Translations under genes and position numbers: made by a program
Notes under the pieces: generated by a model
Databases searched by the model: none
The model's input: only the letters and a program-made list of their open reading frames with translations
Told to the model about the DNA's origin: nothing
Shown here: in pieces, positions 1-44,064 of the stretch
How the letters are laid out: each line of letters begins with the position of its first letter
Position numbering within the stretch: position 1 is the stretch's first letter
DNA from: Flavobacteriales bacterium
GTDB lineage: Bacteria; Bacteroidota; Bacteroidia; Flavobacteriales_D; Crocinitomicaceae
Assembly (NCBI GenBank): GCA_947380375.1
Contig: CANCQX010000008.1
Coordinates: 1 to 44,064 of the forward strand
Reading direction: 5' to 3'
DNA: 44,064 nucleotides

Positions 1-773
1 CTAAATTTATGAAACAAGACATTATACTTTTTATACCATTTTAATAATTCAGAAACTGATTTCACTTCGATAGATTTGAATTTATCAATAGCAACAGTTA
101 TATTCCTCTCTTTTTTAATATAGTAATATATTTCTGTTATACCCATAAAACAACTCCAAAATAGTTTATGATATTTATAGTTTAAGTCATTTCCTGTCAA
201 TGCATTGCTTAAATTTTTATATTTCTCATACCAGTTTATTAATTCTTTTTTGGTTATTTCAGAATTTTGAAAGTGTTTCAATTCGTTCAATGCTGTTATC
301 GATTCATTCTTCATTGCTGTGTATACATCAGTTGGTTTAAAATTGATATATTCATCCACATATATTGAAATCTTCAATTGCTTTTTTGCTTCATCTACAA
401 CCATCTTATTTAAACTAAAACAAATACAATTATGAATGTTTTTTATTGCGCCGTTTTCTTTTAAATCTATAATAAAGTTTATATATCTAACTGATTTGTT
501 ACCGATAAAAGAAAATCCACTTTTGTTTAAGTTATTGCATTCACTAGAATTACAATTTCCTTTTTGATAAATTAAGTAATCATCTTCTTTTTTAAATTCA
601 TCAAAAACATCACTCAATTTTTGAATATAAATAGACTTACTGGTATAATCATAATACCATTTATCATCTAAGATTAACTGTAAAGCATCACAATCCATTT
701 TTGAAATTGCTTCAACTAAAGATGTTAGAATATTATCATTGAAAATTTTAGTAATTGGTTTAACTGGTTCCAT
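1..773 (-). CDS. Hypothetical protein, 3' end outside window
   Basis: An uninterrupted minus-strand reading frame runs from an ATG at 773-771 to the left edge, giving at least 257 residues. The predicted protein starts MEPVKPITKIFNDN, is rich in Lys, Asn and Ile, and has no signal peptide or membrane segment. A cysteine-containing stretch near residues 72-78 (CNSSECN) and another around 115 (HNCICF) are visible, but I recognise no domain. It follows the exonuclease gene in the same direction after 217 nt, a much larger gap than those inside the operon, so it may be a separate transcription unit of the same island or a distal operon member. The frame is real by length and by codon use like its neighbours; the function is unknown. 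Confidence 0.7.
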   Translation of the reverse strand, partial: MEPVKPITKIFNDNILTSLVEAISKMDCDALQLILDDKWYYDYTSKSIYIQKLSDVFDEFKKEDDYLIYQKGNCNSSECNNLNKSGFSFIGNKSVRYINFIIDLKENGAIKNIHNCICFSLNKMVVDEAKKQLKISIYVDEYINFKPTDVYTAMKNESITALNELKHFQNSEITKKELINWYEKYKNLSNALTGNDLNYKYHKLFWSCFMGITEIYYYIKKERNITVAIDKFKSIEVKSVSELLKWYKKYNVLFHKF

Positions 774-990
774 TTCTCTTTTTATTTATTGTTAGGCTTT
801 TTGAAAAATAAAAATATTATCTAATTAAATAATTTCCACGAAGTAGATAATATTTTGTTTTAACATAGTAAGGAAATAAAATTTGCTCAATTTTACCATT
901 TAATGCATTTACTAATTTCCTAACTGTTTATTTTCATTTTAAGCAATTATTCTTCCTAGGTTTCAAATAAGTCATTTTCTTCTGTTAAGA

Positions 991-2631
991 CTAATTATTT
1001 TCTAGATAAATTTCCCCTTTTTCATCAATATAAAATAGTGTGGTATGCCATCCAAATACTCCGAACTCATCACAATCCTCATAATTAGTAATTAGTTTAG
1101 ATATATTTGATACTGAATCCATTATTATAAATACATTATATCCATTATCGAAATCAAGATTTAAATCAAAAATATTAATCTTGAAATTTTCATTAAAAAA
1201 TAAATCACCGTTAGATTTGATTTTCCAACCTTTCCACTCATCTAATTCAATTAATTCTTTCTGATCATAATTTGTCTCCCAAAAATAGGTCGATTTATTA
1301 TATATGATTGATTTTATTTCCTTTTCAACTTCGTAATGATCTTCAAAAATCTTACCGAAGAATATGTCTTTTTCATTATTGTAAAATTGCCATGAAGAAT
1401 CTCCTTCTTTATTAATTTTTAAAAATGGCACACATGATAATGGATCAAATTCTAAAAGATTATTTTCGATAAATACTGATCCGTCTTTGTGAATGTAAAA
1501 AAGCGTAAAATAGTATTCCTCAATAACTAATTCTTCTTCAGTATCTATGAAGCCTCTAGAATCAATAGAATGGCGATAATGAGCAATAATCTTTGTAATA
1601 TTATTTTCAGAATTATAAAATTTGAATCCTTTTATTTTGCTTGTTTTTTGATTCCAACTTATCGAAAATAATTTTGGTATTTCTAAAATAAATTCGCCTT
1701 TGTAATATATTTGATCATGACCTATTAACTCCCAATCCATCCATTTATCTATCCAAAGTTCTTCATTATTATATACTGGTTTATTAAAAGTGCTCTTCCA
1801 AGGATTTATAAGATAAAATATGTTATTCCAAAGATTTTCTTCTCCTTTAATTCTTGAATTCATAACATCTAAAATGTCTTGATATTCAATCGTATGATGT
1901 TTAATTTCTAATTTTGTATTATATAATATCCATGACTCTTCACCCTCTCTATCTATTGTAAGAAATGGAACATCAAAATATTTATTTTCATTAAGCATTG
2001 AATATTCCTTAAATTTTTCTATCGTAGAATTAAAATTTGATGGTCTGTAATTTTGTAATAATTTAATGACACCTATCTTTTTCAACTCCCAAAAACACTT
2101 TGCAGTTGCTTGAATATCTGCCAAGGCATCATGAGCATCTTCGAAATCATGTTTAAATAAAAACCGATGAATTTCTTCTAGTTTTGGCCATTTATAACCA
2201 TAAGGACCACCGATTTTGCACAAATCGACAGTAGATTCCATGGTACAAATTTTCTCTTTTGAATCAAGAATGTTGTCCAATCCCATACGAATCAACTCTG
2301 ATCCTATAATTTTTTCATCGTAAGCCATATTGTGAGCAACAATAACTTTTGCTCGTTTTAAATGTATAGAAAATATTTCAAATACATCTTCAATATTACT
2401 TCCTCTCCGAGTTGCAATTTCTGCAGTAATTCCATGAATTTTGGAAGCGTCTTTTGGAATTGTGAAGCCATTTGGCTTTATTATCTCATTGCAAGAATGA
2501 ATTAAATTTCCGTCGAAATCATATACTAAATAGGCTATTTGGACTAAACGTGGCCAGTTCTCTAAATCTGTTATTGGTGCTTTCCAATTTTTGGGTAATC
2601 CAGTTGTTTCAGTATCGAAGAAAAGTATCAT
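991..2631 (-). CDS. DnaQ-like DEDDh 3'-5' exonuclease with duplicated C-terminal domain
   Basis: Residues 1-190 form a DEDDh exonuclease of the DnaQ/RNase T superfamily: DTE near the start (D6, E8), D105 in AHNMAYDE, and H167 with D172 in DAHDALAD. All five catalytic positions are present, so a metal-dependent 3'-5' nuclease acting on DNA or RNA ends is expected. Residues 221-391 and 401-546 are two copies of one unrecognised domain. Each begins VPFL-I--EG--SW, has a central D-W-W motif and ends TLFYI--G---EN. The gene is last in the tight part of the operon, 42 nt after the large helicase. The family includes PolIII epsilon and Cas-associated nucleases, but this domain arrangement is unfamiliar to me. 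The exonuclease call is secure; the role in defence is inferred from position. Confidence 0.85.
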   Translation of the reverse strand: MILFFDTETTGLPKNWKAPITDLENWPRLVQIAYLVYDFDGNLIHSCNEIIKPNGFTIPKDASKIHGITAEIATRRGSNIEDVFEIFSIHLKRAKVIVAHNMAYDEKIIGSELIRMGLDNILDSKEKICTMESTVDLCKIGGPYGYKWPKLEEIHRFLFKHDFEDAHDALADIQATAKCFWELKKIGVIKLLQNYRPSNFNSTIEKFKEYSMLNENKYFDVPFLTIDREGEESWILYNTKLEIKHHTIEYQDILDVMNSRIKGEENLWNNIFYLINPWKSTFNKPVYNNEELWIDKWMDWELIGHDQIYYKGEFILEIPKLFSISWNQKTSKIKGFKFYNSENNITKIIAHYRHSIDSRGFIDTEEELVIEEYYFTLFYIHKDGSVFIENNLLEFDPLSCVPFLKINKEGDSSWQFYNNEKDIFFGKIFEDHYEVEKEIKSIIYNKSTYFWETNYDQKELIELDEWKGWKIKSNGDLFFNENFKINIFDLNLDFDNGYNVFIIMDSVSNISKLITNYEDCDEFGVFGWHTTLFYIDEKGEIYLENN

Positions 2632-2673
2632 GTTGTTTTTTATAAACGTGTTTTATTCATCTAATTTTTTATT

Positions 2674-5600
2674 TCATTTATTCCCAATCACCGAATACAA
2701 CCTCAAAAATTCCTCCCAAACTTTTTTCTCTATTTCTTCAACTTGTTTCACTTCAAGATTACTTTTCAATTCCAAACCAGCCATTTTAACAAATGACTTG
2801 AATGAAAACAATTCGTTTGAAGAAGACAATTCCGATAGCATAAAAGAATCAGATGCAGGTGGTATTAACATGGATTCATTGAAACTAGAACCTCCCATTA
2901 TTTCCGTTACACTTTTCTCTGAAATTGAAATTTTACCAAACTCCTCTTGAAAACATGCCAAATAAAGTGATAAGTAATTATCAATGTTTGGAGTATTGCT
3001 ATTCGTCAAAAACCAGATCAATCGCTCCATTGAGTTTTTTGCCTGGATTAATCCCGTATCAATATTATTTGCGTTAGCGATTAGAAGTAGTTTCTTAACC
3101 GTTGCAGCATATTTTTTTGACTCAACAGACAATTCATCAAAGCACTCCTCTTCTTTATTGCTTTCGAAGCGCTTCATATCATCCCAAGATAAGGACCACG
3201 AATACATATTTGGGGAAGAATTTATTGCTTTTCGTATTTCGAGATCTTCGTAAAAACGCATGTGCTCTTTCGAAGCGTGATAACGATACCCATCTAAATA
3301 AACGACCACCTCTTTGTAGGCTATTAACTCGTTTGTATCTTCTATTGTTTCGCCATTACGGACAATTGAAGAGCAATTTATAACAAAATCTGCTCTCGTG
3401 TTTTTTTCTATCCCATGAATTTCTCCTAAAGTTACTTGAGGTGTAATTGTAAGATATATTATATCCTCATTTTTGGGCAATCCAATTTGGTAACACGTTA
3501 TTCCGTTGTCTTTAAATGATTTAAATGAGTATTTTTCATCGTCTTTGCGTTCTACGAATTTTTTCAACGCCATCGGAAATTTCTTTTCCAATTCACTTTC
3601 TTCAATCATTCCACTTTCGGTAAGTGACGAAATTCCTTGACTTACTGGCTCCCAATCTTTTGCAGATAAAACAATCTTTGAAAACAAGTCTTCCGCTGCG
3701 CTTCTGCTTAATGACTGTCTAATGTATTGATTCGAATATGACAAAATACAGCGATAACAACCGTCTTTCCCCTCTGATTTGCAAGAACAAGTCCTTATTG
3801 TATCGTATGCTTGTGTAAGAAGTTGAGTGAATTCAGTCGTGTCAAATAATTTTTGTAGATATCCTGTTCCACCTGGAACAGTGTCATACATTACCAAGTA
3901 CCTATCAAATCTTTCGTTTACAGCGTTAAACTCTGAATAAAATTCAAAAGCAATGTGATCCGGATTTCCTTTGTAGTATTTTTTTAAGCCCAACTCAAGT
4001 CCTACCTTGAACATTTCTTGTGTGGCTTCATTCTCAAATTCTTGGACTGGAAGTAATATTTTAATCGCCTCCGTTTGCATCTGTCTATACAAATAAACCT
4101 CTTCAAAAACTGCAAGTGAATCCTTTTTATCAGAATAATCAATGTCTTTATGCTTGCAATAGCCGTAGTGGAATTTTTTATCAAATTGAAGAACCTCTCT
4201 TGGTTTTGGTGTCGATTTACCACAATTCTTACAAGTAACAAAACCGTGACGAGGAACATCTTCAATTTGATTAATCGTTAAGTGATTCGAGGTCTGTAAA
4301 TTGATACCTAAATTTACTTTAGTTAATTCAACATCCTTAACATACTCAATTCCAAAAGGAATGGATTTCATACCCCAGGTACCTTCAATCGAATTAGGAT
4401 TAAAGTTAAAATGAGTTGAAATCATATAATTCTTTTGGTCTCGCTCATCTTTGGAATCTTTCAATGCCGATTTATTGCTCGAATTGACTGATTTAACAGA
4501 ATGCATTCGTGCAAATTTATGTTTGTTCGATGCCGCATTCCATGATTCGTGACCGCATTTAGGACAAGTGCCTTTTTCTGTTACTTTAATTTCTTCTTCT
4601 AAATGGTCACAATTGGAACAAAAACGCATTGTTGTAAGACTTGATTTCTCGCCAAACCAATCATATGTGTTGAGACCTGAGATTTCTAATTTATTCCCTT
4701 GACTGTAAAAGAAATTATCTGGCGCATATTCTTTCAATGCTGCTGAAGCAGAGCGAACGATTTCATAACTTTTTGTTATTGGCTCTTGCTCGGCACCTTC
4801 TGGTTTAAAACCATACACTTGAGCATTCAATGTCACTCCCGTTTCTGGAAACGCATAATTTGGAAGCACCCCTTCATTGGTTAAAAATTCAATGATTTGT
4901 CTGCCTTGAATGGACTTTTTTAATATCCAAATGCTCTTCTTCTCTTGTTCAAGTATTTTGCGCTCATCATCTTCTTTTCCAAGATTCTTGTCTTTTATTA
5001 CCTGCTCAATTTCTTTTTCCTTATCCAAAAGGAAGAATATTTCTTTTTTTAAATCCTCAAATACACTTCTAAGGCGTTTTGCAAAAGAACTATCAAAATC
5101 TCCCTCCAATGACTTTCTTATAGAATCCTCAAGAGATTGATCTATTTGCCCCTTATACAAACTGAAAAAACGATCAAGAATAGCAACATCTTTAACAATG
5201 AATGCCACCAGTCGATTGACAAAAAAAGCAATGTCAGTTGTACTGTTGGCTATTAAATTTAAATCAGTAATACGGTTTGGAATTTGGTTTGACGCTGGGT
5301 TTGACTTCGTCCAAGTGTCAAAACAATACGCTGTAAAATGTCTTGATAGAATATCTTTTGCATTTAGAAAACAGCCTGGAGTATTAATATCTCCTTGCAT
5401 CATTTCCATCGGTTCTTGATAGTAAAATAAATCGTGTGCTTTATTTTGAGCAAATGTCTCAATCAGTGCTGTCCCAGATGAACGACCTGCACGACCTATT
5501 CGTTGCAAAAAGTTTGAAGTAAGTGGCGGGACACTCGTGTTGATTGCCGTATTTAAGGAGCCAATATCAATCCCCATTTCCAATGTTGACGTTGCAACTA

Positions 5601-8600
5601 ATACATTGAGTGAATTGTAATTTGGCCTATTTTTAAAATCATCTTCTACATTCTCTCTAACTTGTCTTTCCAATACTCCAGTATGTTCTGAAGCAAAAAT
5701 ACGAGGTGAGTTTGTGCGATTATAAACTAAATTATAATAGTTCAATTTCTTTTTTGGGGAAAGAACATATTTTCCAGTGCAACGATAATCCATGCAAACA
5801 GATCCTTCCAATAGGTTATCAGTCGAATGAACTTGAACAGAAGAAGAACATTGATTACATTCAAAAGAAATCACTTCATTTCCTACCTTAATTTTGGAAG
5901 GATTTATCGCGAAATTTTCACCTTCTTTGGATGTATTAACATCTATTAAATCTTGTTCAGATAAAATTTTGAATAACTCTTCGTAAAACTCATTAATCAT
6001 TGCTGTATTTGAAGGAACAAGTTCAAAGGATTTTACAAAATAAGTATGGAACCAATTTGTTGTTTTAGCAAAAGTTGAATCTAAAACATTTTTTGTTTTT
6101 CCATTGGTACAAACCAATTTGGGGATTCTTGAATTTCTCTCGAAATACGTTCTATTCAAAAAATGACGTGAATCACGAGACCAGTTTAAATTAAAGAATG
6201 ACAAATCCTCTTGTCTAAACTTATTTAGGTACGGATGATTCAATGCACCACGAATCCGCATACGATGCAATAATATATTCAAAAATTGAACGAATGAAGA
6301 TTCTTCTACAACTTCCATATTGTTAGATTTCATCCAATCAAACATAGCTGTAAAGGCCATTTTCAATTCATCCAAATCAAATGAAACCGCAGAAGAACCA
6401 GTTTTTTCAAGCGTACGACCTATTTGAGCATTATAACCAAACTCCGATAAGACCTCCCAATAAACACGTAGATCAAATTCAGTTTCGAACTTTTTTGAGA
6501 ATTGTTTGGTTTGCTCATTCCGATACATTTCCACATCTGATTTCCCAATGTAATCCGAAGGAAAGAAACGCTGAAAATACGCATCCAATTGGCCATTGCC
6601 TGTTGGGTCAGCATGCGATTTCCAATAATTGATGAAGGTTTCTGAAAGTGTATCTAAGTCTATAGGTTTTCCAATATCATTAATGATTTTTTGAAGAGAA
6701 GAACGAAAAGTAAATCGGTAGTTTCGCGCTTGAACAAAACCGGCTTGATGCGCTGCATCTTGAACTCCATTGGTAAATTCTAAAACTTTACGGTATTGCT
6801 CTCCTCTTTTGTCCAAATCAGATGATAATACCTGACTTACAGAAACCGAGTTTAACGTAGCAATTCTTGTCCCAATAATACTTAAGGTATTCTGGGTGTT
6901 ACACTCTGGGCAAACATGAATTGATTTTTGATCTTTTACTTTTCTGTACCCTAAAACATGAAGGTAATTAGGGGTGTCGGCATCTCTGAATTTGAGATCT
7001 ACTTGATGAACATAAGGTGCTATTCCTTCACCGTCAAAGTCTTCTACAGCTTTGTGTTTTTCCGTCGCTGTATTTATGAAATAGATATTCTTATGATTGG
7101 TAAAATAATGTTCATAAATACCGTTAGGATCTCCCTCGAATTTATCGCGATTATCATGTTTTATAGCCATCCATCCGCTGGCGCCGCATTCTCTGCAAAA
7201 ATAAGGTGGTAAAGCAATATTATCGTCTTCTAAGGATATCTTGTCCTTCCAAGTGAATGACGGTTCGGCTGAAAATTCACGAAGTAAACCACTTAATTCT
7301 CTTACCCAAATTTGTATTTGTAGGAATAGAAAAGGAATCTTTCCCTTTTCATCTATTTTTGCTTCTGCAATTAACGCCAAAATGGAGGTTATCACTTCTT
7401 CTTTTGGGGAGTATCTATTTACCTCATCCATTAAAGGCAAGGAAGCATATCCTGGATTTATTGCATTCAATCGATCAATTAATTCTGTTATTGGAAGAAT
7501 GGATTTAGAACATATATCGCATAAGTCTTTTACGATTTTCAATTGCTTCAGTTGATCTGCAAGGTCTTTGGGTAAAATATCATCTGGTAATTGCCATAAT
7601 TTCTTTTGACGGATAATGTAATCCAGGTAATTTTCATTTATTCCCAATCGACTTTGCTGTAATCCAACAATTCGAGGAATAAATGTATCCAATTGGGTAT
7701 CTGGAATCGTAAAAAATTGATCGGCACTTAATCGATGTTCAACAATTACTGAATCTACATCAAATGTTTCTCCAAATACACTCGAAGCATATTCTGTCAG
7801 TAAGCGCGTCGAATCTGCCCCTTTACCAATTGTTGCTGAAGTTCCAACTGGACATAATTGTCCTTGTGGAATATTCAATTTAAGTTTCAAACGGCGTATT
7901 AAGTTCGCAACATCGGTTCCTTGAGCACCATCATAGGTATGTAATTCATCCAGAACCAAAAACTGCAAAAGAGTTGGATCTTCAAAATTGAATTTCCATA
8001 AATTGTGAAATTGATGTCGCAACAACCCATAATCCAACATTTTAAAGTTGGTTAGTAATATATCTGGTGGATTTGTTAAAATTTCATCCCGATTCTCAAT
8101 GATATGGGAGTCACCCATTGTTTTAGGGAACTTCGCTTTGTCTTTTCCTTCACCAATAAACAACCCAGCAGTTACATTATCCTTCAACAATGGATCATTG
8201 TAAATAATTTCCGCCAAACGTTTGGCTTGATCGGTAGCGAGGGCATTCATCGGATAAAGAATGATTACTTTAATCCCTGCTTTCCCTTTATTCTTATAAC
8301 AATAATCCAAAATTGGATATAGGAATGATTCGGTTTTCCCAGAACCCGTACCAGTTGTCAATAAGGTAGGTTCTGGTTTATGTCCATTTTCTGATGTGAG
8401 ACGTTGGAAGGCTTGAAATTGATGTTTGTACGGCGATAATTTTGGTTTTATTTGAAGTGGGATTTCCTCTCCACCCGTTTCCGTTTCAAAAGGTAATTTC
8501 AATGAAATATAGGGACCTTTGAAAATACCATCCGTTGGACTTTCAATAAAGTCGTAGAATGCCTTAGAAACAGCCTTTTCCTTAAAATCAAAGGTTGCTT

Positions 8601-8655
8601 TGAGGTACTCAATAATCGATTGTTTGACTTCGTAAGCCTGTTGTAGTGGGAGCAT
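2674..8655 (-). CDS. Giant DEAD/DEAH helicase with DUF1998/MZB domain and Vsr-like C-terminus (DruE/DrmAB-like)
   Basis: This 1993-residue SF2 helicase shows Walker A GTGSGKTE near residue 105, DELH near 235, SATIG near 273, motif V (TSTLEMGIDIG) near 1025 and motif VI (QRIGRAGR) near 1053. Between and after the helicase lobes are several Cys pairs of zinc-ribbon type (CRECG ~490, CPEC ~585, CSNC/CPKCG ~1345-1370, CKNCG). A DUF1998/MZB module with PGGTGYL and the Cys cluster CSC...CYRC lies near 1610-1635. The last ~350 residues contain ADFVI...VVVYLDGYRYH...D-EIRK...WSLSWDD (~1760-1820), the pattern of Vsr/MTES_1575-type nuclease folds. Length and layout match DruE of Druantia and a fusion of DISARM DrmA with DrmB. 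It abuts the 640-residue protein with no gap. Expected to translocate on or remodel nucleic acid; nuclease activity is inference. Confidence 0.85.
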   Translation of the reverse strand: MLPLQQAYEVKQSIIEYLKATFDFKEKAVSKAFYDFIESPTDGIFKGPYISLKLPFETETGGEEIPLQIKPKLSPYKHQFQAFQRLTSENGHKPEPTLLTTGTGSGKTESFLYPILDYCYKNKGKAGIKVIILYPMNALATDQAKRLAEIIYNDPLLKDNVTAGLFIGEGKDKAKFPKTMGDSHIIENRDEILTNPPDILLTNFKMLDYGLLRHQFHNLWKFNFEDPTLLQFLVLDELHTYDGAQGTDVANLIRRLKLKLNIPQGQLCPVGTSATIGKGADSTRLLTEYASSVFGETFDVDSVIVEHRLSADQFFTIPDTQLDTFIPRIVGLQQSRLGINENYLDYIIRQKKLWQLPDDILPKDLADQLKQLKIVKDLCDICSKSILPITELIDRLNAINPGYASLPLMDEVNRYSPKEEVITSILALIAEAKIDEKGKIPFLFLQIQIWVRELSGLLREFSAEPSFTWKDKISLEDDNIALPPYFCRECGASGWMAIKHDNRDKFEGDPNGIYEHYFTNHKNIYFINTATEKHKAVEDFDGEGIAPYVHQVDLKFRDADTPNYLHVLGYRKVKDQKSIHVCPECNTQNTLSIIGTRIATLNSVSVSQVLSSDLDKRGEQYRKVLEFTNGVQDAAHQAGFVQARNYRFTFRSSLQKIINDIGKPIDLDTLSETFINYWKSHADPTGNGQLDAYFQRFFPSDYIGKSDVEMYRNEQTKQFSKKFETEFDLRVYWEVLSEFGYNAQIGRTLEKTGSSAVSFDLDELKMAFTAMFDWMKSNNMEVVEESSFVQFLNILLHRMRIRGALNHPYLNKFRQEDLSFFNLNWSRDSRHFLNRTYFERNSRIPKLVCTNGKTKNVLDSTFAKTTNWFHTYFVKSFELVPSNTAMINEFYEELFKILSEQDLIDVNTSKEGENFAINPSKIKVGNEVISFECNQCSSSVQVHSTDNLLEGSVCMDYRCTGKYVLSPKKKLNYYNLVYNRTNSPRIFASEHTGVLERQVRENVEDDFKNRPNYNSLNVLVATSTLEMGIDIGSLNTAINTSVPPLTSNFLQRIGRAGRSSGTALIETFAQNKAHDLFYYQEPMEMMQGDINTPGCFLNAKDILSRHFTAYCFDTWTKSNPASNQIPNRITDLNLIANSTTDIAFFVNRLVAFIVKDVAILDRFFSLYKGQIDQSLEDSIRKSLEGDFDSSFAKRLRSVFEDLKKEIFFLLDKEKEIEQVIKDKNLGKEDDERKILEQEKKSIWILKKSIQGRQIIEFLTNEGVLPNYAFPETGVTLNAQVYGFKPEGAEQEPITKSYEIVRSASAALKEYAPDNFFYSQGNKLEISGLNTYDWFGEKSSLTTMRFCSNCDHLEEEIKVTEKGTCPKCGHESWNAASNKHKFARMHSVKSVNSSNKSALKDSKDERDQKNYMISTHFNFNPNSIEGTWGMKSIPFGIEYVKDVELTKVNLGINLQTSNHLTINQIEDVPRHGFVTCKNCGKSTPKPREVLQFDKKFHYGYCKHKDIDYSDKKDSLAVFEEVYLYRQMQTEAIKILLPVQEFENEATQEMFKVGLELGLKKYYKGNPDHIAFEFYSEFNAVNERFDRYLVMYDTVPGGTGYLQKLFDTTEFTQLLTQAYDTIRTCSCKSEGKDGCYRCILSYSNQYIRQSLSRSAAEDLFSKIVLSAKDWEPVSQGISSLTESGMIEESELEKKFPMALKKFVERKDDEKYSFKSFKDNGITCYQIGLPKNEDIIYLTITPQVTLGEIHGIEKNTRADFVINCSSIVRNGETIEDTNELIAYKEVVVYLDGYRYHASKEHMRFYEDLEIRKAINSSPNMYSWSLSWDDMKRFESNKEEECFDELSVESKKYAATVKKLLLIANANNIDTGLIQAKNSMERLIWFLTNSNTPNIDNYLSLYLACFQEEFGKISISEKSVTEIMGGSSFNESMLIPPASDSFMLSELSSSNELFSFKSFVKMAGLELKSNLEVKQVEEIEKKVWEEFLRLYSVIGNK

Positions 8656-10578
8656 TTATTGATTATAATTTTTAAAAAAATCTTTGAGTTTTTTAATTTC
8701 TGATTCAGAATCAAACATTGCTTTTCGGGAGAAAGGTTCATATTTAAACTGATTTTCTAATTTACCGAAGGATATCAATTCAGTCTTGTCAGGAAATATT
8801 TTCTCCATGAATTTGGTCCATAATTCAATTTTCTCCTTGTTTTCGTATTTACTATTTAAATAATCTGTCAGAAACGCTTCCTCAAAAATCTGTATTGTTA
8901 TTACATTACTTTTGACTGTTGGATTTTGCTCACCATCATCTTCTGAATTTTGAACTACTAAGTCATCAGTTTCTGAAGGTGTTATTTCTGATAAAGCAGA
9001 ATTAGACATTGATGGATTAATTTTCTTCACTGTTGTTTTGGGTAAATTCCCTTTTCTAGACTTTTTTAAGGGTATAACAGGATCTTTCACCAAGTTATTT
9101 ATTTCATCGTTCTTTTGATTATTTGAAGTAGCAATGATTTCTGCCTTTTTATCCAGTTCAGTTTCTTCGATTTCGTTATTATTGATTAACTCATTATTTT
9201 TAGAATTTTGATATTCTGTTGATGGTTCCGAAAGTTCAGGGTTACTCTCTTGTTGATCGGAGTTTTCATTCTCCTTTTTTGTTAAATCATCCGAATCCTT
9301 CAAATCAACAATAGTAGCTACTTCGGAATTATCAAATAGATCTAATTCAATAGTTTTTCCTATTTCTATTTCTTCATTCTTGTACTCTGAAATGTTTGGT
9401 GTGGAAGAAGATTGTAATTCATTAACAGATGTATGACTTTGAATTTCCATACTGATTCGTTCGTTCTCCAACTCTTTTTCGTGCTGTTTTTGTTTTTCAA
9501 TTGCAGATTCAACTCTTTTACGATTTTCTACTTCAGCATTTAATTTACTTCGGGTTGATTTGAGCAACGGAGCATTTGAAATTCTATGTAATCCCTCATA
9601 GATACTTTCAATTGAATAAGTGAAACCAAGCATTGCTAGAACAATGGCAGCACTTTGTTTATCATCATAAATTAGGTCTTCAATTTCATTATTTAATAAC
9701 TCTACATTATTGTCATGTTTATTGAGAAATGATTTAAAAGCAAGAAAGAAATAAGAGACCTTGAAAACATCGACCCCGCTGTATTCTTTTGAAATTATAT
9801 CTACCATTTTCTCAATACTCGATTTTAGCTCAACATCTACAATTGAATTAAAATCGGAATATGATTTCAAATAGGAAGGACTGTTTATCTTGGATTTATA
9901 TTTAATACTTGACTTATAAAAATGGCCATTGGTAAAAACCTCCTCCGCTTTGCCCAAATATTTTATTGCAATTACTCCTATTTTACAGATATGCTCTATG
10001 TTTCCTTCTGGAATGTATGATGGAGTCTTATTGTACGCAATTAGATGATCAAGAAAAGTATCAAATATTTGTGGCTTTACTTTATCAAGTAGGTTCTTTT
10101 CGACAGATGATTCTATTGATAAAATTGTATCCTTTTTTATATATTGAACCAAATTATAATGTTCAAGTAATTTTGCAGCCGCTGACTTTCTAAAATCCAT
10201 TGAACGACTAATTTTTATTGCTTCAATTACATTTTCAAAAACAGGTTGTTCTAAAATAAAATCCTCGCTAATTTTTCCATCAAGAAGTTTGAGTCCAATA
10301 TCCGTAAGTGGATAAATACATTGAATTGAATCAAATGAAATCAAAATGCCATTTTGAATATTCATTTTGCTCTTTTCTATTTCTAATAAGATGATTTCAT
10401 GGTCTTGCTCAAACAAAGGCATCGCTTTATCAAATAATTCAATCAATCTATTTAAATCATTGGTAAGCATACCTTTTAGGGCATCAGTTGACTTGTCAAT
10501 TAGTTGGTTAACATCAACCCTAATTTGATTGTACTTATATAAATAAGTGAACTTGGTTCTTTCTATCGCTAATATCAT
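8656..10578 (-). CDS. Hypothetical operon protein with long disordered middle segment
   Basis: I do not recognise this 640-residue protein. Residues 1-350 look alpha-helical and folded. Residues ~350-530 are low-complexity, rich in Glu, Ser, Asn and Lys with a coiled-coil-like KQKQHEKELENER stretch at the start, and are probably disordered. The last ~85 residues form a compact C-terminal domain beginning ITIQIFEEAFLTDYL. It has no signal peptide or transmembrane helix, so it should be cytoplasmic. Its stop codon touches the start of the giant helicase gene, so the two are probably translated together and may bind each other. A scaffold or adaptor in which two domains are tethered by a linker is plausible but is inferred from architecture only. 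Confidence 0.8.
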   Translation of the reverse strand: MILAIERTKFTYLYKYNQIRVDVNQLIDKSTDALKGMLTNDLNRLIELFDKAMPLFEQDHEIILLEIEKSKMNIQNGILISFDSIQCIYPLTDIGLKLLDGKISEDFILEQPVFENVIEAIKISRSMDFRKSAAAKLLEHYNLVQYIKKDTILSIESSVEKNLLDKVKPQIFDTFLDHLIAYNKTPSYIPEGNIEHICKIGVIAIKYLGKAEEVFTNGHFYKSSIKYKSKINSPSYLKSYSDFNSIVDVELKSSIEKMVDIISKEYSGVDVFKVSYFFLAFKSFLNKHDNNVELLNNEIEDLIYDDKQSAAIVLAMLGFTYSIESIYEGLHRISNAPLLKSTRSKLNAEVENRKRVESAIEKQKQHEKELENERISMEIQSHTSVNELQSSSTPNISEYKNEEIEIGKTIELDLFDNSEVATIVDLKDSDDLTKKENENSDQQESNPELSEPSTEYQNSKNNELINNNEIEETELDKKAEIIATSNNQKNDEINNLVKDPVIPLKKSRKGNLPKTTVKKINPSMSNSALSEITPSETDDLVVQNSEDDGEQNPTVKSNVITIQIFEEAFLTDYLNSKYENKEKIELWTKFMEKIFPDKTELISFGKLENQFKYEPFSRKAMFDSESEIKKLKDFFKNYNQ

Positions 10579-10589
10579 GATGTTAATTT

Positions 10590-11759
10590 TTAAAATACTA
10601 CTTCAGTACTGTCGTTATTTGAAATTTGTTTTGGTTTGATACCGACCAAAAACTTATGTAACGAAGGGTAAAGCGAACCTGTATAACTAATAAACAAACC
10701 AGACTTGGATCGCGAGAGGGCTACTAAAAGCAAAGAGTCAATATTTGAATGAATATACATATCATCATTTGCCAATGGCAAATACACATAATCAAAATCT
10801 AAGCCTTTCGCACTATGATAGGTCATTAAAACCACTTTATTTTCTCTATCAGCATCACTTAAAGATCCATAATTATTGCCGACGTACATTATTGGAACTC
10901 CATTATTTTTTAAAAAAAGATTTAATGCTTCATAATCAGGTTTTCTATCTTTACCATCTACTCTTTGCCATGGTTCAATTTTTTCAATTCGTAAAACGGT
11001 ATTTACAAACTCCATAATTGCATCATGACCACTAATAAGCACTGCACTCACCTCAGCAGTTCGCAATGTATTGGTTTGTTTTATTTCATCCCAACAATAC
11101 TTAATTTCTTGTTCGTTATCTTGTGAATTAGATTGATAAAGTTTAATTTCCGTATCAACCCTTGCAATATTGGGCATGTCATTTAGCATTGAAGGAAATA
11201 CATTTTTTAGCACCTTCAGTACAGATTCTGTTAATCTGTAAATGACTCCTAATTTTTTTTCTATTGGAACAATAGAATCTTGAATTTCTTTGGATGTTGC
11301 TGGCCTTTGGTCCCAAATCGGAACGCTATTATATATGGATTGCTCTGCATCACCAGCAATAATTAAATGCTTGCATACAGATTTTATTGATTGAATAAAT
11401 TCTAATGGTAAATCTTGAACTTCATCACAAAATATCGCATCATAATTAGCCATTCCTTTTTCAATTCTATATTTTAATTGATAGATTGTAAGTACCGGTA
11501 TGTTTTTACCATTTAGCTTAGGAATTTGCCTAAGTCCAGTTTCCAACAAATCCACAAGTGCTCTCGTAAATACAACTACGCAAACATTTGCTGTAGGCTT
11601 TTTTACTAAATAATCAGCAAGTGAGTGAAGCAGCAAGACAGACTTTCCACTTCCAGCATGTCCCTTAATCCAAATTGGCTTGTTATTAATTTTACCAATT
11701 TCATCTATTAAGTCAACTTGATCTGTACCCAATTTATCTTCGGTTATCATCCATTTCAT
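10590..11759 (-). CDS. Compact superfamily 1 (UvrD/Rep-like) helicase or ATPase
   Basis: This 389-residue P-loop protein has the SF1 motifs in order: Walker A GHAGSGKS (33-40), motif II CDEVQD (111-116), motif III GDAEQSIY (136-143), a UvrD_C_2-type block MTYHSAKGLDFD (~313-324) and motif VI-like ALSRSK (~347). It is much shorter than UvrD (about 720 residues), with little room for 1B and 2B insertions, so it is a minimal motor or ATPase. The ATP-binding and hydrolysis residues are all present. It is clearly paralogous to the 374-residue gene at 14951-16075, which has lost them. The neighbour upstream is the Hsp70 fusion (5 nt gap). Its role in the system is unknown: single-strand translocation, or an ATP switch controlling the others. 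Confidence 0.85.
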   Translation of the reverse strand: MKWMITEDKLGTDQVDLIDEIGKINNKPIWIKGHAGSGKSVLLLHSLADYLVKKPTANVCVVVFTRALVDLLETGLRQIPKLNGKNIPVLTIYQLKYRIEKGMANYDAIFCDEVQDLPLEFIQSIKSVCKHLIIAGDAEQSIYNSVPIWDQRPATSKEIQDSIVPIEKKLGVIYRLTESVLKVLKNVFPSMLNDMPNIARVDTEIKLYQSNSQDNEQEIKYCWDEIKQTNTLRTAEVSAVLISGHDAIMEFVNTVLRIEKIEPWQRVDGKDRKPDYEALNLFLKNNGVPIMYVGNNYGSLSDADRENKVVLMTYHSAKGLDFDYVYLPLANDDMYIHSNIDSLLLVALSRSKSGLFISYTGSLYPSLHKFLVGIKPKQISNNDSTEVVF

Positions 11760-11764
11760 AATTT

Positions 11765-14317
11765 CTATTTTATTTTTATTAGTTTGTTTTGTAATTTTTT
11801 GAAACTCTCGGTTGCATCCTTTTCATAATTCGACCCAACTATTTCACACCTCAATTCTTGATCAGGAGCAATGTAGAAAATCAACTTTGAGATGGATACA
11901 TTAGCTGGAAGAATAAAATACTTTCTGTAATCTTCATTTTCTTTTGAATAACATTCTATGGCAAAAGAATCATTTGAGGATGGCTCATCAATGAAAACTT
12001 CTATATCAGTTGAAGGAATGTTGATTCCATTCTCAAAAAGGACAACAGATTTATTGAACCCTTTTAAGTATATATCATGTCCCAAGATTGGTGTTATTAT
12101 GTTTTTACCAAACGAGTTGAGCACAAATGATTGAATGGCAACACCTCTTGAAACTTGTTCTTGAATATTGTCTGAAATAAACAATTCTGAACCCTGAAAA
12201 TAATTTGCTACAAAATTTTTAATATATGGATTTCTACCGCCACCGCCGGTCACTATTATCTTATCAATCATAGACAAAGTTAGCCCTGCATTTTCTATCG
12301 ACTTATCTAATGTGGCTTTTACACCATCATTACCAGATGAACCAAGCCAATAGGACATCATTAGATTGTTGAATGTTTGAAAAGACAATTCAATAGAGTT
12401 TATTCCAATTGCATTTAGATTTACAGAGGGTGGGATAGTTCTTAACTCATTTGACTTACTTAATGTTGGCAATTCAAAATGGGTTACAGCATCAACAATT
12501 ATGTCCCTACAAATCTTTATTTTCAGTTTTTCACAAAGGCTTACTAGTTCAATTTTTAGAAAATCATTAATATGTTCGTTTATGTTGAATTCTTGAATAA
12601 TTTCCTCAGCCATTAACTCGTCAATTAAATTGCCACCGATATTCCCGAGTCGAACTACTGAAAGTAATTTTGAAGTAAAACCATCGTCTCCTTTTTCTGC
12701 ACGCAAAATAGAGACATCTACTGTACCTGCTCCTAAATCCAGAACTAAAATATTCTTTGGCTGATTACTTTGAATAAATATATTTTGTTCATAAATGTAA
12801 TTTATTAGCGCTGCATTTGGCTCTTCAATGAAAGGGGTGTTTTCACATTCAATGCCTGCATTTATGAGGCAGGACCTTAACGTCTGCTTCTCTTTAGAAG
12901 GAAAACCTGCAGGTATGCTTATTGAATATTCTACTTCGATTGGTAAATTATTGTCTTCTAGATATTGAAACATTTCTCTTTTTATATAGGAGAAAAATAG
13001 GGTAAGAGCCTCTGTAGCATTAGAAATTTTAAAATTTGGGTTTTGTGCTAATTCAGAGTTAGCATAGTCTATTTCTTCTAATTTGCCTAAGTTTTGCTTG
13101 AAGGAATGCCATGTGTTTTTACCATATTGAAGGTATGGTTTATGGTCGGCTGCATGAATACCAACCAAAAGTCTATTTCCATTAACAAAAGACATAACAG
13201 AAGGCACTAAAGGGTTGCTGGTTACCGAACCAGAATGATCTTTTTGCTTTATTGGGATAGGTTTGATTTTTATTCTACCATCAACAAGTTGAGCTGTACT
13301 AATGACTGTTGACGAAGTTCCAAAATCAATTCCAATAAATATCTTTTTATGAATAAAATCGTTTGCATCAAGATTTTTAAAATCTAAAGGTTTATACAAC
13401 GCAGCAAAACCAAGTTCTTGATAATCTATTGGCTCTTCTGTGATACCTTTAGAAAGAATAGAATAGTCATAACTGATATTTTTACGAGGGATCAAACCAT
13501 CTGTACCAACTAATAGGTTTTGAGCAATAATTGGTGACGGTCTATGATGTACAGATATGAGTGACCTTGAACCTGAAGAAAGTGTTGACCTTAAAAACTT
13601 CGGTGCAAAGGTGCTTACTAAATATGCCTCCAAATCATTCATAATTGGCCTTGCTACCGAAGTCATATCTGACATTAGTAAATAAGCATTACTTGGTAGA
13701 TATTCAAAAAGTGCTTTTATATTGGTTTTTAAAGATGGAAGGTCCACTTTCGCTATTTCATTTAAACAATTTTGAATAACAAGTAAGTCACTTTTTTCAA
13801 TTATTGACTTTGACTCACTTATATTAGCAGTTGATGTTAAATCAAAAGAAATGGATTTCCAATGAATTTGAGTTTTTCCTTTGTTTAAAGAACTAACAAG
13901 ATTTTCAAGAACTATTGAATGACTATAATCCCATGTGGAAGCGTTTATATCTAAAATAGTAACATGGATTGTTTCAACATCTGTACAATTATTAAAAATA
14001 TACTTAATTGCTCCATAGGCTTCAGAACCAGGCCCTCCTCCAATGAAAGTCAAAAACACTTCCTTTTTGACTTTAAATATATCTGGAACTTCCTCGATAA
14101 ATATTTTATAAATCAGTTGATAATAATGCGGTAAATATGTTGCTAAATATGCCGCTTGAATATCAGTTATTTCATAATTTACAAAAACAGGATTATTTCT
14201 ATATGCTACTCGCAAAGACTTTACTGATTTTTTCAGCGAATTAAGGTATGATTCGATACTCTGACCAGATGATAATTTTGAAGATATGCCTTCTACTATT
14301 GCATTATAGACATCCAT
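11765..14317 (-). CDS. Fusion of a SAM-methyltransferase-like domain with an Hsp70/actin-fold ATPase
   Basis: Residues ~1-290 look like a class I methyltransferase fold: a glycine-rich motif FIGGGPGSEAYG at ~92-103, an acidic strand end ILDIN ~25 residues later, and a motif-IV-like strand VIQNCLNEI. From ~325 an Hsp70 nucleotide-binding domain follows: phosphate-1 GIDFGTSSTV (~328), phosphate-2 LDLGAGTVDVS (~527) and adenosine motif VTGGGGRNPYI (~690). Only ~100 residues remain after it, so a full DnaK substrate-binding domain and lid are absent or replaced. The protein is probably an ATP-dependent assembly or sensing factor, as noncanonical Hsp70s occur in several conflict systems. The substrate of the N-terminal domain cannot be told from sequence, and it may be catalytically dead. 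Gaps of 3 and 5 nt bind it into the operon. Confidence 0.85.
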   Translation of the reverse strand: MDVYNAIVEGISSKLSSGQSIESYLNSLKKSVKSLRVAYRNNPVFVNYEITDIQAAYLATYLPHYYQLIYKIFIEEVPDIFKVKKEVFLTFIGGGPGSEAYGAIKYIFNNCTDVETIHVTILDINASTWDYSHSIVLENLVSSLNKGKTQIHWKSISFDLTSTANISESKSIIEKSDLLVIQNCLNEIAKVDLPSLKTNIKALFEYLPSNAYLLMSDMTSVARPIMNDLEAYLVSTFAPKFLRSTLSSGSRSLISVHHRPSPIIAQNLLVGTDGLIPRKNISYDYSILSKGITEEPIDYQELGFAALYKPLDFKNLDANDFIHKKIFIGIDFGTSSTVISTAQLVDGRIKIKPIPIKQKDHSGSVTSNPLVPSVMSFVNGNRLLVGIHAADHKPYLQYGKNTWHSFKQNLGKLEEIDYANSELAQNPNFKISNATEALTLFFSYIKREMFQYLEDNNLPIEVEYSISIPAGFPSKEKQTLRSCLINAGIECENTPFIEEPNAALINYIYEQNIFIQSNQPKNILVLDLGAGTVDVSILRAEKGDDGFTSKLLSVVRLGNIGGNLIDELMAEEIIQEFNINEHINDFLKIELVSLCEKLKIKICRDIIVDAVTHFELPTLSKSNELRTIPPSVNLNAIGINSIELSFQTFNNLMMSYWLGSSGNDGVKATLDKSIENAGLTLSMIDKIIVTGGGGRNPYIKNFVANYFQGSELFISDNIQEQVSRGVAIQSFVLNSFGKNIITPILGHDIYLKGFNKSVVLFENGINIPSTDIEVFIDEPSSNDSFAIECYSKENEDYRKYFILPANVSISKLIFYIAPDQELRCEIVGSNYEKDATESFKKLQNKLIKIK

Positions 14318-14320
14318 TAC

Positions 14321-14947
14321 TTACAGTTTAATCGTTCTAAATGTCAAATTAATTCTTGCCTCTTTGATAGTTTTCTGAACTGGAATTTGATGCAACCAAT
14401 GATGTTGAAGTTCTCCAGTCATAATTACTAAAGAACCTGGTGTTAAATCAATTCTCATTTTCAATTCTGGGTTATCCTTATGTTTCAAATCGAAGAAGCG
14501 TGTTGCACCAAGACTCAATGAAGCAATGGTTGGATTTCTACCCAATCCCTTTTCATCATCTGCGTGCCAACTTACCTTATCATTGCCATCTCTATAAAGA
14601 TTCAGTAGAACGCTATTAAAATCCTCCTCTGGCATAAAATTTTCAATGTCTTTTTTGATTTCCACTAATTCTTTTGTCCAAGGATCTGGATTACAACTTA
14701 TGCCCGAATAGGTATAGTTAAATCCTTCATAACCATACCAAGCCGTTTTACGTGGAACTGGATAGGTTTTACCGTAAAAAGTAATCTCCTCTTGTTTCCA
14801 ATTAATAGTATCAGTTAGAATTTTAAAATACCTATTTGCATCGTCAAATGACATGAAATTTCGCATAATCCACACTTCACCGTCTTGTAAACTGTGTTTT
14901 TCAAATTCTCTTGGAGCCTTTTGCTCTTCTTCACTGAATAAATTCAT
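14321..14947 (-). CDS. AlkB-family 2-oxoglutarate/Fe(II) dioxygenase
   Basis: This 208-residue protein is a complete AlkB/ALKBH2-type nucleic-acid dioxygenase. The hallmark NLYRDGNDKVSWHADDE spans ~116-132, giving the metal ligands H128 and D130; H186 (WLHQIP) is the third ligand. R198 and R204 in ARINLTFR are the expected 2-oxoglutarate and substrate residues. AlkB enzymes oxidatively remove methyl or alkyl groups from N1-adenine and N3-cytosine in DNA or RNA, releasing formaldehyde. Most bacterial copies are chromosomal repair genes; here the gene is locked between the pseudo-helicase and the Hsp70 fusion with 3-nt gaps on each side. That suggests a job in the system: reversing a modification, hydroxylating a base, or protecting the host. 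The family call is firm; the role is inference. Confidence 0.92.
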   Translation of the reverse strand: MNLFSEEEQKAPREFEKHSLQDGEVWIMRNFMSFDDANRYFKILTDTINWKQEEITFYGKTYPVPRKTAWYGYEGFNYTYSGISCNPDPWTKELVEIKKDIENFMPEEDFNSVLLNLYRDGNDKVSWHADDEKGLGRNPTIASLSLGATRFFDLKHKDNPELKMRIDLTPGSLVIMTGELQHHWLHQIPVQKTIKEARINLTFRTIKL

Positions 14948-14950
14948 ATA

Positions 14951-16075
14951 TTAAAAATTTATATTAATGTCATTTTCATTGTCCCATAAAATAGTTCGAA
15001 CCGGTATTTCACTAAAAAACTCTCTAATTTCCTCATAAATTTCCCCACTATAAACCGCCTCTAATCTCTTCACATTCTTAAATCTATGTAATACTTTTGA
15101 AAATAATAATTTATAGTTAATTTCTTCATTATCTGGTGAAATTTCCTTTCCTAAAAATGGTAGTAAAACAATGTCAAAATCAAAGTTCCTATAATTAGAA
15201 TAAGTAGTTAATAAAATATTTTGACTTTCATTTTTTTGTAACGATTGAATTTGTTCTTCAATCATTATCGAACAATCAATAGAATTCAATCTCAAATGTT
15301 CATTTAAAATAGAAAAATCTTGATATGTATCCAATCCAAGAAAAGAAGGTTTGGCATTTAATTCTAATAGATTTTTTACAAATAGTATTAGTAGTCTAGT
15401 ATCAGGTATAACAATTCCTATTTTATCTTCTGACCTGAACGATTTATTTCTTGCTGATGTTTCCCAGCAAAAACGAATTTCATCCAATTGATTTTTAAAA
15501 TTGTAAAGGTGTATTTGTGAAGCCGTTTTTTGAATTAACTTAATTTTTGATAATCCATTATTAATAATATTTAAAATACTATTGCTATATAAATTATTCA
15601 CTTTACATATTTCAAAATCGTTTATTTCTTCTATTTCAGATATTTCAGCTGGTGGCTTTTTCCATATTGGATGATTCAAAAATTGAGAAGGGCCATTAGC
15701 CTTTAAAATTATTTTCTGTGAATTTTCTGTGAGTATCTCAATTATGAATTTTGGCAAATCTTCTGCATCGTCACAAACTATTAAATTAAAATTATTTTCA
15801 AATTCAATCAATTTTAGAATTTCATTGTATTTATAAAATGTAATGTCCTCTATTTCATAATCATTACAGAATTCAATAAGTAATTTCTCATTCAAATTTG
15901 ACTCAGAGACATATGAAATGGAAGCATTAGGAAACATTATCTTAAAATCCAAAATTTTATAAAACAACACATTAGATATGCACGTGTTATCTAAAATAAA
16001 AACTTTATCTGATTTACAACTTAAAATATCCCTTTCTTCAAATGAGAGTGCACTATAATTCAATTTCCAATTCAT
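14951..16075 (-). CDS. Inactive SF1 helicase paralogue (pseudo-helicase)
   Basis: Although it lacks a P-loop, this 374-residue protein aligns by eye along its length with the active SF1 protein at 10590-11759. VCDDAEDLPKFIIEI (100-114) matches FCDEVQDLPLEFIQSI; NHPIWKKPPAEISEIE (~134-149) matches NSVPIWDQRPATSKEI; EIRFCWE matches EIKYCWD; LLTTYSNYRNFDFDIVLLP matches VLMTYHSAKGLDFDYVYLP. The Walker A position reads DNTCISNV instead of GHAGSGKS, motif III has lost GDAEQ (ANGPSQ) and motif VI ALSRSK has become VLHRFK. The frame is intact and embedded between tightly spaced genes, so it is a maintained pseudoenzyme rather than a decaying gene. It probably acts as a structural partner of the active paralogue. 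Gap to the next gene is 3 nt; upstream gap is 52 nt. Confidence 0.8.
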   Translation of the reverse strand: MNWKLNYSALSFEERDILSCKSDKVFILDNTCISNVLFYKILDFKIMFPNASISYVSESNLNEKLLIEFCNDYEIEDITFYKYNEILKLIEFENNFNLIVCDDAEDLPKFIIEILTENSQKIILKANGPSQFLNHPIWKKPPAEISEIEEINDFEICKVNNLYSNSILNIINNGLSKIKLIQKTASQIHLYNFKNQLDEIRFCWETSARNKSFRSEDKIGIVIPDTRLLILFVKNLLELNAKPSFLGLDTYQDFSILNEHLRLNSIDCSIMIEEQIQSLQKNESQNILLTTYSNYRNFDFDIVLLPFLGKEISPDNEEINYKLLFSKVLHRFKNVKRLEAVYSGEIYEEIREFFSEIPVRTILWDNENDININF

Positions 16076-16127
16076 AAAAATATAGTTTTATCATATTCTT
16101 GTTCTATTCCTTCATGAAAATCCATAT

Positions 16128-17249
16128 TTAATGGTATTTATATCGTTCATATTTAGATCTAAATAATACTTCGTACGAAATATGTATTTTAGAATTACAA
16201 GTCAAATTAATGACTCCTGATTTAATCGATTTCATTGCCACACTTGATTTAAAAATATTCCATTTATTTTGAAGTTCTTCATTTCCATTATTTTGAAATA
16301 AAATTGCAACATTGTTTCTTTTGTTTTCTTTTAAAATATCATTTACTTCTTCGATCATCTTTTCAAAATCGAAATTTAACAAAGACCTTAAATAGTTTAT
16401 GTTTAAAATGATGCTTTTATTTTGATTAAAAAGTTCTTGAAATGGCTCCGGTGTGTAATAAATCCAAGAGTTTTCTTGAACTTTCTTAACATTATTGATA
16501 TAGTTAAACGAAATATCACCTAATTCAATATTTAATTTATGCCTGCCGTAACTAAATGTGAAATTATCTAAAAACCAACTACTATTACGAGGGTAAATTA
16601 CATTAAATAGTGGAGGAAACAAATCTGAAACCCCAGTCTCCAAAATATTAAAGTACATATCCCAATCAGCAGATCTATCGAGATGTTTAATGAAATCTTC
16701 AGCATAATAATTAAAATCAGAATCTCTAAAAAAATAAGATACTATTGGAAAATCTGATAAATTCTGTTCTTTCCAGATAGAAGATTTAATAGGATTCAGA
16801 TCTTCTGGCGCTTCCCAAAATGTCGTTGGTTTATTATTCTTAAAAACTTCTGAAAATGCTAATGATACTGGAAGTGTGCTACTGCCAAAATCCATAAATA
16901 CAAGAGCATTATCAGAAGCGAAAGCCACTTCAAATGTGCCATCCCATAATTCTGAGTAAATCAAATAAGTACTTTCAAATAATATTGGGAAATAATAATA
17001 GTTATACAAACAAATTAATTCATCTTTTGAAAGTTCTTTATCACTTTTGTTATGAGCCTGTGAGATAACTCCTGAACCCTTATTTAATAAAGAATAACAA
17101 TGATGCTTTTTATCTTTTGACAAGACATTGAGACACCAAGCAATTGAATTTTGATTATCAAATTCGGTAATAAACTTTTTTAATAATTCTTTAATTGCCA
17201 ATGGCGTATTGGGTGAATTTATTAAATTGTGTATTTCTGTTCTTTCCAT
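16128..17249 (-). CDS. Hypothetical protein of the defence-like operon
   Basis: I do not recognise this 373-residue protein. It starts MERTEIHNLINSPNTP, has no signal peptide or hydrophobic helix, and appears to be a globular alpha/beta protein rich in aromatic residues. The first ~60 residues are helical. A stretch near 105-125 (DNALVFMDFGSSTLPVSLAF) resembles a hydrophobic core strand pair with a glycine-containing turn but matches no motif I know. The C-terminus is basic (RSKYERYKYH). It follows the methyltransferase by 5 nt and precedes the pseudo-helicase by 52 nt. Its slot directly after the methyltransferase could hold a specificity or inhibitor partner, but that is a guess from position. 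Confidence 0.75.
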   Translation of the reverse strand: MERTEIHNLINSPNTPLAIKELLKKFITEFDNQNSIAWCLNVLSKDKKHHCYSLLNKGSGVISQAHNKSDKELSKDELICLYNYYYFPILFESTYLIYSELWDGTFEVAFASDNALVFMDFGSSTLPVSLAFSEVFKNNKPTTFWEAPEDLNPIKSSIWKEQNLSDFPIVSYFFRDSDFNYYAEDFIKHLDRSADWDMYFNILETGVSDLFPPLFNVIYPRNSSWFLDNFTFSYGRHKLNIELGDISFNYINNVKKVQENSWIYYTPEPFQELFNQNKSIILNINYLRSLLNFDFEKMIEEVNDILKENKRNNVAILFQNNGNEELQNKWNIFKSSVAMKSIKSGVINLTCNSKIHISYEVLFRSKYERYKYH

Positions 17250-17254
17250 ATATT

Positions 17255-20200
17255 CTAATCCTTAAACACCCCCTCAAAATACCCCCAAGCAACTTTATAA
17301 TCTTCCACACGATCACACTTATCAAAAGGTGCATAATACGTTACGACTTTTCCTTTGTATAACTCGCTTTTCTCGATAGTATGCTCGTAGGTTACGCCTT
17401 CTTTGTAATCTTTTATAGTGTTCCATTCTGCGCGATCTAGACCAACTCCTGTTAAACCTTTAGAACACGTGAATACAATGTTTCCTTTGGTATCGTACCA
17501 GGTATCGTCTTCGTTTTGCTGAAGCACTGGGAATTGCACATTGTAAATGAGAATTAACTCCTCCAAGGTTAAGCCCAAAGCCATTGCGGTGATGACATCT
17601 ATCTCCACCAAGGCTTGTCTGCGCTCAAACCAATTGCGTAAGGGTGTTTCCCATTTCCATTCTTTGGTTAAACCGCTAAAGGATTTTAAACGGGTATCTT
17701 TTTTACTCCAATTGTCTTTTTTGAAGGATTCTTGAAAATTACGTTCCCAAAGAGGTGAATAGTGCTTGTTTAGGCAATTTAAATGGAGAGTTCTAATGAA
17801 CAATTGAGGAACAAATTGCTTGTTTATACCCAATAACAATTTTTTTAAAGAACCCGAATAAAAGCCACCTTTCCCAATAATTTTTACATAAAAATCAATT
17901 ACTAATGAACTAGAAATAGCTGACAATTCTAATAGTCTAGGTTCATTTTCAAAGGTGATGGAAGTAACAGTATTAATATGAAACGTATTTGGTGGAAAAA
18001 GTGCTGGCTGAATTGTTCTTTCACCTGTTATACTTAACATTTGACTGAATACTAATTTATATTTATCACTTTCAGTGTAGTTGAAATTCTTATCTGGAAT
18101 AAAGTTAACGTTGCTAATGAAATCTATTTCAATATCAGTTAGGCTAATTACATCATAATCTGAATTTAATTTAGAAATTTCTCGAGGTGTTTTGTATAAT
18201 GGATTTCCAACAAAAAAATGAGGGCCGCCAATTATTAATTCATTACTCGTTATTATTGGACTTTTTGATTTTAATAGTCTTTCAATTTTATTATCATTTT
18301 GTGCATTTGTTTCGTGAAATCCTTCATCAATAATATTTTCAAAATCTTCTACTTTAGTTTTAAGTGCTGCTAACTTTTTAATTATATAAATTATGGATTG
18401 TGTATGTAGATTCACCAATTTCGCACTTTCAAACTCTTCAGAATTTTCAAAAAAATTGGATAATAATTTTAGTTCTTCATCTTTAATTCTAACTATTCTA
18501 TCATTATGTGGTTGAATATTCCAAACCATTTTATTACTCTTCTCGTCTTTGATTTTAAAACCACCAGCTAAGCCAGAACCATTATGAACAAAACAACCAT
18601 CAATAGTAAAAGGATGAAATAAATTATTGATTGATAGAAAATCTATATTACTTCTCCTTCCAGAATAAATATGTGCTCCATAAAAATTATGATGGTCAAT
18701 TTCAGCGAATAACATCAGTTCATTTTTGAATTGAAAATGATATTTCAATCTATTATAAATTTCTTTACGTAAACGTTGCCCGTTAGGATCGTCATAAACG
18801 CTTTCAGGGTGCAATAATCCTAGAAATCCTTTTTCAGAAATTAAAGAAAAACTATTTTCAATTACACATTTGTACAAATTAGTTTGTTGTCCTTTAAGCA
18901 AAGGATAGTTTTGAAACGCATTCATAAAAGTAGCAGAAGAGTCAGTTCCAATATATTCTTCGAAATAAACTTCTTTCTGTGTTTCGTTTTGAAAATATGA
19001 ATTTTGAAGTTCTTTTGCTTTTGTAGCAGAAACTTTTCGTATAAAAACCTCAGGAAATTTTTCACTCATTAAACTTTTTTCCTCAAAAGTTATTTTTAAC
19101 CACGGTGGATTTCCGACAATTACATCAAAACCACCTCTTTCTTTAAAAACTTCTATAAACTCCAACTGGTTGTGAAAGAAACGGTGTGTTTCAGCCAAGA
19201 GTTTAACTTCTTGCAAGCGCTCTTTGTTGTCAAATAAATCGCTTTGTTGTGTTTTTTCAATGATTTGTTGTTGAGCATATTCTTTAACAGAAGGTTCTTC
19301 CATCACCAAAGTCAATTGGCTTTCTTGGCTGTAGGAAGAAACTATTTTTTGTTCTATTTTGGTATCAGACGTAAGATCTAAACTTAAAATGCTGGTAAGG
19401 TCATTGAGATACTGCTGCCTGCTTGGTAAAAAATCTGCTTTGCGCACATCCCAAAACCACAAACTGCACCAATAGTCCATCACCATTTTCAACTTATAAT
19501 AAGGCGCAGATTCGCGGTTACGTTTGTCGTTAAGAAATTCTTTTTGCTCGTAATTCGAGAAACTCAATCCACCTTGGAACTCCTCTTGCTTCGAGCCTCC
19601 CCAAATGTCGTTTTTGTTTTTCGTGAGGTAGTTCAATTCTTTTTGGAATTGGTAATGCTCTTCTAATAAAGCATCAATGCGTTCACAGATGGTTTTTAAA
19701 TGTTCAATTTCATCACCATTGTACGGTTTCAGCATTTCTGTTTTCCAAGTGGTTACACCCGAAGCAAATGTTGGAAATTCACTCTTTAATAAACTAATCC
19801 CCGCACTTGGTACCATTCCTTTATCTGGTAGCAAGAAATGGTAGATTTGGTCGTTTTTGCGTTTAATTTTATGCACACCGAACTCTAAGAGAGTTGGTTC
19901 TTTTTCCCACCATTTCTTTTTGAGATCTTTTTCATCGTACACCTTAAACCAAGCACCCACAACAGCATTTCCTACTGCTAATCGGTTTGCAAAGAAAGGT
20001 GTTTCCATATCTTTGTGAATCACATTCAACCACAAAGACAGTTTACCCAACTCAATCGCTGTTGGGTTAATATCTACTCCATACGTATTATTGGTAGCAA
20101 TGTAAGCCTTTACTTTTTGTAATTCCTCTCTGTATTTTTCAGGAGAAATCTTCTTTTTCACTTCTTTTTGTCTAGAAGTTAAATAGGCTTCTGATAATTG

Positions 20201-22012
20201 GTTAATCAACTCATTATGAAACGCCCCAGCTCCCATTGCAGGCTCTAGTAATTTCATATCCAACAAGTCCAAGGCTTGCAATTCACCAGTGTCCACCTTT
20301 TCCAAAATAGACTTGAGTGTATACTTCACCGTACATTGTGTCAGCACCTCAGGTGTATAGTAGGAGGCCGATTTTTGTCGGTCCCGTCCACTTAAACGGT
20401 ATACAAATTTTCCTTTCGGTATTACTTGGTCGTTTCCATCATCACCCTTCAATACTTCATCATTATGAAAATCATCTCTACGAGAGCGCTTCACTAATAA
20501 AGTCCCTTCTTGTGGTTTTCCTTTTGGATGCACTTCAATGTAATCTTCCTCCGCATAAAAACCACGGTATGCCAACAAACTTTCGTAAACACTTCCTAAT
20601 TGATTGATTCCAAGGTTAGCGTAGGATATTCTTCCACGGTTTTTCCCTCTCTTCTCTTTCGATAACGATAATTGGCAAATAACATCCTGCCAAATGAAAT
20701 TACGAAATTTCACTCCTTTCAAATGGTACAATTTCTTCTCACTAAAAAGCGGCGAATCGATTTTACGGATTCTGAAACTTTTGTGTTTTTGCGAAGATAA
20801 AGTTTCTCCCGATTTCAGAGTTTTAGTCTCCACTTCTGATTCACGATAACCTTCACTCAATAAATCAAACAATCGCTTCAATGAATCATGGAAGAAATAA
20901 CCATTTCTACTGTGGTCGGTAATCAATTGTGTTTGCTCTAAATCGCGCAACATTTCCAAGGAATATCCTTTTTGATACACATCATCAGAAATCGGTAGAA
21001 TATCTAAATCTGTTCTAGACTCCGCATAAAAAATAAACAACAAACGATACACCATACTCAAGCAATCGTCTTTCATTTCGCGCTCAAACGTATCATCTGT
21101 TTCGTCGAACTCTTCTTTGCTTATCTCCTTTTTGAAGTAAAGTGCTTCATTTGCTAAAGCCTCCACCGCATGGATTATCCCTTCTTTTAAATCTTTGGTT
21201 ACTTCGTACGCACTTTTGTGGCTGTCTTCTTCCAGCTGTCCCATCAATACCATATCACTATCTGGAGCAAGCATTTCTTTTGAAAGCAACAAGTAGAAAA
21301 GTGAGTAATATCTTCTGTCAATAGTACCCTCATAAAAGAGTTCTTCTAGATCAAACTGCAAGTAGGAACCTTTGAACCATTTCTCTACTTCAATCAAGAA
21401 AACAATATTACCAGCCAACAATAAAATAAATTGTGGTCTATCTTTTTGATCTATCAAGCATAATTCATTAATTGCTTTGTTAATGATAACAGGAGAGATT
21501 TTTAACTCCTCTCCAATTTCAAAAACTCTACTCCATTGACTTTTGTGATAGCGTTGTTCACTTGTTAAATGTTCCTCAGTATCGATATTGTAACGTTGTT
21601 CAAAAAGACCATCTGGCTCTTCATCCCCTTCTTTTATCAAAGGTTGCATTTCCATGATAAGTAAATGCAATTTATTCCCTCTGTATAATTTATGACGAAC
21701 AGGTAACACATCAAATTCGGAGAAATGAAATGGCTCATTGTATTGGTGATGATCACCATCGAATCCAAGTGCATTTAAAAGCAACGAATGAAACTGGTGA
21801 GTTTCAAATATCTTGTCTTTTACACGTAAACGTCCTTCAATAATCGACTGTTTGTATCGGTAGTATTTATCTTTTAAAGGGGTAATGCGTTTTTGAAGTT
21901 CTTTCTGATCTTCAACTGCATAACCTGATTTATCGTGAACCTTTTTTACAAAATCCTCATCAAAATAGTTTGAAGAGAAAAATTCGCCTGTATTATCTAT
22001 AAATTTTATCAT
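17255..22012 (-). CDS. Large N6-adenine DNA methyltransferase (PglX/DrmMI-like)
   Basis: This 1585-residue protein contains the gamma-type amino-methyltransferase motifs: SAM-binding motif I LEPAMGAGAF near residue 590, GVDINPTAIELGKLSLWL near 650, and catalytic motif IV DVIVGNPPW near 967. YYTPEVLTQ just before motif I is also typical. The ~310-residue insertion between these blocks and the ~600-residue C-terminal part, which should include the target-recognition region, are characteristic of PglX of BREX/Pgl, DrmMI of DISARM and type IIG enzymes. The N-terminal ~500 residues contain a region (~70-120) reminiscent of the degenerate nuclease part of type IIG proteins, but I see no clear catalytic triad. 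It follows the SNF2 helicase gene by 3 nt, the same order as drmD-drmMI in class 1 DISARM. Expected role: marking host DNA as self. Confidence 0.88.
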   Translation of the reverse strand: MIKFIDNTGEFFSSNYFDEDFVKKVHDKSGYAVEDQKELQKRITPLKDKYYRYKQSIIEGRLRVKDKIFETHQFHSLLLNALGFDGDHHQYNEPFHFSEFDVLPVRHKLYRGNKLHLLIMEMQPLIKEGDEEPDGLFEQRYNIDTEEHLTSEQRYHKSQWSRVFEIGEELKISPVIINKAINELCLIDQKDRPQFILLLAGNIVFLIEVEKWFKGSYLQFDLEELFYEGTIDRRYYSLFYLLLSKEMLAPDSDMVLMGQLEEDSHKSAYEVTKDLKEGIIHAVEALANEALYFKKEISKEEFDETDDTFEREMKDDCLSMVYRLLFIFYAESRTDLDILPISDDVYQKGYSLEMLRDLEQTQLITDHSRNGYFFHDSLKRLFDLLSEGYRESEVETKTLKSGETLSSQKHKSFRIRKIDSPLFSEKKLYHLKGVKFRNFIWQDVICQLSLSKEKRGKNRGRISYANLGINQLGSVYESLLAYRGFYAEEDYIEVHPKGKPQEGTLLVKRSRRDDFHNDEVLKGDDGNDQVIPKGKFVYRLSGRDRQKSASYYTPEVLTQCTVKYTLKSILEKVDTGELQALDLLDMKLLEPAMGAGAFHNELINQLSEAYLTSRQKEVKKKISPEKYREELQKVKAYIATNNTYGVDINPTAIELGKLSLWLNVIHKDMETPFFANRLAVGNAVVGAWFKVYDEKDLKKKWWEKEPTLLEFGVHKIKRKNDQIYHFLLPDKGMVPSAGISLLKSEFPTFASGVTTWKTEMLKPYNGDEIEHLKTICERIDALLEEHYQFQKELNYLTKNKNDIWGGSKQEEFQGGLSFSNYEQKEFLNDKRNRESAPYYKLKMVMDYWCSLWFWDVRKADFLPSRQQYLNDLTSILSLDLTSDTKIEQKIVSSYSQESQLTLVMEEPSVKEYAQQQIIEKTQQSDLFDNKERLQEVKLLAETHRFFHNQLEFIEVFKERGGFDVIVGNPPWLKITFEEKSLMSEKFPEVFIRKVSATKAKELQNSYFQNETQKEVYFEEYIGTDSSATFMNAFQNYPLLKGQQTNLYKCVIENSFSLISEKGFLGLLHPESVYDDPNGQRLRKEIYNRLKYHFQFKNELMLFAEIDHHNFYGAHIYSGRRSNIDFLSINNLFHPFTIDGCFVHNGSGLAGGFKIKDEKSNKMVWNIQPHNDRIVRIKDEELKLLSNFFENSEEFESAKLVNLHTQSIIYIIKKLAALKTKVEDFENIIDEGFHETNAQNDNKIERLLKSKSPIITSNELIIGGPHFFVGNPLYKTPREISKLNSDYDVISLTDIEIDFISNVNFIPDKNFNYTESDKYKLVFSQMLSITGERTIQPALFPPNTFHINTVTSITFENEPRLLELSAISSSLVIDFYVKIIGKGGFYSGSLKKLLLGINKQFVPQLFIRTLHLNCLNKHYSPLWERNFQESFKKDNWSKKDTRLKSFSGLTKEWKWETPLRNWFERRQALVEIDVITAMALGLTLEELILIYNVQFPVLQQNEDDTWYDTKGNIVFTCSKGLTGVGLDRAEWNTIKDYKEGVTYEHTIEKSELYKGKVVTYYAPFDKCDRVEDYKVAWGYFEGVFKD

Positions 22013-22015
22013 CTC

Positions 22016-24853
22016 CTATGCGTTAAAAAATACGGCCATTACTTTGATATATGCTTCTTGGTCAAGCGCCAACATGTCTTTCATAAACTGACTAGAACCA
22101 TCTGCAATGTTGTGAATTTCTTCTAACTGACGTTCTTTTTTGGTTTTAGTAAAAATGGTTTCAGTAGTTGTTTCAAAATTGATTTCCAAATTCTTCAAAG
22201 ACGCTGATCTCCAGTTCGAAAGGTGTTCTTCGTAATCAACTGACTTTTCTAACATCACATCTCCTAAGCGTTTTTGTTCTGCCAACATCCATTCATCTTG
22301 AGCATAATCAATAACTTCCGTTAATCGACTGCTTAACTCTGTGAGTTCATTGCTAGAAATATCCTCTGTATATAACTCCTTGTTCAACTCAAATCGTTCC
22401 ACAAAATCAGCAATTGAAATACATTCAATTACTTTCTTACCGTCGTGTCCAACTGCAAAAAAATCTGAAATAACAGGCTGTCCAAGATTATTAGATACTT
22501 GTCCGTGTAAAATGTACCAAGCCGTTCCTTTTTCAAATTTCCCTGAAAGTTTAGCCGCCAATGCTTGGTCTTTAGGAACACTAGCTTCCAATTTGGTCAT
22601 ATAATACTTGATAGTAGGATGCAAGTCATACAAAATTTGGAATGCAGCCCAATCACCTTTTTTCTTACGCGCTTCATCGATGGCCTTTTGAACTTTTGAT
22701 TTATCTAAAGTCAAACGAAAAGGTTCACTTACTTTTGGTTTAGATTCTGGAGGTAAATCATACAAAATAGCATCTAGTTCTTTGGTATTTAGCAATTCCA
22801 AGTATTCGTCTTCATTATCGATTGAATAATCTCTGCTTGAAATCAAACCAGCACCGTCTAAATGTTTGAATAATTCACTGTAATAACTGAAATCGTTTCG
22901 ATACACAGTAGTAACTTCTTCCATTGGCTGCTCTGTAATGGTTGCAGCAGTGTTTTCACTTTCAGTAAAAAGTGAGCTGAAATCCATTTTAGAAATATCC
23001 CCAATGAAATTTTCATCTTTATTTTCAATGGCTGAAATGACAACGGCCTCTTCCTTGTGGGAATCGTGTAATTTCATCACAGAACCGGCATCTCCTAGAG
23101 TTTTATACACTTCCTCCTCCTTCTCAGTCAATTTATTGATAATATGTAAATCTGTTTTAATGTTTTCATCTTCAGAATGAGCGACCAAATAATAGATATT
23201 CGGTGTTTCTTTTTGTCCATATCGATCAATACGTCCGTTACGTTGTTCCAAGGTAATCAAAGACCAAGGAATATCATAGTTTACCATTTGGTGGCAATAG
23301 TAATGTAAATTCACACCTTGAGAACCAGCATCGGAACACAATAAAATACGCACCTTGCTATCTTCCTTACCAAAGTCTTCAATGATTGCTTGTTGTTCAA
23401 TATCGCTATCACTTCCACTGAAGGATTGAACGACATCATCGGCAAGATCGAAATCACGTTTTAGATTTTCTTCAAGGTATTTCAGTGTTGCAATGCGCTC
23501 GGCAAAAATAACAAAACGGTCGTGAGTTTTCTTTCCCGCCCATTTCATTTCTTCCAAAGTCGCTTTCAATTTTGCGTATTTGCTGTCCTTTTTACTCGCA
23601 AGAATGGCTTTCAATAAATCTTGATGTTCCTCGAGAATATCAATACTATCTTCATATCGATCAGAGGAAGTAGCCAACTCTTTCACTTTCGCTAAACGAT
23701 TTTCTATGGATTGCAAGGCAGCAGCAGGCGAAGACATAAATGCTTTGAAAATCATCACCGAAAACAGAAAATCATCTTTTGCTTTTCCGTCTTCTTTCAA
23801 AGAACTCAACGCTTTCATTTTTAGTCCTTGCTGATACGCTAAAAAGGCTAACTCCTCTGCTGTCAAATCAGTTTTAAGTCGCACGATTTTGCGCTCCTGG
23901 AAGTTCTTTCGAACAGTTGCATCGTCAATATCATTTTTGAAACGACGCACATAGTATGGCTCAACATCGGCTTTAGAGTAATTCCCATTTTTCGGAATTG
24001 CAGTTGGCTCAATCATATTAATAATGTTAGCGAAACTCTCCTTTTTACCGTTATGAGGCGTTGCAGAAGTCAAAATAAGCGAATCACATCTGCCAGCAAG
24101 AAATTGCGCCAAATCTCCACGTTGACTGCTGTTATTAGCAACTGTATGGCATTCATCAATTACGATTACATCCCAATGTGATTTTTCAATGTAATGTCTG
24201 AATTTGGCGTTGTTCTTCAATGTATCAATGGATACAATGGTTTTATCGTAATAATCAAATGGATTCTTATTGGCCGGAAGTTGTGTTTTAATGCGAGCGA
24301 TACCCTCACTGTCCAATCGAACTAATGGAATAGCAAAACGATTCCATAATTCTTGCTGAAACTGTCCTAAAATTGACTTTAAAGCCAAAACCATAATACG
24401 TTTTCCTTTTCCTCTTTTGAGCATTTCAGCAAGGAAAATTCCAACTTCAATTGTTTTCCCCAAACCTACACCATCTGCAATCAAGAGACGTTGCTTGGGT
24501 AATTGTAGCGCTTTAAGCGTAGGAGTTAATTGATAATCAGAAAGATTAAAAGCCGCCTTATCTGCAACTGTAATTTTATCTGAAAAGATGGTCGAATTTC
24601 GAATATGCGTTTCAATATATAATTTCGTTTTGCGATAACCATTGTCTTCATCAGCAATAAAAACAGTATTTATTGGATCTACTGGCGTGATGTCATCATC
24701 TATTTTAGTGTCAAAAGTGAAACGTTTCCCTTTTACCAACTCGCTAATTCCTTCTGTTTGAAGAATATGCGTACCATCTGAATTAGCGATGATATTCGTT
24801 ATTAAAAAATCTTCTCCTCTTGTGGAAATTCGTTGGCCGGTTGTTAAATTCAT
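22016..24853 (-). CDS. SNF2/HepA-type helicase (DrmD-like)
   Basis: This 945-residue SF2 ATPase has motif I GVGLGKTIE near residue 130, DECH near 232, SATPHNG near 265, and the C-terminal lobe with SDAGSQGVNLHYY followed by QRNGRIDRYGQ near 515-545. The arrangement is that of RapA/HepA-like SNF2 translocases, not of classical unwinding helicases. In class 1 DISARM a helicase of this type (DrmD) is encoded immediately before the adenine methyltransferase, and the same order holds here. The C-terminal ~300 residues are helical with several coiled-coil-like stretches. The start ATG overlaps the stop of the upstream XRE gene by 4 nt, so translation is coupled. Probable role: a double-stranded DNA translocase that inspects or loads onto unmodified DNA. 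Confidence 0.88.
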   Translation of the reverse strand: MNLTTGQRISTRGEDFLITNIIANSDGTHILQTEGISELVKGKRFTFDTKIDDDITPVDPINTVFIADEDNGYRKTKLYIETHIRNSTIFSDKITVADKAAFNLSDYQLTPTLKALQLPKQRLLIADGVGLGKTIEVGIFLAEMLKRGKGKRIMVLALKSILGQFQQELWNRFAIPLVRLDSEGIARIKTQLPANKNPFDYYDKTIVSIDTLKNNAKFRHYIEKSHWDVIVIDECHTVANNSSQRGDLAQFLAGRCDSLILTSATPHNGKKESFANIINMIEPTAIPKNGNYSKADVEPYYVRRFKNDIDDATVRKNFQERKIVRLKTDLTAEELAFLAYQQGLKMKALSSLKEDGKAKDDFLFSVMIFKAFMSSPAAALQSIENRLAKVKELATSSDRYEDSIDILEEHQDLLKAILASKKDSKYAKLKATLEEMKWAGKKTHDRFVIFAERIATLKYLEENLKRDFDLADDVVQSFSGSDSDIEQQAIIEDFGKEDSKVRILLCSDAGSQGVNLHYYCHQMVNYDIPWSLITLEQRNGRIDRYGQKETPNIYYLVAHSEDENIKTDLHIINKLTEKEEEVYKTLGDAGSVMKLHDSHKEEAVVISAIENKDENFIGDISKMDFSSLFTESENTAATITEQPMEEVTTVYRNDFSYYSELFKHLDGAGLISSRDYSIDNEDEYLELLNTKELDAILYDLPPESKPKVSEPFRLTLDKSKVQKAIDEARKKKGDWAAFQILYDLHPTIKYYMTKLEASVPKDQALAAKLSGKFEKGTAWYILHGQVSNNLGQPVISDFFAVGHDGKKVIECISIADFVERFELNKELYTEDISSNELTELSSRLTEVIDYAQDEWMLAEQKRLGDVMLEKSVDYEEHLSNWRSASLKNLEINFETTTETIFTKTKKERQLEEIHNIADGSSQFMKDMLALDQEAYIKVMAVFFNA

Positions 24854-25053
24854 TTCAATTCCATTTTATTTGACACTAACAATTCTTTCACGTCTACCGA
24901 AAGTATTTCAGCGATTTCATAAAGTGTTTCAACTCTAGGTTGTTGTCGATTTTGCACATAGGCATTTATCATATTATAACTTTTACCTAGCTTATCTGCC
25001 AACCATCGTTGAGACCTACCTTGATTATCCAATATTTGCTTTATGCAATTCAT
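24850..25053 (-). CDS. Small XRE-type helix-turn-helix regulator
   Basis: This 67-residue protein is almost entirely one Cro/C1-type helix-turn-helix: RSQRWLADKLGKSYNMINAY is the core, followed by PRVETLYEIAEILSVD, the usual helix 4-5 pattern. It opens the minus-strand operon and shares the 4-nt ATGA overlap with the SNF2 helicase gene. Such small XRE genes commonly act as autorepressors or timing switches for restriction-modification and other costly defence operons. The 94-bp gap to the divergent reverse transcriptase contains a 14-bp palindrome that could be its operator. It may therefore control both the operon and the RT genes; that is inference. Confidence 0.85.
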   Translation of the reverse strand: MNCIKQILDNQGRSQRWLADKLGKSYNMINAYVQNRQQPRVETLYEIAEILSVDVKELLVSNKMELK

Positions 25054-25085
25054 AATTATTAAAACAATGAATGTGAAAAATACAA

Positions 25086-25099
25086 AATATAATTATATT
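25086..25099. promoter_or_regulatory. 14-bp palindrome in the divergent promoter region
   Basis: AATATAATTATATT is a perfect palindrome in the 94-bp region between the divergently transcribed XRE gene and reverse transcriptase. A dimeric XRE protein would bind such a site. The whole gap is AT-rich, so a chance palindrome is quite possible. Confidence 0.3.
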
Positions 25100-25147
25100 A
25101 AAGTGTAAATTAAATGAGATATATTATGTATTTTTCCAATCTAAATT

Positions 25148-26875
25148 TTGTTTCTGAAAAATTACTTCGACATACCAAATCTTACTATTGCCTGGGAGCG
25201 TTCTATCAGAGATAGTAATCGCGATGTAAAAGACTATGCTGGTATTGAGTTATTTGAATCAAATATTGAAAATAACCTACGTTATTTATCCGAACTTTTA
25301 ATTGCAGGTGAATATAAGCCATCAAGACCAGCGAAATTCTACGAGCCAAAAGCAACCGGAACGCAACGTGCAAAAACCATTCTTTGCATTGAAGATGCCA
25401 TTGTTTACCAATGCATTTGCGATACAATTGCTTACAGAGCATATGACACAACTGAAAAATATGAAAGATTTGTATTTGGAAGTGTTTTAAATGAAGAAGT
25501 AAAACTAGGAGTTGATATTTTGACTATTGAAAATCCTCGTTTTTACTTTTACGAATTGTGGATGTCAAAATGGAATCAATTTGCTGAATCAGTTAATGCA
25601 GAGGTTGATGACCGATCGATGACATATAAACTTGAGACCGACATCACAGGCTTTTTTGACTGTATTCCTCATAGCAAACTATTGCAACTCCTTTACAAAA
25701 AGTTTGATATTGACCCTGCCGTATTGGATTTATTTAGTGAATGTCTGAACACTTGGTCTGGTACGTCTGAATCCGCTACACCAGGAGTTGGCATTCCACA
25801 AGGCCCTCAAGCATCATTTTTTATTGCCAACGTCTATTTAGGTGATATTGATGAAAAAATGGTTAGTCGAGGCTTGAGTTACTATCGCTATATGGATGAC
25901 TTCCGTATTTATTCATCAAATGAAGATGAACTAATCGAAGTACTGGTTGAGATTGACAAATTCCTAAAATCAAACGGCCTTAGCATTAACTCCAAAAAGA
26001 CGTTAATTGAGAAGTTGGATGAGGATCGAGAAAAAGAGAAAATTGACAATGCCGATATTATGGCCTATTTGGCAATCGCTTTTGAAGAAAAAGTAGAACC
26101 AAAAATTGACAAAACTCAATCCGACACCATTGATCAAATTGATTTAACTGAACAATTTGGTGGCGCAAGTCAAGGTGACTTTTACTTCACTCGAGACTTC
26201 GAATTTTCATCAGATGAGGAGGCAAAAGAATACTTAGAAAAGGAATTTGATGTACTTGATAAATTTATTTGGAGTAAGATTAAAAAAGTAGGCGATTCTG
26301 TCGAATTTATAGATGAAGAAAGCATTACAAAGGATCTTCGAAAACATCAAAAAGATTGGCTAAAAATTGGATTTGAATATCGAAGTTTATTAACGTTATC
26401 GGAATCTTTGGAATTCAATTATAAAGCAAATCCAGCATATATAGATGTTTGGTTTCTATTATCTCGGAAATTTATAGCAAAAGCAAATCAGTTCAATTGG
26501 ATTTTAGCCAAGTACGAGGCTAATTCATCCTTAAAAGATAAACTGCTCCACCATATAGAGAAGTTTAAACTTTACGAGTGGATCCAGCACCAATTCATTG
26601 TCACTATAGCCATCAGCCAGGAATTAACGACTGAAGAACTTCGAAACTGCTTTAAAAAACTTATGGCAACAGACTCATTGTATGTAAAATTGGCTTATTA
26701 CAGACTATTGATCTTGCAGGTCGAGCCCAGTCACCAACTTTATTCCACGGTGAAGCACAGCATTGAGTTAGAAAAGAACACTTTTCTAAAAACCACATTG
26801 CTTCATTATTATCACAAGAAGAATTTAGGGCAGTTAAGTAAGTATGACATCGCCAAAACAATAGGTCTATTATGA
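25148..26875 (+). CDS. Reverse transcriptase, defence-associated (UG/DRT-like) type
   Basis: This 575-residue protein has RT motif A ETDITGFFDCI (~163-173), motif B GIPQGPQASFFIANVYL (~214-230) and catalytic motif C YRYMDDF (YMDD ~247-250). The N-terminal block ends with the RAKTILCIEDAIVYQ pattern that precedes motif A in many bacterial RTs. The C-terminal ~270 residues are helical with no maturase or HNH domain, so it is not a group II intron RT; such extensions are seen in Abi- and UG-type RTs. An in-frame TAA at 25142-25144 and the absence of an in-frame ATG nearby mean translation must begin at TTG 25148 (or ATT 25145). Its stop overlaps the next ATG by 4 nt. RTs of this kind usually block phage infection by making cDNA; the exact class cannot be set without a tree. 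Confidence 0.88.
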   Translation: MFLKNYFDIPNLTIAWERSIRDSNRDVKDYAGIELFESNIENNLRYLSELLIAGEYKPSRPAKFYEPKATGTQRAKTILCIEDAIVYQCICDTIAYRAYDTTEKYERFVFGSVLNEEVKLGVDILTIENPRFYFYELWMSKWNQFAESVNAEVDDRSMTYKLETDITGFFDCIPHSKLLQLLYKKFDIDPAVLDLFSECLNTWSGTSESATPGVGIPQGPQASFFIANVYLGDIDEKMVSRGLSYYRYMDDFRIYSSNEDELIEVLVEIDKFLKSNGLSINSKKTLIEKLDEDREKEKIDNADIMAYLAIAFEEKVEPKIDKTQSDTIDQIDLTEQFGGASQGDFYFTRDFEFSSDEEAKEYLEKEFDVLDKFIWSKIKKVGDSVEFIDEESITKDLRKHQKDWLKIGFEYRSLLTLSESLEFNYKANPAYIDVWFLLSRKFIAKANQFNWILAKYEANSSLKDKLLHHIEKFKLYEWIQHQFIVTIAISQELTTEELRNCFKKLMATDSLYVKLAYYRLLILQVEPSHQLYSTVKHSIELEKNTFLKTTLLHYYHKKNLGQLSKYDIAKTIGLL

Positions 26876-27519
26876 GTTGGAATAGGGATTATAGTCAAGA
26901 AAATAATGAGCAAGGTAGCGCTCACCAACTTCGTATGCGATCATTACTAGAAGCAGAGGAAAATCGAAAAGAAGCATTTTTAAGACCTTTAGAATTTCTA
27001 GTTGAGGACATCTGTGAATCTGAATTGAAAGTTTCGCTGATAAAGGCAATTAACCATTTTAAATACAAAGATGCCAGTGAAGAAGCAAAAGCATGCCTAA
27101 ACATACAACTTAAATGTCGCCAACTTGGTGGGTATAATCTCGTAAGCTGGCTTCAAAAAATAATTGATTGTTTCTCTGATATAATTATTGATCACATTCA
27201 ACGAAATTTGAATGAGTTAATTATAAATACACATCCAACAATAGGATATGAACTATCTGCAGATCGTGCTGCATTTACTCATCTAGAATTTGTTCACGCT
27301 CAAAATGATTTCAGATCAAAGATTGGTACGTATTTTAATGCAATCTACGAAGACTTAAACAATTCTAAACATCGTCTTAAACGTGGTGATGACAATAAAA
27401 TCCGTAAACAAAAAATCAATTTCTTTTTCTTAAAAGATCGAGATATTGAATATGCAAAATCCGCACTTTTAAACCTTCAACAAGAGTTTGCTTCTGAGAT
27501 TGCAGAATGCCAAATTTAA
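26872..27519 (+). CDS. Accessory protein translationally coupled to the reverse transcriptase
   Basis: This 215-residue protein starts inside the stop region of the RT gene (ATGA overlap), so the two are made together. It is predicted to be mostly helical and soluble, with a basic patch near the C-terminus (KHRLKRGDDNKIRKQK) that could bind nucleic acid. I recognise no domain. Several defence RT types need a partner encoded directly downstream, and this position fits. It meets the convergent membrane-peptide gene after only 6 nt. Confidence 0.78.
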   Translation: MSWNRDYSQENNEQGSAHQLRMRSLLEAEENRKEAFLRPLEFLVEDICESELKVSLIKAINHFKYKDASEEAKACLNIQLKCRQLGGYNLVSWLQKIIDCFSDIIIDHIQRNLNELIINTHPTIGYELSADRAAFTHLEFVHAQNDFRSKIGTYFNAIYEDLNNSKHRLKRGDDNKIRKQKINFFFLKDRDIEYAKSALLNLQQEFASEIAECQI

Positions 27520-27525
27520 AAGGAT

Positions 27526-27714
27526 TTATCCTGCACTCTTCTTTGCTTTGATATTTTTTTCTTCTGTAATCTTGTAAATAATCCAGATACCTAACGCAAT
27601 GCTACCAACCAAAAATACATTTTTGAACAATTTATTACTAGCCACTTTAGTCGCTTCTGGAACAAAACTATTGAATGCATTATCACTCAAATGATTAAAT
27701 TGAATATGTGCCAT
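27526..27714 (-). CDS. Small single-pass membrane protein
   Basis: From the ATG at 27714-27712 the frame gives 62 residues: a soluble N-terminus, one hydrophobic helix (NVFLVGSIALGIWIIYKI, ~34-51) and a lysine-rich tail (EEKNIKAKKSAG). The inside-positive tail suggests the C-terminus is cytoplasmic. An alternative upstream start at 27780 would overlap the previous gene by 61 nt and add a second hydrophobic segment; I prefer the internal ATG because it begins 5 nt after the upstream stop. Function unknown; small membrane proteins next to defence RTs could be effectors, but nothing here proves it. Confidence 0.6.
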   Translation of the reverse strand: MAHIQFNHLSDNAFNSFVPEATKVASNKLFKNVFLVGSIALGIWIIYKITEEKNIKAKKSAG

Positions 27715-27719
27715 TTTAA

Positions 27720-28100
27720 TTAGATTTTGTAAAAAATAAAATACTCCCCTTTCTGATAAAAACAAAAAGAGCCAAAGCAAAACATAACACCATCGTATCG
27801 ATCATCTTTTATTTTCGTTGTAGGCAAATCAAAAGGAAATGCTCTTGATATTAATTCGACTTTATGAATGATTGATTTACCTTCATTATCTGGTTTAAAT
27901 AAATCCATAACGATTCGTGTCGCTTTTCTAATTTTTAAATCCGATCCATTTGCCAACTTTCTTACCATACTCGACTTACTATTATTGTGAGCCTGCTTAC
28001 ATTTACTTTCACAATACAATTGATTCAATCGACCATAGAAATCAATACCACATAACTTAAATCCACAAACGTTTAAATATTTACCGTCCTTATATAACAT
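27720..28100 (-). CDS. Small zinc-ribbon-like protein
   Basis: The 126-residue product begins with a cysteine pattern VCGFKLCGIDFYGRLNQLYC followed by ESKCKQAHNN. That resembles the small zinc ribbons in flavobacterial proteins of the form C-CG--F-GR--Q-YC---CK---NN, with one cysteine slightly out of place. The remainder is a basic alpha/beta segment (RKLANGSDLKIRKATRIV) ending in aromatic residues. The gene is transcribed with the membrane peptide downstream (5 nt gap) and divergently from the MerR-like gene. Metal binding is likely; nucleic-acid binding is possible. No function is assigned. Confidence 0.65.
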   Translation of the reverse strand: MLYKDGKYLNVCGFKLCGIDFYGRLNQLYCESKCKQAHNNSKSSMVRKLANGSDLKIRKATRIVMDLFKPDNEGKSIIHKVELISRAFPFDLPTTKIKDDRYDGVMFCFGSFCFYQKGEYFIFYKI

Positions 28101-28168
28101 ATTATAATATTTTTTTACAAATATAAATAATATTTATTACATTTATGTAAAGTTTATTATTTTTGTAT

Positions 28169-28176
28169 TATATTTG
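28169..28176 (+). promoter_or_regulatory. Candidate -7 promoter element before the MerR-like gene
   Basis: TATATTTG matches the Bacteroidota -7 consensus TAnnTTTG, but ends only 4 nt before the ATG at 28181. If used, the transcript would be leaderless or nearly so. No convincing -33 element is seen. Confidence 0.35.
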
Positions 28177-28180
28177 AACT

Positions 28181-29104
28181 ATGAAAAATAAATTTAACAC
28201 ATTTACCAAAGGATTTGACTATTTAGAAACCAACGAAAAAGAGCCGTTAGACTTAATTAGAAATCCAAAATATAGAAGAAAGGATTTAGAAATCGAAGCT
28301 AGAACACTCAATCATTGGGATAAAATGGATTTACTATTAAACAAAAATGTAACTGGAGCTTGGTATACATTTAGTCTATCCGAATCTTTTTGGTTGAAAA
28401 TTATACAGAAACTAAGAGCATATAATCTTCCACTCGAAATCATTAAACAATTAAAAGATTATCTAAACAGCAATTCTACTGTTGAAGAGAATACAAAAAT
28501 TGATGATGATTTAGCTGAGTTCTTTTTATCAAAAGATGCATCATTAACACGTAAAGAATTTGAAAAATATTTTAAATCTGAAGAATTTCTTGATTTTTTT
28601 CAAAAATTAAAACCTACTTATCTAGAGAACATACTTCTCGATTTAATCGTCACAAGATCAGACCAAAGAATTCTTATTAATGAATTTGGGGAAGTCAATT
28701 TCTACAAAGCAGATAATATTCTGGATTTGGAAAATCAAAAAAAATTGAATGAATTTTTAGGTAAAACACACTTAAACATATCTTTATATGAAATCATCAA
28801 AGAGTTGGTAAAAGATCTTGGAGAAGAAGAATGTTCGGAATATCACAATATCTTATCTAAAGACGAAGCGATGGTTCTTAAACTTTTGAAGCAAGAGGAT
28901 ATTTCAAAAGTGGAAATTACATTTAATGACAAAACTAAAAAAGCGGAATCCATTAAAATCACTAAAACAAATAGTGTTTCCAATTTAAGTAAAGTTCAAG
29001 ATTTAATTCTAAGAAATGGCTATCAAGATATTTCAATTAAAACTCAAAAAGGAAAAGTTGTGCATTGTACAAATACAACCAAATATAAACTCGATACCGA
29101 ATAA
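28181..29104 (+). CDS. MerR-like DNA-binding protein of the integration cassette
   Basis: Residues ~40-100 read like a MerR-type winged helix: LNHWDKMDLL, then YTFSLSESFWLKIIQKLRAYNLPLEIIKQLKDYL (two pieces, each matching the W-x-x-x-GLL and L-x-x-I-x-x-LR-x-x-G-x-SL-x-x-I patterns of that fold). Residues 100-230 are helical, and the last ~75 residues form a separate alpha/beta domain (SKVEITFNDKTKKAESIKI). It lies 200 nt before the recombinase in the same direction, with two micro-ORFs between. MerR-like winged helices are used by excisionases and recombination directionality factors as well as by regulators, so it may control integration or excision. That role is inference. Confidence 0.65.
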   Translation: MKNKFNTFTKGFDYLETNEKEPLDLIRNPKYRRKDLEIEARTLNHWDKMDLLLNKNVTGAWYTFSLSESFWLKIIQKLRAYNLPLEIIKQLKDYLNSNSTVEENTKIDDDLAEFFLSKDASLTRKEFEKYFKSEEFLDFFQKLKPTYLENILLDLIVTRSDQRILINEFGEVNFYKADNILDLENQKKLNEFLGKTHLNISLYEIIKELVKDLGEEECSEYHNILSKDEAMVLKLLKQEDISKVEITFNDKTKKAESIKITKTNSVSNLSKVQDLILRNGYQDISIKTQKGKVVHCTNTTKYKLDTE

Positions 29105-29114
29105 ACCGGATCAA

Positions 29115-29189
29115 ATGAAAACAAGCAAAAATTACCCAATAGAGGAGTTTGTGCACATCCATAATGAAGGATGGAACAAAAAATTATAG
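29115..29189 (+). CDS. Possible 24-residue micro-ORF
   Basis: ATG at 29115 opens a 24-codon frame (MKTSKNYPIEEFVHIHNEGW then NKKL) that starts 10 nt after the MerR-like gene and overlaps the next small frame by 19 nt. The chain of overlapping short frames up to the recombinase suggests translational coupling, but a frame this short can occur by chance. Confidence 0.3.
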   Translation: MKTSKNYPIEEFVHIHNEGWNKKL

Positions 29190-29332
29190 AAAAGAAAAAA
29201 CTAATTATTGAAAAACTAAGTAAATTAAAAAACATTTCATTTAAGCAAGCTAAACAACTATTTGAAACATTAGAAAATTATTGCGAACTTATAATTAATT
29301 ACACCTTGAAAAATAGAGATGAGCGAGAATAA
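29171..29332 (+). CDS. 53-residue helical protein overlapping the recombinase start
   Basis: ATG at 29171 gives MEQKIIEKKKLIIEKLSKLK followed by a second predicted helix, ending in NRDERE before TAA at 29330-29332. The product is charged, leucine/lysine-rich and likely forms a helical hairpin or coiled coil. The frame overlaps the first 14 nt of the recombinase gene, so recombinase translation is probably coupled to it. Small basic proteins in this position can be directionality factors of large serine recombinases; not recognised as a known one. Confidence 0.6.
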   Translation: MEQKIIEKKKLIIEKLSKLKNISFKQAKQLFETLENYCELIINYTLKNRDERE

Positions 29333-30935
29333 AAAAGCATTTGAAAAACTATTTGGTATAAAAGTAAAAAAGAATAACCGCAATAAAGCGATTATTTACA
29401 CACGCGTATCTACAAAAGAGCAAGCAGATAATAATACAAGTTTATCTACTCAAAAGAAATTTTGTGAAGAATATGCCGTGAAAAATGGCTTTGAAATTGC
29501 CGAATATTTTGGAGGAACTTACGAATCTGCTAAAACAGATGAACGAAAGGAATTTCAACGAATGATAAAATATGCTCGTCAAAATTTAACTATCGGTTAT
29601 ATATTAATTTATTCATACGATAGATTCTCAAGATCAGGAGCAAATGCATCCTATATCGCCGATGAATTAAAAAAACAAGGAATTGCCTTAATTGCCGTAA
29701 CTCAGAAAGTGGATACTTCCAATGCAGGAGGTATTATGCAACAAGATTTCTTTTTCTTATTGAGTCGCTTCGATAACGAAATGCGAAGGGATAAAACTAA
29801 AACAGGAATGATGGAACTCTTGCGCAAAGGTCATTGGTTATGGACACCACCAAGAGGTTATGAAAACACAAATAAATTTCATCGAGCTGTAGATTGGAAT
29901 ATTATAATAAATGAAGAAGGTAAATTATTACGAGAAGCTTTTCAGTGGAGAGCTAAAAATACATATAGTTCAGCAGAAATAGTTCGCAAATTGAATCTTC
30001 TCGGAATGCAAATGAATGAGAGAAGATTGTCTGAAATTTTCAAAAATCCTTTTTATTGTGGAGTATTAATATCTAAAATGTTACCAGATGAAATAATTTT
30101 AGGGAAACACGAACCTATTGTTTCACAAGAAGATTTCATAAAGATTAACACGCCTGAAAGTAAAATAGTCAGTAAAACCTACGAAACAATGTCGGATGAT
30201 TTACCATTAAAGAAATCGCTTTGCTGTTCTGAATGTGGTCATTTAATGACAGGATTTTTTGTTAAAGCAAAAGGTTTATATTACTATAAATGTCAAAAAA
30301 AATGTACGGGAGTAAATGTAAGTGCGAACAAAATCCACGAATCCTTTCAAAACTTATTGGATGAACACCAATTAAATATAGAAGGTTTAGAATTGGATTT
30401 ATTACCTGAAATAATGGAAATGAAATTCATTGAGTTATCAAAAACAGATTCAAACGAAATAGCAGCAACGAAAACCAAATTAACACAATCAAAAAAAGAA
30501 TTAGATACCATAGAAGAAAGATATGCTATTGGAAAAATTGACACCCAAATTTACACAAAATTCAGTGAAAAATATAAAGCAGAAATTGTGGAATTGGAGG
30601 AAAAACTGACCAACCCCAACCTTACGAGTTCTAACCTTGAAAAATGCATTAAAAACGGGATTAAAATAGCTAAAAACATCAGTAAAATATGGGCTTCCGG
30701 AGATTTGTTCGATAAACACAAATTACAACATCTTTTATTTCCTGATGGATTCACTTATGACAAACAAAACAAGCGAGTTCTAACTTTCAGAACCAACATT
30801 TTATTCGAGTTAACTCGCTCAATTTCAGATATTTTAGCGGAAATAAAAAACGGAGATTCAATCAAAATTGATCAAATCTCCGCTTTAGTGACCGCGACAG
30901 GATTCAAACCTGTAACCCTCAGAGCCGAAATCTGA
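29319..30935 (+). CDS. Large serine recombinase (integrase of the island)
   Basis: The 538-residue protein has a resolvase catalytic domain (IYTRVSTKEQ with nucleophile S31; YDRFSR near 99-104), a recombinase domain (~170-270), a zinc ribbon (CSECG near 302 and CQKKC near 324) and a coiled-coil segment (~370-440), the standard order for phage-type large serine integrases. These enzymes join short attP and attB sites through a phosphoserine intermediate. The C-terminal residues (LVTATGFKPVTLRAEI) are encoded by the antisense of a tRNA-Arg gene, with the TGA stop at 30933-30935 in the anticodon arm. The last segment also holds the tRNA's terminator hairpin. This places the attachment site at the gene's own 3' end and identifies the gene as the integrase of the DNA to its left. 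Confidence 0.93.
   Translation: MSENKKAFEKLFGIKVKKNNRNKAIIYTRVSTKEQADNNTSLSTQKKFCEEYAVKNGFEIAEYFGGTYESAKTDERKEFQRMIKYARQNLTIGYILIYSYDRFSRSGANASYIADELKKQGIALIAVTQKVDTSNAGGIMQQDFFFLLSRFDNEMRRDKTKTGMMELLRKGHWLWTPPRGYENTNKFHRAVDWNIIINEEGKLLREAFQWRAKNTYSSAEIVRKLNLLGMQMNERRLSEIFKNPFYCGVLISKMLPDEIILGKHEPIVSQEDFIKINTPESKIVSKTYETMSDDLPLKKSLCCSECGHLMTGFFVKAKGLYYYKCQKKCTGVNVSANKIHESFQNLLDEHQLNIEGLELDLLPEIMEMKFIELSKTDSNEIAATKTKLTQSKKELDTIEERYAIGKIDTQIYTKFSEKYKAEIVELEEKLTNPNLTSSNLEKCIKNGIKIAKNISKIWASGDLFDKHKLQHLLFPDGFTYDKQNKRVLTFRTNILFELTRSISDILAEIKNGDSIKIDQISALVTATGFKPVTLRAEI
30841..30882 (-). terminator. Rho-independent terminator of tRNA-Arg, inside the recombinase gene
   Basis: On the minus strand an 8-bp stem (CGGAGATT at 30882-30875 pairing with AATCTCCG at 30858-30851), extended by an inner TCAAT/ATTGA pairing, is followed by a T-rich run (TTTTTTATTT). 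It starts 6 nt after the tRNA-Arg 3' end, the expected place for its terminator. Confidence 0.7.
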
Positions 30936-30962
30936 TGCGCTATTCAATTGCGCCACGCAGCC
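30889..30962 (-). tRNA. tRNA-Arg (anticodon TCG)
   Basis: The 74-nt gene folds into a complete cloverleaf read on the minus strand: acceptor GGCTGCG/CGCGGTC, D stem GCGC/GCGC, anticodon stem TCAGA/TCTGA with loop TTTCGGC, T stem ACAGG/CCTGT with loop TTTGAAT, discriminator A; CCA is not encoded. Loop position 34-36 is TCG, reading CGA Arg codons. The acceptor stem has two G-U wobbles (pairs 2-71 and 4-69). The 3' 47 nt overlap the recombinase coding region on the other strand, so this is the integration target. Confidence 0.93.
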
Positions 30963-31032
30963 TTTTGATGTGTACTCCTTTGACAAATGTAACCACTGAA
31001 GTACAATTCACCAAACCGAAATCTCTTTTTTG

Positions 31033-31063
31033 TTGTTAATTATTCTTATTTCAAATAATTTTG
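31033..31063 (+). promoter_or_regulatory. Candidate Bacteroidota promoter for porZ
   Basis: TTG at 31033-31035, 20 nt spacing, then TAATTTTG at 31056-31063 matches the -33/-7 consensus (TTG...TAnnTTTG) of the Bacteroidota housekeeping sigma factor. It lies 35 nt before the porZ ATG. Confidence 0.55.
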
Positions 31064-31098
31064 GTGTTAATTCGTTGTAACTTGCAAACAAAAAATCA

Positions 31099-33432
31099 AT
31101 GAGAATTCTTTTTGCCCTTTTTTTAACCTTCAATCTTAGTGCTCAAATTGGTACGGGGCAATGGCGGTTGCATGTTTCTAATAATAATGCAATTGATGTT
31201 GTTGTTGGAAATAATAGTGTTTATACGGCATTTGGTGATGGTTTGATGGAATATGATATTTCAACGAATGAGACTAGTTTATGGACAGATGTCAATTTTT
31301 TGTCAGATGTGTCTTTGACTTGTTTGGAATACGAAAAAACAAACAATTCACTCTATATAGGCTATGAAAATGGGAATATTGATCTTATAAAAAATAATAC
31401 AGTTATCAATGTTCCTGCAATTCGTTTAGCTCAAATTATGGGTAGTAAAAGAATCAATAAAATCGTTTCATTTCAGAATTTTATCTATTTTGCTACTGGT
31501 TTTTCAATTATTAAATTTGACCCTGTTAAAATTGAAGTTCGAGATACATATTATCCCACAAATGGAAGCGCTCCAATTTTAGATGTAGCTTTTAGAAATG
31601 ACTCAATTTTTGCTCTTACATCTACTAAAATGCTTCGTGGTCTTTTAAAAAATCCTGCATTAGCTGATTCAGCCCAATGGAAAATCGATTTACGTGTACC
31701 AATAAATACTTCAGTAAACACATACAAAGAAATTGAAGTCATTGATAACCAATTGTTTTTATTATTAAATGTGCCTGATTACGGAAAAGATTCTGTTTAC
31801 AATGTTACAAATAATGGTCTTAAATTGGTGATAGATAAATCGAAAAATTTTGAAATAAATTCAATTGAAAACCTAGACAATAAGTTAGCAGTAAATATTG
31901 ATGCGGGTATTTACATTTACAATTCCGATTATTCTATTTCTTCCATTCTTGGGATAGCAGGAGTTTCTGTTAATAATTCATGTTCAAACGATGGTGTAGT
32001 TTGGGTAGCTGATAAGTTTAATGGTTTAGTAAAATATGCTAACGGATACGGGGAACGAATTGATTTTCAAGGCCCTCCAAAAAATCAGTTTTATAGTTTA
32101 GATTGTAATAATGGGAAGTTAGTAGTTGCAGGAGGTGGGTTAGATGGCCACGGAATGACTTGGAATTCAGCAGGAGTTTACACTTTTCAAGATGAACGAT
32201 GGAAGTTAACAGATAAATACAATACGCCACTTTTGAACGAAAAAAATATTTGGGATTATCTTTCTGTGTCTGTTAATCCAACGGATAATACGAAAACTGC
32301 AATCGGAACATTTTCTGAAATACCACTATCAATTATTGAAAATGAGTCTTCCCAAATACAACTATCAATTGTTGAAAACAATTCTAAAGTCATAGAAATG
32401 TTTACCCTTGAAAATTCTCCTTTAGAAAAGACTATTTGGAATACTTACGCAATGGTTACAGATGTAAAATACGATGAGACTGGAAATTTATGGGTTGCAA
32501 ATAGTTTCTGTTCGCACCCACTAAAAGTCTATACAAAAGATAAAAAATGGCAAACTTTCGAATTAGGAAGTTCAACTTTAAATAAATCTATATCACAAAT
32601 TGCAATTGATTACAATGGTAATAAATGGTTAGCTGTTCCTTCTGTTGGAATAGTAGCATTAAATGATAATAAAACGGTTGAGAATCTTGGCGACGATAAA
32701 TTTAAAATTATTAATTCTGGAGAAACAACTGGAGCATTACCTTCTAATGAAATAAATGCTTTAGCAGTAGATTTTAACAATGAAATTTGGATTGGAACTG
32801 ATAATGGGTTTGCTATTTTATATAATTCTGCTAATGTATTTGATGCAGCAACAGGCAGTTACAATGCGCAACGAATTAAATTAAAATTTGAAGGTGAAAA
32901 TGAATACTTATTAGGGAAAACAAATATTACGGATATTGAAGTAGATGGAGGAAATAGAAAATGGTTTGGAACTGCAAATGCAGGTATCTTTTTACTTTCT
33001 GCAGATGGAACAGAAATAATTCAAAATTTCACAACTGATAATTCACCTTTAATCTCAAATACTATTGTTGATATGGTATTTGATCAAAGAACGGGTGAAT
33101 TATTTATAGTAACTGATAAAGGTTTAATTTCTTATCGATCAGATGCTTCATTTGAAGACCCTGAATATTCCAACGTAAAAGTATTTCCTAATCCTGCGAA
33201 ACCTGATTTTTCAGGACCTATTACAATTCAAGGAATTAAATACGATTCAGACATTCACGTAACAGATGTTGCTGGAAATTTGGTTTACAAAACAACTTCA
33301 AATGGTGGTACAGCAACTTGGAATGGTAAAACATTAGAGGGAGAAAGAGTTAAAGCTGGTGTTTATTTATTTTGGACGGCTCCCAATGAGGGAAAAGGGA
33401 GAAAGGTTGGGAAAGTAGCGGTGGTTAATTGA
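31099..33432 (+). CDS. porZ: Type IX secretion system component PorZ-like, beta-propeller protein
   Basis: The 777-residue protein starts with a short signal peptide (MRILFALFLTFNLSAQ) and contains repeated propeller blades of the 'two-component regulator propeller' kind (NLWVANS, NKWLAVPSVG, EIWIGTDNGFA, RKWFGTANAG). It ends in a C-terminal sorting domain (VKVFPNPAKPDFSG ... GVYLFWTAPNEG). Length and arrangement fit PorZ, the surface component of the T9SS attachment complex, and porZ next to recO is an arrangement I know from Bacteroidota. It is the first chromosomal gene beyond the island. A general secreted propeller protein is the alternative. Confidence 0.8.
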   Translation: MRILFALFLTFNLSAQIGTGQWRLHVSNNNAIDVVVGNNSVYTAFGDGLMEYDISTNETSLWTDVNFLSDVSLTCLEYEKTNNSLYIGYENGNIDLIKNNTVINVPAIRLAQIMGSKRINKIVSFQNFIYFATGFSIIKFDPVKIEVRDTYYPTNGSAPILDVAFRNDSIFALTSTKMLRGLLKNPALADSAQWKIDLRVPINTSVNTYKEIEVIDNQLFLLLNVPDYGKDSVYNVTNNGLKLVIDKSKNFEINSIENLDNKLAVNIDAGIYIYNSDYSISSILGIAGVSVNNSCSNDGVVWVADKFNGLVKYANGYGERIDFQGPPKNQFYSLDCNNGKLVVAGGGLDGHGMTWNSAGVYTFQDERWKLTDKYNTPLLNEKNIWDYLSVSVNPTDNTKTAIGTFSEIPLSIIENESSQIQLSIVENNSKVIEMFTLENSPLEKTIWNTYAMVTDVKYDETGNLWVANSFCSHPLKVYTKDKKWQTFELGSSTLNKSISQIAIDYNGNKWLAVPSVGIVALNDNKTVENLGDDKFKIINSGETTGALPSNEINALAVDFNNEIWIGTDNGFAILYNSANVFDAATGSYNAQRIKLKFEGENEYLLGKTNITDIEVDGGNRKWFGTANAGIFLLSADGTEIIQNFTTDNSPLISNTIVDMVFDQRTGELFIVTDKGLISYRSDASFEDPEYSNVKVFPNPAKPDFSGPITIQGIKYDSDIHVTDVAGNLVYKTTSNGGTATWNGKTLEGERVKAGVYLFWTAPNEGKGRKVGKVAVVN

Positions 33433-33475
33433 GGTTAAGGTTAAGGTAATATTGAGGTTGAGATTGAGATTAGAT
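33430..33475. repeat. Degenerate 6-bp tandem repeats
   Basis: The gap between porZ and recO contains runs of related hexamers: GGTTAA twice with a GGTAAT variant, then GAGGTT and two copies of GAGATT. It is a small low-complexity repeat, likely to vary in number between strains; no function is visible. Confidence 0.6.
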
Positions 33476-33487
33476 AATGTTTAGTGG

Positions 33488-34192
33488 ATGAAAAATACGG
33501 ATAAAGCTATTTTATTGAATCGTATTTCTTACAGTGAAAGCAGTTTGATTATAACCTTCTACACGTTTGAAAATGGAATTCAAAAATTTATTTTTCAAGG
33601 GGGGAAGAAAAAAGCGCATCAACTTTTTCCGCTAGCAATTTCCGAAATCACCTATTACAAACGTCCTGATAGTGATTTAGGAAAACTTACTTCCTCTGAA
33701 AGCAAACAGATTTTAAATGAACTGCCTTTCCACCCGATTAAATCAACTATCGCTTTTTTTATTGCTGATGTTTTATTGAAGTGCTTAAAAACGGAGGAAG
33801 GTGAAAATGTTCTTTTTGAATTTTTAGAGTCAGAAATTGTAAAATTAGACAAAGCTACAGATCTTACTTATTTTCCACTCTTATTTTTGTTCTCTTTTTC
33901 TCAGTACTTAGGGATAAATCCAAACAAAGAAACCGAAAAATGTTTCTATTTCAATGTCATGGAAGGTATTTTGGGAAATTCAAAACCTATTGGAGACATT
34001 TATTATGAAGGAGATGCTGTTCAACTTATTGCAGAAATAATTGATGGAAAAGAAACTTCAAACTCTCTTCATAGCTCAAAAAAAACGCGAGATGAAGCTC
34101 TTCAAATTTTTATTCATTACTACCAACTTCATATACCTCAATTTAAGGAACTAAAAACGTTAGACGTGATTCGCGAAATCTTGTATAGTTAG
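33488..34192 (+). CDS. recO: DNA repair protein RecO
   Basis: The 234-residue product begins with the RecO OB-fold pattern (KAILLNRISYSESSLIITFY, then ENGIQKFIFQGGKKKA) followed by the helical C-terminal domain (PHP-like block PFHPIKSTIAFFIADVLL). It has the normal length for Bacteroidota RecO, where the zinc cysteines of other phyla are often missing, as here. RecO works with RecR to load RecA on SSB-coated single strands in the RecF pathway. It follows porZ with a 55-nt gap and probably shares its transcript. Confidence 0.88.
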   Translation: MKNTDKAILLNRISYSESSLIITFYTFENGIQKFIFQGGKKKAHQLFPLAISEITYYKRPDSDLGKLTSSESKQILNELPFHPIKSTIAFFIADVLLKCLKTEEGENVLFEFLESEIVKLDKATDLTYFPLLFLFSFSQYLGINPNKETEKCFYFNVMEGILGNSKPIGDIYYEGDAVQLIAEIIDGKETSNSLHSSKKTRDEALQIFIHYYQLHIPQFKELKTLDVIREILYS

Positions 34193-34205
34193 GAACTCTA
34201 ACTTC

Positions 34206-35438
34206 TTAAATAATCAATCTTTCTATATGGTTATCGCCAAAAGCATACGGAATGTAAGCTAAAGAAGGTATAGCTTTTGTTAAAATAATTGGTGTTTTCT
34301 TTCCTAATGAAATTGTACCGTGCGTTTCTGATAAGCCCATTGCATAAGCAGCATTAATTGTAAGTGCATTGATTGCCTCTTCTGGTGTCATCTTCATTTT
34401 CACACATCCCAATGAAAGTACAAATTGTAAGTTTCCACTTGGGGTAGATCCTGGGTTAAAATCACTCGCCAAAGCAATTGGTAAACCTGCATCCATCATT
34501 CTTCTTGCACTTCCAAAAGGAATACTTAAAAAGTGAGAACAACTTGGTAACAAGGTCGACATTGTAACTGAACCTTTTAACGCCTCAATATCTTCATCTG
34601 TAATTTCTTCTAAATGATCTACCGAAAGAGCGCCCATTTCTACCGCTTTTTTAATTCCTCCTAGCGCCGTAAATTGATTCACATGCACTTTTGGTATTAA
34701 ATTATATTTTGCACCTGCTTCTAAAATTTCAGACATTTCATCTACTGAAAAGTAATTGTTTTCACAAAATGCATCTATGTAATCGGCCAATTTCTCCTCC
34801 CCTATTATTGGGAGCATCTCATTGATTATTAAATCAATATAACCTCTATGATTTTCTTTGTATTCTTTAGGGAAAGCATGTGCTCCTAAAAAAGTAGCCT
34901 TAATCTCAATGTCACAAGCTTCTTTCAATCGTTTTATAACACGAAGCATTTTTATTTCCGCTTCAACTGTTAAACCGTATCCTGATTTTATTTCTAAAGC
35001 TCCTGTTCCATAGCTTTTCAAAAGTTCAATTCTTTGTTTTGCTTGTTCAAACAATTCATCTTCAGACATTTCTCTTAAACGTCCTGCTGAATTTAAAATT
35101 CCTCCTCCACGAAGTGCAATTTCTTCGTAGGTCAAACCATGAATTCGATCTACAAATTCTTCTTCACGACTTTTAGCAAAAACAGTATGTGTATGCGAAT
35201 CACAAAAAGCAGGAAGAACATATTTTCCTTCCGCATCAATAATTTCAAGATTTCGCCAATCAGCTATACCTCCCCATTCTTCCATTGAACCATATTCTAC
35301 TACAATTCCATCTTCCAATGCTAGGAAAGCATTTTGGATAATCGGCAAATTCGCCATTTCTTTTCCACTAATCATTGCAGGAAAATTTTCACCTGCCTGA
35401 ACTAGTCCTTTGATATTTTTAATCAGTATTTTACCCAT
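34206..35438 (-). CDS. hutI: Imidazolonepropionase
   Basis: The 410-residue amidohydrolase has the metal-binding motif PAFCDSHTHTVFAKSREEEF near residues 75-95, the substrate region GGGILNSAGRLREMS, a second His block (GAHAFPKEY; KVHVNQFTALGG) and the catalytic VDHLEE and ASDFNPGS motifs. This full set is typical of HutI (EC 3.5.2.7), the third enzyme of histidine degradation, which hydrolyses 4-imidazolone-5-propanoate to N-formimino-glutamate. It is a cytoplasmic enzyme of normal length. No other hut genes are adjacent, so the pathway is scattered in this genome. It is convergent with recO, 13 nt apart. Confidence 0.93.
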   Translation of the reverse strand: MGKILIKNIKGLVQAGENFPAMISGKEMANLPIIQNAFLALEDGIVVEYGSMEEWGGIADWRNLEIIDAEGKYVLPAFCDSHTHTVFAKSREEEFVDRIHGLTYEEIALRGGGILNSAGRLREMSEDELFEQAKQRIELLKSYGTGALEIKSGYGLTVEAEIKMLRVIKRLKEACDIEIKATFLGAHAFPKEYKENHRGYIDLIINEMLPIIGEEKLADYIDAFCENNYFSVDEMSEILEAGAKYNLIPKVHVNQFTALGGIKKAVEMGALSVDHLEEITDEDIEALKGSVTMSTLLPSCSHFLSIPFGSARRMMDAGLPIALASDFNPGSTPSGNLQFVLSLGCVKMKMTPEEAINALTINAAYAMGLSETHGTISLGKKTPIILTKAIPSLAYIPYAFGDNHIERLII

Positions 35439-35472
35439 GGTAGTACAATTTTAATAAAAATTTCACATATAC

Positions 35473-35502
35473 TTTGAAAATTCAATAAAAACGATAACTT
35501 TG
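35473..35502 (+). promoter_or_regulatory. Promoter of tRNA-Leu
   Basis: TTTG at 35473-35476, an 18-nt spacer and TAACTTTG at 35495-35502 form a textbook Bacteroidota -33/-7 promoter. It lies 39 nt before the tRNA-Leu gene. Confidence 0.65.
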
Positions 35503-35541
35503 CATCCACATTACAAAACGTCGGTAATGTATTAGTTAAAT

Positions 35542-35621
35542 GCCCAGGTGGCGGAATTGGTAGACGCGCTGGATTCAAAATCCAGTTCTTCGGAGTGCGG
35601 GTTCGATTCCCGCCCTGGGTA
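35542..35621 (+). tRNA. tRNA-Leu (anticodon CAA)
   Basis: The gene folds as a class II tRNA: acceptor GCCCAGG/CCTGGGT (with a G1-U72 wobble), D region GCGGAATTGGTAGACGC, anticodon stem CTGGA/TCCAG with loop TTCAAAA (anticodon CAA, codon TTG), an 11-nt variable arm with a short TC-TTCG-GA stem, and T arm GCGGG/CCCGC with TTCGATT. CCA is not encoded. A promoter precedes it and a terminator follows it. Confidence 0.93.
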
Positions 35622-35625
35622 CTTT

Positions 35626-35655
35626 AAGACAAGCTAAAAAGCTTGTCTTTTTTGT
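35626..35655 (+). terminator. Rho-independent terminator after tRNA-Leu
   Basis: A perfect 9-bp stem (AAGACAAGC / GCTTGTCTT) with a 6-nt TAAAAA loop is followed by a T run. It starts 5 nt after the tRNA. Confidence 0.85.
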
Positions 35656-35710
35656 TTTCACCAATTATTTAAAATAATTACCCCCATTTTTATAATTCAT
35701 TTTTTTTATT

Positions 35711-35718
35711 TAAATTTG
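35711..35718 (+). promoter_or_regulatory. Candidate -7 element for the barrel-PBP-phosphatase operon
   Basis: TAAATTTG matches TAnnTTTG and lies 32 nt before the ATG at 35751. I see no good -33 partner, so this may be a weak or activator-dependent promoter. Confidence 0.4.
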
Positions 35719-35750
35719 ATGAATATTTCCAGAAATACCTTACAATAAAT

Positions 35751-36815
35751 ATGCATAAAAAATTACTCGTTTTATTAGTTGGTTTTGCATTTACCCAAGC
35801 CATGGCTCAAATTAAAGACAAAACTCATATTCGTGGTTTTATGGATATCGGAGGAAAGTACGAATTCCAAAATATAGACAATAAAATTGTTAACGATAAA
35901 CTCAATTTTGTTCTAGGTGAACAGGATTTATTTATAACATCGGATATTTCAGAACGTATTTCATTTCTAGGAGAGTCTGTTTTGAAATATGATGCCGCTT
36001 CTAGTACAAAGTTTGCAATCAGTCTTGAAAGAGCTATTTTTAAGCTAAATTATTTTAGAAACCATAGCGTCTTTGCAGGTAAAGTTCACACTGCTTTAAA
36101 CTACTGGAATGACTCCTATCACCATGGAAGATTGTTTTTTCCAACTATAGGTAGACCAGAACTTTTTAATCAATCAATTATTCCTATACATACTACTGGA
36201 ATAGGTTTATCAGGTGAGAATTTAACTGATTTAAAAATTGGGTATACACTTATGGCTGGAAATGGACTCGGTTCATCTGATATTTCAGATGATAATGTTT
36301 TTAAATCTTATGTTGCTGCTGTTCATTTTAAACCAATAGAAGGTTTAAGACTAGGAGCTTCTGCCTATTTTGATAACATTAGTGGTTCTGTGCACATGCA
36401 TGATGCAATGGGAAAAGATATTGTTGTAAATAATCTAATAAATCAGAAATTGTTCTCAGGCTCTATAGCATATTTTAAAAATAACTATGAATTTCTTGCC
36501 GAGGGTTCAAACTGCATAAATTCAACTGATTCGATTGGAAGCAGAACTACCAAGGCAGGATATATTTATTTTGGATATAAAATAAAAGATATTATTGCAC
36601 CCTATGTAAGATATGATAGAATCATTTATCAAAATGGCGAAATGTTATTTAAAGGTGCCAATACAGAATCCTTTTGCGCAGGTATTCGCTATGAAATGAG
36701 TTATCTTACTGTATTTAAATTAGAATATCAGTATAAGCAATCATTAAAAACGGCTGCTAGTGGACCTTCCATTTATACCAATAATATATCATTTCAAATT
36801 GCTTTAGGTTTTTAA
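35751..36815 (+). CDS. Outer-membrane beta-barrel protein
   Basis: The 354-residue protein has a cleavable signal peptide (MHKKLLVLLVGFAFTQAMAQ) and alternating amphipathic strands throughout (for example YIFFGYK-like and LEYQYKQSL segments), and ends in NISFQIALGF with a terminal Phe, the signature of BAM-inserted barrels. The size suggests roughly 14-18 strands, a porin-like barrel. No specific family is recognised. It is the first gene of a three-gene unit with a PstS-like binding protein (1 nt gap) and a membrane phosphatase, so it may supply or sense the same ligand, perhaps an anion such as phosphate. Confidence 0.75.
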   Translation: MHKKLLVLLVGFAFTQAMAQIKDKTHIRGFMDIGGKYEFQNIDNKIVNDKLNFVLGEQDLFITSDISERISFLGESVLKYDAASSTKFAISLERAIFKLNYFRNHSVFAGKVHTALNYWNDSYHHGRLFFPTIGRPELFNQSIIPIHTTGIGLSGENLTDLKIGYTLMAGNGLGSSDISDDNVFKSYVAAVHFKPIEGLRLGASAYFDNISGSVHMHDAMGKDIVVNNLINQKLFSGSIAYFKNNYEFLAEGSNCINSTDSIGSRTTKAGYIYFGYKIKDIIAPYVRYDRIIYQNGEMLFKGANTESFCAGIRYEMSYLTVFKLEYQYKQSLKTAASGPSIYTNNISFQIALGF

Positions 36816-36816
36816 T

Positions 36817-37296
36817 ATGAGAAATATTATTCGTTTATCATTGATTATAATTTGCTTTTGGGTAAGTTTAACATCTTTTACATCTGAGGAAGTCAGCATT
36901 AAATTAGCTGGTCCTCAAGGTGATATAGCACTATCAGTAATTGCAAATAGCAAAGGAGCTCCCTCTGAAATTTCTTTTTCAAAATTGAAATCTGTTTTCA
37001 GGGGCGAACAACAACGTTGGAAAGATGGCACCAAGGTGACTTTGGCTTTGATGAAAACTAACACTCCAACTGGGGATGAAATTGCCAAACGACTTTTAGG
37101 GATGACCTCAAAAGAACTAAATAAATATTTTTTAGCACAGGTTTTTCAAGGGAAAATGAGTTCTCCTCAATTTTTTGATTCTGAAGAGGAGCTTATATCG
37201 TATATTAAAAACAATGAAGGTTCTATTGGAATACTAAGTTCTAAAAATACAGGCGGTCTAAATCCAATTTTGGTTGATGGAAAAAAAACATTTTGA
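36817..37296 (+). CDS. PstS-like periplasmic substrate-binding protein (short)
   Basis: After a signal peptide (MRNIIRLSLIIICFWVSLTS), the 159-residue product contains the features of the short PBP-like family related to phosphate-binding PstS: SFSKLKSVFRGEQQRWKDGTKV (two adjacent pieces), a KYFLAQVFQGKM block and an NEGSIGIL segment. It is about half the size of a full PstS, so it covers one lobe or a minimal fold. Short PBP-like proteins next to signalling proteins are often sensors rather than transporter parts, and no ABC transporter genes are nearby. Its 3' end overlaps the phosphatase gene. Confidence 0.75.
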   Translation: MRNIIRLSLIIICFWVSLTSFTSEEVSIKLAGPQGDIALSVIANSKGAPSEISFSKLKSVFRGEQQRWKDGTKVTLALMKTNTPTGDEIAKRLLGMTSKELNKYFLAQVFQGKMSSPQFFDSEEELISYIKNNEGSIGILSSKNTGGLNPILVDGKKTF

Positions 37297-38809
37297 CAAC
37301 AAGTATTCTTTCAAATTAATTACTGTTCGGAATAAAATTATTGCGGTAGTAATTGGAGTTACTTTGGTATTTGCTCCTTTCATTTTTATTTATTTTCCCA
37401 ATAAACAAAAAGAGTTATTGATCGAAAGTTATAATAATGAAGTAAAAAATATTGCATCAACAGTAGCTCTAGGGGTAAATGTTGCCTTAATGGAGCAAAA
37501 CTTTAGTGGTATAGAAATGGCTATGCAATATGCTAAGTCAGATCCAAGATTAACTTTTATTGCTTTAGTACAAATTGACACTATTAAAAGTGAAGATGGC
37601 AAAACTCATGAACTAAAAAAGACCGTATTTAGTGTTTATCCTGAAAAATACATCATTGATTTAAACATAAAATCAAATGACTCAACCATAGTTAAAGAGT
37701 CAATTATTAAATCTGAAATGCTAAGAGGGAATGTCATTGTTGGCTTCTCAACCTCTACAATACAACAAATTATTGCCAAAGTAAAAGCAACTTCATTTAT
37801 TGGTAGTTTTTTAATTTCCTCTTTGGGCATCATCATTGGATTTCTTTTAGCACGTAACATTTCTAATCCTATAAAGAAATTGCGGTATGCTCATTTAAGA
37901 GTAGGTGAAGGTGACCTTCAACAATCAATTGATGTTAGATCACGAGACGAAATTGGTGATTTAGCTGTATCCTTCAACCAAATGGTTATGAAATTGGATC
38001 AAACAGAGAAACAACTACAGTTTCAAAAATCACGAATTGAAGAAAAAAACAAGGAAATAATGGACAGTATTTGGTACGCCAAAAGAATTCAATATTCCAT
38101 GCTTGCAAAAGAATCATTAATGAATGAGAAATTTCCAGAGCATTTTATTTTCTTTCAACCAAAAGATATTGTTAGTGGTGATTTTTACTGGGCTCACGAT
38201 TTAAGCAATGGCCAGACTGCCTTAGTAGTAGCAGATAGCACAGGACATGGCGTGCCAGGTTCGATTATGAGCTTACTAAATATTTTTAGTTTATATGAGG
38301 CAGTAGCAGCAGAAAATCTTTCATCACCGGCTGAAATATTAAATTACACAAGAAGTAAAATTATTGAGCACTTAATGGAAGATGGAAGTTCTGAAGGTGG
38401 TAAAGATGGAATGGATTGTAGTTTAATGTGCTTTGACTTTAAGACTAACATACTTACTTATTCGGCTGCAAATAACCCGGTTTGGATAGTTAGAAATAAA
38501 GAGATTATTGAACTGCTTCCGGATAAAATGCCTGTTGGAAAACATGTTAGAGACCATTTATCTTTTTCACAAAAAGAGATACAGCTTTGTAAAGATGATG
38601 TTATTTTCGCTATCACTGATGGAATGCCTGATCAATTTGGAGGAGTGGCTGGTAAGAAATTAAAATATAGACCACTAAAGGATTTATTAATTTCAATATC
38701 CCATTTGCCGATGCAAGAACAATCTGAAATTATATCTGATACTTTCAATAATTGGATGGGTGACTTGGAACAAGTTGATGATGTTACTGTTGTTGGAATT
38801 AGAATTTAA
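37277..38809 (+). CDS. Membrane sensor with HAMP and SpoIIE/PP2C-type phosphatase domain
   Basis: Using ATG 37277, the product has 510 residues: TM1 (~19-38), a periplasmic sensor region (~40-170), TM2 (~173-191), a HAMP linker (NPIKKLRYAHLRVGEGDL, ~194-245), a short coiled coil, and a PP2C/SpoIIE-type serine phosphatase domain from ~285. The phosphatase motifs are KDIVSGDFYWA, ADSTGHGVPGSIMS and ITDGMPDQFGG, which hold the metal-binding aspartates. Such proteins dephosphorylate anti-sigma antagonists or similar partners in response to an outside signal. The start overlaps the PBP gene by 20 nt, strongly suggesting that binding protein and phosphatase act together. A TTG one codon earlier is a possible alternative start. 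No anti-sigma partner is visible nearby. Confidence 0.88.
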   Translation: MEKKHFDNKYSFKLITVRNKIIAVVIGVTLVFAPFIFIYFPNKQKELLIESYNNEVKNIASTVALGVNVALMEQNFSGIEMAMQYAKSDPRLTFIALVQIDTIKSEDGKTHELKKTVFSVYPEKYIIDLNIKSNDSTIVKESIIKSEMLRGNVIVGFSTSTIQQIIAKVKATSFIGSFLISSLGIIIGFLLARNISNPIKKLRYAHLRVGEGDLQQSIDVRSRDEIGDLAVSFNQMVMKLDQTEKQLQFQKSRIEEKNKEIMDSIWYAKRIQYSMLAKESLMNEKFPEHFIFFQPKDIVSGDFYWAHDLSNGQTALVVADSTGHGVPGSIMSLLNIFSLYEAVAAENLSSPAEILNYTRSKIIEHLMEDGSSEGGKDGMDCSLMCFDFKTNILTYSAANNPVWIVRNKEIIELLPDKMPVGKHVRDHLSFSQKEIQLCKDDVIFAITDGMPDQFGGVAGKKLKYRPLKDLLISISHLPMQEQSEIISDTFNNWMGDLEQVDDVTVVGIRI

Positions 38810-39005
38810 TAAGAAAAAGTTTACAGAAAATTTCTCAGGATCTCAAAGTCCTCAATTGAACTATTATGTTATCAATTAACCCAAAATAAAAATCTCCTTT
38901 TAGATTCAGTAAATTTAACCTTAAACCCCTATTCGTTAAATAAATAAGATATATTTAACCAATGATGGTTGAAATAGAATTTATTTTACGAATATCTATA
39001 TTTTT

Positions 39006-39148
39006 CTTTTCTCAATCTGCATATTAATCTTTCTATTTTTCTTTTGTTAAATTTGTTGTATAAACTTCTAATCATAAATGAAAACAAATCAACTTTTTAA
39101 CGATTGTAACTCTTGGAATGACTTTCAAACTAAACTTCTTTCGGTGCA
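39006..39148 (+). repeat. 143-bp direct repeat, copy 1
   Basis: This segment matches 41011-41153 at 138 of 143 positions with no gaps. It contains a -7 promoter box (TAAATTTG at 39048-39055), a start codon and the first 24 codons of a gene. Similarity stops abruptly after GGTGCA at the 3' end. The two copies bracket the AAA ATPase gene. The rest of the 547-nt gap between the phosphatase and the ATPase holds the hairpins listed separately; 38810-39005 shows nothing I can name. Confidence 0.95.
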
Positions 39149-39161
39149 AAAAAGCACTTAA
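39078..39161 (+). pseudogene. Truncated gene head (27 codons), copy 1
   Basis: ATG at 39078 opens MKTNQLFNDCNSWNDFQTKL, continuing LSVQ before diverging and stopping at TAA 39161. The same N-terminus occurs in copy 2 at 41083. Since both have a promoter-like box and start context but lose similarity at the same base, they are heads of one longer gene whose body has been lost or replaced. The LFN-C-SW-DF pattern reminds me of N-termini of some restriction-type helicase proteins; this is a weak recollection, not a match. Confidence 0.6.
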
Positions 39162-39197
39162 TTTTCGTCCCAAAATTTACTAAATTTGGGACGAAAA
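39162..39197. repeat. Hairpin downstream of truncated gene head 1
   Basis: TTTTCGTCCCAAA (39162-39174) pairs perfectly with TTTGGGACGAAAA (39185-39197) around a 10-nt loop. It begins 1 nt after the stop of truncated head 1 and is followed by an AATTTTCT tail, so it could terminate transcription in either direction. Confidence 0.6.
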
Positions 39198-39300
39198 ATT
39201 TTCTATATTTATATATAATAGTTTGTAAATAAGAAAAATAAAACCATTTAAAGTCAAAAAAAGAGAAGATAAAAATCATTAAATTTAAATAAAATTAATT

Positions 39301-39348
39301 TATTATCAGCCAAATGTCAATATTAACACCTACATTTGGCTGATAATA
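39301..39348. repeat. 17-bp inverted repeat directly before the ATPase start
   Basis: TATTATCAGCCAAATGT (39301-39317) is the exact inverse of ACATTTGGCTGATAATA (39332-39348), with a 14-nt loop. The right arm ends 8 nt before the ATPase ATG at 39357, so in RNA this hairpin would lie next to, or cover, the ribosome-binding region. TTTGGCTGATAATAAATATT (39335-39354) recurs exactly at 40820-40839, after the gene. It could be an operator, an attenuating structure or an element end. Confidence 0.85.
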
Positions 39349-39356
39349 AATATTAC

Positions 39357-40766
39357 ATGAGCAAAATTATAGGTCGAGAAAAACAAATAGAATTATTGAA
39401 AAACGCACTGAATTCAGAAAAATCTGAGTTAATTGCTATATACGGAAGAAGACGTGTTGGAAAAACATTTTTAATCCGAGAAACGTATGCGAAGGAAATA
39501 ATTTTTGAAATTTCAGGAATTCCAGATGGAAGTTTGAATGACCAATTAATCAACTTCTATAATGAAATTTCAAAAATATCTAAGAAATCTTTCAAAAAAG
39601 TACCTCCAACAAATTGGATGGAAGCGTTCAATATGCTTGGCGAATATATTGATAGCTTAAAAAGTACTAAAAAGGTTATCTTCATTGATGAGTTTCCATG
39701 GATGTATACGCACAAATCGAAGTTTGTTCAAATGTTTGGTCATTTTTGGAATAGCTATTGTGCAAAACGAAATGATTTAGTTGTAGTAATTTGTGGTTCT
39801 TCAGCTTCTTTTATGGTGAATAAAGTAATTAATGATAGAAAGGGATTACACAACAGAATATCTATTCCAATCAGATTGTTGCCATTCAATTTGTATGAAA
39901 CAGAATTATTTTTGAAATCAAAAAAGGTTCATCTGGATAGATATGCCTATTTACAATTATACATGGCAATAGGTGGTATACCTCATTATTTAGATAAAAT
40001 TCAGCAAGGCGATAGTGTACCAATTGCAATTGATAGATTATGTTTTCAGCAAGATGGAATTTTGGTAAATGAATTTAATCAGATTTTTGTTTCTCTTTTT
40101 GAAAATTCAGAAAATCACACTAAAATAGTAGAAACATTAGCAACATCTCAAAGAGGTATGGTGAGAGAAGAATTGATAAAGAATAGTAAAATCAGTTCTG
40201 GAGGTACTTTAACTAAGGCAATTCAAGAATTAATTGAGTCAGGTTTTATTTCAGAATATCAGCCATATAGTAATAAAGTCAAAGAAACTTTATTTCGATT
40301 ATCAGATGAATATTCACTATTTTATCAAAAATTTATAAAGAATAATTCTAGAACAAGTTGGAAAACACTATTTAGTTCAAGAAGTTATGTTTCATGGTGT
40401 GGTTTCGCATTTGAGACTATTTGTTTAAAACATACTAACCAAATTCAGAAAAAATTAGGGTTGAGTGGTGTGGATGTTCAAAGTTCAAGTTGGAGAAATG
40501 AAAATGCTCAGATTGATTTATTAATTGATAGAAGTGACAGAAGTATTAATATATGTGAAATGAAATTTTCTGAAAGTGAATTTGTAATAGATAAATCATA
40601 CGCAGATAAAATTCGTAACAAGAAGGCAGAGTTTATAAAAGGCCTATCTTCAAGAAAGAATGTATTTATTACATTTGTTACAACTTTTGGAGTCAAATCA
40701 AATAGCCATAGTAGTGAAGTAATGGATAACCAAATAACAATAGACAGCTTATTTGAGAAGTTATAA
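39357..40766 (+). CDS. AAA ATPase with DUF234-type nuclease-like C-terminus
   Basis: From ATG 39357 the product has 469 residues. The N-terminal half is a STAND-like 'archaeal ATPase': IIGREKQIELL, Walker A YGRRRVGKTFLIRE, Walker B KKVIFIDEFPWM and sensor VVICGSSASFM. A winged helix follows (TLATSQRGMVREELIKNSK). The C-terminal DUF234-like region has NAQIDLLIDRSDRSINICEMKFS, the D-x(n)-E-x-K pattern of a PD-(D/E)XK nuclease fold. Genes of this family are common accessory genes of uncertain role in Bacteroidota and archaea; conflict or toxin functions have been suggested. I rejected a TTG start at 39336 because it sits inside the hairpin arm. The nested flanking repeats suggest the gene is a mobile or replaceable cassette. 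Confidence 0.88.
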   Translation: MSKIIGREKQIELLKNALNSEKSELIAIYGRRRVGKTFLIRETYAKEIIFEISGIPDGSLNDQLINFYNEISKISKKSFKKVPPTNWMEAFNMLGEYIDSLKSTKKVIFIDEFPWMYTHKSKFVQMFGHFWNSYCAKRNDLVVVICGSSASFMVNKVINDRKGLHNRISIPIRLLPFNLYETELFLKSKKVHLDRYAYLQLYMAIGGIPHYLDKIQQGDSVPIAIDRLCFQQDGILVNEFNQIFVSLFENSENHTKIVETLATSQRGMVREELIKNSKISSGGTLTKAIQELIESGFISEYQPYSNKVKETLFRLSDEYSLFYQKFIKNNSRTSWKTLFSSRSYVSWCGFAFETICLKHTNQIQKKLGLSGVDVQSSSWRNENAQIDLLIDRSDRSINICEMKFSESEFVIDKSYADKIRNKKAEFIKGLSSRKNVFITFVTTFGVKSNSHSSEVMDNQITIDSLFEKL

Positions 40767-40783
40767 TTTGTTTGTTAATAAAC

Positions 40784-40833
40784 ATTATCTTCAGCCAAAT
40801 CTAACATTTAATATAGGTTTTTGGCTGATAATA
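40784..40833. repeat. Imperfect inverted repeat after the ATPase, matching the upstream one
   Basis: TTATC-TT-CAGCCAAA (40785-40799) pairs with TTTGGCTGATAA (40820-40831) with a 2-nt bulge. The right arm plus TAAATATT is identical to the copy before the ATPase. The element starts 17 nt after the ATPase stop. There is no T-run, so it is not a clean terminator. The remaining gap to 41010 shows nothing I can name. Confidence 0.75.
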
Positions 40834-41010
40834 AATATTTCAACTGGCTTTATTTAAGGTGTATCCATTAACATATTTACAACACCAAGCAGAAGAAGTT
40901 TCGAAAATGATATTTGGGATAATTAGAAATATAAGTACATAAAAATTATTTTTTTCAACCTTTTTAGACACTTTATTCTTCAGTTAATGTTGAAGTTAAA
41001 AGTTAATTAG

Positions 41011-41153
41011 CTTTTCTCAATCTGCATATTTATCATTCTATTTTTCTTTTGTTAAATTTGTTGTATAAACTTCTAATCATAAATGAAAACGAATCAACTT
41101 TTTAACGAATGTAACTCTTGGAACGACTTTCAAACTAAACTTCTTTCGGTGCA
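41011..41153 (+). repeat. 143-bp direct repeat, copy 2
   Basis: Second copy of the repeat at 39006-39148, in the same orientation, with five substitutions. It includes the same TAAATTTG box and start codon. The distance between the copies is 2005 bp, exactly bracketing the ATPase gene and its hairpins. After it, 41154-41321 shows only the tail of the truncated frame and AT-rich leader sequence. Confidence 0.95.
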
Positions 41154-41208
41154 TCAAACTATTTATATACTTTTTCATAACTCTTGTTTTTCTAATCATT
41201 ATTTTTAA
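41083..41208 (+). pseudogene. Truncated gene head (41 codons), copy 2
   Basis: ATG at 41083 opens MKTNQLFNECNSWNDFQTKL, continuing LSVHQTIYILFHNSCFSNHY and one more residue before TAA at 41206-41208. The first 23 codons match copy 1 apart from D9E, and the DNA match ends in codon 24. Three of the five base differences between the repeats fall in this coding part: two are silent or conservative (ACA/ACG, AAT/AAC) and one gives D/E. This suggests the head was coding before it was truncated. Residues after 24 look like random frame. Confidence 0.6.
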
Positions 41209-41321
41209 GTTTGTATAAATGTCAAACGATTCATACATAAAAAACCATTTATTAATTTATCACTCTTATTTAATTGTCACAAACTCTAATCGATGTTGAT
41301 TAGTAAACTAAATTTATACTT

Positions 41322-43349
41322 ATGATAAAAAACTACTTTAAATTAATTGTTGCTTTATTTTACACATTTAATTCCTTCGGTCAGTCAGATTGGACTTTAT
41401 ATAACAAGACCAATAGTGGTGTTGCAGACAATAATATTACTTCAATAGCAATAGATGTTCAAGGGAATAAATGGGTAGGAACTCAAAATGGGTTATCAAA
41501 ATTCGATGGGGTTAATTGGACAACCTTTAATATGTCGAATAGTGGCATACCTTCTAATGTTATTAATTCCGTTACCATAGATTCTAAAGGGAATAAATGG
41601 ATTGGTACAAATAATGGTTTAGCTAAATTTGATAATATTAATTGGACAACCTATAGTTTACCTAATAGTAATACGAATGACATATATTCAAATGCGATTC
41701 TTTCCATAGCAATTGATAGTAAAGATAATAAATGGATTACATCAAATTTATATTTATACAAATTTAATGAAACAGTTCAAATTAGTTTTGTAAATTATAT
41801 ACCAAACAATGATGGTTACTTAAATCCAGGTGGTTTATGTGTTGCAATTGATAAAAACGATGTGATTTGGGTAGGTGCTGGATTGCATGGTTTATCTAAA
41901 ATTGAAGGAAATAATCAGACATTTTTCCCTGGCGTTTCAGAAGGAGGTGGTTTTTGTATATCATCAATATATATAGATTCTAAAAATAATATATGGATAA
42001 ATGGAAATGTGAATTGCTATAAATTTGATGAAAAAACAGCTTCTAAAATTAAGATGTATGATAAGAAGATTTTTTGTGCATTAGATTTAAAAGGAAATAG
42101 TTGGTTTTTAGCCTCTTCTAGTTTTAAATTCGATGGTTTAGCAAAATTTGATGGACAAAATTGGACTAATTATAATTCAAAAAATAGTGGTATTTCTGGT
42201 AATGAAATTAAATCATTAGTGTTAGATGTAGAAGGGAATAAATGGTTTGTTACAAACAATGGTCTTCAAAAATTAGCTAGTGATGGTATTTCAACTTTAT
42301 GTAATAATTTATCTACAACAATCATTTATAAAAATAAAGTTAGATGTAAAGGAAATAGTTTTGGAGTATTGACTAGTATAGAAAAAAACTCATCTTATAC
42401 TTATATTTGGAAAGATGCAAATAACAATTTGTTATCTACTAAAAACAGTGATTCACTAATAGTTACTTCTAATGGAAATTATAACTTGAAAGTTCAAGAT
42501 AATGTTTGTTTTAAATCTACCCAGTTAAATATTGAAATTCACGACACATTTCCTGAAACAAAACAAATATGTATGGTAACCAACCAAAATGCTCATAATT
42601 TGGTTATATGGGAAAATGCCGATAATAATTTCATAAGTAAATACCGCATCTATAAACAAAATCACACAACAAGTCAGTATGAATTAGCTCATGAGCAATC
42701 CAAACACGAAGTTTCTGAATGGTTAGATATTTTATCAGCAAATCAAGTAGAACGATATAAACTAACAGTTATGGATAGTTGTGGCTCCGAAAGCCCATTG
42801 AGTGAAAATCATACAGTAATACTTTTAAGTAGCAACGTCGGGTTAAACGGTACCGTAAACCTTGCATGGAATCCTTATGAAGGATTTAATTATCAAAACT
42901 TTGAAATCTGGAGAAGTACTGATGGTGTTAATTTTAATTTATTATCAAATGTAGCAAATAATACTTATGCATATATAGACAATAACCCGCCCTCAATTGC
43001 CTATTATCAAGTGCGTATTACTAAACTAAACGGCTGTGTTCCGTCTGCTAAATCTGTAACTTCTGTAAATAGTAACATCATAAGTAAAGATGGAAAATCT
43101 CTAGGAATTAAATCTATAGAAAACGAGAAACTAACTATCTATCCAAATCCAACAAAAGGAACTATTACCTTAAATTCATCTGTTTCAATGCTTGGAAAAT
43201 CTTTTGATATCATTGATATTACTGGAAGAGTGATGTTTAAATCTAGTATAAATACAATTTCACAAGTAATTAATATAGAATCTTTTGAAAGAGGAACTTA
43301 TTTTATTAAATCAAGTGATTCAAATTCAATTAAGTTGATAAAAGAATAA
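41322..43349 (+). CDS. Secreted propeller protein with T9SS type A sorting domain
   Basis: The 675-residue protein starts with a signal peptide (MIKNYFKLIVALFYTFNSFG) and has at least six propeller-type repeats in residues 20-330 of the form NxxTSIAIDxxGNKWVGTxNGLSKFDGxNWTTF, related to the 'regulator propeller' family. A PKD/Ig-like region (~340-410) and fibronectin-type segments (~415-580) follow. It ends with a type A C-terminal sorting signal (IYPNPTKGTITL ... GTYFIKSSDSNSIKLIKE), so it should be exported by T9SS and anchored or released at the surface. The partner or substrate is not apparent; binding or adhesion is the usual guess for such proteins. It is a monocistronic gene with its own terminator. 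Confidence 0.82.
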   Translation: MIKNYFKLIVALFYTFNSFGQSDWTLYNKTNSGVADNNITSIAIDVQGNKWVGTQNGLSKFDGVNWTTFNMSNSGIPSNVINSVTIDSKGNKWIGTNNGLAKFDNINWTTYSLPNSNTNDIYSNAILSIAIDSKDNKWITSNLYLYKFNETVQISFVNYIPNNDGYLNPGGLCVAIDKNDVIWVGAGLHGLSKIEGNNQTFFPGVSEGGGFCISSIYIDSKNNIWINGNVNCYKFDEKTASKIKMYDKKIFCALDLKGNSWFLASSSFKFDGLAKFDGQNWTNYNSKNSGISGNEIKSLVLDVEGNKWFVTNNGLQKLASDGISTLCNNLSTTIIYKNKVRCKGNSFGVLTSIEKNSSYTYIWKDANNNLLSTKNSDSLIVTSNGNYNLKVQDNVCFKSTQLNIEIHDTFPETKQICMVTNQNAHNLVIWENADNNFISKYRIYKQNHTTSQYELAHEQSKHEVSEWLDILSANQVERYKLTVMDSCGSESPLSENHTVILLSSNVGLNGTVNLAWNPYEGFNYQNFEIWRSTDGVNFNLLSNVANNTYAYIDNNPPSIAYYQVRITKLNGCVPSAKSVTSVNSNIISKDGKSLGIKSIENEKLTIYPNPTKGTITLNSSVSMLGKSFDIIDITGRVMFKSSINTISQVINIESFERGTYFIKSSDSNSIKLIKE

Positions 43350-43372
43350 AAACTTAATTATGAATTTTATTT

Positions 43373-43410
43373 AGAGGCTTTATCTTACAAAGGTAAAGCC
43401 TCTTTCTTTC
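43373..43410 (+). terminator. Terminator after the propeller gene
   Basis: A perfect 10-bp stem (AGAGGCTTTA / TAAAGCCTCT) with an 11-nt loop is followed by a T-rich tail (TTCTTTC). It lies 24 nt after the stop codon, and could also serve the convergent small gene on the minus strand. Confidence 0.75.
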
Positions 43411-43426
43411 CCTAAAAATCCATTAT

Positions 43427-43585
43427 TCAATTTTCTAAATCTAAATCAAGCCTTTGGTTTGCTAGTTGGTTCATCTCACGAATACGTGCTTTATTTTTTT
43501 CTTTCTGAACTTTCTTTTTGTTCTTTTTCTGTTCCATTAATTTAGAATGTAACTTTTTATTGTCAGTGTTCTTTTGTTTTGTCAT
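43427..43585 (-). CDS. Small lysine-rich protein
   Basis: ATG at 43585-43583 gives a 52-residue frame (MTKQKNTDNKKLHSKLMEQK, then a lysine-rich helix and QRLDLDLEN). Nearly a third of the residues are Lys, and it is predicted to be one long charged helix. It ends between the terminator and the next genes and is convergent with the propeller gene. The strong amino-acid bias argues for a real gene, although AT-rich DNA favours Lys codons. Function unknown; nucleic-acid binding is possible. Confidence 0.5.
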   Translation of the reverse strand: MTKQKNTDNKKLHSKLMEQKKNKKKVQKEKNKARIREMNQLANQRLDLDLEN

Positions 43586-43726
43586 TTCATAAATTTATAG
43601 TTCGAAGTTAAGTATAATTACTACATTTAAAATCAAGAGGTAAACCATCATCTTTAAATCCACTTTTCATCATTTTCATTTACTTTTCACTTCGGTTACT
43701 TTACATAAATTATAAAAATAAAGAGT

Positions 43727-44064
43727 ATGAAAAAAGTAATCGTAAGTCTATTTGTAGCAATGTTTGTTGTAACAATTTCGAGTTTTAGTTTCTCGCAAAA
43801 TAAGGTTGAAAAAAATCTTGATTTAAGCGGTCATCATTTGTTAGCTATCAAGCACGCTGATGATATTGTTAATAGTAAGTCTCAAAAAGATGAATTCTTT
43901 TTGAAAAATGTAGACGATATTGCAAGAAGTTTAGAAAAGGCTGTAGAATCAAGAGAAGATTTAGAAAAATCTACTGCTGAAAAAAACAAATCAATGGCAA
44001 CACCTTATTTCAAAGAAATTGAAAAAAATCAAAATTTTGCTGCCAATCATATTAAAATGATACG
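43727..44064 (+). CDS. Secreted helical protein, 3' end outside window
   Basis: ATG at 43727 opens a frame with a clear signal peptide (MKKVIVSLFVAMFVVTISSF, cleavage likely after SFSFSQ) and at least 113 residues up to the window edge. The mature part is rich in Lys, Glu and Asn and predicted to be helical (KSQKDEFFLKNVDDIARSLE, KAVESREDLEKSTAEKNKS). It looks like a small exported helical-bundle protein; I recognise no family. Confidence 0.75.
   Translation, partial: MKKVIVSLFVAMFVVTISSFSFSQNKVEKNLDLSGHHLLAIKHADDIVNSKSQKDEFFLKNVDDIARSLEKAVESREDLEKSTAEKNKSMATPYFKEIEKNQNFAANHIKMI

Follow-up and report, generated by a model that had tools for sequence, protein, structure and literature searches.

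In the window, which is the whole stretch of DNA analysed here and one entire contig of 44064 bases, we found a row of 11 genes whose SNF2, methyltransferase and DUF1998-helicase members are, by sequence comparison, the core ArmA, ArmB and ArmC of ARMADA. ARMADA, described in a 2025 preprint, has been validated as an anti-phage system (Bell et al., 2025, PMC12458937). The available text of that preprint describes a canonical form with four genes, all required, and a direct, non-abortive defence; the requirement for the four parts was shown for the tested E. coli form. We read the locus as a modular ARMADA variant in which a small SF1 helicase, a protein named LINK and a methyltransferase-Hsp70 fusion may take the place of the fourth part, ArmD. 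We give this reading a probability of roughly 45%.

All 11 open reading frames were confirmed on the minus strand, ten large ones and a 67-aa XRE-type regulator (24850..25053) of predicted HTH type, read by eye, which shares 4 nt with the SNF2 gene. Successive genes, taken in the direction of transcription, are separated by -4, 3, 5, 52, 3, 3, 5, 11, 0 and 42 nt. The original prediction had described 11 genes on one strand with gaps of 0 to 11 nt plus 52 and 42 nt, which agrees with these values except for the one 4-nt overlap. Judged from the common strand and the spacing, the row is presumably a single operon. Terminator-like sites were no commoner than expected (8 vs 8.6, both strands, 5500-25400). 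Domain checks used Pfam, PADLOC and NCBIfam on the ten large proteins, with XRE outside these scans. The domains predicted earlier hold: DrmD-like SNF2, Eco57I-type methyltransferase, pseudo-SF1, 2OG-Fe(II) AlkB, Hsp70, UvrD-like SF1, DEAD helicase with MrfA Zn-binding domain, and RNase_T/DEDDh exonuclease. The integrase that had been taken to mark an island is a large serine recombinase (29319-30935) that runs at its 3' end into a tRNA-Arg gene. Window positions 1-29300 contain no exact copy, of at least 13 nt, of the tRNA-Arg end that could mark the far edge of the island; the window being the whole contig, the left border of the island lies outside the view.

The putative ArmA, an SNF2/RapA helicase of 945 aa (22016..24853), shares 35% identity with ArmA of E. 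coli ATCC 8739 and keeps the Walker residues K133 and D233; among the PADLOC matches listed are DrmD (330 bits) and BrxH. The ArmB-like N6-adenine methyltransferase of 1585 aa (17255..22012) shares 38% identity with ATCC 8739 ArmB, keeps G594 and the NPPW residue N968, and matches REase_MTase_IIG (1640 bits) and DrmMI (177 bits) in PADLOC. The ArmC-like YprA helicase of 1993 aa (2674..8655) carries the MrfA Zn-binding domain and keeps K107 and D236. The residues mutated in the ARMADA study were mapped onto the window through the ATCC 8739 proteins, and all six (ArmA K136/D236, ArmB G605/N971, ArmC K110/D234) are conserved. In a YprA tree of 22 rows, split 18|4, the window protein lies inside the 18-row set together with ATCC 8739 ArmC, the Type II clade (100/100), and the long branch of E. 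coli DruE III falls outside the 18. A C-terminal Vsr-like motif region of YprA (RADF...VYLDGYRYH...WSLSWDD, about 3175-3399) aligns with 15 homologues; Pfam gives no Vsr domain there. The clade and the conserved residues support the core assignment, and an entirely new system was rejected on these grounds. The claim that the operon fits no named defence system was wrong: ArmA, ArmB and ArmC account for three of its 11 genes.

In canonical Type II loci, as given in the available text of the preprint, a GajB-like helicase fused to RelE follows the YprA gene. This RelE-UvrD protein, ArmD, is the fourth essential part, has a RelE-like RNase domain, and its omission abolishes protection (PMC12458937). 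ArmD was searched for in 14 genomes and in 15 loci. In the window, YprA is followed by DnaQ and then, 990 bp on, by the contig end; no ArmD lies beside YprA, and the draft genome gives only generic UvrD matches. The three module-carrying draft genomes (G000, G743 and G744) gave only matches at generic UvrD level (E 9e-12 or weaker), with the absence next to YprA read at the window and G743 only, as L061 ends inside YprA. A full-length ArmD, in contrast, adjoins YprA in eight of nine module-free Bacteroidota ARMADA loci (G142, G344, G270, G246, G207, G392, G215 and G284). The ninth, G278, has SNF2, methyltransferase and YprA with neither ArmD nor modules, so ArmD can be missing with no visible substitute. 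G278, and the failure of canonical ARMADA without ArmD, would also fit nested independent systems. Here the armB-armC junction would be an insertion hotspot holding two unrelated cargo modules that act independently, perhaps forming a defence or repair unit of their own, beside an ARMADA that is inactive or ArmD-free. We regard this as possible but doubtful.

The added genes are, by their distribution among genomes, two modules, an AlkB-methyltransferase pair and a trio of Hsp70, SF1 and a third gene, each also present in bacteria that are only distantly related. The core together with AlkB, the methyltransferase-Hsp70 fusion, SF1 and LINK was found in three loci (the window, L061 and L062), two of which are 97% identical over 9.5 kb. 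L062 (genome G743) repeats the order SNF2-MTase-AlkB-(MTase-Hsp70)-SF1-LINK-YprA at 52-76% identity, so chance association is not an issue, and the tight spacing from the Hsp70 fusion to YprA, 0-12 nt, is kept in both. This conservation of order and spacing despite the divergence argues against independently acting cargo, as does the occurrence of ArmD beside YprA in module-free loci but not in the three module-carrying genomes. Independent cargo is favored by the different genes that occupy this junction in G142 (an AbiEi/AbiEii-like pair) and in Haematobacter (one gene of 282 aa), and by the existence of both modules where ARMADA genes are lacking. L062 joins G142, which has ArmD and no modules, in the YprA tree; the modules were thus gained twice, lost once, or moved, and the synonymous sites, being saturated, do not tell gain, loss and transfer apart. 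The 11 genes had been proposed as one set. AlkB, the fusion, SF1 and LINK do accompany the core in three loci; ORPH is missing in one of the two relatives, pSF1 in both, and DnaQ in the one readable relative. Occurrence of the genes independently in relatives, named in the original prediction as evidence against it, was found in part, in that two independent modules are combined with ARMADA. In the open-licence literature no description of ARMADA combined with Hsp70 or AlkB was found, and 'AlkB' and 'Hsp70' are both absent from the main text of the preprint, supplements apart (PMC12458937).

The trio starts with the fusion protein (11765..14317, 850 aa). Residues 328-735 form an Hsp70 ATPase (Pfam HSP70, E 1.7e-23) in which the ATPase motifs were found, followed by a short C-terminal tail. 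SF1 (10590..11759, 389 aa) is a minimal UvrD-like helicase with Pfam UvrD_C and UvrD-helicase domains and intact motifs, including K39 and D112. Its relatives are in L062, G453, G488, G159 and Antarctobacter. Among the PADLOC matches listed, the best is C3a187 (60.6 bits), with GajB at 46 bits; in these matches there is no sign of a special closeness of SF1 to ArmD. LINK (8656..10578, 640 aa) reaches the cut-off of no Pfam family; its N-terminal ~380 residues are conserved and its C-terminal part is low-complexity. It is homologous to the third trio gene in G159/G488 (hhalign 93.9%), and homology to the Antarctobacter third gene was not detectable. Hsp70, SF1 and a third gene occur in this order in G453, on Antarctobacter pSMS3-3 and in G159. 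The G159 trio follows an SNF2-MTase pair that does not belong to ARMADA, two small genes separating the two, and this also counts against independently acting cargo. An SF1 profile gave 0 matches in 398 genomes of G741's phylum, a set without a positive control. LINK, ORPH and pSF1 had no match among plasmids, and the trio is not described in the available text of a paper on HEPN domains (PMC3710099).

AlkB (14321..14947, 208 aa) matches Pfam 2OG-FeII_Oxy_2 (E 2.3e-33), the HxD...H...R residues are intact in the residue alignment, and its best solved relatives are ALKBH3 (127.5 bits) and ALKBH2. AlkB lies immediately upstream of the methyltransferase-like gene in 24 of 28 loci. Among the 28, the methyltransferase is fused to Hsp70, as in the window, only in L061 and L062; outside the fused loci it is free-standing or has other extensions. 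The recurrence of the two modules and their joining by gene fusion are supported by sequence. A 1504-aa neighbor of AlkB in G453, DpdF/RecQ-like with an N-terminal methyltransferase-like motif, was rejected as a relative of the window domain by profile. At a threshold of 1e-5, PADLOC matched one of ten large neighbor proteins of AlkB-MTase pairs (L075), so the pair is not specifically a defence pair. AlkB families act in DNA repair, and this function with the mostly unmatched neighbors would suit an ordinary restriction-modification or DNA-repair island, where AlkB and the adjacent methyltransferase repair alkylation damage, Hsp70 is a housekeeping-like chaperone, and none of the added genes has an anti-phage role. 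We consider this very improbable given the Hsp70 fusion, the conserved embedding within an ARMADA operon, and the PADLOC-matched defence-type genes near the trios of G159 and G453. Viral contigs held no relative of the fusion, its methyltransferase-like domain or SF1, and AlkB was found in 4 of 50,697 phage records, so carriage by phages is unsupported.

Residues 1-297 of the fusion form a predicted class I SAM methyltransferase-like domain, for which a METTL17/Rsm22-like fold is the nearest assignment. In the AlphaFold2 model (pLDDT 90.8), the best structure matches over these residues are mitochondrial small-subunit assembly chains (Z 18.4-21.2 vs 14.8 for the next fold), which we take, from the entry title, to be METTL17/Rsm22. 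Foldseek does not separate METTL17/Rsm22 from NNMT-type folds (E 9.6e-8 vs 1.8e-7). Pfam gives Methyltransf_34 alone, in 6 of 22 members (best E 8.9e-4), and comparing the methyltransferase profile with the sequences of solved structures gave nothing meaningful. The structure matches raise another explanation, a defence with a DNA arm and an RNA arm. The added genes would be directed at RNA or the ribosome and replace the RelE RNase of ArmD, with the Rsm22-like methyltransferase and AlkB writing and erasing RNA base methylation and thereby blocking or sparing translation. Both RNA and ssDNA are substrates of ALKBH3. The N terminus of the Antarctobacter Hsp70 weakly matches HEPN_Swt1 (E 0.0015, short of the cut-off), with an Rx4H motif. 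RNA binding has been proposed for the Hsp70s of CoCoNuT systems in the available text on them (PMC11090510), and ArmD itself, as noted above, bears an RNase domain. Against these points, Pfam found no RNase domain in the modules of the window, the METTL17/Rsm22 match is structural only, and a common fold is no proof of function. We consider an RNA arm unlikely.

ORPH, an orphan of 373 aa (16128..17249), is hypervariable as judged from the alignments: its interior has 52-67% nucleotide identity to the copy in the near-identical locus L061, between neighbors at 84-100%, and the proteins share 43% aa identity with conserved ends. ORPH has no match in genomes G743 (relative L062) and G142 and none in Pfam or NCBIfam; PADLOC gives a single weak candidate match (PDC-M13C, E 8.7e-4), and structure prediction from two sequences gave a mean pLDDT of 31. 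pSF1 (14951..16075, 374 aa) is 23% identical to the operon's own SF1 and lacks both Walker A and Walker B. It is an ATPase-dead SF1 paralogue by these motifs, and was rejected as a core part, being absent from L061 and L062. The DnaQ-like DEDDh exonuclease (991..2631, 546 aa; Pfam RNase_T, E 2.8e-15) is of doubtful membership, being set apart from YprA by the 42-nt gap, and was rejected as a conserved part, since nothing like it follows YprA in L062/G743; the window genome has further DnaQ-like stretches at other places. L062 has, in the place of XRE, a different HTH-like gene, read by eye, likewise with a 4-nt overlap with SNF2.

In the preferred reading, a modular ARMADA with a substituted ArmD, the locus would act against phages as follows. 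The most likely task of ArmB is to mark or inspect host DNA. ArmA, an SNF2 translocase, and ArmC, a YprA helicase with a Vsr-like nuclease region, would act on invading DNA, probably at intermediates that contain ssDNA, and the DNA would be cut and the cell spared. DruE, a related YprA helicase, acts on such intermediates in the available text of its report (PMC13192584). In place of ArmD, the small SF1 helicase would work in a complex with LINK and the Hsp70 fusion, and the Hsp70 ATPase may gate assembly or activation. The fused methyltransferase and AlkB would act on base-methylated single strands exposed by the helicases, either depriving phage nucleic acid of its protective methyl groups or shielding the host's own. 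A wider and rather speculative proposal is that Hsp70, SF1 and LINK make up a mobile defence module, so far undescribed, whose Hsp70 effector can be exchanged and which replaces the second helicase of its host systems, with chaperone-gated methyl writing and erasing via AlkB and with ORPH meeting changing phage factors. The effectors would be the METTL17/Rsm22-like methyltransferase in the window, a HEPN RNase-like domain in Antarctobacter and none recognised in G453 and G159, and the plug-in targets would be systems based on DNA methylation.

The locus suggests that ARMADA, four-part in the tested E. coli form, exists in a form lacking ArmD, for which it offers a concrete candidate substitute. 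The fusion protein links two orphan modules, the AlkB-methyltransferase pair and the Hsp70-SF1 trio, both mutually and with a defence core that has been validated, and the module functions are thereby open to a phage-plating assay. Hsp70 and AlkB would be unexpected as working parts in DNA-directed immunity, and the new relatives bear on the role of METTL17/Rsm22-like folds in bacteria.

The original prediction was right to see a likeness to class 1 DISARM and Druantia, and the available text of the preprint notes both (PMC12458937). DrmC, a separate DrmB, DruA-D, PglZ and BrxC/BrxL had also been called absent, and none is among the PADLOC matches listed for the ten operon proteins, up to 25 each for YprA, SF1 and SNF2. 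With class 1 DISARM the window shares a DrmD-like SNF2 and a DrmMI-like methyltransferase; it differs in having the helicase and DUF1998 region in one protein and an ARMADA-type YprA. DISARM membership was rejected, with no separate DrmB gene or PLD nuclease DrmC among the matches listed and YprA in the ARMADA clade. Among the PADLOC matches listed for the giant helicase, DruE scores highest (345 bits), and Druantia membership was rejected as well: YprA groups with ArmC and not with DruE III on its long branch, and DruA-D and DruH are not listed. PglZ, BrxC and BrxL, looked for as signs of BREX, are likewise not among them. Type II/III CoCoNuT systems also combine an Hsp70-like protein with an SF1 helicase in the available description (PMC11090510), but Pfam finds neither a GTPase of McrB type nor a McrC-type protein in the ten proteins scanned. 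No published name was found for the pair of AlkB and METTL17/Rsm22-fold methyltransferase, whose gene order in the window is that of the 24 loci. The closest known system is Type II ARMADA, with the same ArmA-ArmB-ArmC order, a Type II-clade YprA and conserved active residues. The window differs from it by six genes between armB and armC, by the RelE-UvrD ArmD not found in its draft genome, and by an ArmC C terminus shorter than in most aligned Type II proteins (2058-2133 aa), although G215 (1982 aa) and G207 (1827 aa) are shorter still. The ARMADA core is thus already known, and what looks new is an ArmD-less arrangement of it with a chaperone-helicase set and an AlkB-methyltransferase pair.

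Reading the ORFs of the window bore out the original prediction of eleven genes with their strand and gaps (991-25053, - strand). A preprint of 2025 bases the definition of ARMADA on three genes, whose products are two helicases, one BrxHII/RapA-like and one YprA-like, and a methyltransferase resembling PglX. In Type II a gene for the RelE-UvrD fusion ArmD is almost always present as well and the gene order is strict; defence in E. coli is direct and requires all four Arm proteins (PMC12458937). The window's SNF2, MTase and YprA proteins are 35, 38 and 33% identical in aa sequence to their E. coli ATCC 8739 counterparts ArmA, ArmB and ArmC, respectively. All six experimentally mutated ArmA-C residues are conserved (6/6); the published mutants are NCTC 12900 proteins, and positions were mapped via ATCC 8739, which has the same residues with the same numbers. 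By sequence, the active sites of the core are intact. A tree of 22 YprA proteins places the window in an 18-row set that includes the ATCC 8739 protein (support 100/100); the four rows outside it are DruE III, which has a long branch, and three proteins taken as Type I from gene order. The window, L062 (a locus in the draft genome G743) and the near relative G142 form a deep subclade (100/100). Eight named records with the ARMADA core were chosen for reading: the gene directly after YprA encodes a protein of ~700-780 aa in all eight; seven of the annotations read UvrD or ATP-dependent helicase and one reads hypothetical. We conclude that SNF2, MTase and YprA very probably constitute an ARMADA core (probability about 0.9). 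The identities, the mutated residues and the YprA tree overturn the earlier view that the operon fits no named defence system.

From the sequence, two modules joined by a gene fusion, an AlkB-methyltransferase pair and an Hsp70-SF1-third-gene trio, lie beside this core, and no ArmD was found. The methyltransferase-like domain of the Hsp70 fusion was used in a pattern-based scan of one genome per species (84,980 species), which gave 69 pattern matches and 28 confirmed loci. The Hsp70 fusion is present in two of the 28. L061, from a MAG named Chryseobacterium gleum, shows 97% nt identity to the window across 9.5 kb and is interrupted by contig ends within MTase and within YprA. L062, from a Chitinophagaceae MAG, shares 70% (AlkB), 72% (fusion), 76% (SF1) and 52% (LINK, the third gene of the trio) identity with the window, and 62, 63 and 55% in SNF2, MTase and YprA. 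The order MTase-(ORPH)-AlkB-fusion-SF1-LINK-YprA is common to both loci; the ATPase-dead paralogue pSF1 is absent from both, and the orphan ORPH is found only in L061 of the two. A main rival explanation is that an insertion hotspot has taken up the added genes as independent cargo: at the same junction, G142, which has ArmD, carries an AbiEi/AbiEii-like pair between MTase and YprA (L041 11913-13607), and a Haematobacter ARMADA locus carries a 282-aa gene (L110 15996-16844). The added gene set is rare. An SF1 profile matched 3/349 genomes of the order and 2/395 sampled Bacteroidota genomes (own genome counted in both), the latter being only the window's own genome and G159; the phylum of G741 gave 0/398, in a set with no positive control. 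Four other sampled Bacteroidota genomes have the fused methyltransferase-like domain as short unfused ORFs.

Compared in blocks (window 5474-20177), the window and L061 show 100% identical stretches in MTase, Hsp70 and SF1 and 82-90% identity elsewhere. The final stretch of LINK falls to 84-90%, and the interior of ORPH to 52-67% with conserved ends. pSF1, an SF1 paralogue (23% identity, E 4e-19) lacking Walker A and B, is cleanly present in the window and absent in L061, by insertion or deletion. This pattern is that of a recombination mosaic. Within it ORPH has diverged furthest, as a protein under diversifying pressure would; a selection test needs more than these two alleles.

The window is the entire contig 8 of a 3.05 Mb genome in 202 contigs, and therefore the left island border falls outside view. 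Kinship places the genome in Bacteroidota, the phylum it shares with G363 (the Mucilaginibacter contig L080). To the right of the operon are a divergent UG19-type reverse transcriptase and partner gene (25148-27519, + strand; PADLOC RT_UG19, 363 bits), a gene with a MerR-type domain and, in 29319-30962, a large serine recombinase whose final codons overlap a tRNA-Arg gene of the opposite strand. The 215-aa partner gene (RTas1465, E 2.8e-12) overlaps the reverse transcriptase by 4 nt, and the two are a candidate DRT defence pair. Window 1-29300 held no exact copy, of at least 13 nt, of the tRNA-Arg end. Elsewhere in the genome, a stop-interrupted DnaQ-like stretch (G000:C178:2249-2812) is 60% identical to the window's DnaQ.

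The ATCC 8739 ArmD was searched against 14 Bacteroidota-type genomes and 15 loci. Full-length ArmD adjoins YprA in 8/9 loci with an ARMADA-like YprA and without modules (G142, G344, G270, G246, G207, G392, G215 and G284; 35-50% identical, E 6e-126 or better). The three module-carrying genomes (the window's, G743 and G744) gave only weak UvrD-type matches, as did G159 and G453; all genomes in this module comparison are drafts. Neither DnaQ nor ArmD follows YprA in L062. Absence of ArmD accompanies the modules, yet G278 has an ARMADA core (L056 6987-20757) without modules and without ArmD beside YprA or elsewhere in the genome, where only a generic UvrD match was found. The counts (8/9 versus 0/3) and the G278 exception point opposite ways on replacement. 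We regard it as an even chance that SF1, Hsp70 and LINK would substitute functionally for ArmD.

In SF1 searches the order Hsp70-SF1-third gene recurs in G453 (same family) with MzaC- and MzaE-like genes upstream, on Antarctobacter plasmid pSMS3-3, and in G159 (another family) behind SNF2-like and IIG-type MTase genes with two small genes between. The G159 Hsp70 is two ORFs, split or misassembled; G488 has SF1 and the third gene at a contig end. By hhalign, LINK and the third gene of G159/G488 are homologues (93.9%), and so are the latter and its G453 counterpart (94.4%); matching LINK directly to the G453 gene was unsupported, as was a match for the Antarctobacter third gene. All five aligned Hsp70 proteins retain the motifs G(I/M)DFGTSxTV and D(L/F)GAGTxD. 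The Hsp70 N terminus varies: it is a methyltransferase in the window, shows little in G453 and G159, and in Antarctobacter (L098 9118-11997) matches HEPN_Swt1 weakly and has an Rx4H motif at residue 96. This suggests that Hsp70 may carry an exchangeable effector.

Module 1 consists of AlkB and METHYLTRANSFERASE. In 24/28 loci AlkB precedes the methyltransferase-like gene on the same strand: in 23 the two overlap or are at most 83 nt apart, and in one 666 nt separate them. L064 (contig edge), L068, L081 and L083 have no AlkB. By record titles the 28 loci are from Cyanobacteriota, Bacteroidota, Acidobacteriota, Gammaproteobacteria and Poribacteria. Among seven further loci, AlkB is upstream in four (L007, L008, L010 and L043, the last being the same place as L080), downstream in L046 and absent in L044 (G353) and L045 (G385), two Bacteroidota loci with DUF1848, MTase-like and ~400-aa SF1 genes in a row. 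In Planktothrix an annotated DUF1848 gene lies beside the pair on the opposite strand. The pair is ~5 kb from type III-B CRISPR genes on Synechocystis plasmids and adjoins DUF1156/DUF499 genes in Picosynechococcus. Among ten large neighbouring proteins selected across ten loci, PADLOC matched a single one at 1e-5, and the defence context of the pair is not general. In G453 (L094 4623-10664), AlkB overlaps a DpdF/RecQ-like helicase of 1504 aa that bears an N-terminal methyltransferase-like motif. Next comes a 307-aa gene whose ZorA-like matches are weak, and the Hsp70-SF1 trio lies 2.6 kb away.

The other main rival is that the added genes form an RNA- or ribosome-directed arm. The methyltransferase-like domain, modelled from 22 sequences (pLDDT 90.8), best matched chains of mitochondrial small-subunit assembly intermediates (Z 18.4-21.2; next fold 14.8), which we take to be METTL17/Rsm22 from the title of 8om2. 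Foldseek E-values did not separate these chains from NNMT-type folds. G95, E99 and D123 are invariant in the domain and G93 nearly so. The window AlkB is closest to ALKBH3 and ALKBH2, with catalytic residues kept. The related helicase DruE is reported to load on ssDNA-containing intermediates (PMC13192584). AlkB and the methyltransferase might act on exposed single strands; we consider this specific role rather unlikely. Set beside the known systems, this is a genuine and unusual architecture, conserved in part; it has relatives, being a variant of ARMADA that is itself new.
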